This document shows, in pieces, positions 1-64,000 of a stretch of 64,000 bases of DNA (position 1 is the first letter of the stretch; every line of letters begins with the position of its first letter). Source of the stretch: Streptomyces sp. NBS 14/10 (GTDB lineage: Bacteria > Actinomycetota > Actinomycetes > Streptomycetales > Streptomycetaceae); the NCBI RefSeq assembly GCF_002224125.1, contig NZ_NCSM01000007.1, positions 375,839 through 439,838 of the forward strand. The letters run 5' to 3'. The translations under genes were made by a program, and so were the position numbers. Under the pieces are notes generated by a model. The model did not search any database. It worked only from the letters and a program-made list of their open reading frames with translations, and was not told where the DNA came from.

Positions 1-716
1 TCCGCGCTGGGCGACTTGCTGTCCTTGGACTCCTTCTTGCCCTTGCCCGAGCCGTCCTCGCCGTCGCCCTTGCCCTCGTCCGCGCTGCTCGCGCCGTCCG
101 CACCCGCGGACGGCGCCTCGCCCGGCGCTCCGCTCTGGCGCGTACGCGGTCCGCTGGAGTCCCCCTCGCCCGGGCTGTGGTCCGCTTCCGGCGACGTATC
201 GGGGCTTGACGAGGACGAGGGCTCGTGGAAGATGCCGCCCTCCGTGGCAATTTCCGCCACGAACAGCCCGGCCAGCACGGGGCCGAGCACCGACGCCATG
301 ATCGTCACCCGGCGCCCCCGCCCGCGCCGCGCACGGCGCGCCCGGCCGCCGACGATGCCGCGGGGCTTTGGCTTTCTACGGGACGCCGCCTTGCGCCGGT
401 CCGCACGGGTCGAGGCGGCGCCGGGGGCCGCGGAGAGCTCGCCTTCGACGTCCTCGCCGACGTCGTCATCCTTGCCCATGGCCTCGCCGACGGCCTCGCC
501 CCTGCCGACGACCTCGCCCAGGGCTCCGGCCTCGGCTTCGGCTTCGGCTTCGGTCTCGCCGATGTAGGGCGCGCGGCCTGTCCCGCCGTCGGCCCAGCCG
601 TAGTCGACCGCGGCGTTTTCGGCGGCAGGGTACGGAGACTCCTCGGCGTACGCGCCGCAACCGGGGCAGGCGAGAGCGCCGTTGAGGTGGCGGCGGCAGG
701 CAGGACAGTAATCCAT
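1..716 (-). CDS. SCO2400-family zinc-ribbon membrane protein (partial, runs off the window)
   Basis: The frame starts at an ATG at 716 and stays open to base 1, so the 3' end is missing. The N-terminus MDYCPACRRHLNGALACPGC holds two CxxC pairs, a small zinc ribbon typical of the Streptomyces SCO2400 family. After an acidic Ala/Glu-rich stretch there is a basic patch (RGRRARRARRGRGRR-like) followed by one hydrophobic segment (VTIMASVLGPVLAGLFVAEI), then a long Ser/Glu/Asp/Lys-rich tail. This looks like a cytoplasmic zinc ribbon, one membrane pass and an extracytoplasmic disordered tail. The function of the family is unknown to me. No clear Shine-Dalgarno motif was seen. It is transcribed alone, away from any partner in the window. 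Confidence 0.75.
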   Translation of the reverse strand, partial: MDYCPACRRHLNGALACPGCGAYAEESPYPAAENAAVDYGWADGGTGRAPYIGETEAEAEAEAGALGEVVGRGEAVGEAMGKDDDVGEDVEGELSAAPGAASTRADRRKAASRRKPKPRGIVGGRARRARRGRGRRVTIMASVLGPVLAGLFVAEIATEGGIFHEPSSSSSPDTSPEADHSPGEGDSSGPRTRQSGAPGEAPSAGADGASSADEGKGDGEDGSGKGKKESKDSKSPSA

Positions 717-893
717 TTCGCCGGGCAGGTTATGTGCCCGGCGGGTAGCGAAGGAACCGCGGATTGTGAGAATCCTGTGCAAGGATCGGATTCGCGCCGC
801 ACCTGTTTCCGCTTGGCCGAAATTGTCCGCCTCGGCGGCTCAGCCCCGGTGGCTCAGCCCACCCAGCGCCGCTGCCTCAGAACCCTGCAGCCC

Positions 894-1778
894 TCAGCCC
901 TTGAACGCCGGCTGCGCAAGCCCCTGCCCCGCCCCCGCGAGGACCAGCACCGACCCGGCGAGCGGCTGCTCGGCAGGGCCGAGACCGACCCGGGCCGAGG
1001 TCACATACAGGTCGGTCAGGCCGGAGCCGCCGAAGGCGCACGCGGTCGGGCGGCGCACCGGCAGCTCGACCACCCGGTCGAGCGTGCCGTCCGGGGTGTA
1101 GCGGCGGACCACGCCGCCGTCCCACAGCGCGACCCAGACACAGCCGTCGGCGTCCACGCACAGCCCGTCGGGGAAACCGGCGCCGTCCTCGATCCGTACG
1201 AAGGGGCGGCGGCCCGTGACCCCCTCGCCCGCCACGTCGAAGACGTCGATCCGGCAGGTCGGAGTGTCGGCGTAGTACATGAGGCTGCCGTCCGGGCTCC
1301 AGCCGGTGCCGTTGCTGACCGTGACGTCCGGCAGGATCTCCGTACGGGAGCCGTCCGGGGCGATACGGGTCAGCGTGCCGCCGCCCGTCGCCTCGTCGTA
1401 GCGCATGGTGCCCGCCCACAGCGAGCCGTCCGGCGCCACGGCCGCGTCGTTGCCGCGGCGGCCGGGGACCGGCTCGTGGGCCAGCCAGGAGAATGCGCCG
1501 TCGGCCCCGTACAGGCCGATGCCGTCGCGGAGGTTGACCACCAGACCGCCGCCCGCGCGGGGCTTGGCCGCGCCGACATGCTGTTCGGTCGCCAGGACCG
1601 TACGCCGGCCGTCGGCCGGGTCGTAGGTGTGCACGCGGGACGAGAGGATGTCGACCCAGATCAGCCGCTGTGCGGCGGCGTCCCAGGTCGGGCCCTCGCC
1701 CAGCTCGGCGGCCGCCCGGACGGCGACGTCCAGTCCGCCGCCGGTACCAGCGGCGGTCACGCCATTCGTCTCGCTCAT
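894..1778 (-). CDS. SMP-30/gluconolactonase/LRE family protein
   Basis: A 294-residue protein with the SMP-30/regucalcin six-bladed propeller signature: E-G-P-T-W near residue 29 (metal ligand Glu), the N-G-T-G-W-S-P-D-G motif in mid-protein, and F-P-D-G-L-C-V-D-A-D-G blades. Family members are divalent-metal-dependent lactonases that open sugar lactones such as gluconolactone; cytoplasmic. Its ATG overlaps the stop of the upstream IclR-type regulator by an ATGA junction (1775-1778), so the two are translationally coupled and the regulator probably controls sugar-acid metabolism including this gene. Substrate cannot be told from sequence. Confidence 0.9.
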   Translation of the reverse strand: MSETNGVTAAGTGGGLDVAVRAAAELGEGPTWDAAAQRLIWVDILSSRVHTYDPADGRRTVLATEQHVGAAKPRAGGGLVVNLRDGIGLYGADGAFSWLAHEPVPGRRGNDAAVAPDGSLWAGTMRYDEATGGGTLTRIAPDGSRTEILPDVTVSNGTGWSPDGSLMYYADTPTCRIDVFDVAGEGVTGRRPFVRIEDGAGFPDGLCVDADGCVWVALWDGGVVRRYTPDGTLDRVVELPVRRPTACAFGGSGLTDLYVTSARVGLGPAEQPLAGSVLVLAGAGQGLAQPAFKG

Positions 1779-2551
1779 GCTCCACGCCTCCGGTGTCCGA
1801 GACGGGCCGACAGTTCGCCCGCGCCCTTGGCGGCCAGCTCCGCCAGTTCCTCCTGCCGCTCCTCGCTCCAGCGGATCATCGGCACCGAGATGGACAGCGC
1901 CGCCACGACCTTGCCGGCCGAGTCCCGCACCGGGGCCGCCACGCAGCTCACGTCCGGGTTGGACTCGCGCTGCTCGACGGCGATGCCGCGCTCACGGATG
2001 GCGACGAGGTGGCGGCGCAGATCCTCTGGGGAGGTGATGCTGTTGTCCGTCATCCCGGCCAGCGGCTTGTCCTCCGGGATACGGGCGGCCAGGTCCTCCT
2101 CCGAGAGGGAGGCGAGCAGCATCTTGCCGACCGAGGTGCAGTGGGCGGGCAGCCGGCGGCCGGCGGCGGAGACCATGCGTACGGCGTGGGTGGAGTCGAC
2201 CTTGGCGATATAGATCACGTCCGCACCTTCGAGGATGGCGACATGGACGGTCTCGTCGCAGGTCTCGGCGACGCTGCGGGCCACCTGCTGTCCCTCGGCG
2301 GCCAGGTCGAGCTGTTCGGCGTATCGGCTGCCCAGCTGGTACGGGCGCACCCCAAGACGGTAGCGACCGGGCTGGCCGGGGACTTGCACGAGGTAGGAGC
2401 GGGCGGCCAGGGTGGTCACCAGCTCATGGACCGTCGTACGGGGCAGCCCGAGCTTGCGGGTGATCTCGGGTGCGGAGAGCGTGCCGTCCCCGTCGAGGAA
2501 GAGCTCGAGTATGTCCAGGGCCCGGGTCACTGCGGGCACCAAGCGTCCCAT
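1775..2551 (-). CDS. IclR family transcriptional regulator
   Basis: A 258-residue protein with an N-terminal winged helix-turn-helix (residues about 5-65, recognition helix around L-G-L-P-R-T-T-V-H) and a C-terminal IclR effector domain (about 85-250) ending with the usual V-A-A-P-V-R-D and A-A-L-S-I-S-V-P motifs. Such proteins bind small aromatic or sugar-derived acids. I chose the ATG at 2551; an in-frame GTG at 2560 lies only 3 nt behind a GAAGGGG stretch and could instead be the start. It is the first gene of a two-gene operon with the SMP-30 lactonase and is divergent from the hypothetical gene at 2708. Confidence 0.92.
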   Translation of the reverse strand: MGRLVPAVTRALDILELFLDGDGTLSAPEITRKLGLPRTTVHELVTTLAARSYLVQVPGQPGRYRLGVRPYQLGSRYAEQLDLAAEGQQVARSVAETCDETVHVAILEGADVIYIAKVDSTHAVRMVSAAGRRLPAHCTSVGKMLLASLSEEDLAARIPEDKPLAGMTDNSITSPEDLRRHLVAIRERGIAVEQRESNPDVSCVAAPVRDSAGKVVAALSISVPMIRWSEERQEELAELAAKGAGELSARLGHRRRGA

Positions 2552-2707
2552 GTGGCTCACCCACCCCTTCTGGTCCAGTTGGCACCATCTGTTCGAGATT
2601 CCGGCCAGCGGCCGGTATCGCGAACAGATTACGCAGGGGTGACTTCTCCAGGCAATGGCCAGGCATCGGTACCCCTGGGTAACGTCCGGGTGCGTCACGA
2701 TGGCGCC

Positions 2708-3322
2708 ATGAACTCCGCGCTCGACCCCTCGGCCGACTCCTTCCCCACACCCTTCCCTTTCGTACTGGTGCTGCTGCGGAGAATGGCCGATTATCACCCG
2801 GACCTGGTCGAGGGCGCACTGCGCGAGCTGGGCTTCAGCCGCTCCGTGATGCGCGAGGCCAACCGCCGCTGGCAGGCCATGCGGCGCTCACCGCGGCGCC
2901 GGTCCGCGGTCACCCACTACCGTTCCGTACTCGGCGCGCCCGAGACCGCGGCCACCCGCCGGATCGGCGATCTGACCTGCGAGGCGCTGAGCTGGCCGGT
3001 GCCGCTGTGGCCGGATCTGCGGTTCGAGGTGCTGACCGTACCGGGCGGCGGGGTGTGGAACGAGTGGCTGGTGCGCACACCCGGCGCCGCCGGGCCCCGG
3101 CCGCGTACGGTCGAGGACCTGACGCCCTGGTCCTGCACGGTGGACGAGGTGGCGAAGGCCTTCGCGCCCGCCCGGCCGATGGAGGGCTCGGCGCCCACCC
3201 GCTGGCGGCTGGCCTTCACGGCCCCGGACGGAAAAGGTGAACTCCACCACTGTGTGGCGGAGTTCACCTGGGGGCTGCTGCAGCGTGTTGACGCCGTCAG
3301 GACAGCTTCGCCGTCAGAGTGA
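2708..3322 (+). CDS. Conserved hypothetical protein
   Basis: A 204-residue soluble protein that I do not recognise. The first 25 residues are Ser/Pro-rich, followed by a helical region with basic runs (R-R-S-P-R-R-R-S) and a mixed alpha/beta C-terminal half containing several Trp residues. No signal peptide or membrane span. Codon use is typical of the surrounding genes, and third-position GC is high throughout, which supports coding. Its 3' end overlaps the convergent OsmC gene by 26 bp (3297-3322), unusual for a chromosome with otherwise ordinary spacing. Upstream RBS is weak; a GTG 18 nt upstream is an alternative start. Confidence 0.7.
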   Translation: MNSALDPSADSFPTPFPFVLVLLRRMADYHPDLVEGALRELGFSRSVMREANRRWQAMRRSPRRRSAVTHYRSVLGAPETAATRRIGDLTCEALSWPVPLWPDLRFEVLTVPGGGVWNEWLVRTPGAAGPRPRTVEDLTPWSCTVDEVAKAFAPARPMEGSAPTRWRLAFTAPDGKGELHHCVAEFTWGLLQRVDAVRTASPSE

Positions 3323-3722
3323 TCGTCGTACCGGTGAGCGCCTGGCTCACCGGGCAGTTCTTCTTGGCCTCCTCGGCCGCCGCGACGAACGCGTCCTCGT
3401 CCACGCCCTCGACCGTGCCCTCCACGGTGAGGTGGATACCGGTGATGCCGGTGCCCGGCTGGAAGGTGACGTCGGCCTGTGTGGTCAGCTGCGTCGGCGG
3501 GGTCCCGGCCTGGGTGAGGCCGTGCGACAGCGCCATCGAGAAGCAGCTGGAGTGCGCGGCCGCGATCAGCTCCTCCGGGCTGGTCTTGCCGTTCGCCTGC
3601 TCGGCGCGGGAGGGCCAGGAGACCGGCTGCTCGCCGATCCCGGAGGAGTCGAAGGTCACCGCCCCTTTGCCCTCGGTCAGATTGCCGTGCCAGACGGTGT
3701 GCGCGGTGCGCGTCGTAGCCAT
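3297..3722 (-). CDS. OsmC family peroxiredoxin
   Basis: A 141-residue protein of the OsmC/Ohr superfamily. The two redox cysteines are visible: Cys60 in A-A-H-S-S-C-F-S-M-A-L-S and Cys123 in K-N-C-P-V-S-Q-A-L. Such dimeric cytoplasmic enzymes reduce organic hydroperoxides with a Cys pair. The A-A-H-S-S-C-F-S-M-A spacing and the T-A-x-T-V-W-x-G start are of the OsmC rather than Ohr branch. Length is normal for the family. It faces and overlaps the hypothetical gene on the plus strand. It lies apart (76 nt) from the phosphatase next upstream in coordinates. Confidence 0.93.
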   Translation of the reverse strand: MATTRTAHTVWHGNLTEGKGAVTFDSSGIGEQPVSWPSRAEQANGKTSPEELIAAAHSSCFSMALSHGLTQAGTPPTQLTTQADVTFQPGTGITGIHLTVEGTVEGVDEDAFVAAAEEAKKNCPVSQALTGTTITLTAKLS

Positions 3723-3798
3723 GCTTCCTGCCTTCTGTGAGCTGCTGTGAGCTTCTGCCGGTGATCAGTCGGTGATCAGCCGGTGATCACCCCTGAGC

Positions 3799-4398
3799 CT
3801 ACGACCCTGAACCCACGTTCCACGCCACAACGGCGGGTCGGCCGTGCTCGGTTCCGATACGGCTGACGGTCGCCGTGTCGAGCCGGAAGAGCGCACCGCC
3901 GGAGGGCGGCAGTCCGAGGCGGCGCGCGGTGAGGACGCGCAGCACATGGCCGTGGGCGACGAGGACCACATCGCCGCGGTCGGCGCGCAGCTCGGCCTCG
4001 ATGGCGGCCAGCACCCGGTCGACGCGGGCGCCGATCCGCTCGGGCGTCTCGCCGGGGTGCTCGGGGTCGCCCGGGGCGACCCCGTCGGTCCACAGGTTCC
4101 AGTCGGGCCTGGTGCGGTGGATCTCGTCGGTGGTGATGCCCTCGTACCCGCCGTAGTCCCACTCCCGCAGGTCAGGCTCGATCCGCGCCCCCTCGATCCC
4201 CGCGAGCCGGGCCGTGGTCACGGCCCGGCTCAGGGGGCTGACGAGGGCGAGCGCGATCTTGCGGTCGGCGAGCAGCGGGCGCAGCGAGCGGGCCTGTTCC
4301 TCGCCGCGTGGCGTGAGCGGCAGATCGGTCCAGCTGGTGTGTCTGCCCGACCGGCTCCACTCGGTCTCGCCGTGCCGGATCAGCACCAGCTCACCCAT
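3799..4398 (-). CDS. Histidine phosphatase family protein
   Basis: A 199-residue protein with the R-H-G-E-T signature at residues 8-12, where His9 is the phosphate-accepting residue, followed by the L-T-P-R-G-E-E-Q-A motif and a C-terminal A-H-G-H-V-L-R segment containing the second catalytic His. This places it in the phosphoglycerate-mutase-like/broad acid phosphatase branch; the small size argues for a phosphatase rather than a glycolytic mutase. Its start overlaps the end of the thioredoxin gene by 8 bp, so the two form an operon. Natural substrate unknown. Confidence 0.92.
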   Translation of the reverse strand: MGELVLIRHGETEWSRSGRHTSWTDLPLTPRGEEQARSLRPLLADRKIALALVSPLSRAVTTARLAGIEGARIEPDLREWDYGGYEGITTDEIHRTRPDWNLWTDGVAPGDPEHPGETPERIGARVDRVLAAIEAELRADRGDVVLVAHGHVLRVLTARRLGLPPSGGALFRLDTATVSRIGTEHGRPAVVAWNVGSGS

Positions 4399-4813
4399 GG
4401 CTGCCCGGCGCTCCCGCCTCGCCCGCCTCCGCCTTCTCCTGGGCCGCCTGCTGCTGGGCCTCGGCGACGGAGGCGCGGACCGCGTCCATGTCGAGGCCGC
4501 GGGCCTGGCCGATGATGTCCTCCAGGGCCGGCTCGGGGAGGGCGCCGGGCTGGGCGAAGACCGCGATGTTCTCGCGCACGATCATCAGGGTCGGGATGGA
4601 CTGGATGTCGAACGCGGCGGCGAGCTCGGGCTGCGCCTCGGTGTCGACCTTCGCGAAGACCAGGTCCTGGTGCTTGTCGGCGGCCCGCTCGTAGACAGGT
4701 GCGAACATTCGGCACGGACCGCACCAGGAGGCCCAGAAGTCGATCAGGACGAAGTCGTTTCCCGAGACGATCTCGTCGAAGTTGTCCTTGGTGAGTTCAA
4801 CGGTGCTGGTCAT
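4391..4813 (-). CDS. trxA: Thioredoxin
   Basis: A 140-residue thioredoxin with the classical W-C-G-P-C active site (Cys31 and Cys34) and the conserved cis-Pro in I-Q-S-I-P-T-L. The fold ends near residue 110; the last 30 residues are an Ala/Glu/Gln-rich extension not found in minimal thioredoxins. I chose the ATG at 4813 because the M-T-S-T-V-E-L start matches other actinobacterial thioredoxins; an in-frame ATG at 4834 would add seven residues but would run through the likely ribosome-binding region (GCAGG/AGGTAG). It is cotranscribed with the histidine phosphatase (8-bp overlap). Streptomyces usually has several thioredoxins, so this is probably a secondary copy. Confidence 0.92.
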   Translation of the reverse strand: MTSTVELTKDNFDEIVSGNDFVLIDFWASWCGPCRMFAPVYERAADKHQDLVFAKVDTEAQPELAAAFDIQSIPTLMIVRENIAVFAQPGALPEPALEDIIGQARGLDMDAVRASVAEAQQQAAQEKAEAGEAGAPGSHG

Positions 4814-4983
4814 GCCTGCGCTACCTGCTTCCATGCTGTCGGCAGTGGGCCCAGCCTGCGATCCGCAGTGGCCCGGACCGCGTCAACCAGGTCGCCTCAG
4901 GTGGTATTCCCGCCGTGCTCTCGCGGCCGTGACCTGCGGCGATTCATGGTCTCAGGCGGCCGTGGTCTCACGCGGCCGTGGCC

Positions 4984-6142
4984 TCAGGCGATCTCCGCCG
5001 TGTCGATCCAGGTGACGCGGTGTGCCTCGGTGGGGTCGGGGGTCTCCCAGCGGCGGATCAGCCGGTCGATGACCGCCTCGGGCACCGGCCTGGGCCGGGC
5101 GGCGTTACGCGCGCGCAGCACCGCGGGCGGCGCCTCGAGCGCCACCAGCTCGACCCGCCCGCCGTACGCGGCCACCAGCCCCACGCACTGCTCGCGCAGC
5201 CGCCGCGAGACGTTGGTGGCGTTCCAGACGAACGGCTCGCCCGCGCGCAGATGCCCCCGCGCCGCCTCCCGCGCGGCCGCCACCACCGGGGCCTGGTCGG
5301 CCGCCGGATCCACGCCAAGCTCGGCGCGGAGCGCGTCCAGGCTGACCACGGGCAGACCGGGGCGGTGGGCGCCGATCCAGTGGTCCTTGCCGACGCCGGG
5401 CAGCCCCGACAGGACGGTCACCGTCATCCGGGTGTCGTCGTACGCGGCGTAGTCCGGGTCCCGGCCGGGGGTGCGGAAGTACTCGAAGCGGGCGTGGTCG
5501 GAGGGGAACCGGCGCGGCGCGGCCAGGCACTTCTGCTCGGCGCAGTACTCGCGGTACAGGTCGACGTGTCCCAGCATCACGTCCGTATCGCCGCAGATCC
5601 GGCCGAGGATGTCGGCCCGGGCCAGCACCGCCAGGTCGTCGTTGCTGGCCAGCAGGGAGGCCCGGAAGGCGATGCGCTCCAGGTCCGGCCGCTCCAGCGC
5701 CCAGAACGGCACCTGGTGGTGCCGGACCAGGGCGGCGACGTGCTCACGCCAGGCGATGGGCGCCCGCAGCTCCCACAGCACTCTGCGGGCGATCAGCTCG
5801 CCGCGCCGGGAGTGGCTGCGGGCGGTGATCCGCCCGTCGGGGTCGGTGGCGGTGCAGTCCGGCTTCGCCGCGTCGTGCAGCAGCACGGCGGCGAACAGCA
5901 GCGCCCGCCCGGCCGCGGTCCTGGCCCGCCACTCGGGCAGCCCCGCCAGCGCCTCGGCGGCCATACGGGTGTGGGTGGCCACATCGCCCTCGCCGTGGTG
6001 GGCGGCGTCCTGCGGTACGCCCTCCAGGCGGCGGATCCACGGATACGCCGCGACGATCCGCTCCCAGGGGACCGTCCAGTCCGGCGGCGCGGGGCAGAGC
6101 TCCAGCAGTTCCCGGAAGGGGCCCTCAGCCGGGAAGGGGCCC

Positions 6143-6156
<14 letters not shown>
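4984..6156 (-). CDS. HD-Pnk: HD-domain phosphoesterase fused to polynucleotide kinase
   Basis: A 390-residue two-domain protein. The N-terminal half (about 50-170) is an HD phosphohydrolase domain with H62, H94-D95 (L-L-H-D-A-A-K), H115 and H146-H147 as metal ligands. The C-terminal half is a P-loop kinase with G-L-P-G-V-G-K-D-H (Lys257) and a D-A-L-R-A-E-L helix. This matches the HD-Pnk end-healing enzymes known from Runella: the HD domain removes 2',3'-cyclic or 3' phosphates, the kinase phosphorylates 5'-OH ends. The gene overlaps the upstream RNA ligase by 14 bp, so healing and sealing enzymes are made together. Assignment rests on motifs and on the partner gene. Confidence 0.88.
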
Positions 6157-6928
<772 letters not shown>

Positions 6929-6987
6929 GGAATTCTTTCTATGCCGTACGCGACGGATCGGGCAACGAAGTTTTACTTGGGGCATGC

Positions 6988-7022
6988 GAAGGCCGGACCC
7001 GCGCTGTATGGGTCCGGCCTTC
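6988..7022 (-). terminator. Hairpin terminator after the FG-GAP gene
   Basis: A perfect 13-bp inverted repeat, arms 6988-7000 (GAAGGCCGGACCC) and 7010-7022, with a 9-nt loop. It lies downstream of the minus-strand FG-GAP gene (stop at 7119) and upstream of the RNA ligase start (6928), so it most likely ends transcription of the former. No strong T tract follows, as is common in Streptomyces. Confidence 0.65.
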
Positions 7023-7118
7023 TCGCGTCCGAGTCACGCGCAGCCCGCAGCGTGGATAGGACGTCTTCCACGGTAGGGCGCGGCACTGACAACCGGCGGT
7101 GACCACGGGGCCGGCCCG

Positions 7119-8618
7119 TCACAGACCGAGGTCGGCGACCGTGAAGCGCCGGGCGTCCTTCGTCGACAGACCGCCGTCCGACCCCCGGAAGACCCAGAAG
7201 CCCTGGGGCTTGCCGTACGCATCGCCGGGCGTGGAGGCGATCACGTCGGCGTGTCCGTCGCCGTCGACGTCCAGCAGCGGAGGCTCCGGGCCGAAGCGGC
7301 TGAAGGCGGATGCGCCGCGGGAGCCGGACACGCCCGGGGTGTCCGGGTCGATGGCCAGTTCCCCGCTGTCCCCCTCGCCCTCGCTCCGCTTCGGATCGTA
7401 TTCGCCGCCCTTGCCGCCCTCGCCCCCCGGGGAGCCGGGGAGCAGCGTGATGCGGCCCCTGTCGCGGTCCTCCCCGGGGCTGGAGACCACCAGGTCGGGG
7501 CTTCCGTCGGCGTTGACGTCGCCGACCGCCGGGAAGTCCCCGAACCAGTCGTCGAACTGCGGGTCGCCCGGCACGCCGGGGCTCGACTGGTCGACCGTCA
7601 GGTCCGCGCGGCCTGCGCCCAGTCCGGACTTCGCCCCGTGGACGACGGTGAGCCGGCCCGAGCGCTCGGCATGCCCCTGCTCGCTCCCCTCGCCAGGCGC
7701 CAGCAGGTCGTCGATCCCGTCGTTGTCAGCGTCACCGGCCCTGGGCACTGTCGGCCCGTCCTGCGTCTCGAGGAGCGCGCCGATACGCTCCTCGGCCGAC
7801 CGGTGCCGCACCAGGCCCCGCGGGCCGCCATGGTAGAAGGCGACATCGGTGAGGTCCTCCGGGGCGGTGTCGTCCTGCTCGGCGTCGAAGCTGTACGTCA
7901 GCACCACATCGGTGCGCCGGTCGCCGTCGAAGTCCCCGGTGGTGGCGCTGTCCGGGGCGGCGTAGCCAGATTGGTCGGCGGTGAAGTCCGCGGTACGGGC
8001 GGGGGTGCGGCCGCCGTCGCCGAACGGCCCGTACAGCACCTGCCCCTTGCCGGGCCCGGACTGGTCCTCGTCGTCCCGCCCTGGGACGAGCAGGTCCGCC
8101 GCCCCGTCCCCGTCGAAGTCTCCGGCCGCCTTCACCTCCACGCCGCCCACGGTCAACGGTCGGGGTCGCGCGAGACCGCTCCGCCCGCCGCGCAGCACCA
8201 CCGTCTCCGAGGTCGACGTCACGCTCCCCTTCTCGTACGCGAGGCGCACTGTCACCAGGTCGGTGTAGCCGTCGCCGTCGAGGTCGGCGCGGAGCAGCGG
8301 GCCCTGGTACTGGCGGTGGTCCGGCCGCTCGTCGAGGACCAGGCGCTTGTCCGGGTCGAGCCCGCGGGCCGAGCCGTAGACCACGGCCAGGCCGGGGGAC
8401 TGCGGACTGCCGGACTTCGTCGGCGGGTTCACAAGGGTGGCGAAGTCGTCGTACCCGTCGCCGTTGAAGTCCCCCGGGGCCTTGGCGGTCAGGCTCTTCG
8501 CGGTGGCCGGCTTGCCCCGCCGCGGTGTGTCCGCCTCCCCCGAGTCCCCCGCGTCGCCGCACCCGGACAGGAACAAGGCGGCGGCACAGACGGTCGCGGC
8601 GGGGAGGATCGGACGCAT
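7119..8618 (-). CDS. FG-GAP/VCBS repeat lipoprotein
   Basis: A 499-residue exported lipoprotein. The signal peptide M-R-P-I-L-P-A-A-T-V-C-A-A-A-L-F ends in the lipobox L-S-G-C. The mature part is built of about seven repeats carrying the calcium-binding D-F-N-G-D-G-Y-D-D / D-L-D-G-D-G-Y-T-D / D-V-N-A-D-G-S-P-D type motifs, which form an integrin-alpha-like beta propeller. Asp/Gly-rich loops are seen at regular spacing of about 60 residues. The role is unknown; such proteins act in adhesion or as secreted binding platforms. A perfect hairpin terminator lies 97 nt downstream. It is divergent from the AraC-type regulator at 8876. Confidence 0.9.
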   Translation of the reverse strand: MRPILPAATVCAAALFLSGCGDAGDSGEADTPRRGKPATAKSLTAKAPGDFNGDGYDDFATLVNPPTKSGSPQSPGLAVVYGSARGLDPDKRLVLDERPDHRQYQGPLLRADLDGDGYTDLVTVRLAYEKGSVTSTSETVVLRGGRSGLARPRPLTVGGVEVKAAGDFDGDGAADLLVPGRDDEDQSGPGKGQVLYGPFGDGGRTPARTADFTADQSGYAAPDSATTGDFDGDRRTDVVLTYSFDAEQDDTAPEDLTDVAFYHGGPRGLVRHRSAEERIGALLETQDGPTVPRAGDADNDGIDDLLAPGEGSEQGHAERSGRLTVVHGAKSGLGAGRADLTVDQSSPGVPGDPQFDDWFGDFPAVGDVNADGSPDLVVSSPGEDRDRGRITLLPGSPGGEGGKGGEYDPKRSEGEGDSGELAIDPDTPGVSGSRGASAFSRFGPEPPLLDVDGDGHADVIASTPGDAYGKPQGFWVFRGSDGGLSTKDARRFTVADLGL

Positions 8619-8875
8619 GGTGACACCTCATGACGGCAAATGGCGGCTTCTCCGATCATGGACTCACAGCGGCCACCGCTCGGTTCCCGCCCCAGGTGTC
8701 GTGCCGGGCTTCGTGCCGGGCTTCGTCGGAGCCTCGCCGTGCGGGATGCCGGAGGGGCGTGGAGGAGGACGATGCCGGGCCGTGCAGCGCCGCGACGCAA
8801 CCTGGGATCCCGGGAACCGCGTCTCGAGGGTCTGCAGTATGGAGAGTGACGAATCGGCGGCGTCGAGAGGACATC

Positions 8876-9844
8876 ATGGACATCGCGACCATGACGACGG
8901 CATGGCTGACACCGCAAGAACGGTTCGGCTGGTGGCATGACATGACGGCTTCGACGCTGATCCCGACCGCCATGGGCAGCGACCGGGCGGCGGACTTCGA
9001 CGCCTCGGCCCGGGTGCTGAACCTCGGTGACGTCCAGGTCTCGGACATGGCCTACCCCATGCTGACCGTGACCCGGACCCCGCGGCTGATCCAGCGCAGC
9101 GACCCCGGCTATGTGCAGCTGTCGCTCACGCTCTCCGGGAACATGGGGTTGACGCAGTTCAGGAGGCACACCCTGCTCGGCGCCGGGGATCTGGCGGTGT
9201 ACAGCTCCTCGGAGCCGTTCGACGGCTGGGCGAGCCCCGAGGGCGCGGCGCCGGTCCGCCAGTTACTTCTGCATCTGCCCCGGGCGGCGCTGCCGCTGAC
9301 CGGACGGCAGGTGGACCGCCTCGCGGCCACCCGGATACCCAGCGGCGAGGGATTCGCCTCGCTGCTCTCCCAGTTCCTCACGCATGTCGCCCGCCATCCG
9401 CGGCAGTTCGCCCCTCAGGACGCGCCCCGGCTGTCCACCACCCTGGTCGATCTGCTCGCCCACACGATCGCGCAGCGGCTGGACGCCATGTCCGCCCTGC
9501 CACCGGAGAGCCGGGAGCGCGCGCTGCTCCTCCGGGTGCAGGAGTTCATCCGCCGACACCTGCCCGACCCGGGCCTCACCCCGGCCGCCGTCGCCGCGGC
9601 CCACCACATGTCCCCTCGCTCGCTCCACCGCCTCTTCCAGCGGCACGGCCTGACCGTGGCGTCCTGGATCCGCCACCAGCGCCTCGAACGCTGCCGCCGC
9701 GACCTGGTCAATCCCCGGCTCGCCGGGCGGCCGATCCAGGCCACCGCCGCGACGTGGGGGTTCTCCCGCCCGGGCGACTTCACCCGCGCGTTCCGCAGCG
9801 CCTATGGCGTATCGCCGAGCGAATACCGCAACTGGTCTTTCTGA
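8876..9844 (+). CDS. AraC family transcriptional regulator
   Basis: A 322-residue regulator. The N-terminal 200 residues match the AraC-binding-like domain (AraC_binding_2 type, G-Y-V-Q-L-S-L-T-L-S-G region); the C-terminal 100 residues are a double helix-turn-helix (A-A-A-H-H-M-S-P-R-S-L-H-R-L-F and the closing F-S-R-P-G-D-F-T-R-A-F-R). I chose the ATG at 8876 because GAGAGG lies 5 nt upstream. Codon 130 is TTA (9263-9265), rare in Streptomyces and read only by the bldA tRNA, so translation may be development-dependent. It is divergent from the FG-GAP lipoprotein gene, a possible target. Confidence 0.92.
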   Translation: MDIATMTTAWLTPQERFGWWHDMTASTLIPTAMGSDRAADFDASARVLNLGDVQVSDMAYPMLTVTRTPRLIQRSDPGYVQLSLTLSGNMGLTQFRRHTLLGAGDLAVYSSSEPFDGWASPEGAAPVRQLLLHLPRAALPLTGRQVDRLAATRIPSGEGFASLLSQFLTHVARHPRQFAPQDAPRLSTTLVDLLAHTIAQRLDAMSALPPESRERALLLRVQEFIRRHLPDPGLTPAAVAAAHHMSPRSLHRLFQRHGLTVASWIRHQRLERCRRDLVNPRLAGRPIQATAATWGFSRPGDFTRAFRSAYGVSPSEYRNWSF

Positions 9845-9848
9845 TCTT

Positions 9849-10742
9849 CTACTGAGGCTCGGACTGGCCCCACCCCTCGAACCAGTGGGCGGCCATCCGC
9901 GCCGCGGTCGGAAAGGCGAACGGCTCCTGCCGGTCGGTCAGCATCCGCAGGATGAACTCGCCGGTGCCGCAGTCGAAGCGCTGCCACTCGCCGGAGTTGT
10001 ACTGCACGAGCACCGGCCAGTCGTCCGGGTCGTCGGCGCCGGTCAGCCAGTGGAACGTCACCTCCTGCTCCGAGCTGCCCCAGATCAGCACGCCGCCGGG
10101 CGCGGGATACACCGGGTAAGGCCGGTACAGCTCGGCGTACTTCGGCATGTCCAGGCCCCAACTGACAAGATCCGCCGCCGGGACGCCCGGCACCAGCAGA
10201 TCCAGATACTCGTCGAAGCTGCCCACCCCGAACAGGTCGACGATCTCCTTGTAGCCGCTGGGCAGGGCCGTACCGAGGGCGGATTCCGCGGCCGCCCAGT
10301 CGATCGCGCCGTCGTCGCGGACCGGCCGCAGCACCTCCCATCCGGTGAGGACCGCAAGCCGCTGCGGCCACCCGACATCGGACGGGAAGGCGCCCCGGCG
10401 CGCGACGACGATCACCCCGCGCGGGCCGTCCGCCGCGGCCGTCAGGCCGTAACCGAACCAGTGCTCGCTCAGGGCCCAACCGCGCAACTCCAGCACCTCG
10501 CCCTCGCCCGACCCGGTGGGCGGACCGCCGAACGCGGGGATCGGGACGCCACCGGTGACCAGCCGCCGCACGGGCTGACCGGTCCAGGGCAACACCTCCA
10601 GAACGGCCTGCTCCAGCTGCGCCAGATCCCATCCGGCGCGGACGATACAGACGTGTCCTTCGCCATGCCCGGGCAGCGGGCAGTGCGGCCGGGGGTCGGT
10701 GAGGGTCTGATCAAGCAGCTGACGGAGCTCGGCGTGGTGCAT
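9849..10742 (-). CDS. SMI1/KNR4 (SUKH)-like protein
   Basis: A 297-residue soluble protein. The segment around residues 145-180 (A-E-S-A-L-G-T-A-L-P-S-G-Y-K followed by E-I-V-D-L-F-G-V-G-S-F-D-E-Y-L) is the typical SUKH start helix and loop: E-x-x-L-G-x-x-L-P-x-x-Y-K. SUKH proteins are often immunity proteins against polymorphic toxins, but many are of unknown role. The N-terminal 120 residues are a separate unassigned domain. No toxin gene sits directly beside it, though the RHS toxin starts 5 kb away. Convergent with the AraC regulator, only 4 nt apart. Confidence 0.72.
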   Translation of the reverse strand: MHHAELRQLLDQTLTDPRPHCPLPGHGEGHVCIVRAGWDLAQLEQAVLEVLPWTGQPVRRLVTGGVPIPAFGGPPTGSGEGEVLELRGWALSEHWFGYGLTAAADGPRGVIVVARRGAFPSDVGWPQRLAVLTGWEVLRPVRDDGAIDWAAAESALGTALPSGYKEIVDLFGVGSFDEYLDLLVPGVPAADLVSWGLDMPKYAELYRPYPVYPAPGGVLIWGSSEQEVTFHWLTGADDPDDWPVLVQYNSGEWQRFDCGTGEFILRMLTDRQEPFAFPTAARMAAHWFEGWGQSEPQ

Positions 10743-10808
10743 GCGGCCCAGTGAACCTCACGGCACTGACACCGCTGCCGTTACCGCCCTGCCGTTACTG
10801 TCCTGCCG

Positions 10809-11423
10809 TTACCTCGGGCAACCGCAAGGGCGGCAGGTCTCGACCTGTACGTCATCGATGACCGGGCCGTAGGCGCCGCCCACCGTGCTGGCGAAGCCGA
10901 GCGTCGTCGTGCTGCCGTTGGCCACGAAGGTGACCTCGCGGGTGACGTAGCCCATGTTCGCGTGGCTCTTGCCCGTGGAGTTGAACGAGAAGTCCTGGAA
11001 GTCCTGCCCGTCGATCAGCACCTTCCCGGTCTTCACCGCCGGACCACCGGGGTTCGAGGCGAGCGAGTACGTCACCGTGTACTTCCGCCCAGGCACCGTC
11101 GAGAAGGTCTGCGCCACCGCTCCCGGCTGAACGGCGTTGAGATCGACGGACTGGTCCCCCTCGGCCGCCTGCCAGAATCCGGCGCCGATCAGGTCCACGC
11201 CCCCTCCGGTGACCTTCCACGGACCGATGGACTGACCGCTGGAGAGCGTCGAGAACGCGTTCGCGGGCGCGGTGGGGTACTCGAAGCTGCCGTCGTCGAA
11301 CCGGCTGACGGCCGCGGCGGCGGCCGTGGCGGGAGCGGCAGGCGCCGCGGCCAGCGCCGTACCGGAGGCGGCCAGCAGCCCGACCACGGCAACCGCGGTG
11401 AAGGCAGAGCGGGAAACCACCAT
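10809..11423 (-). CDS. Secreted choice-of-anchor C family protein
   Basis: A 204-residue secreted protein. An AGGAGG motif 7 nt before the ATG at 11423 fixes the start. The first 35 residues form a signal peptide (hydrophobic A-V-V-G-L-L-A-A-S-G-T-A-L-A, cleavage after A-L-A-A-A). The mature part fits the choice-of-anchor C / DUF642 galactose-binding-like fold: F-D-D-G-S-F-E-Y-P, then G-D-Q-S-V-D-L-N, Q-T-F-S-T-V-P-G-R-K-Y-T-V-T-Y-S and a closing G-P-V-I-D-D-V-Q-V. No sorting signal is seen at the C-terminus, which ends in a Cys-rich E-T-C-R-P-C-G-C. Probably binds extracellular sugars. Confidence 0.85.
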   Translation of the reverse strand: MVVSRSAFTAVAVVGLLAASGTALAAAPAAPATAAAAAVSRFDDGSFEYPTAPANAFSTLSSGQSIGPWKVTGGGVDLIGAGFWQAAEGDQSVDLNAVQPGAVAQTFSTVPGRKYTVTYSLASNPGGPAVKTGKVLIDGQDFQDFSFNSTGKSHANMGYVTREVTFVANGSTTTLGFASTVGGAYGPVIDDVQVETCRPCGCPR

Positions 11424-11578
11424 GTATTTCCTCCTAAAAGATGAAGGCGGTGGAACGCGCTCGACCTTCCCACCGGGCAGAAGGCGCCCGGAAGGCGCAC
11501 ACGCAGGAGCGCGGGCGCGCCAGACATGGCCCGGTGGCTGTTCGCGCTGCCTCACACACCAATGAGCCGAGTGCGGCC

Positions 11579-12388
11579 CTACTCGGCAGCGAACTCCACG
11601 TAAAGAGGAGTCCCGACGACGTACCGCTTGCTCCTGCTGTGCCACGGCGCGGCGATCACGGCCGTGAGCCGTGCGAAGCCGCACATCCACGCGGCTGTTT
11701 CCATGGGCAGTTGGCCATCGAGCGCCTGCAAGAGCTGGCGGGTTCCTTCGGCAAGGGGTACTGATCCGTCAAGCTGCCGCGGGGCGTCGCTGGTCGCCGG
11801 AGGTTCGGCTCGGAGGGAGTCGAGCAAGTGCGCAGCCTGCGTAGCCCGGGTCACAAATTCAACGTATCCGCCTGCGGCGCTGCTCCCGAATCCGCCGCCG
11901 CCGCGAGTCTCGGTTTCGGACAGAGATGGCGGCTCGACTTCGAGCGGATCCTGACCACCCGCCATATGCCTCGCAGAGCCATGCAAGAGCAGCCGGATCT
12001 CCCCGCCGGTCTCATACCCTTCGGCAGAATGCGGCACATCGACGAAGAGCACCATGCCGGGTGCCGCCCGTCGCAGCGTCCGATAGTTCAGGGGTGCCTC
12101 GAACTGCACCCAGGAGCCCGCTTGTAATTCCGGCTCGGCGAACCAGCGGGCGCTGGAAGACACATGCCGGACCACCTGCTGCAATCGCTCAAGCCGCGCG
12201 CGCTCTGCATCCGCCGCCCCCGGCTCCCACCCCATCCCGCCGACGGGGGTGCTGAACTGCCATTTGGCCCGAGGCATACGGCGACGTCGTTCAGGCAAGA
12301 ACTGCTGCAGCTTACGGTCGGACAGGTAGACGAGCTCGCGCACATCGCTCCTCGGGGTGCACTCGGTTACGCCTTCGGCAACTGACAT
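11579..12388 (-). CDS. DUF7019-like / SAVMC3_10250-type hypothetical protein
   Basis: A 269-residue soluble protein. The start E-L-V-Y-L-S-D-R-K-L-Q-Q-F and the pattern of the rest resemble the Streptomyces family known as SAVMC3_10250 (DUF7019); this is from memory and tentative. A Gly-rich loop (R-G-G-G-G-F-G) lies in the middle. No signal peptide, no membrane span and no catalytic motif that I can name. It ends about 155 nt from the start of the secreted choice-of-anchor C gene on the same strand. Function unknown. Confidence 0.65.
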   Translation of the reverse strand: MSVAEGVTECTPRSDVRELVYLSDRKLQQFLPERRRRMPRAKWQFSTPVGGMGWEPGAADAERARLERLQQVVRHVSSSARWFAEPELQAGSWVQFEAPLNYRTLRRAAPGMVLFVDVPHSAEGYETGGEIRLLLHGSARHMAGGQDPLEVEPPSLSETETRGGGGFGSSAAGGYVEFVTRATQAAHLLDSLRAEPPATSDAPRQLDGSVPLAEGTRQLLQALDGQLPMETAAWMCGFARLTAVIAAPWHSRSKRYVVGTPLYVEFAAE

Positions 12389-12455
12389 TGTCGGGGGCGC
12401 GCCCGCGCGACTGCGCGACTTCGACTGAGTCGGGAACCTAGATGTAGTGGATCTT

Positions 12456-12469
12456 GTATATTGATATAC
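12456..12469. promoter_or_regulatory. Probable VapB operator (palindrome)
   Basis: A perfect AT-rich palindrome GTATAT-TG-ATATAC, striking in this GC-rich sequence, lies 27 nt upstream of the first vapB start. Ribbon-helix-helix antitoxins of this type bind such palindromes to repress their own operon. Confidence 0.6.
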
Positions 12470-12496
12470 GACACATTATGCATGGAGGAGGGCGCG

Positions 12497-12757
12497 ATGA
12501 GCCGCACCGTCATCGACCTCGACGACGAGGCGCTGGAAGCCGCCGCCAAGGAGCTCGGCACCAGCACCAAACGCGACACCATCAACACCGCACTGCGCGA
12601 GGTCACAGCCCGCTACCGACGGCTGCGCGCGCTCGAAGAGGCCCGCACTCTGGCGGCCGACGGCGCCTTGGACATGGACCTCCTCCTGGACAAGAGCAGA
12701 TACCGCCCCACCGGCGCGACGGAGTCGGACACCCGCGAGCAAGAGGCGGACGGGTGA
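12497..12757 (+). CDS. vapB: VapB-type antitoxin 1
   Basis: An 86-residue antitoxin with the ribbon-helix-helix start M-S-R-T-V-I-D-L-D-D-E-A-L and the A-K-E-L-G-T-S-T-K-R-D-T-I-N-T-A-L helix typical of VapB. The acidic, flexible C-terminus would wrap the toxin. The ATG is 6 nt after GGAGGAG. Its stop overlaps the start of vapC by a GTGA junction. It should neutralise the VapC RNase and repress the operon through the palindrome at 12456-12469. Confidence 0.92.
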   Translation: MSRTVIDLDDEALEAAAKELGTSTKRDTINTALREVTARYRRLRALEEARTLAADGALDMDLLLDKSRYRPTGATESDTREQEADG

Positions 12758-13167
12758 GCGTCGCCGACTACCTCATCGACACCTCCGCCCTGACCCGCGT
12801 CCTGCTCGGCCAGAACACGCTCGAATGGGACGACAGGATCGCCGCCGGACTCGTCGCGATCTGCGACATCACCGAACTCGAGGTCCTCTACTCCGCCCGC
12901 TCCGCTCCGGACCGCACCCGGCTGAAGGCGGCGCTCGACGCCCACTACGCCTGGTGCCCCATACCGGAAGGTGTCTACCGCCGCTCCCGCGTCGTCCAGG
13001 AACAGCTCACCGCGAAGGGCGAGCACCGCAGCGCGGGCCCGGTCGACCTCCTCATGGCAGCCGCCGCCGAAGAGGCGGGGCTGACCCTGCTGCACTACGA
13101 CCGCGACTTCGAAGCCATCGCCCGGACGACGGGACAGCCGGTACGCATGATCGACCTCAAGGGATAG
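12754..13167 (+). CDS. vapC: VapC-type PIN-domain RNase toxin 1
   Basis: A 137-residue PIN-domain protein with the four acidic metal ligands of VapC: Asp9 in Y-L-I-D-T-S-A-L, Glu41 in I-T-E-L-E-V-L, the Asp in G-P-V-D-L-L-M-A, and the Asp in L-L-H-Y-D-R-D-F. VapC toxins are Mg-dependent RNases, often cutting initiator tRNA or rRNA. Translation begins at a GTG that overlaps the antitoxin stop. A strong hairpin terminator follows 18 nt after the stop. All catalytic residues are present, so it is probably active. Confidence 0.92.
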   Translation: MSVADYLIDTSALTRVLLGQNTLEWDDRIAAGLVAICDITELEVLYSARSAPDRTRLKAALDAHYAWCPIPEGVYRRSRVVQEQLTAKGEHRSAGPVDLLMAAAAEEAGLTLLHYDRDFEAIARTTGQPVRMIDLKG

Positions 13168-13184
13168 CACCCTCCGGCCCCCAT

Positions 13185-13216
13185 GGCCCGGGGCGGACAC
13201 CCATGCGCCCCGGGCC
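13185..13216 (+). terminator. Hairpin terminator after vapBC 1
   Basis: A perfect 11-bp inverted repeat (arms 13185-13195 and 13206-13216, GGCCCGGGGCG) with a 10-nt loop, starting 18 nt after the vapC stop. It separates the two convergent vapBC operons. Confidence 0.7.
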
Positions 13217-13339
13217 GTCCGCAGCCCTGCCTAGAACAGGCGGTTCAGGCGAAGCAAGAGGTAGCAGCCGCTGCCAGGGCGGAGGCGAAGAGCGGCAGGC
13301 ACAGTGCGCTGCTCGCGCCCGCGTGAGCTGAGAGGGACC

Positions 13340-13756
13340 TCAGTCTGCTGTCCCGGACGGCACAACCCATCGCGTTGGCTGTCCTGTCACGGCTGCGATC
13401 ATGTCGTAGTCGCCATCGTAGTGCAGGACGATCGCGCCGTGACGTTCGGCGGTCGCCGCGATCACGAGGTCCGATACCGAGAGAGCCTTCCAGTTACCGG
13501 CCGCGATGAGCTGGGTCTGCACGTCCAGGGCACGGTCCCATGCCTCATCAGGGGTCGGAAGCCAGTCGAAGCCGCGCATCTCGTCGCGGATGCGTTCCGC
13601 GTCGGCCTTCGACCGGGCACTGTGCAACACCTCCAGCTCGACGGCGCCGCACACGGCGAGCAGGCCCGCGTTATGCAATGGTTCGATCACCCCACGAACG
13701 GCCGGCTTCGGGTAACGGGCAAGTGCGGACTTGTCGATGAGGTAGCAATCGGTCAT
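13340..13756 (-). CDS. vapC: VapC-type PIN-domain RNase toxin 2
   Basis: A 138-residue PIN-domain toxin with Asp8 in Y-L-I-D-K-S-A-L, Glu in A-V-E-L-E-V-L-H-S-A-R-S, Asp in S-V-S-D-L-V-I-A-A and Asp in L-H-Y-D-G-D-Y-D. The start overlaps the antitoxin stop (ATGA, 13753-13756). It is convergent with vapBC 1 but only moderately similar to it. A decayed copy of this gene lies at 23251-23507. The four acidic residues are intact, so it should be an active Mg-dependent RNase. Confidence 0.92.
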   Translation of the reverse strand: MTDCYLIDKSALARYPKPAVRGVIEPLHNAGLLAVCGAVELEVLHSARSKADAERIRDEMRGFDWLPTPDEAWDRALDVQTQLIAAGNWKALSVSDLVIAATAERHGAIVLHYDGDYDMIAAVTGQPTRWVVPSGTAD

Positions 13757-13968
13757 GCGGCCTGGCAGGGGTCAGCCGGAGTCTCGACGGGACCCGTCAG
13801 GTCCGGCAGGCCACCTTCGGCAAGCCAGTTCAGGAACGATGCACGCTTGCGGCGCTTGATCGCATCTTCCAGCGCGGCGTTCACCGTGGCGACCTTGGTC
13901 GTGGTGCCGAAGATCTCCGCAGCCTCAGCAAGCATCTCGTCGTCGACATCGATGACAGTTCGCGTCAT
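13753..13968 (-). CDS. vapB: VapB-type antitoxin 2
   Basis: A 71-residue antitoxin: M-T-R-T-V-I-D-V-D-D-E-M-L strand, F-G-T-T-T-K-V-A-T-V-N-A-A-L-E-D-A helices, then a short acidic tail rich in Pro. GAGGAGGACTC precedes the ATG. It is translationally coupled to vapC 2. A second copy with about 85% identical residues is at 23504-23719. GATATC palindromes upstream (14007-14035) may be its operator. Confidence 0.9.
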   Translation of the reverse strand: MTRTVIDVDDEMLAEAAEIFGTTTKVATVNAALEDAIKRRKRASFLNWLAEGGLPDLTGPVETPADPCQAA

Positions 13969-14006
13969 GAGTCCTCCTCCGGTCCGACACCGCTATCGCC
14001 ATCAAG

Positions 14007-14035
14007 GATATCAAATTTCACGCCACTCGATATCG
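14007..14035. promoter_or_regulatory. Possible operator of vapBC 2
   Basis: Two GATATC palindromes (14007-14012 and 14029-14034, the second within CGATATCG) are spaced 22 bp apart, about two helical turns, in an AT-rich patch 39 nt upstream of vapB 2. This layout fits cooperative binding by a ribbon-helix-helix antitoxin. Confidence 0.4.
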
Positions 14036-14387
14036 TCATACGCGTACGTCGATGCGGACGCGCGGCCGGACGCCGACAGCGGACCGGGAACCTGAGATCC
14101 CCCTCAGTAACACCTTCCCGACATCCGGCGTCCGGCCAGCGTCCCAAACACCACCGTTCCGGCCCCCTAGGGCAGGTACCTGTCATGGCCCGCACCGCTC
14201 CACCCCACTCGGTGCTTGCACGGGGCAGGACGCTGGACTTCGACATAGGCGCTGAGCCCACGAAGTGGGGCACGGGGGAGGGCGCAGCGCCTTCGTCGAT
14301 TACGCCGGACGACAAGGTGCCGACGCCGCGCCGCGATGTGACGGTGCCGCCGAGCGGGTACGGGTGCGGCGCACCGACCCACCCGCG
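14036..14387. other. Intergenic stretch without convincing genes
   Basis: About 350 nt between vapBC 2 and the probable immunity gene. Short open frames exist on both strands but none has an RBS or protein-like composition, and the longest one (plus strand from 14185) runs antisense into the immunity gene. It may hold degraded sequence; nothing recognisable was seen. Confidence 0.5.
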
Positions 14388-14750
14388 TCAGGGCGAAGCA
14401 CTACTAGGATCGCGGCCAATCATGGCCTGTGCGAGGGCCTCCAGCATGGCTTCGAACTCGGCGGCGGGGATGACCACATTCTCGAACTGACCGTATAGAT
14501 CGAGCAGTTCGACCTCGTCGTCGCTGACCTTCTTCACGGCCGCGCCAGCGGTGCTCAGGCTGTACCCGATGCCATGAGCGCGGCTGCTCTCCCTCCACTC
14601 GGCCAGGCCATCCTGCACCGACCACGCCCGCCCGCCGAACGGCAGCACGAACGTCTCGACGGCCCGTACAGTATTGGCGTCGGCCTCTGGAGTCCGACGG
14701 GGAATCCAGCGGTCGTCGTCATGGACGAAACTCCACACCGCGTTGCTCAT
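14388..14750 (-). CDS. Probable immunity protein for the RHS-EndoU toxin
   Basis: A 120-residue acidic, soluble protein directly downstream of the RHS toxin gene. No named family recognised. It holds a Trp-rich N-terminal third and a helical C-terminus (P-A-A-E-F-E-A-M-L-E-A-L-A-Q). Position (last gene of the toxin operon), small size and acidity fit a dedicated immunity protein; this is inference from context. I chose the ATG at 14750 with GAGAGGGG 11 nt upstream; a GTG at 14771 that overlaps the toxin stop (GTGA) is an equally possible, coupled start. Confidence 0.7.
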   Translation of the reverse strand: MSNAVWSFVHDDDRWIPRRTPEADANTVRAVETFVLPFGGRAWSVQDGLAEWRESSRAHGIGYSLSTAGAAVKKVSDDEVELLDLYGQFENVVIPAAEFEAMLEALAQAMIGRDPSSASP

Positions 14751-14767
14751 GAACGCCCAAACCCCTC

Positions 14768-17700
14768 TCACTTTCCGGTCGGGAAGAACGACGACGGCCT
14801 GTATATCCCATCGGGCCCCTTCTCGAGAAGTCCCAGCAGACCCACACCGTCATGGGTGTGGGTGACCTGGGAGCTGCCGTGTCTGTACGTACCGTTCCGG
14901 AACAGATCACTGCCAGCTTCTGCAATCTTTTCCCGACTCCAATTCTCGGGAAAGAAGGTATGACCGATGCTGTTCTTCGTAGTCGGATTCCACTCGTGGT
15001 CCAACGCTCCGACCTTTCCGCGGACCGTTACCGAGCCGTCCAGGTTTGTCACCAGGTCGCCTTTGATGAACCGATCGTTCGGCCAATTCTGGTTGGGATG
15101 CATGTGCCAACCGCCGAATTCACCGTCCCCGTTGATGTTACCGCGCACGACATGGTCCATCGTCTCGTCCGGGATATTCGGATCGACATCGCATGGCGTC
15201 AGTCCGAGCGGATCGCTCCAAGTGTGGGGGTTGTGGACGTAGATGGCCGGGTTGGGCGCGGGGGAGAGCCCCAGAGGGTCGGGGGTGAGGTAGCGGGCGG
15301 TGGTGGGGTCGTAGTAGCGGCGGTGGTTGTAGTGAAGGCCGGTTTCGGGGTCGTAGTACTGGCCGGGGAAACGGAGGGGTGTATAAGTGCTGCTGTCGGT
15401 GGTCCAGGTGGTGGTACCCCAGAGGGTAGAGCGGGTGTGCCAGGTGATGTCGCCCGTTTCGTCCACGAGTTCTGTGGGCGTACCGACGAGGTCGGTGACG
15501 ATTGCGAAGAACCGCTGATCGATCTCGCGCTGGGTGGTGGCCTCGGTGATGCGCTCGGTCTGGGCGATCAGGTACAGGCCCTGGTGGTCCCATGTCAGGG
15601 TGACCCGGTGAGCGAGGTCGGGTGTGGTGGTCTGTTCGATGAGTGTGGGGCCGTCCCAGGTGAAGTCCACCTGTTCGGCGACCGTTTCGCCATCGGCCGC
15701 GAGGCGTTGTTTGGCGGTGCGGCGGCCGAAGGGGTCGTACAGATAGCGCCACACCGTGCCGTCGGGAGTAGTGACGGCAGTGAGGCGGTCCTCGGCGTCC
15801 CAGGTGTAGTGCCAGGTGTCGGGCTTCTTGGACAGCCGGATCTTCTGGCGGAGGGTGAGGCGACCCGCACCGTCGTGTTCGTAGCGGATGTTGCCCGCGC
15901 GGGTGATGCGGGTGCCGGTGTAGGCGCGGGGGCCGGTTGCATCCTGGGAGGGGTGGTCGGTGGGCCAGGCGGCCTGGGTCTGGTTGCCTGCCTCGTCGTA
16001 GGCGTAGGTCTCGGTCCAGCCCGCCGCGTGGACCGCCGTGACCCTGCCTGCCCGGTCCAGGTCGAAGGTGCGGGGGCCGGAGACGTGGTCGTTCAGTCCC
16101 GTGAGGTGGCCGTCCTCGCGGTAGGTGTAGGAACGGTGCTGGATTCTCGACTCGGATGGGCCGGTCAGGGTTTGGGTGGTGAGGCGATGCAGGGGGTCCC
16201 ACGTGTTGGCGAGGGTCAAGGTGTCGCCGATGCGGCGGGTGGTCTCGCGGCCTGCGGCATCGTAGGTGGAGTCCAGGGCACGCCCCGACACGTTCAGCCC
16301 CGTGCGGTTGCCTGCGGCGTCGTAGGTGTATGTGGTGGTGGCGCCGGTAGGGGTTACGCGGCGGGTGCGGCGGCCCAGGGGGTCGTAGGTGTGCGTGAGG
16401 ACGCGGCCGGCCACTGTCTCGGCCTTCACACGGCCCAGACGATCGCGCTGGTAGACAACCTCCGCGTCCGGTCCGGCCGCTGAGACCAGGCGTCCCCCCG
16501 CGTCGTAGGTGAAGGTGGTGGCGCTGCCCTCGACATCCTTGCGAATCGTGCGTCCCGCCGCGTCCCACTCGTAGGCCACCGTCTGGCCAAGCGGATTGGT
16601 ACGCGTCAGGGGTCGGCCGGCGGCGTCATAGGTGTACGCCACCCTGCGGTCGTCGAAGTCGCTCTCGGCCAGCAGGCGGCCGGCGTCGTCGTATTCGTAT
16701 CGCCAGGTCAGGCCCTGCGGGTTGGTGACCTCGGTCAGGCGCAGCGATGTGTCGTGGGTGAACGTGTAGCGGACACCGTCGGGGCCTGTGCGGGCTGACA
16801 GGAGGTCGAAGTGGGTGTACTCGTAGGTCGTGATGCCACCGACTGCGTCGGTGGCGGTGAGGCAGTTGCCTTCGCCGTCGTAGGTCCATCGCTCCTGTGA
16901 GCCGTCCGCAGCCCTGCGGCTGGTCAACTTGCCTTCCACCGACCAGGTCAGATGGGTCGTCGCGCCGAGCGGGTCGATGATGGTCACCGGGCGGCCGGAG
17001 GCGTCTCGGTGGTACGTCGTCGTCGCGCCGAGCGGGTCGGTGACCTCGACGGGCAGGCCCGCCTCGTCGCAGCGGATGTGAGTGGTGTGGCCAAGGACGT
17101 CGGTGACGGCGGACAGGTGGCCGAGAGTGTCGTAGGCGTAGTGGGTGGTGTGGCCTGCCGGGTCGGTGACCGAGGTGCGGCGGCCCGCCTCGCCGTAGGT
17201 CTGGTGCCAGGTGGCGCCGTCCGGGCCGGTGAGGGTGATGGGGAGGCCGAGGTCGTTGTAGGCGGCGGTCGAACGGCTGCCGTCGGGGCTCGCCATCGCC
17301 GTGAGGTGGCCGGCCTCGTCATACTCGTACGTGGTGGCGTGGCCCAGCTCATCGGTACGGGACAGGACCTGGTCGAAGCGGTCGTATTCGGTGCGGACGG
17401 TGTGGCCGAGCGGGTCGGTTTCCGCCACGACCTGGCGGCGTTCATTGATCAGGTATCGGCTGACCGCGCCCTCTGCTGTGGTGACCGTGGTGACGTGGTG
17501 GCCGGGCTGCTCTGTCACCCCGTCGTAGGCGATCCGCAGGGTTACGTGGCCCGCCTCACCGCCTTGGGCTACGCAGCGGTCCTCCTCGTCGTGGACATAG
17601 TCGAAGCGGCGGTCGTTGGTGTCCGTCCAGGAGATGATCCGCCGTCGGTCGTCGTAGGCGAAGCGCAGCGGTAGGCCGCTGGAGTTGATGACCTCGGTGA

Positions 17701-19063
17701 GGTTTCCGTCGGTGTAGCCATAGCGGATCAGCTCCTGGTCGCCCCCGTCCCCGACCGCGCGCGCCAGTTGGAGAGAGGTGATCCGGCCGTGCTCCGTGGT
17801 GGGCTTCAGTTCGTAGCCGCCGCTGTGTGCGATCCGGACCGGTGTGCCCTCGGAGTCGTACTCGAACGTGATCCACTGGCCGCCGCGGTCCGATATCCGC
17901 TCCAGCCGCGCGATGCCGTCGCCGCCGCCTTCCGGAGCGGTGAAATGGCGGGTGCGGCCGGTCTCCGGCTCGGTGAGGGTGTAGTCGCCGTTCGCGTCAC
18001 GTTCCAGTGGCCAGCGAGGGCCCGCCTCGGGGAGCGTGGGGACGCCGGGGGCCGGGTGCGGGTAGGCCAGCAACAGGCCGTCCTCGCTGACGAAGACGGC
18101 CCCCTCCACATCGATCTCCAGCCGTTCATCGGCCGTACTGGTCCAGGACGGACCGAACCAACGCCCGGCCCCATGGCTGGAGTCGTAGGCCCGGGTGAAC
18201 ACCAGCGACAGCAAGCCCGGCAGCGCAACATCAGTCGCGCTGAGGGTGACATAACCCGTCGCGACGTCGACCGGGTCACCACAGTGGGTACGGGTCTCTT
18301 TCGACCGGCTGTTGATCCAGGGCTTGCTGACCAGCGCGCGGGCCGAGTTCGTGCCGCTGCCATTGAGCCGCGCCCCGGCGGCTGTTGCCAGGTTTCCGCC
18401 TGCCGTGCCAGGCCCGGGAATAACGCCTCGCAGGCCGGACTCACCGCTGCCCCTCGGTGCCGCTGCGCGTATGGCCTGCGCGCAGGCGGCCTCGGCTTCA
18501 CTCGCGGCCCGCGCGGCTGCCCGGGCCATCTGTGCCGCGGCTTGCCGTTCCTGCTCGGCTTGCCCGGCGTAGTTGCCGATCTGGACAGCCATCTGGCGGA
18601 TCTCAGGTGGCTGGGACTGGCTGTACTGCCCGGCGGTCGCCCCGTTCAAGTCGCGCCAGACGCCGCCTCCGGAGAACGTCATCGGCACAAGCGAGCAGAA
18701 CCGCTGCAACGCGGCCCTGTACTGGGCGTCCGCCTGCATGCCCTGGTTCAGTGCGATCCGGGACTGGATCTTGGCCTGCTCCAGTCGTTGCGCGTACGCG
18801 ACAAGGGCATCGCCACAGCCTTGGTAAGCCGGGCCCAAGCGTGCCGCCCGGGCCGGGAGTTCAGCAAGCCTGCGCAGAAACCTGGGGGCGTAGTCGCCTT
18901 GCATGCGCAGGTCGCCACTGTTGGCGGCGACCTGGCGGAGCCGGCTGGTGTGCTGTTCGGCGTGCTCGGCTTCACGCCTCAGCCGTGCCGCCAGGGCCTG
19001 AATCTGTGCGGGGTCTGCCGGGACGGGATCACCCGGCAGATCCAGGACTCTCCAGTCCTCCAT
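14768..19063 (-). CDS. RHS-repeat polymorphic toxin with EndoU nuclease C-terminus
   Basis: A 1431-residue protein. Residues 1-200 are Ala/Gln/Arg-rich helices like WXG-type/LXG export domains. Residues about 253-330 (C-G-D-P-V-D-V-A-T-G through the F-G-P-S-W region) are a DUF6531 pre-RHS domain. Residues about 390-1230 hold more than 25 YD repeats (Y-D-A-A-G-R-type). The RHS core end (G-L-H-Y-N-H-R-R-Y-Y-D-P then Y-L-T-P-D-P-L-G-L) is near 1240-1290. The last 141 residues (from 1291) form the toxin: D-H-V-V-R-G-N-I-N-G and G-G-W-H-M, followed by H-T-F-F-P-E-N-W-S at 1368, are typical of bacterial EndoU RNases. No Sec signal; export probably by the type VII apparatus given the WXG100 genes just upstream and the ATPase at 25964. 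Confidence 0.93.
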   Translation of the reverse strand: MEDWRVLDLPGDPVPADPAQIQALAARLRREAEHAEQHTSRLRQVAANSGDLRMQGDYAPRFLRRLAELPARAARLGPAYQGCGDALVAYAQRLEQAKIQSRIALNQGMQADAQYRAALQRFCSLVPMTFSGGGVWRDLNGATAGQYSQSQPPEIRQMAVQIGNYAGQAEQERQAAAQMARAAARAASEAEAACAQAIRAAAPRGSGESGLRGVIPGPGTAGGNLATAAGARLNGSGTNSARALVSKPWINSRSKETRTHCGDPVDVATGYVTLSATDVALPGLLSLVFTRAYDSSHGAGRWFGPSWTSTADERLEIDVEGAVFVSEDGLLLAYPHPAPGVPTLPEAGPRWPLERDANGDYTLTEPETGRTRHFTAPEGGGDGIARLERISDRGGQWITFEYDSEGTPVRIAHSGGYELKPTTEHGRITSLQLARAVGDGGDQELIRYGYTDGNLTEVINSSGLPLRFAYDDRRRIISWTDTNDRRFDYVHDEEDRCVAQGGEAGHVTLRIAYDGVTEQPGHHVTTVTTAEGAVSRYLINERRQVVAETDPLGHTVRTEYDRFDQVLSRTDELGHATTYEYDEAGHLTAMASPDGSRSTAAYNDLGLPITLTGPDGATWHQTYGEAGRRTSVTDPAGHTTHYAYDTLGHLSAVTDVLGHTTHIRCDEAGLPVEVTDPLGATTTYHRDASGRPVTIIDPLGATTHLTWSVEGKLTSRRAADGSQERWTYDGEGNCLTATDAVGGITTYEYTHFDLLSARTGPDGVRYTFTHDTSLRLTEVTNPQGLTWRYEYDDAGRLLAESDFDDRRVAYTYDAAGRPLTRTNPLGQTVAYEWDAAGRTIRKDVEGSATTFTYDAGGRLVSAAGPDAEVVYQRDRLGRVKAETVAGRVLTHTYDPLGRRTRRVTPTGATTTYTYDAAGNRTGLNVSGRALDSTYDAAGRETTRRIGDTLTLANTWDPLHRLTTQTLTGPSESRIQHRSYTYREDGHLTGLNDHVSGPRTFDLDRAGRVTAVHAAGWTETYAYDEAGNQTQAAWPTDHPSQDATGPRAYTGTRITRAGNIRYEHDGAGRLTLRQKIRLSKKPDTWHYTWDAEDRLTAVTTPDGTVWRYLYDPFGRRTAKQRLAADGETVAEQVDFTWDGPTLIEQTTTPDLAHRVTLTWDHQGLYLIAQTERITEATTQREIDQRFFAIVTDLVGTPTELVDETGDITWHTRSTLWGTTTWTTDSSTYTPLRFPGQYYDPETGLHYNHRRYYDPTTARYLTPDPLGLSPAPNPAIYVHNPHTWSDPLGLTPCDVDPNIPDETMDHVVRGNINGDGEFGGWHMHPNQNWPNDRFIKGDLVTNLDGSVTVRGKVGALDHEWNPTTKNSIGHTFFPENWSREKIAEAGSDLFRNGTYRHGSSQVTHTHDGVGLLGLLEKGPDGIYRPSSFFPTGK

Positions 19064-19083
19064 ATCCCTGGCCCCCGGTCAGG

Positions 19084-19380
19084 TCAGCTGCCCGCGCCCC
19101 CGGCAAGCCGGGTGTCCAGCTCCTGGTGGGACCGTACGACCTCGCTCAGATAGGCAGCCATGCCCTCCAGGCCCTGGATCATGTTCTGGGCGCCAGTGGT
19201 CCACTGCTGATAGGAATCCTGGAACTTGCCCGACGCCAGTTGAGTACGGAATTCGCTGGTCACCAACTGGTCGATCATGGTCTTGAGGGACTGGAGCTGT
19301 CCGCTCATCTCGCTCTGCCCGGTCTTCAACTGCCCGGCTGCCCGGTTCACACCGTCGTAGCCGACATTCACATCAGCCAT
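19084..19380 (-). CDS. WXG100/ESAT-6-like protein
   Basis: A 98-residue helical protein with two long amphipathic helices around a W-T-T-G turn (position about 62), a slight variant of the W-x-G hairpin. Start M-A-D-V-N-V-G-Y and helix A-A-G-Q-L-K-T-G-Q-S-E-M resemble actinobacterial WXG100 proteins, which dimerise and are exported by type VII systems, often as chaperone or co-substrate of a larger toxin. It lies between the second ESAT-6-like gene (10 nt) and the RHS toxin (20 nt), clearly one operon. Confidence 0.85.
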   Translation of the reverse strand: MADVNVGYDGVNRAAGQLKTGQSEMSGQLQSLKTMIDQLVTSEFRTQLASGKFQDSYQQWTTGAQNMIQGLEGMAAYLSEVVRSHQELDTRLAGGAGS

Positions 19381-19390
19381 CAGGGCCCCC

Positions 19391-19681
19391 TCATGTCTCC
19401 GTAGCTCGGTCAGCGAACGCCTTGTCCAAGTCGAGCGTGCCTTCCGCCAGCCCGGCGAACAACCCCGCTGCCGACCCCACCGCGGCGACCAACTCGGCAC
19501 GGGTCACGGTGGCGGCCTGCACGAATTCCCTCAGCGCCGCCCCGACCGCCTCCGAACCCACCACCCCCGTGGCACCCTCCAGGGGGCGCGACAGCGAGAG
19601 CCGCATATCGGAGCCCATGCGGGTCAACTCCCGTGCGACCAGCTCGGCTTCCTGCGGATCGCAGGCGAAATTCCCAGCCAT
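19391..19681 (-). CDS. ESAT-6-like small helical protein
   Basis: A 96-residue all-helical protein starting M-A-G-N-F-A-C-D-P and rich in Ala/Glu/Leu, with the size and helix-turn-helix pattern of ESAT-6 superfamily proteins but no W-x-G. It is the first gene of the toxin operon and probably pairs with the WXG100 protein encoded 10 nt downstream. Its promoter region is shared with the divergent kinase 1. A broken relative lies at 23938-24070 in the same position relative to kinase 3, showing that this divergent gene pair was duplicated. Confidence 0.8.
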   Translation of the reverse strand: MAGNFACDPQEAELVARELTRMGSDMRLSLSRPLEGATGVVGSEAVGAALREFVQAATVTRAELVAAVGSAAGLFAGLAEGTLDLDKAFADRATET

Positions 19682-19707
19682 CGGCTCGTGACCTCCCCCG
19701 TGAGATC

Positions 19708-19765
19708 TCTACGTGATGGCAACACTGGATAACCTGCTGTAAGGCTAGCGCGCGCGGCGCCGGCC
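19708..19765 (+). promoter_or_regulatory. Kinase 1 promoter and leader hairpin
   Basis: Candidate -35 TCTACG (19708-19713) and -10 TAACCT (19730-19735) with a 16-bp spacer, followed by an imperfect hairpin (19743-19750 with 19758-19765, 7-nt loop, one mismatch and one G-T pair). The same arrangement precedes kinases 2 and 3. AGGAG and a GTG start follow. Confidence 0.5.
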
Positions 19766-19793
19766 GGTGGGCGATTGCGTGAGGAGCACGGTT

Positions 19794-21545
19794 GTGGGGA
19801 CGGATTCCCAGGGGGCCGGGCGGCTGGTGGCCGGCCGGTATCGGCTGGCAGGCGTGCTGGGCCAGGGTGGGATGGGGGTGGTCTGGAGGGCTACCGACGA
19901 GTTGATCGGACGGGCCGCGGCAGTCAAGGAGTTGCGTACTCCGCCGGGGCTGTCGGCCGAGGAGCGGTCGAAGTTCGGTGAACGGGCCTTGCGCGAGGCC
20001 CGTACGGCGGGTCGGCTCAACCATCCCGGTGTCGTGGCGATCTACGATCTCGTGCCGGCGACACCCGAGGACGATGCCGCCTACATCGTCATGGAACTGC
20101 TGGAGGGGCCCTCGCTGGCGGAGCTCCTGGAGTGGTACAGGGCCCTGCCGCAGGAGCGAGTGGTCCATATAGCCGGGCAGTTGCTGGCCGCTTTGGACGC
20201 CGCGCATTCGATCGGACTCGTCCACCGGGACATCAAGCCCAGCAATGTCATGGTGCTGCCCGGCGACCACGTCAAGCTTGTGGACTTCGGCATCGCCCAC
20301 GCCGTGGACGACACCCGCCTGACCCGCGACGGCGTCGTCGGCTCGACCGGCTATATGGCGCCGGAGCTGTTCCAGGGCGCTGACCCTTCTCCCGCGACGG
20401 ATCTGTGGTCGCTGGGCGCGACCTTGTTCCACGCCGTCGAGGGACGCGATCCATTCGCCCGCCAGACCCCGGCCGCCACCCTGCAGGCCATCCTCAACGA
20501 CGACCTGCCACCGCTGAACTGCCAACCTCCACTCTCCACACTGATCACCGGCCTCCTCACCCGCGCCACCACCGACCGGATGACCAGCGAACAAGCCGGC
20601 GCCCTGCTCCCATCCACCACCGCAGCCACCACCACACCGCCCGCGGCAGAACCACCCCGCCCAGACCAGGCAACGAGCGACAGCCCCACCACCGCGCCAC
20701 CGCACATGGCGCCGCACATGCCGCCGCACACGCCGTCAGCTCCGCCCGCACACTCCCCCCAGGCCACCTTCGCGAGCCACCCCACCGTCATCGGACAGCA
20801 CGCCCAGGTCCACTACTCGCCCGGCCCCATGCCGTACGCTCCACCGGCCCATCCCCCCGCCCCCGCACCCGGCGCGAAGAGGGAAACAGCCATGTGGATC
20901 GCCCTTGCGGCGGTGATGGTGATTCTCCTGGGAAGCGGAGCCTTCTTCCTCCTCAGGGACGACTCCAGTAAGGACGAGTCCAGTAAGGGCGCAGACTCTC
21001 AAGCACAGGGGGAAAAGACAGCGCAGCCGGGAAAAACCACGCCCCAGGGAGACTTGGGGGATTCGGGAGGCTCGGGAGATTCAGGGGGCTCAAGGGGCTC
21101 AGGGGGTTTGGTCACCGGTGAAAAGACATGGCCCAATCTGAGCCGGAACCACGTCACCACCACGATCAACTACCCCATGACGCCTCCCGCCGGTGGCAAC
21201 CACGACCCCGCCTGGCAGAACTGCAACGGTGACGTCTACGACAGCCAGATACGCGACGAGAACGCCGTGCACGCCCTGGAGCACGGCGCCGTCTGGGTCA
21301 CGTACAACGACAAGGCCGCCGGCGCGGACGTCACGGCGTTGGAGGCCAAGGTGGCCAAGACGCCGTACACGCTGATGAGCCCCTACAAGGACCAGTCGTC
21401 ACCGATCACGCTGACGGCCTGGGGACACCAACTCGACGTCCAGAACGCGTCCGACGCGCGGGTCAGCGCGTTCCTCGACAAGTACGTCCAAGGCGCACAG
21501 ACCCCCGAGCCAGGGGCTTCCTGCACCGGAGGCGTGTCCTCGTAA
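19794..21545 (+). CDS. Membrane Ser/Thr protein kinase 1 with external DUF3105 domain
   Basis: A 583-residue Hanks-type kinase. The Gly-rich loop is G-Q-G-G-M-G-V-V (23-30), Lys45 the ATP lysine, H-R-D at 144-146 and D-F-G-I-A the metal loop; all catalytic residues are present. A Pro/Thr-rich linker (about 280-360) leads to one membrane span (368-388). The outside part ends in a DUF3105 domain (P-P-A-G-G-N-H-D-P-A-W, A-V-H-A-L-E-H-G-A-V-W). I chose the GTG at 19794 because AGGAG sits 8 nt upstream in all three paralogues. It is divergent from the toxin operon and probably regulates the type VII system through the FHA domain of the ATPase. Confidence 0.9.
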   Translation: MGTDSQGAGRLVAGRYRLAGVLGQGGMGVVWRATDELIGRAAAVKELRTPPGLSAEERSKFGERALREARTAGRLNHPGVVAIYDLVPATPEDDAAYIVMELLEGPSLAELLEWYRALPQERVVHIAGQLLAALDAAHSIGLVHRDIKPSNVMVLPGDHVKLVDFGIAHAVDDTRLTRDGVVGSTGYMAPELFQGADPSPATDLWSLGATLFHAVEGRDPFARQTPAATLQAILNDDLPPLNCQPPLSTLITGLLTRATTDRMTSEQAGALLPSTTAATTTPPAAEPPRPDQATSDSPTTAPPHMAPHMPPHTPSAPPAHSPQATFASHPTVIGQHAQVHYSPGPMPYAPPAHPPAPAPGAKRETAMWIALAAVMVILLGSGAFFLLRDDSSKDESSKGADSQAQGEKTAQPGKTTPQGDLGDSGGSGDSGGSRGSGGLVTGEKTWPNLSRNHVTTTINYPMTPPAGGNHDPAWQNCNGDVYDSQIRDENAVHALEHGAVWVTYNDKAAGADVTALEAKVAKTPYTLMSPYKDQSSPITLTAWGHQLDVQNASDARVSAFLDKYVQGAQTPEPGASCTGGVSS

Positions 21546-21573
21546 CCACTGCACCACCGCCGCAACCAGGACC

Positions 21574-21631
21574 TTTACTTCATGGCATCGCTGGCTAACC
21601 TGCTGTAAGGCCGGCGTACGGGGCGCCGGCC
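21574..21631 (+). promoter_or_regulatory. Kinase 2 promoter and leader hairpin
   Basis: Candidate -35 TTTACT (21574-21579), 16-bp spacer, -10 TAACCT (21596-21601), then a perfect 8-bp hairpin (GGCCGGCG 21609-21616 with 21624-21631, loop TACGGGG) that would start at about +1 of the transcript. The GTG start is at 21660. Confidence 0.5.
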
Positions 21632-21659
21632 GGTGAGCGATTCCGTGAGGAGCGCGGTT

Positions 21660-23174
21660 GTGGGGACGGATTCCCAGGGGGCCGGGCGGCTGGTCGCAGG
21701 ACGGTATCGCCTGATAAGCGTGCTGGGTCGGGGTGCGACGGGGGTGGTGTGGAGGGCGACCGATGAGCTGATCGGGCGTTCGGTCGCGGTCAAGGAATTA
21801 CGCCTTCCGCCAGGGCTGTCGGAGCGGGAGCGGTCGCTGTTCGCTGAGCGGGCCCTGCGCGAGGCCCGTACGGCGGGTCGGCTCAACCATCCCGGTGTCG
21901 TGGCGATCTACGATCTCGTGCCGGCGACACCCGAGGACGACGCCGTCTACATCGTCATGGAGTTGGTGGAGGCGCCCTCGCTGGCGGATCTCCTGGAGCG
22001 GAACGGAGCCCTGGCCGAAGAGAGAGTGGTCGGCATGGCCGGGCAGTTGCTCGGCGCGTTGGATGCCGCGCACTCGATCGGGCTCGTGCACCGGGACGTC
22101 AAACCCAGCAACATCATGGTGCTGCCCGGCGACGAGGTGAAACTCGTGGACTTCGGCATCGCCCGCGCCATGGACGACACCCGCCTGACCCACCACGGCA
22201 TCGCGGGCTCGACCGGCTATATGGCCCCGGAACTGTTCCAAGGCGCTGATCCTTCTCCCGCGACGGATCTGTGGTCGCTGGGCGCGACCTTGTTCCACGC
22301 CGCCGAGGGACGCGATCCATTCGCCCGCCAGACCCCAGCCGCCACCCTGCACGCGATCCTCCACGACGACCTGCCGCCGCTGAACTGCCGGCCGCCACTC
22401 TCGGCACTGATCACCGGACTCCTCACCCGCGACAGCACCAACCGGATGACCAGCGAAAAAGCCAGCACCCTGCTCCCGTCCATCACCATCGCTGCCACTA
22501 CCGCATCGCCTACACCAGAACCAGCGCGCCCCGGCCAGGCGAGAAGTGAGAACCACCCCACCACTGCCGGACCTACGACCACACCGCCGCCGCACACGCA
22601 GTCAGCTCCGCCGACGCACTCCTCCCAGGCCACCTGGGAGGGCTATCCCACCACCATCAGACAGCACACCGACGATATGTCGCCCGGCCCCATGCCGGAC
22701 TCCCCACCGGCCGACCCCCTGATCCCCACCGTTGCGAAGAGGAAAAGGGCCATGTGGATCTCCCTTGCAGTGGTGGTGGTGATTCTTCTGGGAGGTGGAG
22801 CCTTCTTCCTCCTCCGCGACTCCAATGATGACGCAGAGCGTAAAGCACAGGCGAAAGAGGTCACATTGAAATTCCTCCGGGCCTACGCTCTGAAGGATTT
22901 TGATACCGCATGTCGATTCGTGGTTCCTCATGCGAGGATCGACGGCGAGTATATGTTTCCTCAATGCGAAGACGAAGAGGCCCGCAAGGCAAGTGAAGCA
23001 GAGAAAGTCTCCGACGAGTCACGAGCTGCCATTCAGCACATAGAGGTCAAGTCCGTCGAGCTGGACCACTCAAAAGCCCGTGTCCTCGCTGGTTTCGAAC
23101 AGTACATGGAGTGGCGGTTGAGGCGGAGCGGAGACAGTTGGCTCATTGAGGGGGTGGGATCCCGAACCGGCTGA
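21660..23174 (+). CDS. Membrane Ser/Thr protein kinase 2
   Basis: A 504-residue Hanks-type kinase very close to kinase 1 in the catalytic part: Gly-rich loop G-R-G-A-T-G-V-V, ATP lysine in V-A-V-K-E-L, H-R-D-V-K-P-S-N and D-F-G-I-A. After a Pro/Thr-rich linker and one membrane span (about 366-387) comes an external domain of about 110 residues (F-L-R-A-Y-A-L-K-D-F-D-T-A-C through R-R-S-G-D-S-W-L-I-E-G) resembling the NTF2-like DUF4878 family, unlike the DUF3105 of kinase 1. Codon 47 is TTA (21798-21800), so translation may need bldA. Start by GTG after AGGAG. Confidence 0.9.
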   Translation: MGTDSQGAGRLVAGRYRLISVLGRGATGVVWRATDELIGRSVAVKELRLPPGLSERERSLFAERALREARTAGRLNHPGVVAIYDLVPATPEDDAVYIVMELVEAPSLADLLERNGALAEERVVGMAGQLLGALDAAHSIGLVHRDVKPSNIMVLPGDEVKLVDFGIARAMDDTRLTHHGIAGSTGYMAPELFQGADPSPATDLWSLGATLFHAAEGRDPFARQTPAATLHAILHDDLPPLNCRPPLSALITGLLTRDSTNRMTSEKASTLLPSITIAATTASPTPEPARPGQARSENHPTTAGPTTTPPPHTQSAPPTHSSQATWEGYPTTIRQHTDDMSPGPMPDSPPADPLIPTVAKRKRAMWISLAVVVVILLGGGAFFLLRDSNDDAERKAQAKEVTLKFLRAYALKDFDTACRFVVPHARIDGEYMFPQCEDEEARKASEAEKVSDESRAAIQHIEVKSVELDHSKARVLAGFEQYMEWRLRRSGDSWLIEGVGSRTG

Positions 23175-23177
23175 TGG

Positions 23178-23203
23178 GGCGCCTCACGCGCCCGTCAGGC
23201 GCC
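23178..23203 (+). terminator. Possible terminator after kinase 2
   Basis: A 7-bp inverted repeat (GGCGCCT 23178-23184 with 23197-23203, 12-nt loop) beginning 3 nt after the kinase 2 stop. No T tract. A degenerate version follows the kinase 3 stop. Confidence 0.4.
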
Positions 23204-23216
23204 GACGTCGGGGCGG

Positions 23217-23254
23217 GGCGGTGTTTTGTCGGTGCCCTCGAGCTCGATCCTCAG
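23217..23254. repeat. 38-nt scrap of the FHA-ATPase gene
   Basis: This stretch matches 26088-26125, inside the FHA-FtsK ATPase gene, at 36 of 38 positions by eye. It lies between kinase 2 and the decayed vapC, so it marks a recombination joint from a former copy of the ATPase gene. Confidence 0.7.
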
Positions 23255-23507
23255 TCTGCTATCCCGGATGACACAACCCATCTGGTTGGCTGCCCCGTCA
23301 CGGCGGCGATCGTGTCGTAGTCGCCGTCGTAGTGCAGGACGAGCGCTCCGCGTCGGACTTCGACCGGGTACTGTGCAACGCCTCGAGCTCGACCGCGCCG
23401 CACACGGCAAGCAGACCCGCATTGTGCAGCGGATCGATCACCGCACGAACGGCCGACTGCGGATAGCGGGCAAGTGCGGACTTGTCGATGAGGTAGCGAT
23501 CGGTCAT
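23251..23507 (-). pseudogene. Decayed vapC (copy of vapC 2)
   Basis: The first 52 residues (M-T-D-R-Y-L-I-D-K-S-A-L-A-R-Y-P) match vapC 2 closely, then about 60 codons are missing and the frame shifts; the remaining 3' end (L-H-Y-D-G-D-Y-D-T-I-A-A-V-T-G-Q-P) is present in another frame up to a TGA at 23251. Catalytic acidic residues are lost, so the product is not a working PIN nuclease. The start still overlaps the intact vapB copy by ATGA. Confidence 0.85.
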
Positions 23508-23719
23508 GCGACCTGGTGCGGATCAGCCGGAGCCTCGACGGGACCCGTCAGGTCCGGCAGGCCGCCTTCGGCAATCCAGTTCAGGAACGATGCACGCTTG
23601 CGGCACTTGATCGCGTCTTCCAGCGCGGCATTCACCGTATCGACCTTGGTCGTGGTGCCAAAGATCTTCGCGGCATCGGCAAGCATCTCGTCGTCGACAT
23701 CAATGACGGTCCGCGCCAT
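23504..23719 (-). CDS. vapB: VapB-type antitoxin 3 (orphan)
   Basis: A 71-residue intact copy of antitoxin 2 (M-A-R-T-V-I-D-V-D-D-E-M-L start, F-G-T-T-T-K-V-D-T-V-N-A-A-L helix), with the same GAGGAGGACTC ribosome-binding region. Its toxin partner is broken (23251-23507). It could still neutralise VapC 2, acting as an extra antitoxin, or bind the vapBC 2 operator; this is inference. The upstream sequence no longer resembles that of vapB 2. Confidence 0.85.
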   Translation of the reverse strand: MARTVIDVDDEMLADAAKIFGTTTKVDTVNAALEDAIKCRKRASFLNWIAEGGLPDLTGPVEAPADPHQVA

Positions 23720-23937
23720 GAGTCCTCCTCCGGGCCGAAACTCCCGCACACCCGGTATTTTGCGCCCCGCACGCCACTGTTCCGCCCCTCACACAAGCAC
23801 CAGACCGGCCACCTGCGGCCCACCGGGGCCACGTGCGAGCCACCTGAGGGCACCACGTGACCGGACGGGATGAGGGAGGGAAGCAGTATGAAGCCCCAGG
23901 ACATGCTGCGAAGCCTTGCGAGATCCTGGACGGTCCG

Positions 23938-24070
23938 AGGATGTCGGCAAATGCCTTGTCCAGGTCGAGCGCGCCTTCCGCCAGCCCGGCGAACAACCCT
24001 GCTGCCGAGCGCGGGTCAACTCCCGTGCGACCCCGGCTTTCTGCGGATCGCAGTCGCATTTCTCGGCCAT
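23938..24070 (-). pseudogene. Remnant of the ESAT-6-like gene
   Basis: Starts at an ATG at 24070 with M-A-E-K-C-D-C-D-P-Q-K-A-G-V-A-R-E-L-T-R, matching the intact gene at 19391-19681, then about 120 nt are missing and the rest (A-A-G-L-F-A-G-L-A-E-G-A-L-D-L-D-K-A-F-A-D) appears in a different frame. It sits divergent from kinase 3 just as the intact gene sits divergent from kinase 1. The WXG100 and RHS genes are gone from this copy. Confidence 0.85.
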
Positions 24071-24096
24071 CGGCTCGTGACCTCCCCCGTGAGATC

Positions 24097-24154
24097 TTCA
24101 CTTAATGGCACCGCTGGCTAACCTACTGTAAGGCTGGCGTGCGGGGCGCCAGCC
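24097..24154 (+). promoter_or_regulatory. Kinase 3 promoter and leader hairpin
   Basis: Candidate -35 TTCACT (24097-24102), 16-bp spacer, -10 TAACCT (24119-24124), then a perfect 8-bp hairpin (GGCTGGCG 24132-24139 with 24147-24154, loop TGCGGGG). Compared with kinase 2, one C-G pair has become T-A on both arms, a compensatory change. Confidence 0.5.
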
Positions 24155-24182
24155 GGTGGGCGATTCCGACAGGAGCGCGGTT

Positions 24183-25343
24183 GTGGAGACGGGTTCTCAG
24201 GAGGCACAACGGCTGATAGCCGGGCGGTACCGACTGGCAGGGGTGCTGGGTCGGGGTGCGATGGGGGTGGTTTGGAGGGGGCACGACGAGTTGATCGGGC
24301 GTTCGGTCGCGGTCAAGGAATTACGCCTTCCGCCGGGGCTGTCGGAGCGGGAGCGGTCGCTGTTCGCTGAGCGGGCCTTGCGTGAGGCCCGTACGGCGGG
24401 TCGGCTCAACCATCCGGGTGTCGTGGCGATCTACGATCTCCTGCCGGCGACACCCGAGGACGACGCCGTCTACATCGTCATGGAACTGGTGGAGGCACCC
24501 TCGCTGGCGGAACTCCTGGAACGGAACGGAGCCCTGGCCGAAGAGACAGTGGCCCGTATGGCCGGGCAGTTGCTCGGCGCCCTGGACGCCGCGCACTCGA
24601 TCGGGCTGGTCCACCGGGACATCAAACCCAGCAACATCATGGTGCTACCCGGCGACGAGGTGAAACTCGTCGACTTCGGCATCGCCCACGCCATGGACGA
24701 CACCCGCCTCACCCACTACGGCGTCGCCGGCTCGACCGGCTATATGGCCCCGGAACTGTTCCAGGGCGCCGATCCCACGCCTGCGGCGGATCTATGGTCG
24801 CTGGGCGCCACCTTGTTCCACGCCGTCGAGGGAAGTGATCCGTTCGCCCGCCAGACCCCAGCCGCCACCCTGCACGCGATCCTCCACGACGACCTGCCGC
24901 CGCTGAACTGCCATCCTCCGCTCTCCACACTCATCACCGGACTTCTCGCCCGCGCCGCCGCCGGCCGGATGACCAGCGAGGAAGCCAGCGCCCTGGTCCC
25001 TTCCACCACCACCGCACTACCCACAGCAGAGCCCGACCGCCCCGGCCAGGCGACGAGTGAGAACCACGCCACCACTGCCAGACCGACGACCCCACCACCA
25101 CGCACGCCGCCAGCTCCGCCGACACACTCATCCCAGGCCACCTGGGAGGGCCACCCCACCACCATCAGACAGCACACCAACGCTCTGCCGCCCGACCCCC
25201 TGCCGGACTCCCCACCGGCCGACCCCCCGCCCCCCCACACCCGGCCCAAAGAGACGAAAGGCCACGTGGATCGCGCTTGTAGTGGTGGTGATGATTCTTC
25301 TGGGAGGGGGAGCCTTCTTCCTCCTCAGCGACGACTCCGTTGA
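24183..25343 (+). CDS. Ser/Thr protein kinase 3 (frameshifted before its membrane span)
   Basis: The kinase domain is complete and close to kinase 2: G-R-G-A-M-G-V-V loop, V-A-V-K-E-L, H-R-D-I-K-P-S-N, D-F-G-I-A. Codon 47 is TTA (24321-24323). The Pro-rich linker then meets a run of seven Cs (25230-25236); with one C fewer the frame would continue into a membrane span and the same external domain as kinase 2 (25237-25689). As read, the protein ends at 25343 after about 35 out-of-frame residues and would be soluble. This is a disrupted gene, a contingency frameshift, or a sequencing error in the C run. GTG start after AGGAG. Confidence 0.75.
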   Translation: METGSQEAQRLIAGRYRLAGVLGRGAMGVVWRGHDELIGRSVAVKELRLPPGLSERERSLFAERALREARTAGRLNHPGVVAIYDLLPATPEDDAVYIVMELVEAPSLAELLERNGALAEETVARMAGQLLGALDAAHSIGLVHRDIKPSNIMVLPGDEVKLVDFGIAHAMDDTRLTHYGVAGSTGYMAPELFQGADPTPAADLWSLGATLFHAVEGSDPFARQTPAATLHAILHDDLPPLNCHPPLSTLITGLLARAAAGRMTSEEASALVPSTTTALPTAEPDRPGQATSENHATTARPTTPPPRTPPAPPTHSSQATWEGHPTTIRQHTNALPPDPLPDSPPADPPPPHTRPKETKGHVDRACSGGDDSSGRGSLLPPQRRLR

Positions 25344-25689
25344 AGACGCAGAGCTTAAAGCTCGGGCGAAAAAGGTTACATTGGATTTCATCCATGCCTA
25401 CTATGCGAAAGACTTCGATACCGCATGCCGACTCGTGGTTCCTCATGCGCGCGACAACGGCAAATTTCTGGCTCCTGAATGTGAAGACGCATGGGAGCGC
25501 AAGAAAAGCGAAGCAGAGAAAGCCACCGTCGGGGATCTTGAGTATGTCGACAAGCACATGACGGTCAAGTCCGTCAAGCTGGTGAGCAACTCAAAAGCCC
25601 ATGCCACCATGGCCATCGACGGCACGTCCATGGTGGTGTTTATTTTGAGGCGGAGCGGAGACAGTTGGCTCATCGAAGGGGACAGCTGA
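25237..25689 (+). pseudogene. Displaced membrane and sensor part of kinase 3
   Basis: In the frame one base off from the kinase 3 coding frame: a membrane span (W-I-A-L-V-V-V-V-M-I-L-L-G-G-G-A) followed by an external domain (Y-Y-A-K-D-F-D-T-A-C-R-L-V-V-P-H-A-R ... R-R-S-G-D-S-W-L-I-E-G-D-S) clearly homologous to that of kinase 2. It has no start signal of its own. Restoring the frame at the C7 tract gives a protein of about 501 residues, the length of kinase 2. Confidence 0.8.
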
Positions 25690-25755
25690 TGGGCCGCCTC
25701 ACGCGCCCGCCGGGCACTGACGCGGGCGCGTGCCCGCCAGCCGTTAGGCAATCCT

Positions 25756-25773
25756 CCGGACCTCACGGTCCGG
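25756..25773 (+). terminator. Hairpin after kinase 3
   Basis: A 7-bp perfect stem CCGGACC / GGTCCGG with a TCAC loop, about 67 nt after the kinase 3 stop and followed by TTCTGT. The rest of 25690-25963 holds no gene that I can support. Confidence 0.5.
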
Positions 25774-25963
25774 TTCTGTGAGCAGTAGAGACCCGAAGCA
25801 TTGAAGCTAGGCCCTTGAGAAGCTGAAGGTCACGATGCCCAGTGCTCTCTCCACTGGGTTGCCTGGTCAGGGATATGGCGCGCCGTCAGCTATGCCAACC
25901 CCGCTTTTGCGTTGGGCCGCTCTGAAACAGGGGTATTGCTGTGGTCGAGGACGGGGGTCGGGG

Positions 25964-28900
25964 ATGATTCTGCGGTTGACCGTTGAGGATGCTCAGGCGT
26001 CGACGCGCCGGGATGTCGAGGTGTTCGCTACGCCCACCAGCACGGTGGGCTCGCTGCTTGAGTCGCTGCCGGATCCTGTGGGCGGCAGGCGGTGTTTTGT
26101 CGGTGCCGTCGAGCTCGATCCCCAGGCTGTCGTGGCCGAGAGTCCCCTGATACCGGGCGCGGTGATCAGGGTGGGGGCCCCTGGGCCGATGTTCCGCCCT
26201 GTGCCTGCCCATACGGCGGGTGTTCTCACGGTGGCCGCCGGGCCGGACACGGGCCTGATCGTGCCATTGGCTCCGGGGACGTACGCCGTGGCCAGGAACT
26301 CAAGGGCACCGGTATGTCTGCGGGATCTGGACGTCTCGCGCAACGAGCACGCCAGGCTGGAGATTTCCGAAGACGGCCAAGCCGTCGTCGTGGACGGAGG
26401 GTCGACCAACGGCACGTTCATCGGTGGCGACAGGGTCAGCAGCAGGATGGCGTTGAATCCGGGCGCCGTACTGCGGGTGGGCGCCGACCAGTTGCGGTGG
26501 ACGCCTCACCCGGTGGAGGCCCTGCGGGCGACACACAGCGCGGATGGGCGGCTGGACTTCGACCGGGCTTTCGCCGCTGCCCCGGCGGTCCCTCGTACTG
26601 AGGTGACCCTGCCGGTGCAGCAGAGCGTCATGCGCAACACAGGCATGATGGCGCTGTCCGCCCTGCTGCCCGTGGGCGGGGCCGTGCTGATGGCCCTGAC
26701 GATGCATCGGATGTCCATGCTTTGGTTTGGGCTGCTCGGAGTCCTGGGCTTCCTCATCATGCAATTCATCCAGAACAAGCAGCGTCGAGAGAGCGAAGTT
26801 GCCTTCGCCAAGGCGAAGAAGACCGTCCAAGACAAGATCGATGCCCATGTCGCCGAGGAGCAGCGCGTGCGGCGGCTGCTCGGCCCAGATCCCCTACAGA
26901 TCGCCGAGGCCGCCGCGGGGGTGCGGTCAGACCTTTGGCCGCGAAGAATGGATTCCCCGCACGGGCTGGTGCTGCGGGTGGGAGTCGCCGACCAGCAGGC
27001 AGCGGTGGACGTGCGCGGCGAACCCTGGGAGGGCTTCCGGACGCCGATGGTGCCTATGGCGCCGGTCACGGTGGATCTGCGGGCCACCGGCGTGCTCGGG
27101 GTGGTCGGGCCTGGAAAGCCGGTGCAGTCTCTGCTGAGGTGGCTGTTGATTCAGCTGAGTACCCTGCGCGGCCCCGACGACTTACGCATCATGGTGATCA
27201 CGGCGGCCGGACACGACGGTTTGACCTGGACACGGTGGTTGCCGCACGCGGACGCGGGCCACGCCGCGGCCGTTCCCTGTTCGATCGGCAATACCAATGC
27301 CACTCGCGCGGCCCGGGTGCAGGAGCTCAGAGGGCTCATCACGGCGCGGCGGGCGGAGCGCGCCGCCTCCTCCACGGTCCGCTTCGCCGGGGAAGTCGTG
27401 GTCGTACTGGACGGCGCCTTGGCCTTGCGGGAACTCCCCGGTATGGACGAGGTGCTGCGCGACGGGCCTTCGGTCGGCGTCTATCTGATCTGCGCCGACG
27501 AGCGCGGCATGAACGAGTGCCGCGGCCTGTGCGAGGTGGGCGACGGCACGCTGCGTCTCACCGCCACCCCGGACGACTCCCCCGTCACGGCCAAGCCCGA
27601 CGCGCTCGGCGAGGCGGCCGCCGAGCCACTGGCCCGGGCACTCGCCCCGATGCGCGACCGGCTCACCCTCGCCTCCACGCTGAACGCCGTGCCCGGCCAT
27701 GTGCGCTTCCTCGACCTGCTGGGCATTGGCATGCCGACCGCCGACGACGTCCTCGGCCTCTGGGATACGGGGCAGGGGCCACAGACGCGTGTCGTGCTGG
27801 GTGTGGATGCGAGCGGCCCGGTGACGGTCGATCTGGCCGGCCAGGGCCCGCACACCATGCTCGGCGGGGCCACCGGTGCGGGCAAGAGCATCCTGCTGCA
27901 GACGCTGGTCGCCGCTCTGCTGCTGGCCAACCGGCCCGACGAACTCAACCTCGTCCTGGTCGACTTCAAGGGGGGCAGCGCCTTCCTGCCCTTCCAGCAC
28001 TGCCCTCACGTGGTCGCGCTGATCCGTTCCACCGGCGAGACACCCGCCGACGTCTTCGACTCCGCCGCGGCGGCCCGTGTGCTGGCCTCCGTACGCGCCG
28101 AGGTCAGCCGCCGCGAATCCCTGCTCGCCCGATACGACGGCGAGATCGACAGGTACTGGCGCAAGCGCCGCACCGACCCCGGCATGCCGCCGCTGCCGCG
28201 CCTGGTGATGGTCTTCGACGAGTTCGCCCGCGTGCTGGAGACCTCCCCGGACTTCCTCAAGGAACTGGTCAATGTCGCGGCCAAAGGCCGCTCCCTCGGC
28301 ATGCATCTCGTACTGGCCACCCAGTCGCTCCAGGGCAAGCTGTCGCCCGAGCTGAAGAACAACATCTCGCTGCGGATCAGCCTGCGGCAGAACGAACCCG
28401 CCGACAGCACCGAAGTCCTCGGCGTACCCGACGCGGCAACCATCCCCGGCTCCCTGCGCGGCCGCGGCATGATCCTGTGCACCACCGGCGAAACCCGCAC
28501 CCCGCAGGTGTTCCAGTCCGGCTACCTCGGCAACCCGCCACCCTCCGGCGCGGCCCAGCCCGTTGCCGTCCGCGCGCTCCAGTGGACGGAGTTCGGGGCG
28601 CCTCGCCCCGCGGAGCACACCAGGCACGGCGAGGCGCCCACCGACCAGGACCTGGCCATCGCCGCCGTCGAGGAAGCCGCCGGGCGCGGCGGGCTCACTG
28701 CCCCGTTCCGGCCCCTGCTGCCCCCGCTGCCCGTCACCGTGGCGTTGGAGGACCTGGCCGACCGCCAGACCGCCGCTCCTCCCGCCGCGGCGGTGCCCTT
28801 CGGTCTGGCCGACGATCCCGAAGGGCAGGCCCAGCCCGCCGAATTCCTCGATCTCGCCGGCGCCGACCGGCTGATGGTCGCCGGCGGCCCGCAATCCGGC

Positions 28901-30247
28901 CGCACCACCTTCGCCCGCGCCCTGATCACCAGCCTCGCCACCAGACACCGCCCCGACCAAGCCCATCTCTACATCATCGAGCGCCATCCGGCCGGGCTGT
29001 CCGACTACAGCCGGCTGCCCCACTGCGGCGGTGTCTTCTCCGCCACCGAACCCGACCGCATCCGACGCCTGATCACCTGGCTCGACCAGGAAGTCCACCG
29101 CCGCGCCACCACCGGCCCCACGCCCCAGTCGGCACCTCGCCCCCGCATCGTGGTCATCATCGACGGCTGGGAACACTTCGAGAACCACAGCGACCCCGCG
29201 TTCACCGAGACCTCACTGCTCACCACCCTGCGCGGCATCGTCGCCGCGGGAGCCCCGCTGGGGGTGCACATCGTGCCGCTGGGCGGACACGACATGCTCA
29301 ACCACAAGCTCCCCACCTACTACACCCGCCGTCTGCTCCTGCCCTTCCCGAAGGAAGAGACCCGCCGCGCACAACTGACCTCGGCCATGACCAGCCCACC
29401 CGTCCTGCCCGGCCGGGCGATCGACGCCGCCACCGGCAGGCATATCCACATCTGCCACCCCAACACGCCCCCCACCGGCCTCCCCACACGGTTCCCCGAC
29501 GTCAACCCCGCCCATCTGCCGTGGCAGTTCCCCGCCCTGCCCACCCACATGACCCTCGACGAGCTGTCCCTGCCGGAGACTCAGCAATCCCCCAGCTGGA
29601 TCCCCCTCGGCATCGGCGGACCCGAACACACCACCATCGGCGTCGACCTCATCCAAGGCCCCCATCTGCTGCTGCTCTCCGGACCCCACGGCTCCGGCCG
29701 CACCACCACCGCCGCCTCACTCGCCCACTCACTGCGCCGGGCCGGCATCGGCGTGCTCGCCGTCGCCCCGCCCCGCTCCCCTCTGCCCCACCTGCTTCCC
29801 GACGACGCCGGCGTACGCGTCGTCACCGGCATCTCCATCAAGGACTCCGACCTCCGCGACGCGGCCGAGGCATTCGGCGACGGCCCCTATACGGTGATCC
29901 TCGACGACGCCGACCACATCACCGTCCTGCCCACCCAGCAAGGTTTCACCGACGCCCCCACCCTGCTGGACGACATCGCCCGCCTCTCGGCCCGCGGCCA
30001 CCACGCCCTCGTCCTCACCGCCGACGCCACCCCCATCCTCACCGGCTTCCCCAGCCCCCTCGCCCGCCTGATCAACACCATCGTGACCACGGGAAACCGG
30101 ATCCTACTCACCCCCGCCGGCCGCCCCACCGCCGTCGCCCACAGCATCACCCTCGAGCAGGACCAATACTTCAACGGCCCACCCGGCCGGGGCTACCTTG
30201 CCACCGGACAGACCCCCATCCTGCTCCAGCTGGCCACACTCGGGTAA
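25964..30247 (+). CDS. FHA-domain FtsK/SpoIIIE type VII secretion ATPase (EssC/EccC-like)
   Basis: A 1427-residue membrane ATPase. Residues 1-75 look ubiquitin/YukD-like; about 105-180 is an FHA domain (S-R-N-E-H-A-R-L and G-S-T-N-G-T-F); two membrane spans lie at about 228-270; three FtsK/SpoIIIE P-loop domains follow. Domain 1 has a canonical Walker A G-A-T-G-A-G-K-S (635-642) and Walker B L-V-M-V-F-D-E-F. Domains 2 and 3 have G-P-Q-S-G-R-T-T and G-P-H-G-S-G-R-T-T, where Arg replaces the catalytic Lys. The N-terminal FHA and order resemble Firmicutes EssC/YukB more than mycobacterial EccC. Codon 407 is TTA (27182-27184). It probably energises export of the WXG100 proteins and RHS toxin and may read phospho-threonine made by the kinases. 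Confidence 0.9.
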   Translation: MILRLTVEDAQASTRRDVEVFATPTSTVGSLLESLPDPVGGRRCFVGAVELDPQAVVAESPLIPGAVIRVGAPGPMFRPVPAHTAGVLTVAAGPDTGLIVPLAPGTYAVARNSRAPVCLRDLDVSRNEHARLEISEDGQAVVVDGGSTNGTFIGGDRVSSRMALNPGAVLRVGADQLRWTPHPVEALRATHSADGRLDFDRAFAAAPAVPRTEVTLPVQQSVMRNTGMMALSALLPVGGAVLMALTMHRMSMLWFGLLGVLGFLIMQFIQNKQRRESEVAFAKAKKTVQDKIDAHVAEEQRVRRLLGPDPLQIAEAAAGVRSDLWPRRMDSPHGLVLRVGVADQQAAVDVRGEPWEGFRTPMVPMAPVTVDLRATGVLGVVGPGKPVQSLLRWLLIQLSTLRGPDDLRIMVITAAGHDGLTWTRWLPHADAGHAAAVPCSIGNTNATRAARVQELRGLITARRAERAASSTVRFAGEVVVVLDGALALRELPGMDEVLRDGPSVGVYLICADERGMNECRGLCEVGDGTLRLTATPDDSPVTAKPDALGEAAAEPLARALAPMRDRLTLASTLNAVPGHVRFLDLLGIGMPTADDVLGLWDTGQGPQTRVVLGVDASGPVTVDLAGQGPHTMLGGATGAGKSILLQTLVAALLLANRPDELNLVLVDFKGGSAFLPFQHCPHVVALIRSTGETPADVFDSAAAARVLASVRAEVSRRESLLARYDGEIDRYWRKRRTDPGMPPLPRLVMVFDEFARVLETSPDFLKELVNVAAKGRSLGMHLVLATQSLQGKLSPELKNNISLRISLRQNEPADSTEVLGVPDAATIPGSLRGRGMILCTTGETRTPQVFQSGYLGNPPPSGAAQPVAVRALQWTEFGAPRPAEHTRHGEAPTDQDLAIAAVEEAAGRGGLTAPFRPLLPPLPVTVALEDLADRQTAAPPAAAVPFGLADDPEGQAQPAEFLDLAGADRLMVAGGPQSGRTTFARALITSLATRHRPDQAHLYIIERHPAGLSDYSRLPHCGGVFSATEPDRIRRLITWLDQEVHRRATTGPTPQSAPRPRIVVIIDGWEHFENHSDPAFTETSLLTTLRGIVAAGAPLGVHIVPLGGHDMLNHKLPTYYTRRLLLPFPKEETRRAQLTSAMTSPPVLPGRAIDAATGRHIHICHPNTPPTGLPTRFPDVNPAHLPWQFPALPTHMTLDELSLPETQQSPSWIPLGIGGPEHTTIGVDLIQGPHLLLLSGPHGSGRTTTAASLAHSLRRAGIGVLAVAPPRSPLPHLLPDDAGVRVVTGISIKDSDLRDAAEAFGDGPYTVILDDADHITVLPTQQGFTDAPTLLDDIARLSARGHHALVLTADATPILTGFPSPLARLINTIVTTGNRILLTPAGRPTAVAHSITLEQDQYFNGPPGRGYLATGQTPILLQLATLG

Positions 30248-30285
30248 GCCCGCGACAAGCGCGCGTCCCGACCATCCGGATTCGA

Positions 30286-30322
30286 GTTGGCGATGTACAT
30301 AACCAGCACGTACATCGCCAAC
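30286..30322. terminator. Bidirectional hairpin terminator
   Basis: A perfect 13-bp inverted repeat (GTTGGCGATGTAC 30286-30298 with 30310-30322, 11-nt loop) between the convergent ATPase gene and the PepSY gene, 39 nt after the ATPase stop. Confidence 0.65.
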
Positions 30323-30377
30323 ATCCACGCTCGCAGGGGCTTACCGAAGGCTGCCCGTGAACCCGGCCGTCAGCGGG

Positions 30378-31148
30378 TCAGTCCTCGTCGCGGTCGTCGC
30401 CCCTGTCGTTGTCGCCCGAGCGGTCGTGGCCGTCGTGGTCGTCGCGGTCGTCGTCGGCCCGCACGGCCGTGACCTTGCCGGACCGGGCGTCGACGGTGAC
30501 CTCGTGTTCGGCGCCCTTGGTGTCGGTGACTTCGATGTCCCAGGCGGCCGACCGACCGTTGTCGTCGTCCAGCTCGGCGGAGGTCGCCGTACCGGGGATC
30601 TTCTTGACCGCGGCGTCCACCGCTTGGCCGAGGCCGGTCTTGGCGGACCTGGCCAGAGCGGCCTCGTCGGTGTCGTCATGGTCGGTGTCGTCGTGGTCGG
30701 TCCTGTTGGCGGTGACCTTGCCGCTGGTGGTGTTCACCGTGACTTCGTGTTCCGCACCCTTGGCGGTGACGACGTCGACCTTCCAGACGGCCTTGCCCCG
30801 GTGTCCCTCAAGCTCGACGGAGGTGACCTTGCCCGCGACCGACGCCACGGCCGCGTCGGCCGCCTGCTTGAGGTCGACCTTGGTCTTCGTGGCGGGCGCA
30901 TCGTCGTCGTCGGAGCCGTCGCGGTCCTCGTAGATGGTGCCCGCGGCTGCGTGGGTGCTTTCGTACGTGCTGTCGTACGTCCTGTCGCGGGTGCTGTCGT
31001 GCGTCTTGTCGCGGGCGCTGTCGTGGCTGCCGTCGTCGGCGAAGGCCACAGCGGTCGCGGCACCGGCGCCACCGAGCACCACGGTGGCCGCGAGCACGGC
31101 GGCGACGGTACGGCGACGGCCGGTCAGCGAGCGCTTGAGGGACTTCAT
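30378..31148 (-). CDS. Secreted tandem PepSY-domain protein, His/Asp-rich
   Basis: A 256-residue exported protein. Signal peptide with T-V-A-A-V-L-A-A-T-V-V-L-G-G-A-G-A-A and cleavage after A-V-A-F-A. A repetitive H-D-S-x-R-D-x-T stretch follows, then two PepSY domains of about 55 residues each (K-Q-A-A-D-A-A-V ... S-G-K-V-T-A and G-Q-A-V-D-A-A-V ... S-G-K-V-T-A-V) joined by D-H-D-D-T-D-H-D-D-T, and a tail of Asp/Arg/His. PepSY domains are extracytoplasmic modulators, often of proteases. ATG at 31148 with AAAGGA upstream. Divergent from a two-component pair with which it shares a palindromic operator region, so it is probably its target. Confidence 0.85.
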   Translation of the reverse strand: MKSLKRSLTGRRRTVAAVLAATVVLGGAGAATAVAFADDGSHDSARDKTHDSTRDRTYDSTYESTHAAAGTIYEDRDGSDDDDAPATKTKVDLKQAADAAVASVAGKVTSVELEGHRGKAVWKVDVVTAKGAEHEVTVNTTSGKVTANRTDHDDTDHDDTDEAALARSAKTGLGQAVDAAVKKIPGTATSAELDDDNGRSAAWDIEVTDTKGAEHEVTVDARSGKVTAVRADDDRDDHDGHDRSGDNDRGDDRDED

Positions 31149-31238
31149 CGTGGGTGGTCCTTTCCTCAACTGCGGCTGAGGTGCCGCAGGGGTGCCGACC
31201 GGGGTCGGCCTGACATGGACAACCCTGCGCGAGCGATC

Positions 31239-31279
31239 CTGAAGCCACGCTGAAGCTTCCTGAAGATCGCTTCAGGAAG
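31239..31279. promoter_or_regulatory. Probable response-regulator binding region
   Basis: CTGAAG occurs at 31239, 31250 and 31260, and CTTCAG at 31270, i.e. once per helical turn; the last two lie in a perfect inverted repeat CTTCCTGAAG-ATCG-CTTCAGGAAG (31256-31279). OmpR-type regulators bind such phased repeats. It sits between the PepSY gene and the response regulator. Confidence 0.6.
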
Positions 31280-31298
31280 GCATGCGACGCTGAGGGGT

Positions 31299-31985
31299 AT
31301 GCGCCTGCTGATCGTAGAGGACGAGAAACGCCTGGCCACCGCCCTGGCCCGGGGTCTGGCCGCCGAGGGCTTCGCCGTGGACGTGGCCCACGACGGTGTC
31401 AGCGGTCTGCACATGGCGCAGGAGCAGGACTACGACCTGATCGTGCTGGACATCATGCTGCCCGGCCTGAACGGCTACCGCGTCTGCGCCCAGCTGCGGG
31501 CGGCCGGCGACGAGACGCCGATCCTCATGCTGACCGCGAAGGACGGCGAGTACGACGAGGCCGAGGGCCTGGACACCGGCGCGGACGACTACCTCACCAA
31601 GCCGTTCTCGTACGTCGTCCTCCAGGCCCGCATCCGCGCCCTGCTGCGCCGCCGTACCCGGGCCGCCGTCCAGGTACTGAAGATAGGCGACCTGACCGTC
31701 GATCCCGGCGCCAAGCGCGTGGAGCGGGCGGGGGCGGAGGTCCCGCTGACCACCAAGGAGTTCGCGGTCCTGGAACACCTCGCGCTGCACGCGGGCCGGG
31801 TCGTGTCGAAGGCGGACGTCCTCGCCCATGTGTGGGACTTCGCCTACGACGGCGATCCGAACATCGTCGAGGTCTATGTGAGCGCCCTGCGCCGCAAGCT
31901 CGACGTCCCGTTCGGGCGGCGTTCCATCACGACCGTACGAGGCGCCGGGTACCGCCTGGAAGCCGACGGCGGCCGCCATGCGTAG
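31299..31985 (+). CDS. OmpR-family response regulator 1
   Basis: A 228-residue regulator with a receiver domain (acidic pair E-D-E at 7-9, phosphate acceptor Asp51 in L-I-V-L-D-I-M-L-P, Thr in M-L-T-A, Lys in L-T-K-P-F) and a C-terminal winged helix ending Y-V-S-A-L-R-R-K-L and V-R-G-A-G-Y-R. GAGGGG precedes the ATG. Its end overlaps the histidine kinase gene by 8 bp. It should bind the phased CTGAAG repeats just upstream, controlling itself and the divergent PepSY gene. Confidence 0.95.
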   Translation: MRLLIVEDEKRLATALARGLAAEGFAVDVAHDGVSGLHMAQEQDYDLIVLDIMLPGLNGYRVCAQLRAAGDETPILMLTAKDGEYDEAEGLDTGADDYLTKPFSYVVLQARIRALLRRRTRAAVQVLKIGDLTVDPGAKRVERAGAEVPLTTKEFAVLEHLALHAGRVVSKADVLAHVWDFAYDGDPNIVEVYVSALRRKLDVPFGRRSITTVRGAGYRLEADGGRHA

Positions 31986-33441
31986 GCCGTTCGCCTCCGT
32001 CCGCGCCCGCGCCGCGCTGGCCGCGACCCTGGTCGTCTCCGTCGCCCTGGTCGCCGCGGGCGTCGCCGTGGTCCTCGTACTGCGCCACAACCTGGTCGAC
32101 CGGGCCAGCCTGGAGTCCGAGGTCGCGGCCCGTACGGTGGCGGGCGCGCAGGCCGCGCTGAACGGAGACTTCGGTTCCGTGTCCCTGCCCGATGACGAGG
32201 ACCGGCCCGTCCAGATCGTCGACTCCGCCGGCAAGGTGCTGGCCGCCAGTGACGACCTGGACGGACGCGGTCCTGTCACGGACTACTCGCCCGCCGCCAA
32301 GGGCACCGCGCCGAAAGTCTCGTCTCACGGCGATGACAGCGGCCATGACGACGATGACGATGACGACCACGACAGCGCCCCGGCCCGGGGCAAGGTCAGC
32401 ACCGACGCGGACCGCAAGGACCTCACCGTGAGGGTCGGCGACGAAACCCACGACTACAGCTTCGCCGCCGTACAGGGAACGGCCTACGACGGCCGCACCT
32501 ACACCGTCTACGCGGGCACCTCGCTGGAGGACGAACAGGCCACCCTCGACCAGGTCACCCACGTCATGCTGATCGGCCTGCCCTGCCTGCTGGTCGTGGT
32601 CGCCGGGGTGACCTGGCTGGTCACCCGGCGGGCGCTGCGCCCCGTCGAGAGCATCCGTACGGAGATGGCCGAGATCACCGCCAGCGGCGATCTCTCGCGC
32701 CGCGTGCCCCAGCCCGACTCGTACGACGAGATCGCCCGGCTCGCCGCCACCACCAACGAGACCCTGACCGCGCTGGAGCAGTCCGTCGAGCGCCAGCACC
32801 GCTTCGTCGCCGACGCCTCCCACGAGCTGCGCAGCCCAATCGCGTCCTTGCGCACCCAACTCGAGGTCGCCGTCGCGCACTCCGAGCTGCTGGATGTCGA
32901 GGAGGTGCTCGCGGACGTCATCCGCCTCCAGCACCTGGCGGCCGACCTGCTCCTGCTGGCCCGCCTCGACGCCGGCGAGCGGCCGGCGGAGGCCCAGGTC
33001 GACCTGGCGGTTCTCGTCCGCGAGGAGCTCGCGGAACGCACCGCCACGGACCGCATCGCCCCGAGCCTCAGCATGAGCGACGACGCACCGCTCGACGTGC
33101 GCGGCAGCAGAGGGCAGCTGGCCCGTGTGCTCGGCAATCTCCTCGACAACGCCCAACGCCACGCGAGGTCTGCGGTCGGCGTCGAAGTGCGCGCCGACGG
33201 CGCGGAGGCGGTGCTCACCGTCACCGACGACGGCCCCGGTGTGCCCGAGGCCGACCGCGCGCGGATCTTCGAACGCTTCGTACGCCTCGACGAGGCCCGC
33301 ACGCGGGACGACGGTGGAGCGGGACTTGGCCTGGCCATCGCTCGCGACGTCATAGAGCGCCACGGCGGGACGCTGGTGGTGGGGCAGGCATCGGGTGGCG
33401 GCGCGGCTTTCCGGGTCAGGCTGCCCCGTACCACCACCTGA
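31978..33441 (+). CDS. Sensor histidine kinase 1 with His/Asp-rich sensor loop
   Basis: A 487-residue kinase. Membrane spans at about 12-36 and 193-215 enclose an external sensor of about 155 residues that contains a run of His and Asp residues (116-133, D-D-S-G-H-D-D-D-D-D-D-D-H-D-like), a possible metal-binding loop. A HAMP domain follows, then the H-box with His282 (A-S-H-E-L-R-S-P-I), N box (L-G-N-L-L-D-N-A) and G boxes (D-D-G-P-G-V, G-A-G-L-G-L). Partner of the preceding response regulator (8-bp overlap). The secreted PepSY protein is similarly His/Asp-rich. Confidence 0.94.
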   Translation: MRRPFASVRARAALAATLVVSVALVAAGVAVVLVLRHNLVDRASLESEVAARTVAGAQAALNGDFGSVSLPDDEDRPVQIVDSAGKVLAASDDLDGRGPVTDYSPAAKGTAPKVSSHGDDSGHDDDDDDDHDSAPARGKVSTDADRKDLTVRVGDETHDYSFAAVQGTAYDGRTYTVYAGTSLEDEQATLDQVTHVMLIGLPCLLVVVAGVTWLVTRRALRPVESIRTEMAEITASGDLSRRVPQPDSYDEIARLAATTNETLTALEQSVERQHRFVADASHELRSPIASLRTQLEVAVAHSELLDVEEVLADVIRLQHLAADLLLLARLDAGERPAEAQVDLAVLVREELAERTATDRIAPSLSMSDDAPLDVRGSRGQLARVLGNLLDNAQRHARSAVGVEVRADGAEAVLTVTDDGPGVPEADRARIFERFVRLDEARTRDDGGAGLGLAIARDVIERHGGTLVVGQASGGGAAFRVRLPRTTT

Positions 33442-33657
33442 CCAACGGGCTACGGGCCGACTGCGGCCCGGGCCGGCCCGTCCGCGGACGGCCGCCGTAC
33501 CGCGGACAGCCGCCGTGCTGCGAAACTTTGGTCGTTTCCTGGTCTGCCGCTCTCTGTTTGCTGGGCTCGCTCTGGAGAGCCGGTTCCTAGGGTCATAGCT
33601 GTCCCCCGGAGGGCCGGTTCACGGACCTCCGCATCCCCACTGACCTGGAGACACCTG

Positions 33658-34089
33658 ATGCGTGCCCTGCCCCGCCGTGCCCTTCTCGCCGCTCCCGCCG
33701 CCGTCCTGATGTTCACCCTCGTCGCCTGCGGTGGCGGTTCCGATGACAGCTCCAGCAGCTCCAACGCCGCCGACACCCAACAGTCAGCCCCGAGCGCGGC
33801 CGGCGCCGAGGCCGGCGCCGAGGCGGGCGGTGAGGCCGGGGGCGACGCCGACGACAAGAAGGAGCCGCCGCTGACCGGCGACATCAAGAAGAAGGCCGAG
33901 GCCGCCGCGCTGGCCAAGTACCCGGGCACGGTCCTGAAGTCCGAGGAGGACGCGGAGAAGCCCGGCATGTACGCGGTCGAGGTGCAGAAGCAGGACGGCT
34001 CGACGGTCGAGGTCTACCTCGACAAGTCGTACAACGTCACCGGCACCAAGCAGGAGGGCACCGAAGAAGAGGAAAAGAACGCGGGCTGA
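33658..34089 (+). CDS. PepSY-like lipoprotein
   Basis: A 143-residue lipoprotein: signal peptide L-L-A-A-P-A-A-V-L-M-F-T with lipobox L-V-A-C, then a Ser/Ala/Glu-rich linker and a single small domain (A-A-A-L-A-K-Y-P-G-T-V-L-K ... Y-A-V-E-V-Q-K-Q-D-G-S-T-V-E-V-Y-L-D) that looks like a PepSY fold of the kind seen in the tandem protein at 30378. Charged Glu/Lys tail. It lies between the two two-component systems, 216 nt after kinase 1, probably with its own promoter. Role likely envelope-stress related (inference). Confidence 0.85.
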   Translation: MRALPRRALLAAPAAVLMFTLVACGGGSDDSSSSSNAADTQQSAPSAAGAEAGAEAGGEAGGDADDKKEPPLTGDIKKKAEAAALAKYPGTVLKSEEDAEKPGMYAVEVQKQDGSTVEVYLDKSYNVTGTKQEGTEEEEKNAG

Positions 34090-34118
34090 CAGCCAAGGGC
34101 GCCGGAAGGGAGAAGCAC

Positions 34119-34811
34119 ATGTCGAACGAGCCCCGGAACACCCCCGACTCCCCCTCAGCGAAGCCGGCCACCGAGACGACGGCCGTCCTCAACCAGACGG
34201 AGGGAGCCTACGGGGCGCGCTTCGACGAGGACGCGTTCAACTACCCGTCGCCCGCCACCTCCCAAGCCTGGCCCGGCGACGAGCCGCTGCCGAAGCCGGC
34301 AGACGCTGCCGGGGCGGCAGACGCTGCCGGATCCGCAGCTGCTGCCACGCCTGCGGACGCCACCGCGCCCGGCGACGCGGCGCGGCATGCACGCGGTCGC
34401 GGCCGCGAGCGGGAGCACGAGCAGGAGCGGGAGCGGGAGGCCGGCCGGTGGCAGCGGCTGCTCGCCCGCCGCCGCCCGGTTCTGGCCGTGGCCGCCGCCC
34501 TGATGGTCTTGGGCGGCTTCGGCTTCGCCCTGTCGGCGGTCAGCGACACGGTCTCCTCCAACCCGTCCCCCGTCGGCACCGTACGGGATCCGGCATCGGA
34601 ATCGCCTACCGAGCAACCCCAGCCGCCAGGGGCGACTCCCTCCCCGGCGTCTCCTCCCGGCGGTGGCGCCGGCGTCCTTCCGACGCCAACCGGTTCGCCG
34701 CCATCCACCGCTGACCGGCACGACGACGAGGACGACCAGGGCCGCGAGGAAGACCAGGGCCGCCGGGAAGACCAGCAAAATGAGGACGGCGACCGCTCCG
34801 GCGATGACTGA
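34119..34811 (+). CDS. Low-complexity single-pass membrane protein
   Basis: A 230-residue protein. N-terminal 115 residues are hydrophilic and rich in Ala/Pro/Asp with a strongly charged R-E-R-E-H-E-Q-E-R-E-R-E segment, then one membrane span (about 121-143, A-V-A-A-A-L-M-V-L-G-G-F-G-F-A), then a Pro/Ser-rich outside part ending in an Asp/Glu/Arg-rich tail. No family recognised. GGGAG precedes the ATG and the gene starts 29 nt after the PepSY-like lipoprotein, so they probably form one operon. Confidence 0.78.
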   Translation: MSNEPRNTPDSPSAKPATETTAVLNQTEGAYGARFDEDAFNYPSPATSQAWPGDEPLPKPADAAGAADAAGSAAAATPADATAPGDAARHARGRGREREHEQEREREAGRWQRLLARRRPVLAVAAALMVLGGFGFALSAVSDTVSSNPSPVGTVRDPASESPTEQPQPPGATPSPASPPGGGAGVLPTPTGSPPSTADRHDDEDDQGREEDQGRREDQQNEDGDRSGDD

Positions 34812-34856
34812 CTCCCCCAGCCGGGGCCGTCGCCTCCTCACCCCCGCCGTCCGGCC

Positions 34857-34912
34857 GGATCGCCTCGTGCGGATCGTCTCGTACGGATCGCCTGGTACGG
34901 ATCGCCTCGTAC
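34857..34912. repeat. Four tandem 14-bp repeats
   Basis: Four direct units of GGATCGCCTCGTAC with one or two changes each (34857, 34871, 34885, 34899) in the gap before response regulator 2. Could be a regulator binding array or a slippage product. Confidence 0.7.
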
Positions 34913-35016
34913 GCGACCGGCCGGACGGCACACTCCTCCCTTCATGCCTCCCAGGCCCCAGGCGGGTTCTCGTGAACGCCCCAACTCCCGTGGCACCGCT
35001 GTGCGAGCCTGTCGCC

Positions 35017-35760
35017 ATGCGGCTGCTGCTGATCGAAGACGACGACCGGATCGCCGGCCCGCTCACCGAAGGGCTGGGCCGCTACGGCTACACGGTGGAC
35101 CGGGCCCGTACCGGCGCCGCCGGCCTGGCGGACGCCACCGCCGCCCCGGACCTGGTGCTGCTCGACCTCGGCCTGCCGGACATGGACGGGCTGGACGTAT
35201 GCCGCAGCCTGCGGGCCAAGTCCGGCGTGCCCATCATCATGATCACTGCGCGCGGCGAGGAGGCGGATCGCATCGTCGGGCTCGAACTCGGCGCCGACGA
35301 CTACCTGGCCAAGCCGTTCGGCGTACGGGAGCTGGTCGCCCGCATCCGTGCGGTCACCCGGCGCACCACCGGCGCCCTGCCCGTCGCCTCGCCGGAACCC
35401 GCCGGGCCGCCCACCGCTCCGGGGGACTCCTCGGGGAACGGCGCACAGCGGCTGGGGCCGCTGGAGATCGACCGTCGAGCCCGTCACGTTCGCCTCGACG
35501 GCCGTGAAATAGCCCTGACCCCACGGGAATTCGATCTGCTCGCGTATCTCGCCCAGGACCCCGGCGCCGTGCACTCACGCCAGCAGATCATGGACGCGGT
35601 GTGGGATCCGCATTTCTTCGGCCCCACCAAGACTCTCGACGCCCATGTCGCCGCGCTGCGCCGCAAGCTGGGCGACCCCGGGTGGATCACCACCGCACGC
35701 GGGGTCGGCTTCCGCCTCACCGACCCCGACCAGGACATGGCGTCCGAGGCATCGGGATGA
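35017..35760 (+). CDS. OmpR-family response regulator 2
   Basis: A 247-residue regulator: receiver with E-D-D-D at 7-10, Asp50 acceptor (L-V-L-L-D-L-G-L-P), M-I-T-A and L-A-K-P-F, a 40-residue Pro/Ala linker, and a winged-helix DNA-binding domain ending D-A-H-V-A-A-L-R-R-K-L and A-R-G-V-G-F-R. Start at the ATG at 35017 (M-R-L-L-L-I-E-D), the canonical receiver start; RBS is weak. Its stop overlaps the kinase start (ATGA). The four 14-bp repeats 105 nt upstream may be its binding sites. Confidence 0.94.
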   Translation: MRLLLIEDDDRIAGPLTEGLGRYGYTVDRARTGAAGLADATAAPDLVLLDLGLPDMDGLDVCRSLRAKSGVPIIMITARGEEADRIVGLELGADDYLAKPFGVRELVARIRAVTRRTTGALPVASPEPAGPPTAPGDSSGNGAQRLGPLEIDRRARHVRLDGREIALTPREFDLLAYLAQDPGAVHSRQQIMDAVWDPHFFGPTKTLDAHVAALRRKLGDPGWITTARGVGFRLTDPDQDMASEASG

Positions 35761-37154
35761 CCCGCCGCCTGCTGTTCAGCTACCTCGGCCTGACCCTGCT
35801 CGTACTGGCCGGGCTGGAAATCCCGCTCGGCATCATCTACGCCCGCGGCGAGGTCTCCCGCGCCTCCCAGACCGTGGAGCGCGACGCCTCCATGCTCGCG
35901 GAGGTCACCGAGGAGAACATCGAGAAGGGCAACCTCGACGCGCTGCCCGACGTGGTCGGTGACTACGCCAACCGGACCGGCGGACGGGTCGTGGTGACCG
36001 ACCGCACCGGCATCGTCCTCGCCGACTCCCATACGCGGGCCGGCAAGGGCACGGACCTTTCCGGCCAACCGGATATCGCCCGCGCCCTGCGCAACGAGCC
36101 CACCGTGACCGCCGGGGACGAGGTCCTGTCGGCCACCATGCCCGGCTCCTCCGGCACCACGATCCGCGGCGCCCTGCGCCTGACCTACCCGATGACCGAG
36201 GTCACCGCCCGCATCCACCGCATCTGGGGCGCCCTCGCGCTGGCCGGCGCCTGCATCCTGGCCGCGGTGGCGCTGATCGCCTTCACCCTGGCCCGCTGGA
36301 TCACCCGCCCCTTGCGCACCCTGGAGGCAGCCACCGCCCAGCTCGCCGACGGACACGTCGCAAACCCGCCGGACGCGAGCACCGGCCCGCCCGAACTGCG
36401 CCGCCTGGCCGCCTCGTTCACGCATACGGCCACCCGGCTGCAGCACCTGCTCAACGCCCAGCACGCCTTCGCCTCGGAAGCCTCCCACCAGCTCAAGACC
36501 CCGCTGACCGCGCTGCGCCTGCGACTGGAGAACTTCGAGCCCTACCTCGACCCCCGCGCCCACGGCAGCCTGGAGGAGTCCGTCGGCGAGGTCGAGCGCC
36601 TCGGCCGTATGGTCCAGGGCCTGCTCGCGCTGGCCCGGCTCGAGAACTCGGCGACCACCGCCGAGCCGGTGGACCTGGACGCGGTCCTGACCGAGCGCGC
36701 GGCGATGTGGGAACCGCTCGCCGCAGAACAGCACGTCGCCGTCAGGGTCAGCGGCGTACGAGTGGGCCAAGTATGGGCGATTCCAGGGGCCTTGGAGCAG
36801 ATCATCGACAACCTTGTGGCCAACGCCCTGCGCGTCTCACCGCCCGGCACCACCATCACCCTGGCCCGCACCCCCGGCGCCGAACTCCACGTCGTCGACC
36901 AAGGTCCGGGGATGTTCGCGGCCGACCGCGAGCGCGCCTTCGACCGCTTCTGGCGCGCCTCCGACACCCACCACGACGGCACAGGCCTCGGCCTGCCCAT
37001 CGTCCGCCACCTCGTCCGCGCCTCCGGCGGCGAGATCACCCTGCACGGCGCCCCCGGCGGCGGCCTGGACGCCCGAGTCCGCCTGCGGCCCGTGGCCACC
37101 GGGCGGTCCCGAACAGCTGGCGGGGCCTCGCGGCTGATCGCAGGAAGCAGATAG
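35757..37154 (+). CDS. Sensor histidine kinase 2
   Basis: A 465-residue kinase with membrane spans at about 6-28 and 157-178, an external sensor between them, a HAMP domain (W-I-T-R-P-L-R-T-L), the H-box with His244 (A-S-H-Q-L-K-T-P-L), N box (I-I-D-N-L-V-A-N-A) and G boxes (D-Q-G-P-G-M, G-T-G-L-G-L-P-I). Coupled to response regulator 2 by ATGA. The last 20 residues (after V-R-L-R-P-V) are unlike family members and run into an oppositely oriented truncated cupin gene, so the 3' end may be a recombination joint. Confidence 0.93.
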   Translation: MTRRLLFSYLGLTLLVLAGLEIPLGIIYARGEVSRASQTVERDASMLAEVTEENIEKGNLDALPDVVGDYANRTGGRVVVTDRTGIVLADSHTRAGKGTDLSGQPDIARALRNEPTVTAGDEVLSATMPGSSGTTIRGALRLTYPMTEVTARIHRIWGALALAGACILAAVALIAFTLARWITRPLRTLEAATAQLADGHVANPPDASTGPPELRRLAASFTHTATRLQHLLNAQHAFASEASHQLKTPLTALRLRLENFEPYLDPRAHGSLEESVGEVERLGRMVQGLLALARLENSATTAEPVDLDAVLTERAAMWEPLAAEQHVAVRVSGVRVGQVWAIPGALEQIIDNLVANALRVSPPGTTITLARTPGAELHVVDQGPGMFAADRERAFDRFWRASDTHHDGTGLGLPIVRHLVRASGGEITLHGAPGGGLDARVRLRPVATGRSRTAGGASRLIAGSR

Positions 37155-37464
37155 CCTCGCCGGGCCCGAGCAGAATGCGGTCGGGCACTCCGTCCAGGTC
37201 GCGGGTGACCGTCACCGACCCGCTGAGGCAGACGACCAGTTCGTCGCCGGCGGGGTGGCTCTCCCAATGGTCGCCGGGGCCGTCGCCGTCGAAGATCATC
37301 ACCATCCGGCCCTCGGCGCCGTCCGCCGCAACCGCGGCGCTGTAGGCCTGGAGCGCCTCCGGGTCCCAGGCGAAGCCCTCGACGGGTTTCGCTGTCGATC
37401 CCAGTCCGAGGTGCACGGGGGTGATCCGCAGGTCGATGGCGTTGTGTTCGTTGACGAGTCTCAT
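37036..37464 (-). CDS. Cupin-domain protein, 3' end truncated
   Basis: Starts at 37464 with M-R-L-V-N-E-H-N-A-I-D-L and shows a normal single cupin up to about residue 105 (D-H-W-E-S-H-P-A-G-D-E-L-V-V motif 1, L-L-G-P-G-E-A-I of motif 2). There the similarity stops: motif 2 lacks its histidine part and the remaining residues are simply the antisense of the end of histidine kinase 2, overlapped by 119 bp. The protein is 142 residues as read. Probably a gene cut by a deletion and likely not functional. Confidence 0.6.
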   Translation of the reverse strand: MRLVNEHNAIDLRITPVHLGLGSTAKPVEGFAWDPEALQAYSAAVAADGAEGRMVMIFDGDGPGDHWESHPAGDELVVCLSGSVTVTRDLDGVPDRILLGPGEAICFLRSAARPRQLFGTARWPRAAGGLGRPGRRRGRRAG

Positions 37465-37547
37465 GCCGACGATCGTCACACCGCAGCGATCGGGTGCTCT
37501 TGAAGGAATGGGAACACAAGCCGACGCGACGGGCGGTCGGTCGGCGA

Positions 37548-38336
37548 CTACCCGGTCCCGAGGAGGACCTCGCTGTGACGCCAGGCCGTCGGCGTTCGGC
37601 CCGTGAACTCGCTCCAGTCCCGCACGAGGTGGGCCTGGTCGGCGTAGCCGGAGATGGTCGCCACATCGGCCCACGGGAGCGGGTCCCGCGCCGTCGTCAG
37701 GTCGTGCGCGTGCTCGAAGCGGAGAACGCGGGCGAAGGTTTTCGGCGACAGGCCCAGCTCGCCGCGGAACCGTTCGGTGAGGTGCCGGCGGCTCCAGCCC
37801 AGTTCCGCGGCGACTGCACCGACCTGGACGCAGCCCCGCGCGGCGACGAGGCGGCGCCAGGCCTCGGCCACCTCGGGGCGCATCCGGAGCACACGGTCGC
37901 TGCAGGCGCCACGACCGACAGCTCGCAGGAGCAACTCGTCCAGTACGGTGATCCGCGCCGCCCATGTCGATGCCGCTAGGAGCCGGTCGGCCAGTTCGAC
38001 GCCAAGCGCTCCGAGAAGCTCGTCCAGTGGGACCAGTCGGTGGGCGAGCACAGCGGCGGGCATGCCGTAGATGGCCCGAGCCCCGAGCGGTGTCAGCGCC
38101 ACCTTCACACCTTGCTGGCGTCCGTCGTGGTGGATCGCGACGGACCGGCCCATCAGACCGCCGCCCACACTGCCGAATCGGGTGACCGGTGACCCGTCGC
38201 CAACGCCCGCCGCCACCTCCAAAGGGTCTGACAGGCTGATCACCGCAGTGAGAACGCGACTCGGCGGGCCGCAGTGCACCCCCGCCGGGAGCCCGCGAAG
38301 GTCGAAACTGACATACGAGTCGACGTACCGCCGCAA
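37548..38336 (-). CDS. AraC family transcriptional regulator, 5' end uncertain
   Basis: A 262-residue protein as read from a TTG at 38336, L-R-R-Y-V-D-S-Y-V-S-F-D. The N-terminal part is an effector domain, and the C-terminal 100 residues are an AraC helix-turn-helix pair (V-A-A-E-L-G-W-S-R-R-H-L-T-E-R-F and A-D-Q-A-H-L-V-R-D-W). Family homology extends a few residues upstream of the TTG (A-P-A-L) and then meets the broken short-chain dehydrogenase in another frame, with no ATG or GTG in frame. The native start seems to have been lost in a deletion. It reads towards the truncated cupin, 83 nt apart. Confidence 0.72.
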   Translation of the reverse strand: MRRYVDSYVSFDLRGLPAGVHCGPPSRVLTAVISLSDPLEVAAGVGDGSPVTRFGSVGGGLMGRSVAIHHDGRQQGVKVALTPLGARAIYGMPAAVLAHRLVPLDELLGALGVELADRLLAASTWAARITVLDELLLRAVGRGACSDRVLRMRPEVAEAWRRLVAARGCVQVGAVAAELGWSRRHLTERFRGELGLSPKTFARVLRFEHAHDLTTARDPLPWADVATISGYADQAHLVRDWSEFTGRTPTAWRHSEVLLGTG

Positions 38337-38346
38337 GGCGGGCGCC

Positions 38347-38530
38347 GGACGTGCACCTCGTCGGCCGCGTCGGTCGGCGTGGCCGTCTTGTGGACGGCGT
38401 CGGGGTCGAGGTCGGCCAGGACCACGGCGGCGCCGGAGTCGGCGAAGGCCCGGGCGGCAGCCAGCCCCATGCCGGAGGCGGCGCCGGTGACCAGAGCCAC
38501 CTGCCCGGAGAAGTCGTAGGTGGGGTTCAT
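38347..38530 (-). pseudogene. 5' stub of a short-chain dehydrogenase/reductase
   Basis: Starts at an ATG at 38530 with Y-D-F-S-G-Q-V-A-L-V-T-G-A-A-S-G-M-G, the Rossmann T-G-x-x-x-G-x-G NAD-binding motif, and A-V-V-L-A-D-L-D-P-D. After about 60 residues homology ends and the frame runs into the AraC gene. The catalytic Tyr-Lys region (normally near 150) is missing, so it cannot be active. Confidence 0.8.
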
Positions 38531-38576
38531 GAGGGTTCTCCCGTCGAATCCGAAGAGTGAGGGTCAGGGGGGTGGT

Positions 38577-39603
38577 TCAGGGCTTCAGCAGGGTCTTGAT
38601 GGCGCGGCGCTCGTCCATCGCCTTGAATCCCTCAGCAACCTGATCGAGCGGGAGGGTGAGGTCGAAGACCTTGCCCGGGTCGATCTTGCGGTCCCAGATG
38701 AGCTGGATCAGCTCGGGCAGGAACCGGCGCACCGGGGCGGGGCCGCCGTGCAGGCGAACGTCGGCGAAGAACAGTTCCTCACCGGGAAGCTCCACCCCGT
38801 GGGCCACACCCACGTATCCCACGTGTCCACCGGGGCGGGTGGAGCGGATGGCCTGCATCATCGGGGGTGCCGACGGCCTCGATCACGCTGTGGGCTCCGT
38901 ATCCGCCGGTCAGCTCCTTGACCCTGGCCACGCCCTCGTCACCGCGCTCGGTGACGATGTCGGTGGCGCCGAACTCGCGGGCGAGCTTCTGCCGCGACTC
39001 GTGCCGCGACATCGCGATGATCCGCTCCGCGCCCAGCTGCTTCGCGGCCAGAACGGCGAGCAGACCCACGGCACCGTCACCGACCACGACCACGGTCTTC
39101 CCCGGCCCGGCCTCAGCGGCCACGGCACCGAACCGACCCGTCCCGAGTACGTCGGAGGCGGCCAGCAGCGAGGGGATCAGGTCGTCGTCCGGCGTCCCGG
39201 GGGTGGCCACGAGGGTGCCGTCGGCCAGCGGCACCCGCACGTACTCCGCCTGTGCCCCGCCGGCGCCGACGTACTCGACGTGCGCGCACCGTGACTGGTA
39301 GCCGGCCTCACAGATCTCACAGGTGTTGTCCGAGGCGAAGAACGAACCGACGACGAAGTCACCGACCGCGATGTTCTTCACCAGCTCGCCGATCTCGGTG
39401 ACCACGCCGACGTACTCGTGACCCATCGGGGTCGGCTGTGTCACCTCGTTGATCCCGCGGTAGTCCCACAGGTCCGAACCGCACACGCAGGCGGCCGACA
39501 CGCGGATGATCGCATCCGTCGGCGCCACGATCGTGGGATTCTCGCGCTCTTCCACCCGGACATCGCCCGGGGCATGAATGACAGCTCCACGCACTTGCGG
39601 CAT
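38577..39603 (-). pseudogene. Zinc-dependent alcohol dehydrogenase, frameshifted
   Basis: The 5' frame (39603 to about 38866) gives a clear MDR-type zinc alcohol dehydrogenase: C-G-S-D-L-W catalytic Cys, G-H-E-Y-V-G-V-V, structural-zinc cysteines in C-E-I-C-E-A-G-Y-Q-S-R-C, and V-V-V-V-G-D-G-A-V-G-L NAD-binding. At about 38862 (a run of five Gs on the plus strand) the frame is lost; the C-terminal 94 residues (M-M-Q-A-I-R-S-T-R-P-G-G-H-V-G ... I-K-T-L-L-K-P) continue in another frame to a stop at 38577. Missing bases at the joint make the break look real, though a sequencing error is possible. Divergent from the MmyB-type regulator. Confidence 0.8.
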
Positions 39604-39717
39604 TCCTTTTCACACAGATTTTCTGGGGTTCCTCCTCACCGTCCCTCGTCTCGCGGGTGCCTGCCAGGCACTCTCAGGGACCCCCTCATCAGGAACAGGC
39701 GTCCTAGCCTTGACGTC

Positions 39718-40530
39718 ATGGAGTTCCAGCAGGAGATCCGGGGCTTTCTCATGAGTCGCAGGGCGAGGATCACACCCGAGCAGGCAGGGCTGCCCTACAT
39801 CGGAGGCAACCGCCGCGTCAAAGGACTGCGGCGCGAGGAAGTCGCGATGCTCGCCGGCCTCAGCGTCGAGTACTACACCCGCATCGAGCGCGGCCGGCTC
39901 GGCGGCGCGTCCGAGAGCGTCCTCGACGCGATCGCCCGTGCGCTCCAGCTCGACGACGACGAGCGCGCCCACCTGTACGACCTGGCACGCAGCATCGGCC
40001 CCGGCTCACCCCGCAAGCGCCCCAAGCGCCCCTCCCCCATCACCGCGTCGGTGCAGCAGGGTCCTCGACTCCATGAGCGTTCCCGGCGTGGTGCAAACCT
40101 CGCCAGGTACGTGTTCCTCGACCCGCGCGCGCAGGCCTTCTACGCCGACATCGACGAGGCGAAGAACCAGGTGGTCGCGATACTGCGCGCGACCGCCGGG
40201 CGTGACCCGCTGGACCAGCAGGTGACCGAACTCATCGGCGAACTCACCACCCGCAGCCCCGATTTCAGCACCCGCTGGGCCAAGCACAACGTGCGCCGCC
40301 ACTCACGCGGACGCAAGGTCGTCCACCACCCGGCCGTCGGAACGATGAACCTCGCGTACGACGACTTCGCACTGCCCGGCGACCCGCACGTCTCCATCAC
40401 CACCTACACCGCAGATCCCGGTACGCCCAGCGCTGACGCTCTCACCCTGCTGGCGACCTGGGCCGATACGCAGAAGCAGCCGCAGACCATCAGCAACGAC
40501 GTACGTCGCATTCGCCCCCGTCACCCTTAG
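39718..40530 (+). CDS. XRE/MmyB-type transcriptional regulator with probable internal deletion
   Basis: A 270-residue protein with an N-terminal HTH (residues about 25-85, L-R-R-E-E-V-A-M-L-A-G-L-S-V-E-Y-Y-T-R-I-E-R-G) and a C-terminal MmyB-like ligand domain (N-L-A-R-Y-V-F-L-D-P-R-A-Q-A-F-Y onward). Around residue 110 the expected middle part is missing, and the sequence there (40055-40110) only makes family sense (Q-Q-V-L-D-S-M-S) in another frame. So an insertion of one base plus a deletion has left an open but shortened reading frame. It is divergent from the broken dehydrogenases it may once have regulated. Confidence 0.8.
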   Translation: MEFQQEIRGFLMSRRARITPEQAGLPYIGGNRRVKGLRREEVAMLAGLSVEYYTRIERGRLGGASESVLDAIARALQLDDDERAHLYDLARSIGPGSPRKRPKRPSPITASVQQGPRLHERSRRGANLARYVFLDPRAQAFYADIDEAKNQVVAILRATAGRDPLDQQVTELIGELTTRSPDFSTRWAKHNVRRHSRGRKVVHHPAVGTMNLAYDDFALPGDPHVSITTYTADPGTPSADALTLLATWADTQKQPQTISNDVRRIRPRHP

Positions 40531-40689
40531 GTGTGCGATCTGCTCGGCCGGCGGATGCTTCGCGAGCGAGCAGGCCGCCACGGCGGCGAGTACGTGATCA
40601 CGCCGCTACTTTGCGGCTGGTGTCTGAGCTAGGACACCGGGGCCGTGCTGGTCTGTACGTCGAATACCGACTCACGGGAGGCTGACGCC

Positions 40690-41253
40690 ATGCGGAAACT
40701 GACCTTTGCCATGAACATGAGCCTGGACGGCTACATCGCCGCGCCCGGCGACGACCTCGGCTGGAGCGTGCCGAGCGACGAGCTGTTCCAGTGGTGGTCC
40801 GACCGGGTGGACGCGACCGGCCTGGCGCTGTACGGGCGCAAGCTGTGGGAGACGATGAGCTCCCACTGGCCGACCGCCGACAAGCAGCCGGATGCCACAC
40901 CGGCGGCGATCGAGTACGCCGGCCGCTGGCGGGACATGCCGAAGGTGGTGTTCTCCTCTACGACCAGCACGGTCGGCTGGAACACCCGTCTGGTCACCGG
41001 CGACGCGGTAACCGAGATCACCAGGCTCAAGGCCGACGACGGCGGCCCCATGGATATCGGCGGTGCCACACTCGCCGCGGCGGCCATGCGGGCCGGGCTG
41101 ATCGACGAGTACGCGATCGTCACCCACCCGGCCCTGGTGGGCGGCGGCACGCCGTTCTTCACAGCCCTGGACAAATGGGTGAACCTGAGCCTGGTGGAGA
41201 CCCGGACGTTTCCCGACGGCGTGGTGCTGACCAGGTACGAGACCAAGCGCTGA
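40690..41253 (+). CDS. Dihydrofolate reductase family protein (RibD C-terminal-like)
   Basis: A 187-residue protein of the bacterial DHFR-like/RibD C-terminal fold: M-R-K-L-T-F-A-M-N-M-S-L-D-G-Y-I start, G-R-K-L-W-E-T-M motif, D-I-G-G-A-T-L and H-P-A-L-V-G-G-G-T-P-F-F near the end. These proteins bind NADPH, but members outside RibD and FolA have no settled function. GGGAGG 7 nt upstream supports the ATG at 40690. A 6-bp inverted repeat GGTGTC/GACACC (40619-40638) lies upstream and may be an operator. Single gene. Confidence 0.9.
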   Translation: MRKLTFAMNMSLDGYIAAPGDDLGWSVPSDELFQWWSDRVDATGLALYGRKLWETMSSHWPTADKQPDATPAAIEYAGRWRDMPKVVFSSTTSTVGWNTRLVTGDAVTEITRLKADDGGPMDIGGATLAAAAMRAGLIDEYAIVTHPALVGGGTPFFTALDKWVNLSLVETRTFPDGVVLTRYETKR

Positions 41254-41518
41254 GCGCTCGACGTCGGATCGGCGCGGGCTTCGGGCCACCCAAGGATCTC
41301 GCGGCGCTGTCTTCCGAGGCGATCGTGATACCCCTGCCGGATCACAGGCCGTGTACGTAAGGGATCCCCAACCGGACACCGGTCAGCTCATGCTGAGCGG
41401 AAGTCTGCTGGTCATGCCACGGCGTCGAACTCGCGAGCAACGGATTCAGTCCGTTGGCCCAAAGCCCTGAATCCGCACCCCCGCTGCGATGTTTCCGCAG
41501 GTCAGAGACCTGTCGCGG

Positions 41519-41592
41519 TGGGGCGGGTGGGACTCGAACCCACGGCCGACGGATTATGAGTCCGCTGCTCTAACCGGCTGAGCTACCGCCCC
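41519..41592 (-). tRNA. tRNA with CAU anticodon (Met or Ile2)
   Basis: A complete cloverleaf on the minus strand: acceptor GGGGCGG paired with CCGCCCC, D arm G-C-T-C-A-G, anticodon loop CTCATAA (CAU), T loop GTTCGAGTCCC. No encoded CCA (CCG follows the discriminator A). It is either elongator tRNA-Met or tRNA-Ile2 whose C34 is changed to lysidine; sequence alone does not settle it. Confidence 0.93.
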
Positions 41593-41768
41593 GTAACGGC
41601 GCGTCGCGCGCATCCGCGTGCGCCGTCTGCCGCAGCATAGCCGCTCATACGATCTGTTGCTTCGGGGGGCCGGGGATGGGTACCTCCATGCCCGCGTACC
41701 GGGGCCCATGACGGGCCGGGGGCCGGAGCGGCCGGGCAGGGGGATCAATACGGGGCCGGAAATGAAAA

Positions 41769-41786
41769 AGGACCCCGTAGGGTCCT
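41769..41786 (-). terminator. Rho-independent terminator of the tRNA-Asn pair
   Basis: A 7-bp stem (AGGACCC 41769-41775 with 41780-41786, CGTA loop) followed on the minus strand by a run of five Ts, 10 nt beyond the tRNA-Asn 3' end. One of few textbook terminators in the window. Confidence 0.85.
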
Positions 41787-41795
41787 CTCCCGCTG

Positions 41796-41868
41796 CTCCC
41801 CCGACTGGACTCGAACCAGTAACCCTCCGGTTAACAGCCGAATGCTCTGCCAATTGAGCTACAGGGGA
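41796..41868 (-). tRNA. tRNA-Asn(GUU), copy 1
   Basis: 73-nt cloverleaf: acceptor TCCCCTG/CGGGGGA, anticodon loop CTGTTAA (GUU), T arm ACTGGTTCGAGTCCAGT, discriminator G, no encoded CCA. It differs from copy 2 only in a few anticodon-stem and variable positions, and lies 5 nt from it in the same operon. Confidence 0.96.
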
Positions 41869-41873
41869 CCGAG

Positions 41874-41946
41874 CTCCCCCGACTGGACTCGAACCAGTAA
41901 CCTGCCGGTTAACAGCCGGCTGCTCTGCCAATTGAGCTACAGGGGA
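41874..41946 (-). tRNA. tRNA-Asn(GUU), copy 2
   Basis: 73-nt cloverleaf nearly identical to copy 1, with a better paired anticodon stem (GCCGGCTGTTAACCGGC region). First gene of the tRNA operon, 5 nt upstream of copy 1; both end at the terminator at 41769-41786. Confidence 0.96.
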
Positions 41947-42156
41947 TTGCTCCGTGTGCACCGACCGCGACCCCATCCGGGGCTCCCGGACGGCGTGCGC
42001 TCGCTGCGACACATACATTAGCGCAAGCAGGGGGGTGCTCCGCCAATCGGTAACCTCGTGGGTGTCCACGGCGGCCGTGGGTGATCTGCGGCCGGGACGG
42101 GTAGGCGCTGCACGACCCAAGGGTCCGATGCGAGGGACAACCAGAAGGGCAGGTCG

Positions 42157-42426
42157 ATGCGGTACCGGCTGACGTTCATCACCGGGCTGGCTGTCGGATA
42201 CGTACTCGGCACGCGGGCCGGCCGCGAGCGGTACGAGCAGCTGCGTACATGTGCGCAGCAGTTCGTACGGAATCCGGCGGTCAGGAACACCGCCGAGACA
42301 GCCGCGCTGGGCGGGCGGCAAGCGGCGGCCAAGGCTTTTGAGAAGACCAAGCCGCTGCGCGAGCGGATCGGGCAGCGGGAGAAGTCCACCGGCGCGGAGG
42401 ACGACTGGGGGACGAGCAACACCTAG
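42157..42426 (+). CDS. Small YtxH-like membrane-associated protein
   Basis: An 89-residue protein starting with a short hydrophobic segment (L-T-F-I-T-G-L-A-V-G-Y-V-L-G-T-R-A-G-R) and continuing as a charged amphipathic helix, as in YtxH-type proteins. The G-Y-V-L-G-T-R-A-G-R-E-R-Y motif is widespread in actinobacteria. Role unknown, perhaps envelope stress. It is followed 26 nt later by the FGGY kinase, so they may be cotranscribed. Confidence 0.85.
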   Translation: MRYRLTFITGLAVGYVLGTRAGRERYEQLRTCAQQFVRNPAVRNTAETAALGGRQAAAKAFEKTKPLRERIGQREKSTGAEDDWGTSNT

Positions 42427-42452
42427 CCCTCCGCGGTGGCATGATCTGGGCC

Positions 42453-43943
42453 ATGGGGATAGTCGCCGGGTTGGACAGTTCGTCCGAGAGCACACGGATC
42501 GTCGTCTGCGATACGGATACGGGAGCCGTGATCAGGCAGGGTTACGCCCCGCACCCCGCGGCCGACGCCGCGACTCCCCCGGGGGCCGCCCCCGCGTCGC
42601 CGTACGACGTGGACCCCCAGTCCTGGCTGCTGTCGCTCGGCGAGGCCGCCGGGGGCAAGCTGCTGGAGGGGGTCCAGGCCATCGGCGTATCGGCGCAGGG
42701 GCACGGGCTGCTCGCGCTGGACGCGGGCGGGGGGCTCGTACGGCCCGCCCTGGTGGGCAACGACAAGCGCGCCCAGTCCGCGGCCGCCGACCTCATCGAC
42801 TCGCTCGGCGGCCGCACGGCGTGGGCACAGGCGGTCGGCGCCGTGCCGAGCGCGACGCAGGCCGTCGCCAAACTGCGGTGGCTGGCCCGCACCGAGCCGG
42901 ACGCGGCGCGGCAGGTGACCGAGCTGATGCAGCCGCACGACTGGCTGGTGTGGCAGCTGCTGGGGCGGCCCGCGCGGCGCACCACCGACCGCGGCACGGC
43001 CTCCGGCACCGGCTACTGGTCCGCCGCGACCGGCTCCTGGCGCCCCGACCTCATCGAGCTGGCGCTCGGCCACCAGGTGCGGCTGCCCGAGGTCATCGGC
43101 CCCGCCGAGGCCGCGGGCCGCACCCCCGAGGGGCTGCTGATCTCCGCCGGGACCGGCGAGACCATGGCGGCGGCCTTCGGCCTCGGCGTCGGCATCGGCG
43201 ACGCGGTGATCTCGCTCGGCGCCTCGGGTTCCGTCTTCTCCGTCCACCACGAGGCGCTGGTCGACCCCTCCGGCACCATCACCTCGTACGCGGACGCCAC
43301 CGGCATGCATCTGCCCGTCGTCCATACGCTCAACGCCGTACGGGCGCTGCGCGGCACCGCGGAGCTGCTGAGCGTCGACCTGGAAGGGCTCTCCGCGCTC
43401 GCCCTCAAGTCCACGCCCGGCTCGTACGGGCTGGTCCTGCTGCCCTACCTCGAGGGCGAGCGCACCCCGCATCTGCCGCACACCGCCGGGACGCTGACGG
43501 GGCTGCGGCGCGAGAGCATGAAGCCCGAGCACCTGGCCCGCGCCGCCTTCGAGGGCATGCTGTGCGGGCTCGCGGACGCACTGGACGTGCTGCGCGGGCG
43601 CGGGGTCGCGGTGCGGCGGGTGTTCCTGCTGGGGCCCGCGGCGGACCTGCCCGCGGTGCGCGCCATCGCCCCCGCGCTGCTGGACGCCCAGATCGTGGTG
43701 CCCCAACCCGCGGACTACGCCGCGCTGGGCGCCGCCCGGCAGGCCGCCTGGGCCCTGGGCGCCGCGCACGGCACCCTCTCGCCGCACCAGCCGCCGCTGT
43801 GGCCGGCGGCCGCGAGCCAGGTCTTCGAGGCGGGCGAGGAGCTGGCGGTGGGGCAGGCGGTGCGGCAGCAGTACGTCGCCGTGCGCGAGCAGACCCACCC
43901 GGGGGCGTTCGAGGCCGGTCCGGGTGCGGGGCAGATGGGGTAA
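42453..43943 (+). CDS. FGGY-family carbohydrate kinase (xylulokinase-like)
   Basis: A 496-residue sugar kinase with the two-lobed FGGY fold: N-terminal G-L-D-S-S-S-E-S-T-R phosphate-1 loop, A-I-G-V-S-A-Q-G-H-G and Q-P-H-D-W-L in the substrate lobe, S-L-G-A-S-G-S-V ATP loop, and Y-L-E-G-E-R-T-P-H near the C-lobe. Closest in pattern to xylulokinases, which phosphorylate D-xylulose with ATP; the true substrate is uncertain. I chose the ATG at 42453 (M-G-I-V-A-G-L-D-S-S) over one four codons upstream because family members start there. Convergent with the sigma factor gene. Confidence 0.9.
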   Translation: MGIVAGLDSSSESTRIVVCDTDTGAVIRQGYAPHPAADAATPPGAAPASPYDVDPQSWLLSLGEAAGGKLLEGVQAIGVSAQGHGLLALDAGGGLVRPALVGNDKRAQSAAADLIDSLGGRTAWAQAVGAVPSATQAVAKLRWLARTEPDAARQVTELMQPHDWLVWQLLGRPARRTTDRGTASGTGYWSAATGSWRPDLIELALGHQVRLPEVIGPAEAAGRTPEGLLISAGTGETMAAAFGLGVGIGDAVISLGASGSVFSVHHEALVDPSGTITSYADATGMHLPVVHTLNAVRALRGTAELLSVDLEGLSALALKSTPGSYGLVLLPYLEGERTPHLPHTAGTLTGLRRESMKPEHLARAAFEGMLCGLADALDVLRGRGVAVRRVFLLGPAADLPAVRAIAPALLDAQIVVPQPADYAALGAARQAAWALGAAHGTLSPHQPPLWPAAASQVFEAGEELAVGQAVRQQYVAVREQTHPGAFEAGPGAGQMG

Positions 43944-43988
43944 GCCCTGGCAGCAGTTGGTTCAGGCGGCCGTCAGTCCAGATAGCCG

Positions 43989-45281
43989 TCAGTCCAGATA
44001 GCCGCGGAGCTGGTCCGCGAACGCGTGGTCCCGCAGCTTGTTGAGCGTCTTCGACTCGATCTGCCGGATCCGCTCCCGGGTGACCCCGAAGATCCGCCCT
44101 ATCTCCTCCAGCGTCCGGGGCCGCCCGTCGGCCAGCCCGTACCGCAGCTGCACCACCTTCCGCTCCCGCTCCCCGAGCGTGGAGAGCACGGCCTCCAGAT
44201 GCTCCCGCAGCAGCAGGAACGCCGCTGACTCGACCGGCGAGGCGGCATCCCCGTCCTCGATCAGATCGCCGAGCGCGACATCGTCCTCCTCGCCGACGGG
44301 CGCGTGCAGCGACACCGGCTCCTGGGCCAGGCGCAGCACCTCGCTCACCCGCTCCGGGGGGAGGTCGAGGTGGTGGGCGACCTCCTCGGACGTGGGCTCG
44401 TAGCCGCGCTCCTGGAGCATCCGGCGCTGCACCCGCACCACCCGGTTGATCAGCTCGACGACATGCACCGGAACCCGGATCGTACGGGCCTGGTCCGCGA
44501 GGGCGCGGGACATGGCCTGGCGGATCCACCAGGTCGCGTACGTCGAGAACTTGTACCCGCGGGCGTAGTCGAACTTCTCCACGGCTCGGATCAGCCCGAG
44601 GTTGCCCTCCTGCACCAGGTCGAGCATGGTCAGACCTCTGCCGACATAGCGCTTGGCCACGGAGACGACGAGGCGGAGGTTGGCCTCGATGAGGCGGCGC
44701 TTGGCCATCCGGCCCAGGACGACCAGCTGGTCGAGGTCGTGGGCGAGCTGGGTGTCGAGGTCGGGGGTGTTGCTCAGCTTCTCCTCGGCGAACAGGCCCG
44801 CCTCGACGCGGCGCGCGAGCTCCACTTCCTCGGCGGCGGACAGCAGCGGGATGCGGCCGATCTCGCGGAGGTACTGGCGGAATAGGTCGGAAGAGGGGCC
44901 GCTTGAGGTCTCGGCGCGTACGGCCGGCTCCGGGGCCTCCTCGGGGGTCTCCTCGGGGGCCTCCTCTGGGGTGTCGGCGGTCTCGGCGGCCTCGGCCGTC
45001 TCGGGGAGCTCTGAGGGTCCGGCGGCTTCCGGCGGCTCCGCTTCCGGTCCGGCGGTTACGGCCGTCAGTGCCTCCACCGCCTCCAGCGCGGCCGGTGCCG
45101 AGGCCGCGGTCGGTCTGGAGTCGGCGTGTGGGTGGGGGGACTGCGGCGGCGTCGCCGTGGGGGCCGCGTCGGTCAGGGTCTGGGTCTGCACGGGGGCGAC
45201 CTCCAGGGTGATCGCTGCTGAGGCGGCAGAACGATCGGGTACGGCTGCGGCGGCCACGCCACCGTCCGTCCCGTACATCAT
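43989..45281 (-). CDS. hrdA: Primary-type RNA polymerase sigma factor (HrdA-like)
   Basis: A 430-residue group 1/2 sigma-70 factor. Residues 1-145 are an Ala/Glu/Pro-rich low-complexity extension. Region 1.2 starts at [12 protein letters not shown]; region 2 holds [13 protein letters not shown] and [18 protein letters not shown]; region 4 ends with the helix-turn-helix [16 protein letters not shown]. Naming as HrdA rests on its place next to dnaG, as I recall for S. coelicolor (SCO2465), and not on alignment. Start set at the first of two adjacent ATGs; no good RBS is seen, and the 5' end is less sure. Confidence 0.9.
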
Positions 45282-45465
45282 GAGCGGATCTGCGGGGGAA
45301 TCCGGCCCTTCCTGGCCAACACCGCCGCGCTCCGATGACTCAGGCACCGCAACCCAGTGTGGAGTACGACACAGGCCCGCCACGAGGGGCGTGCGAGCAC
45401 TTTTTGCGCTGCTGGCCGTGACCGGGCGGTCACAGCGCCGGGCCACGGCCCCCCGCGGAGGCCGC

Positions 45466-47475
45466 TTACAGGGCCGCGGCGCCCTTCTCGCGGAGGGACT
45501 GCCCGTACTGCTGCAGCACCCACAGCTCGTTCTGCACGGCGGCGAGGTGGTCGGCGTCCGCGCTGGCGCTGAGGCGCTGGAGGGCGCCCTGGACCTCGCG
45601 GATCCGCTGGTTCACCGCGGCCAGCCGGACGGTCACCAACTGGACGCCCGCGTACACCTCGTCGGGGTCGCGGCGGGTGTTCAGGGCCTCGACCGCGAGC
45701 TCGGTGACCATCGCGCGCACCGTGTCGTCGGGGGCGGCGTCGCGGACCCGCATCAGATAGTCGCCGTCGGCGGCGCCCGCCCCGCCCGCGTCCTCGATGG
45801 TGCGGCGCACGGCGGCGTACGGCGGGGCGGTGAACTCGTCGATCCCGTACGCGTCGAAGGCCGGGGAGACCAGCTCCGGGCGCTGGAGGGCGAGCTTCAG
45901 CAGCTCGCGCTCGACGCGGTGGGCGGGGCTGCGGAGGTTCAGCGCGGGGCCGCGCGGGGGCTGCGGGCCGCCGTCGGGGCCGCCCCCCGGCCCCGCGGCG
46001 CGCCCGGCACCGGGGCCGGAGCCGGGGCCTCCGCCTTGGCCGGGGCCGCCATAGCCTCCGCCGGGCCCGCCCGGACCACCTGGGCCGCCCGGGCCGCCGC
46101 CGCGGCGGCCGCCCTGCTGTGGCCCGCCGCCGCGCTGGCCGCGCTCGCGGGCCCACTGGGCGAGCTGTGAGACCCGGCGGACGACGAACTGGGTGTCGAG
46201 GATGCCGAGCAGCCCCGCGAGATGCACCGCGGACTCGTGCTGGATCGATCTGTTCTTGATCCCGGCGACGACCGGCGCGGCCTCCTCGAGCGCCGCGGCC
46301 CGCCCCACCGCCGTATCCAGGTTGTGCCGGGCGACGATCTGCCGGATCGCGAACTCGAAGAGCTGCGTACGGCTGTCCACCAGCTCCTTGACGGCGACGT
46401 CGCCCTCGGCGAGACGCAGTTCGCACGGGTCCATCCCGCCGGGTGTGATCGCGATATACGTCTCGGCGGCGAACTTCTGGTCGTCCTCGAAGGCCCGCAG
46501 CGCCGCCTTCTGGCCCGCCGCGTCGCCGTCGAAGGTGAAGACCACCTCGGCGCTCGAGTTGTCCATCAGCAGCCGCCGGAGAATCTTGATGTGGTCGCCG
46601 CCGAAGGCCGTACCGCAGGTGGCGATGGCGGTGGTCACCCCGGCGAGATGGCAGGCCATGACGTCCGTATAGCCCTCGACGACGACGGCCCGGCTGGTCT
46701 TGGCGATCTCCTTCTTGGCGAGGTCGATGCCGTACAGCACATGGGACTTCTTGTAGAGCGGCGTCTCGGGCGTGTTCAGATACTTCGGGCCGTTGTCGTC
46801 GTCGCGCAGCTTGCGCGCGCCGAAGCCGACGACCTCGCCGGTGATATCGCGGATGGGCCACATCAGACGGCCGCGGAAGCGGTCGATGGGGTTACGGCGG
46901 CTCTCCTGGGCGAGGCCGGAGAGGATCAGCTCCTTGTCGGTGAAGCCGCGGCCGCGGAGGAATCGGACGAGGTGGTCCCAGCCGGCCGGGCTGTAGCCGA
47001 CGCCGAAATGCTGGGCGGCGGCCTGGTCGAAGCCGCGCTCGGCGAGGAATTTGCGGCCGATCTCCGCCTCGGGGCTGTCCAGCTGCTCCACATAGAACTG
47101 GGCGGCCGCCTTATGGGCCTCCACCAGGCGGGTGCGCTCGCCCTGCTGCCGGCCGGGGGTCGCGCTGCCCTGCTCGTAGCGCAGCGTGATACCGGCCTGG
47201 GAGGCCAGCCGCTCGATGGTCTCGGCGAAGGAGAGGTGGTCGATCTTCATGATGAAGTCGACCGTGTCGCCGCCCTCCTGGCAGCCGAAGCAGTAGAAAA
47301 GCCCCTTGCTGGGGCTGACCTGGAAGGACGGGGACTTCTCGTCATGGAAGGGGCACAGGCCCTTGAGATTGCCGCCGCCGGCGTTACGCAGCTGGAGGTA
47401 CTCGGACACAACGGCGTCAATCGGGACCGCGTCCCGCACCGCCTTCACGTCGTCATCGTTGATCCTGCCTGCCAC
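45466..47475 (-). CDS. dnaG: DNA primase DnaG
   Basis: A 669-residue primase that makes RNA primers at the replication fork. The N-terminal CHC2 zinc domain has Cys41, His44, Cys62 and Cys65; the catalytic TOPRIM domain shows V-V-V-E-G-Y-T-D-V and [10 protein letters not shown]; a Gly-rich linker (about 445-500) leads to the C-terminal DnaB-binding helical domain. Starts with GTG at 47475 ([13 protein letters not shown]). Length is usual for streptomycete primases. Upstream on the same strand a hairpin terminator separates it from the FAD oxidoreductase; its start is only 15 nt from that hairpin. Confidence 0.98.
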
Positions 47476-47489
47476 GCGTGAATTCTACG

Positions 47490-47518
47490 GCCGGGCTCCG
47501 ACATCGCCGGAGCCCGGC
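47490..47518 (-). terminator. Hairpin terminator of the FAD oxidoreductase gene
   Basis: A perfect 11-bp stem (GCCGGGCTCCG 47490-47500 with 47508-47518) and 7-nt loop between the oxidoreductase stop (47565) and the dnaG start (47475). If not fully efficient it would lie in the dnaG leader. Confidence 0.65.
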
Positions 47519-47564
47519 TAGGCGCGCGCAACCGGTGTACGGGGTTCCGCCTACGGGGTTCCGT

Positions 47565-48845
47565 CTACGGGAGCAGGGACGTCAGCGGGACGGACGGGTT
47601 CGCCAGGTCGTCGGGGTCGAGGCGGACGCCGCCGCGGATGAGGCGCTGGATGGGCTCGACGACATCCCACACGTTCACATTCATCCCCGCCAGCAGGCGG
47701 CCCTCGCTCAGCCAGAAGGCGATGAACTGCCGCTTGCCGACGTCGCCGCGGCACACCACCTGGTCGTACGAGCCGGGCGGCGCGTAGCCGGAGTACTCCA
47801 GGCCGACGTCGTACTGGTCGGAGAAGAAATACGGCACGCGGTCGTACGCCACGTCCTGCCCGAGCATGGCGCGGGCCGCGGCCGGTCCGCCGTTCAGCGC
47901 GTTGGCCCAGTGCTCGACGCGCACCCGGCCCCCCGGCGGCTCCACGCCGCCCGGGAAGGCGAGCGGGGCCGCGGCCACATCGCCCGCCGCGAAGATGTCC
48001 TGGTCGCTGGTGCGCAGCGAGGCGTCCACCACGATCCCGCCGCCCGCCACGCGGTCCACCACCTCCAGACCGGACGCCTCGGCGAGCGCGGTGCGCGGGG
48101 CGGCGCCGATCGCGGCCAGCACGTCGTGGGCGGGGTGCTCCTCCCCGTCGTCGGTGCAGGCCGCCAGCACCACACCGTCCTGCCCGGTGATCTCGGTGAG
48201 CCGGGCGCCGAAGTGGAAACGGACGCCGTGCTCCCGGTGCAGATCGGCGAAGAGGGTGCCGAGCTCGGGACCGACGACGCGATGGAGCGGGGTGGGCTCG
48301 GGCTCGACGATCGTCACCTCGGCGCCGTACCCGCGCGCGGCCGCCGCCACCTCCAGGCCGATCCAGCCCGCCCCCGCGATGACCAGCTGACCGTTGTCCC
48401 GGCCGAGCGCGGCCAGGACCGACCGCAGCCGCTCGGCGTGGGCGAGACGGCGCAGATGGTGCACGCCGACGAGGCCGGTACCGGGGATGTCGAGCCGACG
48501 CGGCTCGGCGCCGGTCGCCAGCAGCAGCCGGTCGTAGTGGATACGGGTCCGATCGCCGAGGACAACGGCCTTGGCGGCGCGATCCAGCTGCACGGCGGTC
48601 TGGCCGAGGTGCAACTCGATATCGGCCTGGGCATACCAGGCGGGCTCATGCACGAAGACGCTGTCGCGCTCCTGGCTGCCGGTGAGGAAGCCCTTGGACA
48701 GGGGCGGTCGCTCATAGGGGTGGTCGCGCTCGTCACAGATCAGGATCACCCGGCCGGTGAATCCCTCGGCCCGGAGGGTTTCCGCGGCTTTTGCCCCGGC
48801 CAGACCCCCTCCGACGATGACGAACGTCTGGTGTGCGTCGACCAC
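47565..48845 (-). CDS. FAD/NAD(P)-dependent ferredoxin reductase-type oxidoreductase
   Basis: A 426-residue flavoprotein. FAD site V-I-V-G-G-G-L-A-G-A-K-A-A-E near the N-terminus; second Rossmann fold I-A-G-A-G-W-I-G-L-E-V-A for NAD(P); D-I-F-A-A-G-D-V-A closing FAD motif; C-terminal reductase domain with E-H-W-A-N-A. This is the pattern of rubredoxin/putidaredoxin reductases that feed P450s or dioxygenases. GTG start with a strong GAGGAGGAGA upstream. No ferredoxin or P450 gene is near, so its partner lies elsewhere. It ends in a clear hairpin terminator. Confidence 0.93.
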   Translation of the reverse strand: MVDAHQTFVIVGGGLAGAKAAETLRAEGFTGRVILICDERDHPYERPPLSKGFLTGSQERDSVFVHEPAWYAQADIELHLGQTAVQLDRAAKAVVLGDRTRIHYDRLLLATGAEPRRLDIPGTGLVGVHHLRRLAHAERLRSVLAALGRDNGQLVIAGAGWIGLEVAAAARGYGAEVTIVEPEPTPLHRVVGPELGTLFADLHREHGVRFHFGARLTEITGQDGVVLAACTDDGEEHPAHDVLAAIGAAPRTALAEASGLEVVDRVAGGGIVVDASLRTSDQDIFAAGDVAAAPLAFPGGVEPPGGRVRVEHWANALNGGPAAARAMLGQDVAYDRVPYFFSDQYDVGLEYSGYAPPGSYDQVVCRGDVGKRQFIAFWLSEGRLLAGMNVNVWDVVEPIQRLIRGGVRLDPDDLANPSVPLTSLLP

Positions 48846-49144
48846 TTCTCTCCTCCTCGCTGCCGCGCGATTCCCATGCGCGGCTACGCCGTGTCAAGGC
48901 CGGTCGTATGAGCCCCGGTCATGTGAGCCGATGTTCGAGCCTCCCGCACCACGCGTGCGGCGGGAAGGGGCAGTACGCCGTACGGGCCAGCGGGCGGTAC
49001 GGGGTGGGGCGCTGCGGCCCCGCGCCCGCGCGCGGGCGGGGCCCGCGGCCCGGCGCGCGGGCGGGCGGGCCGCGGGGGGCTGGTGGGCGTGAGCGGGGCG
49101 TCGCGTCCATGCCTGGCGGCCATGGCTTGGGCGCGGCTCCACGC
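48846..49144. other. Intergenic GC-rich stretch
   Basis: About 300 nt between the FAD oxidoreductase and the dGTPase genes. It contains the promoter side of the oxidoreductase and a run of CGCG-rich sequence (49016-49080) with several self-complementary pieces, perhaps a terminator for dgt. No gene supported. Confidence 0.5.
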
Positions 49145-50596
49145 TCATGGACGCCGGGCCGGGCCACGGGTGGTCAGGCGGGCGTGCAGGGAGCGGGCGG
49201 AGGTGTCGGTGAGGGCGGCGATCTGGTCGACGATGGCGCGGAGGCGCGCCGTGTCGTCTCCGGCGGCGTCCGCTTCGTCGTACAGGGCGCGGAACTGGGG
49301 GTCCAGGCCGACCGGGGCGCGGGCGATGAGGGCTTCGCCCAGTTCGGCGATGATGACTCGTTGGTCGGCACGGACCGCTTCCTGGTCGGCGCGCTGCATC
49401 ACATAGCGGTCGGCGACCGCCTTCAGGACCGCGCATTCCAGGCGCGCCTCGCGCTGCACCACGAGCTCGGCGCCGTAGCGGGTGAACCGGCCGGTGCCGT
49501 ACGCGGCGCGGGTGGCGCCCTCGGCGGCGAGGCAGAAGCGGCCGATGAGCTGGCTGGTGGCGTCCTTGAGCCGGGCCTGGGCGACGGAGGAGCCGTCGTA
49601 GCCGTGGGGCCACCACTCCTGGTCGAGCAGCCGGTCCAGGGCCTCGGCCAGTTCGTCGGGCTCGGCGCCCGGGGCGTAGCGGGCGGCGGCGACCGCGAAC
49701 ACCTCGCGGCGCTCGGGGTCGGCGAGCAGCAGGCCGGGGTCGAGGTGGCCGGCGTGCAGGCCGTCCTCCACGTCGTGGACCGAGTACGCCACATCGTCGG
49801 ACCAGTCCATGACCTGGGCCTCGAAGCAGGTGCGGTGCTCGGGCGCGCCCTGCCGGAACCAGGCGAAGACCGGGATGTCGTCCTCGTACACCCCGAACTT
49901 GCGCGAGCCGGGGTCGCTGGGGTGCCCGCCGCGCGGCCAGGGGTATTTGGTGGCGGCGTCGAGCGCGGCGCGGGTGAGGTTGAGCCCCACGCTCACCGCG
50001 GCGCCGGTGTCCGGGTCGGCGACGAACCGCTTGGGCTCCAGCCGGGCGAGCAGCCGCAGCGACTGGGCGTTCCCCTCGAAGCCGCCGCAGGCCTCGGCGA
50101 CCTCGTTGAGCGCCTGCTCGCCGTTGTGCCCGAAGGGCGGATGGCCCAGGTCGTGCGCCAGGCAGGCCATCTCCACCAGGTCCGGGTCGCAGCCGAGGGC
50201 GGCGCCGAGCTCCCGCCCCACCTGGGCGCACTCCAGGGAGTGGGTCAGCCGGGTGCGCGGGGTGGCGTCCCAGGCGGGGGCGGCGGCGCCGGGGCCCGGA
50301 TCGGCGGCGGGGGCCGCGGGGACGGCGGGTACGACCTGGGTCTTGCCCGCCAGCCTGCGCAGCGCGGCCGAGTGCAGCACCCGCGCCCGGTCCCGCTGGA
50401 AGGCCGTACGTCCCGGGCGCTTGTCGGGCTCTGCCGCCCAGCGCTCGAGGTCCGCCGCCTCGTAGCCCGGGCTCGCCCAGGCTGAGGCCGCGGACTCGGT
50501 CGGTTGGAGGGTTGGGTGGGCAGTGGGCTGGGCTTGTTCTGCGGACTCAGCTGATGGTTCGGGTGGTTCGGGTGCCGTGGGTCCAGTGCGGCTCAT
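49145..50596 (-). CDS. dgt: Deoxyguanosinetriphosphate triphosphohydrolase
   Basis: A 483-residue HD-superfamily dNTPase that cuts dGTP to deoxyguanosine and tripolyphosphate. After a Pro/Glu/Ala-rich leader of about 40 residues, the core shows [24 protein letters not shown], the [13 protein letters not shown] motif and later [12 protein letters not shown]. The start overlaps the stop of the sirohydrochlorin chelatase gene (ATGA-type, 50593-50596), so the two are coupled. An Ala/Pro insert is seen near residue 90-105. Confidence 0.95.
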
Positions 50597-51480
50597 ACAC
50601 CGACGGTAACCGCCGGGTGTGACATGGGTGCAGAGGCGAGCGCCTGTTCATAGCGGTGGACCACGAGCCGCGCCACGGCCGGATGGTCGCCCAGCGGCCC
50701 GGAGGCGATACCGGGCGCCGCGTCCGCGCACTGGGTCGCGAAGCGTCCCGGCGCGGCGAAGTACGAGGCCACCGCGATCCGCCGGCCGCGCCCCATGTCG
50801 GTCAGGGCGCGTACCGCCTCGGCCACCGTGGGCGCGGCGGCGGAGGCGTAGCCGGGCAGTACGGGCACGCCGCCGAGCCGGGCGCTGAGCAGGGCCGCCG
50901 TACGGGCCGTGTCGGCGGCCGAGTCCCGGTCGCGCGAGCCTGCCGCCGCCAGGACGACACCCGCCCCGGACAGCCCGCCGGACGGCCCGCCCGACGACCC
51001 GCCGGACGGCCACCCGGCCTCGGTGAGGCGCGTATGCAGGGCCTCGGCGAGCAGCGGGTGCGGGCCGAGCGGGGCGGCCATACGGACGGACAGGTGGGGC
51101 GCGGCGGCGACGGCGTCCGGCAGGTCACGTTTGATGTGATAGCCGCGGCCGAGGAGGAGCGGTACGAGGACGGCCTCGCCGCGCAGCTCGGCGAGCGTGT
51201 CGGCGAGCAGCGGTTCGTTCAGCTCGACGTGGCCGAGGCGTACGGGCAGGTCGGGGCGGAGCGCGCGGACGCGGTCCACGAGCGCGGTGACCGTGCGCAG
51301 CGCCTCCGGGTCACGGCTGCCGTGCGCCACGGCGACGAGGGTGGGCGGGCGGCGCCTGCCACCGAGGGTCAGCCCGCCGAGCTGCGAGCCGAGCTGTGCG
51401 GTGATCCGGGTCATGAGCTGGGCCGTACTGTCGAGGGGGCCGGAAGGGGCTGCGGGACCGGGGCGAGACGACGCCTTCAT
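50593..51480 (-). CDS. Sirohydrochlorin chelatase (CbiX/SirB-like)
   Basis: A 295-residue protein with two CbiX-type halves: [10 protein letters not shown] with the metal-binding His in the first, [11 protein letters not shown] in the second, and L-L-G-R-G-Y-H-I-K between. It inserts Fe (for siroheme) or Co into sirohydrochlorin. Since it is divergent from an assimilatory nitrate reductase gene and siroheme is the cofactor of nitrite reductase, iron insertion is likely. A Gly/Ser linker ([10 protein letters not shown]) separates the halves. ATG at 51480 with GAGG 8 nt upstream. An ATG 66 nt downstream is an alternative. Confidence 0.9.
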
Positions 51481-51639
51481 GACGAGAGCCTCGCAGCGGG
51501 ACATTGCGCCCCCGTTGCGTGGCCGTCACAGGTGATTGCCACGAGTTCACCGGTCGCCCCCGCCCGCGCTGAGGTCCGGTTGCCCGATGCGTAACGCGAG
51601 CGGGCGCGGTACGTAACACGGCCGTAGCACGCTGACCAC

Positions 51640-54057
51640 ATGACGTCCGACCCCGCCATCGACACCCACTGCCCGTACTGCTCGCTCCAGTGCGGTATGG
51701 CGCTGCGCCCCGCAGCGGGCGGTGAGGGCGGCGTGGAGGTCGTGGAGCGCCCCGCGTTCCCCGTGAACCGCGGCGCGCTGTGCGGCAAGGGCCGTACGGC
51801 GCCCGCCGTACTCTCCTCCCGGGTGCGCCTGACCGAGCCGCTGGTCCGCCGCCCTGACACCGGCAGGCTCGAACCGGCCACCTGGGAGGAGGCCCTGGAC
51901 CGGATCGCGGAGGGGCTGGCGGGCGCGGCGCAGACGTACGGGCGGGACGCCGTGGGGGTCTTCGGCGGGGGCGGGCTGACGAACGAGAAGGCGTACGCGC
52001 TGGGGAAGTTCGCCCGGGTCGTGCTCGGCACCTCGCAGATCGACTACAACGGCCGCTTCTGCATGTCCTCGGCCGCCGCCGCGCACAACAGGGCCTTCGG
52101 CCTCGACCGCGGGCTGCCGTTCCCGCTGGCGGACGTGGCCCGCACCGGGTGTGTGATCCTCGTCGGCTCGAACCTGGCCGAGACCATGCCGCCCGCGCTG
52201 CGCTATCTGACCGAGCTGAAGGAGTCCGGCGGCAAGCTGATCGTCATCGACCCGCGCCGGACCCGGACCGCCGAACAGGCGGATCTGCACCTGGCCCCGC
52301 GCCCCGGAACGGACCTGGCGCTCGCGCTGGGGCTGCTGCATCTGGTGGTCGCGGAGGGGCGGGTGGACGAGGAGTTCATCGCGCGGCGTACGAACGGCTG
52401 GCCCGAGGCGCGGGCCGCGGCGATGGCGCACTGGCCGGAAATGGTCGAGCGGATCACGGGCGTACCGGTGCCCGAACTCCGCGAAGCGATGCGGATGTTC
52501 TGCGACGCGGAAGACTCCATGGTGCTCACGGCGCGCGGGCCGGAACAGCAGTCGAAGGGCACGGACACCGTCGGCGCCTGGATCAACCTGTGCCTGGCCA
52601 CCGGCCGCGCCGGCCGCCCGCGGTCCGGCTACGGCTGCCTCACCGGCCAGGGCAACGGCCAGGGCGGCCGCGAACACGGCCAGAAGGCCGATCAGCTGCC
52701 CGGCTACCGCAAGCTCGACGACCCGGCGGCCCGCGCCCATGTGGCCGGCGTATGGGGCATCGACCCCGACGCGCTGCCGGGGCCGGGGCGCAGCGCGTAC
52801 GAACTGCTGGACGCGCTCGGCGGCGACGTACGGGCCCTGCTGCTCATGGGCTCCAACCCGGTGGTCTCCGCTCCCCGCGCGGCCCATATAGAGGCGCGGT
52901 TGCGGTCGCTGGACTTCATGGCGGTCGCGGACGTCGTCCTCTCGGAGACCGCCGCGCTCGCGGACGTCGTCCTTCCGGTGACCCAATGGGCGGAGGAGAC
53001 GGGCACGACGACCAACCTGGAAGGCCGCGTCATCCTGCGCCGCGCCGCCATCACCCCACCGCCCGGCGTCCGCTCGGACCTGGAGGTGCTTCACGGGTTG
53101 GCCGCCCGGCTGGGCTGGGAGAAGGGATTCCCGACGGACCCGGAGGAGGTCTTCGACGAACTGCGGCGCGCGTCGGCGGGCGGGGCGGCGGACTACTCGG
53201 GCATCACGTACCGGCGGATCGCGGAGGAGGACGGGGTCTTCTGGCCCTGCCCGGAGGGGGCGGATGCGGCGGAGGCCGCGGAGGGGGCGGAGGGGGCGGA
53301 GGCGGACTCGGCCCTCCCAGCCGGGACCGCGGCAGAGGCCGCCGGGGCGGGCCTGGCTGAGGCCGGGGCGGGCCTGGCTGAGGCCGGGGCGGGCCTGGCT
53401 GGGGCCGGGACGCGGGCCGGCGCCTCGGCGGAGGCGGGCGCGGCGGAGGCGGGCGCGGCGCAGACAGGCGCGACGCAGACAGGCGCGGCGGAGGCGCAGG
53501 CAAACACGGCGCAGGCAGGCGGTACGGGCGAGGCGCAGGGCGCCTCGGCCGAGCCCGGCCTGCCCTCGGGTACGCACCCCGGTACGCCGCGCCTCTTCCT
53601 CGACCGCTTCGCGACCGACGACGGCCGGGCCCGCTTCGTACCGGTGTCCCACCGCCCCGCGGCGGAGGAGCCCGACGCGGAGTATCCGCTGTTCCTGACC
53701 ACCGGACGGGTGCTCTCCCAGTACCAGTCGGGCGCGCAGACGCGCCGCGTCGAGGAGCTGAACCGGGCCGCCCCCGGCCCCTTCGTCCAGCTGCACCCCC
53801 AGCTCGCCGAACGCCTGGGTGCCGCCGAGGGCGACCCCCTCACGGTGGTCTCCCGCCGCGGGCGGGCCGTCGCCCCGGCCCGCATCAGCCGCGACATCCG
53901 ACCGGACACGGTGTTCATGCCCTTCCACTGGGCGGGCGAGGGACGGGCCAACGCGCTCACGAATCCGGCACTGGATCCGGTCTCCCGGATGCCGGAGTTC
54001 AAGGTGTGCGCGGTACGGGTGGAACGCGCGGAACGGGCGGAACGGGCCGCGGGATAG
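51640..54057 (+). CDS. nasA: Assimilatory nitrate reductase, molybdopterin catalytic subunit
   Basis: An 805-residue molybdopterin oxidoreductase. The N-terminal 4Fe-4S site uses Cys11, Cys14, Cys18 and Cys48; the Mo-bis-MGD part shows Y-N-G-R-F-C-M-S-S (with the likely Mo-ligand Cys), G-S-N-L-A-E-T-M-P-P and G-P-E-Q-Q-S-K-G-T-D-T; the C-terminal molydopterin dinucleotide domain begins Y-P-L-F-L-T-T-G-R. It reduces nitrate to nitrite in the cytoplasm. Between these parts, residues about 537-640 are an Ala/Gly/Glu/Thr low-complexity insert encoded by tandem repeats (53341-53490). Divergent from the siroheme chelatase. Confidence 0.93.
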   Translation: MTSDPAIDTHCPYCSLQCGMALRPAAGGEGGVEVVERPAFPVNRGALCGKGRTAPAVLSSRVRLTEPLVRRPDTGRLEPATWEEALDRIAEGLAGAAQTYGRDAVGVFGGGGLTNEKAYALGKFARVVLGTSQIDYNGRFCMSSAAAAHNRAFGLDRGLPFPLADVARTGCVILVGSNLAETMPPALRYLTELKESGGKLIVIDPRRTRTAEQADLHLAPRPGTDLALALGLLHLVVAEGRVDEEFIARRTNGWPEARAAAMAHWPEMVERITGVPVPELREAMRMFCDAEDSMVLTARGPEQQSKGTDTVGAWINLCLATGRAGRPRSGYGCLTGQGNGQGGREHGQKADQLPGYRKLDDPAARAHVAGVWGIDPDALPGPGRSAYELLDALGGDVRALLLMGSNPVVSAPRAAHIEARLRSLDFMAVADVVLSETAALADVVLPVTQWAEETGTTTNLEGRVILRRAAITPPPGVRSDLEVLHGLAARLGWEKGFPTDPEEVFDELRRASAGGAADYSGITYRRIAEEDGVFWPCPEGADAAEAAEGAEGAEADSALPAGTAAEAAGAGLAEAGAGLAEAGAGLAGAGTRAGASAEAGAAEAGAAQTGATQTGAAEAQANTAQAGGTGEAQGASAEPGLPSGTHPGTPRLFLDRFATDDGRARFVPVSHRPAAEEPDAEYPLFLTTGRVLSQYQSGAQTRRVEELNRAAPGPFVQLHPQLAERLGAAEGDPLTVVSRRGRAVAPARISRDIRPDTVFMPFHWAGEGRANALTNPALDPVSRMPEFKVCAVRVERAERAERAAG
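53341..53400 (+). repeat. 21-bp tandem repeat inside nasA
   Basis: About three copies of a 21-bp unit (GCCGGGGCGGGCCTGGCT plus GAG) in frame, giving A-G-A-G-L-A-E peptide repeats. A 21-bp unit keeps the frame, so copy number may vary without harm. Confidence 0.8.
53431..53490 (+). repeat. 15-bp tandem repeat inside nasA
   Basis: Four units of 15 bp (GAGGCGGGCGCGGCG twice, then CAGACAGGCGCGRCG twice) coding E-A-G-A-A / Q-T-G-A-T. In frame, part of the same low-complexity insert. Confidence 0.75.
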
Positions 54058-54373
54058 TTCCCCACCCCGCCCCTTCCCGGCCCCTGCCGATATGCGGCTC
54101 CGCCGCGTGACGGGGTCCGCCCCAGGACCCCACCCCCGGGACGCGGCTTGGCAGGGCCGCCCCGCCGGAGCCGGCCACGGGCGTAGCCGGGCCGGGGGTT
54201 CGGTGCTCGTACCCGCCACGCGGCAGGGCGGTCCCACCGCCCCGTACGCGGCCCGGCGGGGCGGCCCCGCCGGGATCAGTACGGGCGTAGCCGGGGGCTC
54301 CCGGCGGGCCGGGGCCGCGCCCGTCACGCCGCGGGGCGGGGATCAGCACCCCGCGGCGCACCCCGCTCGCGCC
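54058..54373. other. Intergenic region with repeated GC-rich motifs
   Basis: About 316 nt between convergent nasA and adenosine deaminase genes. CGGGCGTAGCCGGG occurs twice (near 54179 and 54282), with GGCGGGGCGGCCCCGCC palindromes between. It may act as a terminator or be a dispersed chromosomal repeat. No gene supported. Confidence 0.5.
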
Positions 54374-55402
54374 TCACCCCTCGTACGCGTCGACTTCCTT
54401 CAGGTACGCCGCCCGAGCCGCCTCGTCCAGGAAGGACGCGCGGAACGAGTTGCGCGCAAGCACCCGCAGCGTGGCGTCGTCCAGGCGCAGCGCGTCGCGC
54501 ACCGCGTTGAAGTTGTCGCCCGCGTAGCCACCGAAGTACGCCGGGTCGTCGGAGTTCACTGTGACCAGCAGGCCCGCGTCCAGCATGGCGCGCAGGGGGT
54601 GGTCCTCGAGCCGGTCGATGACGCGCAGCCGGACGTTGGACAGCGGGCATACGGTCAGCGGGATCTGGTCCGTGACCAGCCTGGCGACCAGGGCCTCGTC
54701 TTCCAGGGAGCGCACGCCGTGGTCGACGCGGTCGACGCCGAGGATGTCCAGGGCCTCCCATACGTACGCGGGCGGGCCCTCCTCCCCCGCATGGGCCACG
54801 CACTTGAGCCCCGCCTCCCGCGCCCGGGCGTACACCTCGCGGAACTTCGACGGCGCGTTGCCGACCTCCGCCGAGTCGAGGCCGACGGCCGCGAGGCGGT
54901 TCACGTAGGGGCGGGCCGACTCGAAGGTCTCCAGGGCGGACTCGGCGCTCTCGTCGCGCAGGAAGCACATGATCAGGCGGGTGGTGATGCCGTACGTCCG
55001 CTCCGCCGCGTCCAGCGCGCGCGTCAGGCCGTCGATGACCGTGCCGATCGCGACGCCGCGTGCGGTGTGGGCCTGCGGGTCGAAGAAGATCTCGGCGTGC
55101 CGGACGCCCTGTGCGCGGGCGCGGGCGAGATAGGCGTTGGTGAGGTCGGCGAAGTCGTCCTCGGTGCGCAGCACCGCCATCAGCGCGTAGTAGAGGTCCA
55201 GGAAGTCCTGGAGGTCGGTGAAGGAGTACGCGGCGCGCAGCTCGTCCTGGGTGGCGTACGGCAGCTCGACGCCGTTGCGCTCGGCGAGCGCGAAGGCAAG
55301 CTCGGGTTCGAGGGTGCCCTCGATGTGGAGGTGGAGCTCTGCTTTGGGGATCGGGGGCGGGGTCGGGGTCGGGGGCACGACGGGATCACCTGCTGTTTTC
55401 AC
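54374..55402 (-). CDS. add: Adenosine deaminase
   Basis: A 342-residue metal-dependent deaminase that turns adenosine into inosine. Metal ligands in K-A-E-L-H-L-H-I-E-G, the V-A-H-A-G-E-E proton-shuttle Glu, V-D-H-G-V-R and the V-N-S-D-D-P-A-Y-F metal Asp are all visible. The true start is unclear: the GTG at 55402 is chosen; an upstream GTG at 55447 or a downstream GTG near 55378 are possible, since the homologous part only begins at P-K-A-E-L-H-L-H. Divergent from the SanA-like gene. Streptomyces often has more than one copy of this enzyme. Confidence 0.92.
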   Translation of the reverse strand: MKTAGDPVVPPTPTPPPIPKAELHLHIEGTLEPELAFALAERNGVELPYATQDELRAAYSFTDLQDFLDLYYALMAVLRTEDDFADLTNAYLARARAQGVRHAEIFFDPQAHTARGVAIGTVIDGLTRALDAAERTYGITTRLIMCFLRDESAESALETFESARPYVNRLAAVGLDSAEVGNAPSKFREVYARAREAGLKCVAHAGEEGPPAYVWEALDILGVDRVDHGVRSLEDEALVARLVTDQIPLTVCPLSNVRLRVIDRLEDHPLRAMLDAGLLVTVNSDDPAYFGGYAGDNFNAVRDALRLDDATLRVLARNSFRASFLDEAARAAYLKEVDAYEG

Positions 55403-55507
55403 TGACGGGGAGGGAGACCAGCCTAATGTGCCGGCCGAACTGATCACGCAACCGATCAGCCGTGATCGGCGTCAGTCCAGTCGGACAGCGGAGAAAGCGG
55501 TGGACGG

Positions 55508-56227
55508 ATGGGTGCCGGAGAGCGGGTACGGAGCGCGGTGCGGGCCGTGCGGGCGCGGCTGCGCCTGCCCAGGACCCGGCGCGGGCAGCGCCGCGCCGTC
55601 CAGGTGGTGATGGGCGTCAGCGTGCTCATGCTGCTGCCCGCGACCTGGCTGCGGCTGTCCACCGACGCGCGGGTCCGTACGGTCGCGGACGTCCCCAAGG
55701 CCCCGGTGGCGGTGGTCTTCGGTGCCGGGCTGTGGAACGGCGAGCCGTCCCCGTATCTGGCGCACCGCCTCGACGCGACCGCCGAGCTGTACGAGCGGGG
55801 CAAGGTCCGCGCGATCCTGGTGACCGGCGACAACAGCCGGCACGACTACGACGAGCCGGACGCGATGCGCGCCTATCTCGTCCGGCACGGTGTGCCGGAC
55901 GGGCGCATCGTCAGTGACTACGCGGGCTTCGACACCTGGGACTCGTGCAGCCGCGCCGAACGGGTCTTCGGCGTGCACCGGGCGGTGCTGGTGAGCCAGG
56001 ACTTCCATATCCGCCGGGCGCTGGCGCTGTGCGAGGCGGCGGGCATCGACGCGTACGGGGTCGGCGTCGCCGAGCCGCACGACGTGACGTGGCTCTTCGG
56101 CGGGGCACGGGAGGCCATCGCGGCGAGCAAGGCCGCGCTGGACGCGGCCTTCAAACCGGATCCGCACTTCCTGGGGCCGCGCGAGCGGGGGATCGATAAG
56201 GCGCTGGCAGGATCCGGCTCCGGCTGA
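55508..56227 (+). CDS. SanA/YdcF-like DUF218 membrane protein
   Basis: A 239-residue protein with a basic N-terminus, one membrane span (about 31-48, V-V-M-G-V-S-V-L-M-L-L-P-A-T-W) and a DUF218 domain: V-V-F-G-A-G-L-W, then A-H-R-L-D-A-T, I-L-V-T-G-D-N, A-M-R-A-Y-L and S-Q-D-F-H-I-R-R-A. Members such as SanA and ElyC affect envelope integrity and vancomycin permeability. The signal-anchor would place the domain outside. Start ATG with GGTGGACGG upstream. It is divergent from adenosine deaminase. Confidence 0.88.
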   Translation: MGAGERVRSAVRAVRARLRLPRTRRGQRRAVQVVMGVSVLMLLPATWLRLSTDARVRTVADVPKAPVAVVFGAGLWNGEPSPYLAHRLDATAELYERGKVRAILVTGDNSRHDYDEPDAMRAYLVRHGVPDGRIVSDYAGFDTWDSCSRAERVFGVHRAVLVSQDFHIRRALALCEAAGIDAYGVGVAEPHDVTWLFGGAREAIAASKAALDAAFKPDPHFLGPRERGIDKALAGSGSG

Positions 56228-56265
56228 GTTCTACGTCCCGGCCTCGTACGTTCAGCCGCGCTCCC

Positions 56266-56589
56266 TCAGTCGATCGTCGTCTGTTCCACCACCCACCCCA
56301 GGTAATCCTCACTCCCCTGCGTGATCGGCGTCGCGATGATCTCCGGTGTCTCGTAGTCGTGCGCCTCGCGGAGGTGCGCCTCCAGCTCCCCGTACCGCGC
56401 CGCGGTGGTCTTGAACAGCACCTGCCACTCGGCGGCCGTCTCGATCTCGCCCTGCCACCGGTACACGGACGTCACGGGCTGGCTGATCTGCGCGCAGGCC
56501 GCGAGCCGCGCGGTCACGGCCCCGCGCGCCAGTGCCTCGGCCTTCTCCGGGGTGTCGGTGGTGGTCAGTACGGTCAGGAAGTCGGCCAC
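56266..56589 (-). CDS. cutA: Divalent-cation tolerance protein CutA
   Basis: A 107-residue trimeric ferredoxin-like-fold protein with the CutA signatures A-A-C-A-Q-I, S-V-Y-R-W-Q-G-E-I and Y-E-T-P-E-I-I-A. Linked to copper tolerance in E. coli, but the biochemical role in actinobacteria is unclear. Full normal length. It lies convergent to the SanA-like gene and 114 nt away from the divergent cupin gene. Confidence 0.95.
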   Translation of the reverse strand: MADFLTVLTTTDTPEKAEALARGAVTARLAACAQISQPVTSVYRWQGEIETAAEWQVLFKTTAARYGELEAHLREAHDYETPEIIATPITQGSEDYLGWVVEQTTID

Positions 56590-56703
56590 GGCGGAAGAGC
56601 CCTTCTGTACGCGTCCCGGCTGTGCGACTGGCGTGCGACACGTTAGCCGGTGACGATTGAGGTGAGCCGTCGACGATCAAACCAGGCCGATCGTAGGGAC
56701 ACC

Positions 56704-57102
56704 ATGGACGACCTCACCGCACTCGCACGCCACCACCTGGACCGGGCCAAGACCGACCCCCACGGCCGAAGCTCACATCTCTTCCTGCACGACGGGCCGC
56801 TGCGGCAGAGCGTGATCGCCATGGTCGCCGGTTGCGAGCTCGACGAGCACAACGCGCCCCCGGCGGCGAGTCTGCAGGTGCTGCACGGGCATGTCCGGCT
56901 GACCGCGGGCAAGACCGGGCACGTCCGGCTGGAGCTCATCGCGGGGCAGGTGCAGCGCATCCCGCAGGAGCGCCACGCGCTGGTGGCGGTGGAGGACTCG
57001 GTGGTGCTGCTGACCGCCGTGACCGCCACGGTGGGCTGCCCCACCCCCACCGAGGAGGCCGCCGCGCACCACCACGTGGCGCGCCCCCATATGGCGGGCT
57101 GA
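56704..57102 (+). CDS. Small cupin-like protein
   Basis: A 132-residue protein with a single cupin barrel: S-L-Q-V-L-H-G-H-V-R-L-T in place of motif 1 and I-P-Q-E-R-H-A-L-V-A-V for motif 2. The D-P-H-G-R-S-S-H-L start and His-rich end (A-A-A-H-H-H-V-A-R-P-H) are notable. It may bind a metal through its histidines. The start ATG follows a weak GTAGGGAC. Function unknown; similar proteins are common in Streptomyces. Confidence 0.83.
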   Translation: MDDLTALARHHLDRAKTDPHGRSSHLFLHDGPLRQSVIAMVAGCELDEHNAPPAASLQVLHGHVRLTAGKTGHVRLELIAGQVQRIPQERHALVAVEDSVVLLTAVTATVGCPTPTEEAAAHHHVARPHMAG

Positions 57103-57137
57103 TCCGCCATACGGGGGCGCGGGGGCGCGCTGCGGTC

Positions 57138-59702
57138 TCAGCCCGTCACCGGGGCGAGCTGGACGCGGTCGATGTTCGGGGCGTACGAGCTGGCGTTGGA
57201 GAACGTCAGCGTGTTCGCGCCCTTCGCCACGTCGACCGGGACGGCCACGCTCCAGTAGTCGTTCCAGGTCCAGGTGTTCTTGAAGGTGACGCGCTGGGCC
57301 GCGCCGCCCCCGACCGCGATATCGGCGGTCCGGGAGATGATGTTGGTGTTGTACTGGTGGCCGTCCGCGCGCTGGTTGTTGGCGTAGTGGACGATCAGCA
57401 GGTAGCGGCCCGCCGAGGGGGCCTGGACGGTCAGCTTGAGGTTGTTGGCCGCGCCCGCGCCGAGCGAGCCGACGTAGGCGCCGCCCGAGGCGTAGTCGCT
57501 GGAGGTCTTGGCGGCGGCCCCGCCCAGGGTGCCGCTCTCGGCCTCGTACGAGGCGAGTCCCGTGGTGTCGCCCGCGCCCGTCGCGTCGAGGGAGGAGAGC
57601 CGGACGGCGGATCCGGTGGCGGAGGCGGCGGTGACGCGGTTGTTGCCCGCGGTGAGGAAGAGGCGCTCGGCCCGTTCGGGGGCGGTGGTCGTGGTGGTGC
57701 CGTGCAGGGACAGCTTGACCGGGGCGCCGGAGCCGCGCGGGGTCAGGGTGTAGTAGCCGTCGCGCGGCGCGTACACGTCGAAGACCGCGGCGTCCGGGCC
57801 GTCGAGCTCCAGGGACCCGGTGCCGACGCCGGCCGACGAGGAGTAGTCGTAGCGGGGGCTGCCGGAGGGGTCGGACAGGGTGGCGTCGTACGAGACGGAC
57901 GAAGCGGCCGGGGTGGTGGCGGCCGTCAGGTCGATCTTGTCGAGGGTGACCTCACCCTTGTCGTGGGCCAGGGTGAGGGTGTGGCTGCCCGCGCCCAGCC
58001 GGACGGTCATGTGCTGGATGCCGCGGTAGGTCCAGTTGAGTGTGGAGGGGTAGGTGACCGTCTGCTCCTCGGCCGAAGCAGCCTGGCCGTCGACGGTCAG
58101 GGTCTGGGTGGAGGGGGCGCCGGCCTGGTTGCCGTAGAAGACCGCCAGGTCGTAGCTGCCGGTCTTGGGGACGTCGACGTTGAACGCGACCTTGCTGGTG
58201 GGCTTGTTGAGCGAGCCGACGTCCTTGGTGCCGGAGGCGGCGTAGCCATTGGCGTTGGAGACGGTGCCCTGGGTGTAGACCTGCCCGTCGGTGATCGCCG
58301 CGGACTCCGCTTCGTACGACGCGCTCCACGGCACGTCGGCCGCCCGCGGGGTGCCGGTGCCGGCCGGGGTGAGCGTGATCCGGTACGCGGACATCGTCTT
58401 CATACCGGTCAGCGGCACGGTCACCGAACCGTCCGCGCCGACCTTGACCTCGCTCCGGGACAGCACGCGCGGCGGCGCGGCCGCGCCCTCGTAGCCGGAC
58501 CACTCGGCCTCGGAGACGGTCGCCACCACCCGCGAGCCGAACACATCGCGGTCGACGTGCTGAACGGCCACATCCGCGGCGCCCGCCGAGCCGCCGCCCA
58601 CGAGGATCTGCGCCTGCTTGCGGGACGGGTCGTACGAGGCCAGGCCCTGGAGGGTGTCGATGGCGTTGGCGGTGGGCGGGGTGACCTTGACGGTGCGGCC
58701 GGTCATCCCGGCGTACCAGCGGAAGAACCACCAGCCGCCGTTGGGGATGTTGGACCGTACGACATTGCCGCTGAGGTTGCCGGCGGCGTCCCAGTAGGCC
58801 TGGTTGGCGTACACCTTGTTGCGCTCGAACATCGACACCCACTGGACCAGCTGGCCCGGGACGGACAGGTCGCGGCGGTTGGCGTACTCGTCGATGCTGA
58901 TCGGGCGCGGCGAGATCCCGACGCTCTTCTCCAGCGCCCGGTAGTGGTCGTAGTGGGACTGGAAGTCCTTCAGCGAGCCCGACGACAGCTCATGCCAGGT
59001 CATCACGTCCGGCAGCACGTTGTTGGCCTTCGCCCAGGTCAGGAACTCCGGGAGGAAGCGGGTGTCGTAGCCCGCCTCGTTGGGTCCGGCGATCCGGGCG
59101 TCGGGGTCGATGGAGCGGATGCGCTGGTAGACCGTCTTCCACTCGGCGAAGAAGCGGTCGCGGCCCTTCTGGTAGGCGGCGGGGTCGGAGGAGTTGAGCT
59201 TGTACCAGATCTGGTCGGGCTCGTTGAACGGCACATAGACGAACCGCTCGCTGTGCGGCGCGCCCGCCACGTCCTTGGCCATCTTCTCGACCTTGGGGAG
59301 GTAGTCGTCGATCCCCAGGTCCTGGTACGGCCACTGGGTGTACATGTCCTGGAGCAGGATGTAGACGTCGTCCCCGCCGTTGCGGAAGAAGGACTTGGAG
59401 ACCGTCAGCGCGTCCCCGTTGGGGTGCTGCAGCCCGCCTTCCGGCTTCTGCGAGATGGTGGTCAGCTTGAGCGGGGCGAGGGCGGCGTCGCTTGGCACGC
59501 CGTCGTCGCTCAGCCCGTACAGCGCCCCGTTGGCGCCGTGCAGCACCGGGCCCTCGCTCGCGGCGAGGTCGACGGCGATGCGCTGGGGCGCCGCCTTGGA
59601 CTGCCCGGCGTTTTGGCTATTCGCGTACGAGGCGGCTGGTAGCGCGGCGGCGAACAGCGCCGCCCCGGCTATCACGGTGGTGAGGGCTCGTCGCTTTCTC
59701 AT
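57138..59702 (-). CDS. Secreted clan GH-A glycosidase with carbohydrate-binding modules
   Basis: An 854-residue secreted enzyme. Signal peptide over residues 1-28 (A-L-F-A-A-A-L-P-A-A-S-Y-A). Residues about 40-380 form a TIM-barrel with the acid/base Glu161 in F-N-E-P and the likely nucleophile Glu272 in S-I-D-E-Y-A-N, the arrangement of GH39-like clan GH-A enzymes. The rest holds at least two CBM6/35-type beta-sandwich modules (Y-E-A-E-S-A twice, with G-Y-A-A-S-G and D-Y-A-S-G-G-A-Y-V-G). It is the last gene of the LacI-regulated sugar transport locus, 26 nt after the second permease, so it probably releases the sugar that the transporter takes up. Substrate not determined. Confidence 0.88.
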   Translation of the reverse strand: MRKRRALTTVIAGAALFAAALPAASYANSQNAGQSKAAPQRIAVDLAASEGPVLHGANGALYGLSDDGVPSDAALAPLKLTTISQKPEGGLQHPNGDALTVSKSFFRNGGDDVYILLQDMYTQWPYQDLGIDDYLPKVEKMAKDVAGAPHSERFVYVPFNEPDQIWYKLNSSDPAAYQKGRDRFFAEWKTVYQRIRSIDPDARIAGPNEAGYDTRFLPEFLTWAKANNVLPDVMTWHELSSGSLKDFQSHYDHYRALEKSVGISPRPISIDEYANRRDLSVPGQLVQWVSMFERNKVYANQAYWDAAGNLSGNVVRSNIPNGGWWFFRWYAGMTGRTVKVTPPTANAIDTLQGLASYDPSRKQAQILVGGGSAGAADVAVQHVDRDVFGSRVVATVSEAEWSGYEGAAAPPRVLSRSEVKVGADGSVTVPLTGMKTMSAYRITLTPAGTGTPRAADVPWSASYEAESAAITDGQVYTQGTVSNANGYAASGTKDVGSLNKPTSKVAFNVDVPKTGSYDLAVFYGNQAGAPSTQTLTVDGQAASAEEQTVTYPSTLNWTYRGIQHMTVRLGAGSHTLTLAHDKGEVTLDKIDLTAATTPAASSVSYDATLSDPSGSPRYDYSSSAGVGTGSLELDGPDAAVFDVYAPRDGYYTLTPRGSGAPVKLSLHGTTTTTAPERAERLFLTAGNNRVTAASATGSAVRLSSLDATGAGDTTGLASYEAESGTLGGAAAKTSSDYASGGAYVGSLGAGAANNLKLTVQAPSAGRYLLIVHYANNQRADGHQYNTNIISRTADIAVGGGAAQRVTFKNTWTWNDYWSVAVPVDVAKGANTLTFSNASSYAPNIDRVQLAPVTG

Positions 59703-59728
59703 CGGAACTCTTCTCACAGGACCTCCAG

Positions 59729-60577
59729 TTACTTGACGGCTCCACTGGTGATTCCAGAAACGATCTTTCGCTGGGCGATCAGGAACACCGCGACCATGGG
59801 CAGGCTCATGACCACCACATAGGCGAAGACCAGATGCCAGTTGTTGAGGTAGAGCTGTGCGCTGGCGACCTTGTAGAGGCCCAGCGGCAGCGTCGCCTTG
59901 TCCCCTCCGCCCAGGACGAAGAAGGCGTAGAAGATGTCGCTCCAGGCGTAGAGCATCACCATGATCGTCGCGGTGGCGATCACGGGCCGCAGCAGCGGCA
60001 GGATGATCCGCGCGAAGACGCGCAGCGGCGAGGCGCCGTCCATCCGCGCGGCCTCCTCCAGCTCCAGGGGGATGGTGCGGATGAAGCCGGTCATGAAGAA
60101 GATCGACGTGGACAGATACATCCCGGTGTAGACGGCGATCATGCCGGGGCGGGTGTTGGCCAGGCCCAGCTGCCGAAGCTCCATGACGATGGTGATCACG
60201 GCGGGTGGCAGCAGCAGCCCGCTGATGGTGAGGGCGTACGCGGCCGACACCAGCCGCCCCCGCCGCCGGGCGAAGACCCAGGCGGCGCCCGCGCCCAGCA
60301 CCAGGACCAGCACCACCGAGGGCGCCACGACCAGCAGGCTGTTGACGAAGCCGCGCACCATCTCGCCCTCGCTGAGGGCCTTGTCGTAGTTGGCGGCGGG
60401 CTGCCAGTGTCCTGGCAGGTCGAGGTTGGGTTTGACGGCCTCGCCCTGGGGCTTGGCCGAGGTGGCCAGGACCAGCCACAGCGGTACGCCGACGGCGAGC
60501 GCGGCGAGCAGCAGGACGAGGGCGGGGCGTGCGTACCGCCATACCCGGGCGGTGGGAGTCATGACCAGCGCACTCAC
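59729..60577 (-). CDS. Sugar ABC transporter permease (MalG-type)
   Basis: A 282-residue membrane protein with six spans and the EAA loop E-E-A-A-R-M-D-G-A-S near residue 190, which docks to the ATPase. First span has V-L-A-T-S as in MalG-type permeases. GTG start overlaps the stop of the other permease (GTGA), with GGGAG upstream. The ATPase is not encoded here; Streptomyces sugar importers commonly share MsiK. Confidence 0.94.
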   Translation of the reverse strand: MSALVMTPTARVWRYARPALVLLLAALAVGVPLWLVLATSAKPQGEAVKPNLDLPGHWQPAANYDKALSEGEMVRGFVNSLLVVAPSVVLVLVLGAGAAWVFARRRGRLVSAAYALTISGLLLPPAVITIVMELRQLGLANTRPGMIAVYTGMYLSTSIFFMTGFIRTIPLELEEAARMDGASPLRVFARIILPLLRPVIATATIMVMLYAWSDIFYAFFVLGGGDKATLPLGLYKVASAQLYLNNWHLVFAYVVVMSLPMVAVFLIAQRKIVSGITSGAVK

Positions 60578-61518
60578 AGCATCTGCTCCCTTCGGCGCAG
60601 TCCGATCACCAGCGGGATCGCGACGGCCACGACCACCAGGAAGAGCACCAGGCTCATCGCGGACGCCTGCGCGTACAGGCCCTGTCCGAAGACCCGGAAC
60701 ATGTAGATGTTGAAGACCTCGGTGGAGGACGCCGGGCCGCCACCCGTGGTCGCCTGCACGATGTCGAAGGTGTTCATCGAACCGATCAGCGCGGTGGTCA
60801 CATTGAAGGTGACCGCGGGCGCGAGCATCGGGAAGCGGATCGACCAGAACGTCCGCCAGGCGCCGGCGCCGTCGACCTTGGCGGCCTCCAGCATGTCGCC
60901 GGGGATGCCCTTGAGCCCGGCGAGGTAGATGAGCATGGCCAGCCCCATCCACTTCCACCCATGGATGGCGCTGACCAGCACCATCGTCCAGGTGGTGGAG
61001 CCCAGCCACGGGATGTCCGTGCCCAGCAGCTGGTTGACCGCGCCGTCCTGGTCGAGCAGGGCCTGGAAGACATAGCCGACGGCGAGCGCGGAGATCAGCA
61101 CGGGCAGGAAGAACACCGCGCGGAAGAAGCGGTTGAAGCGGGTGTCCTGCTCCAGCAGCAGGGCCAGCACCAGCCCGAAGACGTTCTGGAAGAGCGCCGC
61201 GAGCACCGCGTACACCAGGGTGGTGCGGATGGCGCGGAGCAGCGAGCCGTCGTCGGCGATGGTGGTGAAGTTGTCGAACCCGGCGAAGGAGATATCGGTG
61301 TGGTACGCCGACCAGTTGGTGAACGGGTAGAAGAAGTTCAGCAGGTTCGGCAGCAGGAAGAAGCCCGCGAAGACCACCACGGCCGGCAGCGCGAACCACC
61401 AGGGGTGGTGCACGGCCGCCCTGGGCAGCCGCCCCACGCTCTTCCGCCGCCCGGCCCCTGCGTCGCCTCCGCTGCCCCGGCCGGAACGGGCGCGCGTACG
61501 TACGGCGGTGTCTGCCAC
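60574..61518 (-). CDS. Sugar ABC transporter permease (MalF-type)
   Basis: A 314-residue membrane protein with a basic N-terminal tail, six spans and the EAA loop L-E-A-A-K-V-D-G-A-G-A. GGGGAGGG 6 nt before the GTG at 61518 fixes the start; it lies 16 nt after the binding-protein stop. Forms a heterodimeric channel with the MalG-type permease. Confidence 0.94.
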   Translation of the reverse strand: MADTAVRTRARSGRGSGGDAGAGRRKSVGRLPRAAVHHPWWFALPAVVVFAGFFLLPNLLNFFYPFTNWSAYHTDISFAGFDNFTTIADDGSLLRAIRTTLVYAVLAALFQNVFGLVLALLLEQDTRFNRFFRAVFFLPVLISALAVGYVFQALLDQDGAVNQLLGTDIPWLGSTTWTMVLVSAIHGWKWMGLAMLIYLAGLKGIPGDMLEAAKVDGAGAWRTFWSIRFPMLAPAVTFNVTTALIGSMNTFDIVQATTGGGPASSTEVFNIYMFRVFGQGLYAQASAMSLVLFLVVVAVAIPLVIGLRRREQML

Positions 61519-61534
61519 GGCTGGCCCTCCCCGC

Positions 61535-62866
61535 TCAGAAGCCCGGCGCGCTTTGGGCCTTGGCCACCTGGGCAAACTGGTCCTGCACCCACTTGGCGAC
61601 CTGCTTCGGCGACTTCTTGCCGTAGATCATGTCGCCGAGCGCGAGGTGCAGATCGGGGGCGACGATGGCCTTGGCCTGGAACACCCCGATGGCCTTGGGC
61701 AACGCGGCGACCTGGTCCTTGGCGGTCTGCGGCAGCCCGTCGGGGGTCGGTACGGACGGCTCGACGGACGGGATCTTCATCGTCTTGATGTAGTCGGCGT
61801 AGTCGGGGCCGAGCCAGAAGGCGAGGAACTGGCGGGCGGCGTTCTGCCGCTTCTCGTCACCGGTCTTGAAGGCGACGACGCCGTTGGTCTGGTCCGGGGA
61901 GTACAGGCCGGTGGCACTGGAGTTGGCGACGGGGAACCAGCCGAGCTTCTTGTCGATCTCGGCGGTGCTGTGTTTGGCCTGGATCTGGGTCTGGAAGGAC
62001 GTGACGTTGAGGACCATGCCCGCGTCGCCCTTCCACAGGGCGTCCGCGGAGTCGGTGAAGGTGCCGGTCTTGTAGTTCTTCTGGGCGAGCCCGGCGCCGA
62101 GCAGCTTGTCCTTGTAGGTGGTGATGGCCTTGACGACGGTCGGGTCGGTCCATTTGTTCTCGTTCTTGTTGAGCCCGTCCCACCACTGCTTGTCCAGGTC
62201 GGTCAGCTGCACCTGGACCTGCCACTGCAGTGGCCACTTGTCGCCGCCCACCTCGTAGAAGGGCGCGGTGCCCGGCACGTTGTCCTTGATGCGGTGGCCG
62301 AGGGCGAGCAGGTCCGCGTAGCTCTTGGGGAAGTCCTTCTCGGCGATGCCGGCCTTCTTGAAGACGTCCTTGTTGTAGTAGACGCCGAGCATGGCGGGGC
62401 TGGTGACGATGGCGGCGTAGCGCTTGCCGCCGATCACGCCCAGGCTCCGCTCGGTGTCGCCGAGCTTCGCCTCCCAGGGCTCTCCGTCGAGGGTGAGCAG
62501 ATTCCGCTGCGGCTGGATGAAGGGGAGGGTGGAGATGCTGGGCTGCCAGAACATCAGGTCCGGCCGGTCGCCCGCGGCGAGCTTGGTCGGCACGTTCTGC
62601 TCGTAGAGGTCGGGGATGGGCTGGACGTCGACCTTGGCGCCGGTGGCCTTCTCGAATGCCTCGATGACCTGCTTGGGGGCGTTGACCGTGTTCTGCGCGG
62701 TCCACATCGTCAGCTTGACGCCGTCGAGCCGGGCCGTGGGGTCGACCTTCGTCTTGGCCGCGCCGCCGCCGCTGTCATCGCCGCCCGCGGAGGTCGCGTC
62801 GCTGCAGGCGGTGGCGGTCAGGGCGGTGGCGCATATCAGGGCGAGGGCGGGGAGGACTCTTCTCAT
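61535..62866 (-). CDS. Sugar-binding lipoprotein of an ABC importer
   Basis: A 443-residue extracellular solute-binding protein of the family 1 type. Signal peptide with lipobox T-A-T-A-C (Cys21), then a Gly/Ser linker and K-L-T-M-W-T-A-Q-N at the start of the fold; typical A-I-V-T-S-P-A-M-L-G-V-Y-Y-N-K-D-V-F and G-D-A-G-M-V-L-N motifs. Captures a mono- or oligosaccharide and hands it to the two permeases. First structural gene of the operon under the LacI regulator, 105 nt downstream of it. Confidence 0.94.
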   Translation of the reverse strand: MRRVLPALALICATALTATACSDATSAGGDDSGGGAAKTKVDPTARLDGVKLTMWTAQNTVNAPKQVIEAFEKATGAKVDVQPIPDLYEQNVPTKLAAGDRPDLMFWQPSISTLPFIQPQRNLLTLDGEPWEAKLGDTERSLGVIGGKRYAAIVTSPAMLGVYYNKDVFKKAGIAEKDFPKSYADLLALGHRIKDNVPGTAPFYEVGGDKWPLQWQVQVQLTDLDKQWWDGLNKNENKWTDPTVVKAITTYKDKLLGAGLAQKNYKTGTFTDSADALWKGDAGMVLNVTSFQTQIQAKHSTAEIDKKLGWFPVANSSATGLYSPDQTNGVVAFKTGDEKRQNAARQFLAFWLGPDYADYIKTMKIPSVEPSVPTPDGLPQTAKDQVAALPKAIGVFQAKAIVAPDLHLALGDMIYGKKSPKQVAKWVQDQFAQVAKAQSAPGF

Positions 62867-62971
62867 CGCGGTTCTCTGCCTCACTGCGTCGTCGGAGTGC
62901 GGGGGCGGGGCGTACACGGAGTGGGGGGTTACGCGGAGGGATGCGGTGTGGCTCTGAGGGAGGTGTGGCGC

Positions 62972-64000
62972 TCACCGGGGCGGCGGGCCGGAGCTCTCCC
63001 GGATGATCAGCTCGGGTACGGACACGGGGTGCGGGGCGACCGGCTCGGCCTGTTCGACCAGCCCGTACAGCAGCCCGAAGGCGGCCCGGCCAAGCCCCGT
63101 GAAGTCCAGCCGCACGGTGGTCAGGGAGGGGGTGAGATAAGCGGAGTGCGGCGCGTCGTCGAATCCGGCCACGCTCACCTCGCCGGGGATCGCCCGGCCC
63201 GCCTCGTGCAGCGCGCGGATCACACCGAGTGCCAGATCGTCGTTGCCGCACAGGATCGCGGTGACCGACGGGTCGCGGGCCAGCTTCTGCCCGGCCCGGT
63301 AGCCGCTGGCCGGGTCCCAACTGCCCGCCACCGGGCGCGGCTCGGCCGCCCCGGCCTCGCGCAGCGCGTCCCGCCAGCCCGCGGTGCGCTGGCCGGTGCG
63401 GCGGGTGCTGGAGGGGATCGCGACGTAGTGCACGGTCTCGTGGCCGAGGCCCAGCAGATGGCGGGTGGCGGCGCGGGCCGCCTCCCGGTCGTCGGTCCAC
63501 ACCCAGGGGCGGTGTTCGCCCGGCGGGCTCGCGGGGGTCTCCACCACGCCCACCACCGGCAGTTCCTCGGGGATCGCTGCCAGCGCCCGGACGCCCGCGG
63601 TGTCGTACGCCATCACGATCAGCCCGCCGCCGGCGTCGGCCGCGCGCTGCACCTCGGCGCGTACGGCGGCCTCGTCGGCGGTTTCCAGTACGCCGATCCC
63701 GACCGCGTAGGAGGAGGCGCGGGCGGCCTCCTCGATGCCCTGGAGGGTCGCGGCGTAGCCGTAGTGCATGGTGTTGGCGGTCAGCACGGTCACCGAACGG
63801 GCGCGTCCGCTGGCCAGGGCGAGGGCGGTGGCGCTGCGGCGGAAGCCCAGCTCCTCGATGGCGGCGAGCACGCGCTCGCGGGTCGACGGCTTGACGCTCG
63901 GATGGTTGTTGATCACCCGCGAGACCGTCTGGTACGAGACGCCCGCCGCACTCGCCACATCGCGGATTCCTGGCCGTCTTGTGTGACCGGTCACATTCAT
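62972..64000 (-). CDS. LacI family transcriptional regulator
   Basis: A 342-residue repressor. DNA-binding helix-turn-helix at residues 11-32 (I-R-D-V-A-S-A-A-G-V-S-Y-Q-T-V-S-R-V-I-N) and hinge helix with A-L-A-S-G-R; then a periplasmic-binding-protein-like effector domain with I-L-C-G-N-D-D-L-A and S-V-A-G-F-D-D. The ATG lies exactly at the window end (64000), so a longer 5' end cannot be ruled out. It reads in the same direction as the transport genes and probably represses them until a sugar is present; no clear operator palindrome was found in 62867-62971. Confidence 0.93.
   Translation of the reverse strand: MNVTGHTRRPGIRDVASAAGVSYQTVSRVINNHPSVKPSTRERVLAAIEELGFRRSATALALASGRARSVTVLTANTMHYGYAATLQGIEEAARASSYAVGIGVLETADEAAVRAEVQRAADAGGGLIVMAYDTAGVRALAAIPEELPVVGVVETPASPPGEHRPWVWTDDREAARAATRHLLGLGHETVHYVAIPSSTRRTGQRTAGWRDALREAGAAEPRPVAGSWDPASGYRAGQKLARDPSVTAILCGNDDLALGVIRALHEAGRAIPGEVSVAGFDDAPHSAYLTPSLTTVRLDFTGLGRAAFGLLYGLVEQAEPVAPHPVSVPELIIRESSGPPPR

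Follow-up and report, generated by a model that had tools for sequence, protein, structure and literature searches.

A conserved type VII-like gene set of actinobacteria groups an RHS toxin with an FHA-ATPase and membrane kinases, and an apparent pseudokinase in Nonomuraea

In Streptomyces sp. NBS 14/10, an island of about 16 kb groups the genes for an RHS polymorphic toxin, two small ESX-type proteins and membrane Hanks kinases with the gene for an FHA-bearing, FtsK/EssC-type ATPase, and this set recurs around orthologous ATPases in several actinobacterial families. We propose that the island is a minimal type VII variant serving the RHS toxin, resembling a T7SSd without TsdI, in which a sensor kinase docks on the FHA domain of the ATPase; our confidence in this reading is evenly divided between belief and doubt. 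In Nonomuraea, sequence comparisons suggest that the kinase has been replaced by a membrane pseudokinase. The window, i.e., the whole stretch of DNA analysed (64,000 nucleotides), belongs to a genome of 12.1 Mb in 127 contigs and carries the following features, numbered from its first nucleotide.

14388..14771, minus strand: candidate immunity gene, 127 aa from a GTG or 120 aa from an ATG at 14750, with a 4-base overlap with the toxin-tip gene
14768..19063, minus strand: RHS polymorphic toxin, 1431 aa, with a WXG100/T7SS_signal-like N-terminus (aa 1-120), DUF6531, RHS repeats and an EndoU C-terminus
19084..19380, minus strand: WXG100 protein, 98 aa (probable extent), matched by profile and found in orthologous loci
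19391..19681, minus strand: ESX2, a second ESX-like small protein, 96 aa, with homologues near WXG100 in orthologous loci
19767..21545, plus strand: kinase 1, 592 aa, a Hanks kinase with catalytic Lys/HRD/DFG, a TM segment and a DUF3105 ectodomain
21633..23174, plus strand: kinase 2, 513 aa, a Hanks kinase with a TM segment and a small ectodomain weakly like Rv0361_Cterm
23504..23749, minus strand: VapB-like antitoxin gene, between kinases 2 and 3
23943..24008, minus strand: ESX2 gene remnant, 66 bp, matching 19409-19474 at 91% (tblastn, 22 aa at 95%)
24156..25343, plus strand: kinase 3, frameshifted; the catalytic-domain frame, with the TM segment and ectodomain in another frame, to 25689
25964..30247, plus strand: FHA-ATPase, 1427 aa, with a ubiquitin-like-looking segment (aa 1-72), FHA (aa 86-181), a TM region and FtsK/EssC-type ATPase domains

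The immunity candidate, RHS-EndoU, WXG100 and ESX2 genes are closely packed on the minus strand and likely form one operon, while kinase 1, kinase 2, the frameshifted kinase 3 and the FHA-ATPase lie on the plus strand, divergent from the RHS group. The VapB-like gene is probably not part of the system. A preliminary description made from the sequence had listed the same elements, all of which were found where it placed them, with corrections to the kinases and to the profile status of ESX2. Its giant RHS-EndoU toxin is borne out by profile searches, which detected 13 RHS-repeat stretches (310.9 bits), DUF6531 (79 bits) and an EndoU C-terminus (39.7 bits, cut-off 25.3). The first ~120 aa of the protein are WXG100-like, scoring 23.8 bits with Pfam T7SS_signal (below the cut-off of 27) and 22.0 bits with WXG100 (below 27.3), and such an N-terminus is expected of a type VII substrate. 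The putative immunity gene is indeed present beside the toxin tip and matches no protein family in Pfam or NCBIfam. Neither the EndoU tip nor the immunity candidate found a tblastn match at E ≤ 1e-4 in the loci of the other 19 orthologues, which suits a polymorphic toxin tip; the RHS repeats, the variable C-terminal toxin and the adjoining candidate immunity gene are together those of an RHS polymorphic toxin, with predicted toxicity and immunity. The supposed WXG100 pair holds for its first gene, which matches PF06013 at 44 bits (cut-off 27.3); the second, ESX2, matches no Pfam or NCBIfam family, yet it is conserved near WXG100 in relatives. By eye, the WXG100 protein of the window has no literal W-x-G.

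The ATPase, whose probable start is at 25964, matches FHA (36.4 bits) and FtsK (157.9 bits), in agreement with its description as an EssC/EccC-type ATPase with an FHA domain. Among secretion models it scored 364.6 bits with EssC, 341 with EccCa and 249 with EccCb, all below the cut-offs, which for the EssC equivalog (TIGR03928) lies at 778.4 bits. In sequence it is also related to the EccC structure 4nh0 (256.7 bits) and to the solved YukB. The phosphothreonine pocket residues (R/S/H/N) are present in its FHA domain and are retained in 19 of the 20 orthologues described below, with one additional residue between the pocket Ser and His in the window, L056 and L074. A predicted model of the FHA domain best matched the FHA domains of OdhI and GarA in a fold search, and GarA is annotated in the list of matches as a substrate of the kinase PknB. 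Ahead of the FHA domain, the N-terminus is predicted to follow a strand-strand-helix-strand order that fits a ubiquitin-like fold, and its hhalign probability against EccD N-termini was 20.9, compared to at most 2.4 in 60 shuffles. Pfam found no ubiquitin-like domain there, and FHA matches took up the lists of the fold search; we offer the ubiquitin-like nature of aa 1-72 as a suggestion.

All three kinase domains of the window keep the catalytic Lys, HRD and DFG, and they are 74% (kinases 1 and 2) and 84% (kinases 2 and 3) identical over their matching parts. Kinases 1 and 2 combine these motifs with a hydrophobic segment. The ectodomain of kinase 1 is DUF3105 (167.5 bits), and the small ectodomain of kinase 2 is weakly matched by Rv0361_Cterm (22.7 bits, cut-off 37). 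Kinase 3 is broken, its catalytic frame ending ahead of a differently framed TM segment and ectodomain, the latter 53% identical to that of kinase 2. The three paralogous membrane kinases with different external domains that had been reported are thus paralogous kinase genes, two of them intact and a third frameshifted, with two ectodomain types. Since the ESX2 remnant lies before kinase 3, the promoter region is suggested to have been duplicated along with the kinase, and the probable origin of the extra kinases is a local duplication event in which the ESX2 end, the promoter and the kinase were copied as one segment.

When 121 genomes of the same genus were scanned, kinase-1-type domains (E ≤ 1e-75) were found in two genomes, in five copies that all lie beside the ATPase, and the ATPase (E ≤ 1e-220) was found in the same two genomes. 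The check proposed earlier, on the co-occurrence of the ATPase with adjoining kinases, therefore found both side by side; one of the two genomes is the window's own, so the independent evidence amounts to one genome in 120. The genome G096 holds RHS, WXG100, ESX2, two kinases and the ATPase, and its two kinase-1-type kinases flank the ATPase, one with WD40 repeats according to Pfam and the other similar by eye.

To follow the gene set over a wider range, named genomes were scanned with the ATPase, using a query that, as in the genus, class and own-genome searches, carried 43 residues ahead of the probable start. The scan returned 17 orthologues and one unrelated FtsK (L073), which was dropped; with orthologues added from G096 (same genus) and G152 (same class), the total was 20, including the window. 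The orthologous loci come from Streptomyces, Geodermatophilus, Kineosporia, Frankia, Pseudokineococcus and Nonomuraea; among the named genomes, the ATPases closest to that of the window are from Streptomyces (72% and 71%). All 20 form one clade (FastTree support 100), apart from the three EccC proteins of the window's genome and from other FHA-ATPases, in a tree where long branches elsewhere leave the deeper forks unsure. The sample is uneven, as nine members belong to or cluster with Nonomuraea (eight carry the name, and L068 is titled [Actinomadura] parvosata) and three records, all Kineosporia-like and one titled only as an actinomycetote, are nearly identical, so that the independent lineages number about seven. 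L067 and L076 were left out of the counts, being cut short where a contig or locus stops (the L076 genome has a partial RHS at its contig end), and L068 was left out for the kinase. All 18 evaluable loci, counting the window, have WXG100, and all but L071 have the RHS N-terminus (17 of 18); the RHS protein is only 432 aa in L056 and is split into two ORFs in L068. ESX2 was found in 17 of 18 loci, L068 ending ahead of it. A protein of ~200 aa was found in 15 of 18 loci (absent from the window, L056 and L074) and had no convincing match in Pfam, NCBIfam or PDB sequences; that it could be a chaperone is only a guess.

Hanks kinases were found in 8 of 17 loci (window, L056, L057, L062, L064, L070, L072, and L074) and an apparent membrane pseudokinase in another eight, which are the eight evaluable Nonomuraea loci. 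The remaining locus, from Frankia (L065), had neither a kinase nor a pseudokinase in the 10 kb preceding the ATPase or within 2.5 kb past ESX2. The slot for either protein lies beyond ESX2, which in Streptomyces-type loci places it between ESX2 and the ATPase. Not every gene was picked up by the gene caller: the kinases of L057, L062, L064 and L074 were recovered by other searches, and no gene at all was called in L115, L118 and L123. Kinase ectodomains vary among loci, from DUF3105 to WD40 (L056, L074) and SPOR (L057), besides the weakly Rv0361-like ectodomain in the window and the LprG/LolA-like one of Nonomuraea. The possibility that kinases are chance neighbours was rejected: 63 kinases scored over the cut-off in the 12.1-Mb genome, which corresponds to ~8% per 16 kb, or ~10% for the flanks of up to 20 kb in the named loci, compared to a kinase or pseudokinase in 16 of 17 orthologous loci.

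Across the eight Nonomuraea loci that could be evaluated, the kinase slot is occupied by a protein of 392 to 437 aa with one hydrophobic segment (called at 265 aa only in L069). It can be aligned to the C-lobe of the kinases, with HRD and DFG absent, and is not recognised by Pfam, and its profile homology to the kinases of the locus reached 96.6, compared to at most 2.1 for shuffled sequences. In a structural model of the protein, PknB was matched at low confidence and the ectodomain was LprG/LolA-like. Homology to the locus kinases suggests a candidate EssB-like pseudokinase, but the cytosolic model is of low confidence and the likeness to EssB itself is one of description. Nonomuraea ATPases keep the FHA pocket alongside this putative pseudokinase, so a local kinase is not needed for the pocket to be kept.

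The genome of the window has further FHA-ATPase loci. L018 carries a long T7SS_signal protein, a WXG100-like protein, the ATPase and a 200-aa protein, and in L019 the ATPase is accompanied by two WXG100-like proteins plus a long T7SS_signal protein. L020 has a small protein along with a kinase whose ectodomain is of the peptidoglycan-binding type, and L024 has two kinases beside the FHA-ATPase. Across the wider family, a kinase (profile score >90 bits, all three catalytic residues, within 9 kb) was present in 21 of 99 loci, or 29 of 99 counting pseudokinases, with L067 and L068 dropped and L076 scored as having no kinase although its contig ends. Kinases were nearby in 15 of 37 loci with an intact FHA triad versus 6 of 62 without (Fisher p 6e-4), and kinases or pseudokinases in 22 of 37 versus 7 of 62 (p 6e-7). 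After identity clustering, p was 0.005 at 80%, 0.16 at 60% and 1.0 at 45%, and the association is mostly a contrast between clades, with only three independent pairs on the tree (L067, L068, and L076 dropped from the tree-pair tests). FHA-kinase coevolution was consequently dropped as a statistical proof, being nominally strong and phylogenetically non-independent, and was kept as a clade-level contrast. A clade of 58 loci without the FHA triad has five kinases, about background. Kinases are present despite a non-intact triad in L079, L109, L116, L119, L120 and L145, and some intact-FHA ATPases of other actinobacteria (L110, L121, L122 and L128) had no kinase or WXG100 found nearby. The contrast fits a pairing of FHA and kinase, but it draws on few evolutionary events and is lost on clustering at 60% or 45%. 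The preliminary description had named kinases and ATPase occurring apart from WXG100 and RHS genes as evidence against its hypothesis; such a separation was not seen in the orthologue group, whereas the wider family has its kinase linkage in just 21 of 99 loci.

From these sequences, we infer a scheme of export, partner binding, envelope sensing, phosphorylation, toxicity and immunity. The RHS protein would be presented to the EssC-like ATPase via its own WXG100-like N-terminus and the WXG100 and ESX2 partners, and the ATPase would thread it across the membrane. The adjoining single-pass kinases may sense the envelope through their differing ectodomains, and a kinase could dock on the FHA domain via a phosphothreonine on the kinase or on a partner, phosphorylation then switching the assembly or activity of the machine. 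In Nonomuraea, the pseudokinase would presumably go on docking, like EssB/YukC in T7SSb, and the putative immunity protein would shield the producer from the EndoU (RNase-type) tip. The conserved grouping on which the earlier idea of kinase-controlled secretion depends is there: the set recurs in several families, kinases occur with the ATPase and the FHA pocket is intact. Points against phospho-dependent docking are the extra pocket residue in the window, L056 and L074, the pocket kept beside a putative pseudokinase in Nonomuraea, the wider-family loci with a kinase but no intact triad or the reverse, the frameshift in kinase 3, and the failure of Pfam to recognise the pseudokinase together with its low-confidence model. 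A tentative and doubtful extension is that the kinase slot is an interchangeable sensor plug, in which a kinase with a varying ectodomain would gate a minimal exporter by phospho-FHA docking, the ATPase and the kinase being its sole conserved membrane parts, and that the Nonomuraea pseudokinase catches an EssB-type scaffold in the course of evolving from a kinase.

As T7SSb docks by a pseudokinase and Nonomuraea seems to have one, the main rival explanation is that the kinase-FHA pair is structural, an EssB-like scaffold docking without phosphorylation and catalysis serving something else or nothing. The apparent Nonomuraea pseudokinase does occupy the kinase slot of other lineages, and in Bacillus subtilis the YukC pseudokinase is described as binding the FHA region of YukB, apparently without phosphorylation (PMC9600267). 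We nonetheless consider a purely structural pair rather unlikely, since the FHA pocket is conserved here, unlike in T7SSb as presented in PMC9600267 and PMC11217815, and the catalytic residues are kept in all three window kinases.

Distinctly less probable is an exit of the RHS protein through a canonical ESX (T7SSa) machine of the genome, with another job for the FHA-ATPase. Such machines are encoded at C34 (L022), with EccC, EccD and EccB above cut-offs and a mycosin below, and at C43 (L023), with EccC plus EccB, EccD and MycP homologues. The island itself is without EccB, EccD and MycP, as had been noted for the window: queries from L022 (EccB and EccD above the NCBIfam cut-off, the mycosin below) found no homologue in the window or in any of the 101 collected ATPase loci, while finding homologues in L021, L023 and L025 as a positive control. 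This absence from all 101 loci also speaks against the ESX route, as does the fact that RHS, WXG100 and ESX2 remain with this ATPase across several families. The earlier label of a self-contained island is unproven, given that the T7SSa loci and the paralogous FHA-ATPase loci of the genome make shared subunits possible. That the island is a decaying accessory element, non-functional in this strain, is very improbable: kinase 3 is frameshifted, the kinases are interrupted by an ESX2 remnant and a VapB gene, and the immunity candidate, WXG100 and kinases 2 and 3 did not pass a simple GC-frame filter, but full-length open frames with their motifs remain for RHS, WXG100, ESX2, the first two kinases and the ATPase, RHS, ESX2, kinase 1 and the ATPase passed the filter, and G096 carries the set with two kinases.

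Among known systems, our preferred reading of a kinase-docked minimal exporter is closest to T7SSd (Olsenella, Bifidobacterium) and T7SSe (Bacillota), which according to PMC11217815 share with the island WXG100 proteins, an FtsK/EssC-type ATPase whose N-terminal FHA domain has the phosphothreonine motif, and a Ser/Thr kinase that is partly extracytoplasmic; in O. uli, an RHS gene also adjoins the T7SSd (PMC11217815). The island matches TsdA (WXG100), TsdC (a TsdC-like FHA-ATPase, by profile and motif rather than by tree) and TsdD (membrane Ser/Thr kinase). It differs from T7SSd in its second ESX-like protein, in the tandem kinases of the window, in the Nonomuraea pseudokinase and in its hosts, Streptomyces, Nonomuraea and others. 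A TsdI-like protein (~1650 aa with a Sec signal, Ig-like domains and a C-terminal TM segment) was not found at the island, where RHS and the ATPase are the only called genes of >1000 aa whose start falls within the 8 to 40 kb interval, and the island is therefore not filed as T7SSd. Among the called genes, no small single-TM protein resembling TsdH was noticed.

T7SSb (EssC/EssB, Bacillota) likewise has an EssC-like ATPase with FHA, WXG100 proteins and a membrane pseudokinase partner comparable to the Nonomuraea form, and RHS toxins are known there too (PMC10327511). The island differs from it in its conserved FHA pocket, in having real kinases in most lineages, in an EssC score below the cut-off and in a single FHA domain after the ubiquitin-like-looking segment, where T7SSb has two FHA domains. 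With T7SSa/ESX (EccB-EccE, MycP) the island shares an EccC-related FtsK/SpoIIIE ATPase and WXG100 proteins; it differs in that FHA is present, in that no EccB, EccD or MycP was found at the collected loci and in that the ATPase falls outside the branch of the three EccC proteins of its own genome. In type VI secretion, PpkA and Fha form a kinase and FHA control of a toxin secretion machine. The likeness to the island is a functional analogy only, the machines being non-homologous, and a T6SS kinase-FHA parallel has been drawn for T7SSd-type systems (PMC11217815).

Proposals that kinases control type VII secretion have so far relied on neighbouring genes, chiefly those of Bacillota, Olsenella and Bifidobacterium. 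T7SSd and related subtypes are published as combining WXG100, an FHA-ATPase and a kinase, close to an RHS gene and with a suggestion of phospho-control (PMC11217815), and these T7SSd/e gene sets contradict the earlier view that such elements are usually seen apart; kinase-FHA control is already known as a proposal in print. The word Streptomyces does not occur in the main text of PMC11217815 and, its supplementary accession lists aside, no description of this island type was found in the open-licence literature. What is new is the lineages, the variety of ectodomains among the dedicated kinases and the apparent exchange of kinase for pseudokinase. Such an exchange in one genus offers a way to test whether the kinase docks on the FHA for regulation or for structure, and it bears on the origin of the EssB of T7SSb. 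The recurring set hints at an exporter that a kinase either switches or holds together, and the island suggests that soil actinobacteria field RHS toxins by a route other than ESX.

Most loci orthologous to the window ATPase carry an additional protein family of about 200 aa (FTVRVPESWYEFDVW...), which lies between WXG100 and the second ESX-like small protein, ESX2, in 15 of the 18 evaluable loci and is absent from the window itself and from loci L056 and L074. Searches against families and PDB sequences returned no convincing match for it. Members were located as follows, the second at a further FHA-ATPase locus of the window's own genome:

L058 19195-19785 and equivalents: family member
L018 13081-13710: family member

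Some Nonomuraea loci also contain a 229-aa protein (L066 19735-20424) with an N-terminal hydrophobic segment and no Pfam match, possibly an additional membrane part.

Within the island, kinase 3 is shared between two frames (window 24156-25689) that break near a C-rich run, reflecting either a sequencing error or a real frameshift. VapBC-type toxin-antitoxin pieces occur around the island at three window sites:

12482-13167, + strand: Pfam VapB at 12482-12757, partner by eye
13340-13968, - strand: Pfam PIN at 13340-13756, partner by eye
23504-23749, - strand: Pfam VapB

At the paralogous locus L019 of the window's genome, a 328-aa protein without a Pfam match (12580-13566) adjoins the FHA-ATPase and a long T7SS_signal protein; judged by eye, its N-terminus resembles WXG100, and it ends in a long tail rich in Thr and Gly. 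Elsewhere in the actinobacteria, FHA-ATPases at L110, L121, L122, and L128 retain intact pocket residues, and neither a kinase nor a WXG100 gene was found near them. At L132 (3019-12431), from another actinobacterium, a kinase, the FHA-ATPase, and a PP2C phosphatase are clustered, along with a 234-aa protein that has no match and appears FHA-like by eye. An FHA-ATPase, a small protein, and a kinase also occur together at L020 (8246-14706), a paralogous locus of the window's genome, where the kinase ectodomain is peptidoglycan-binding.
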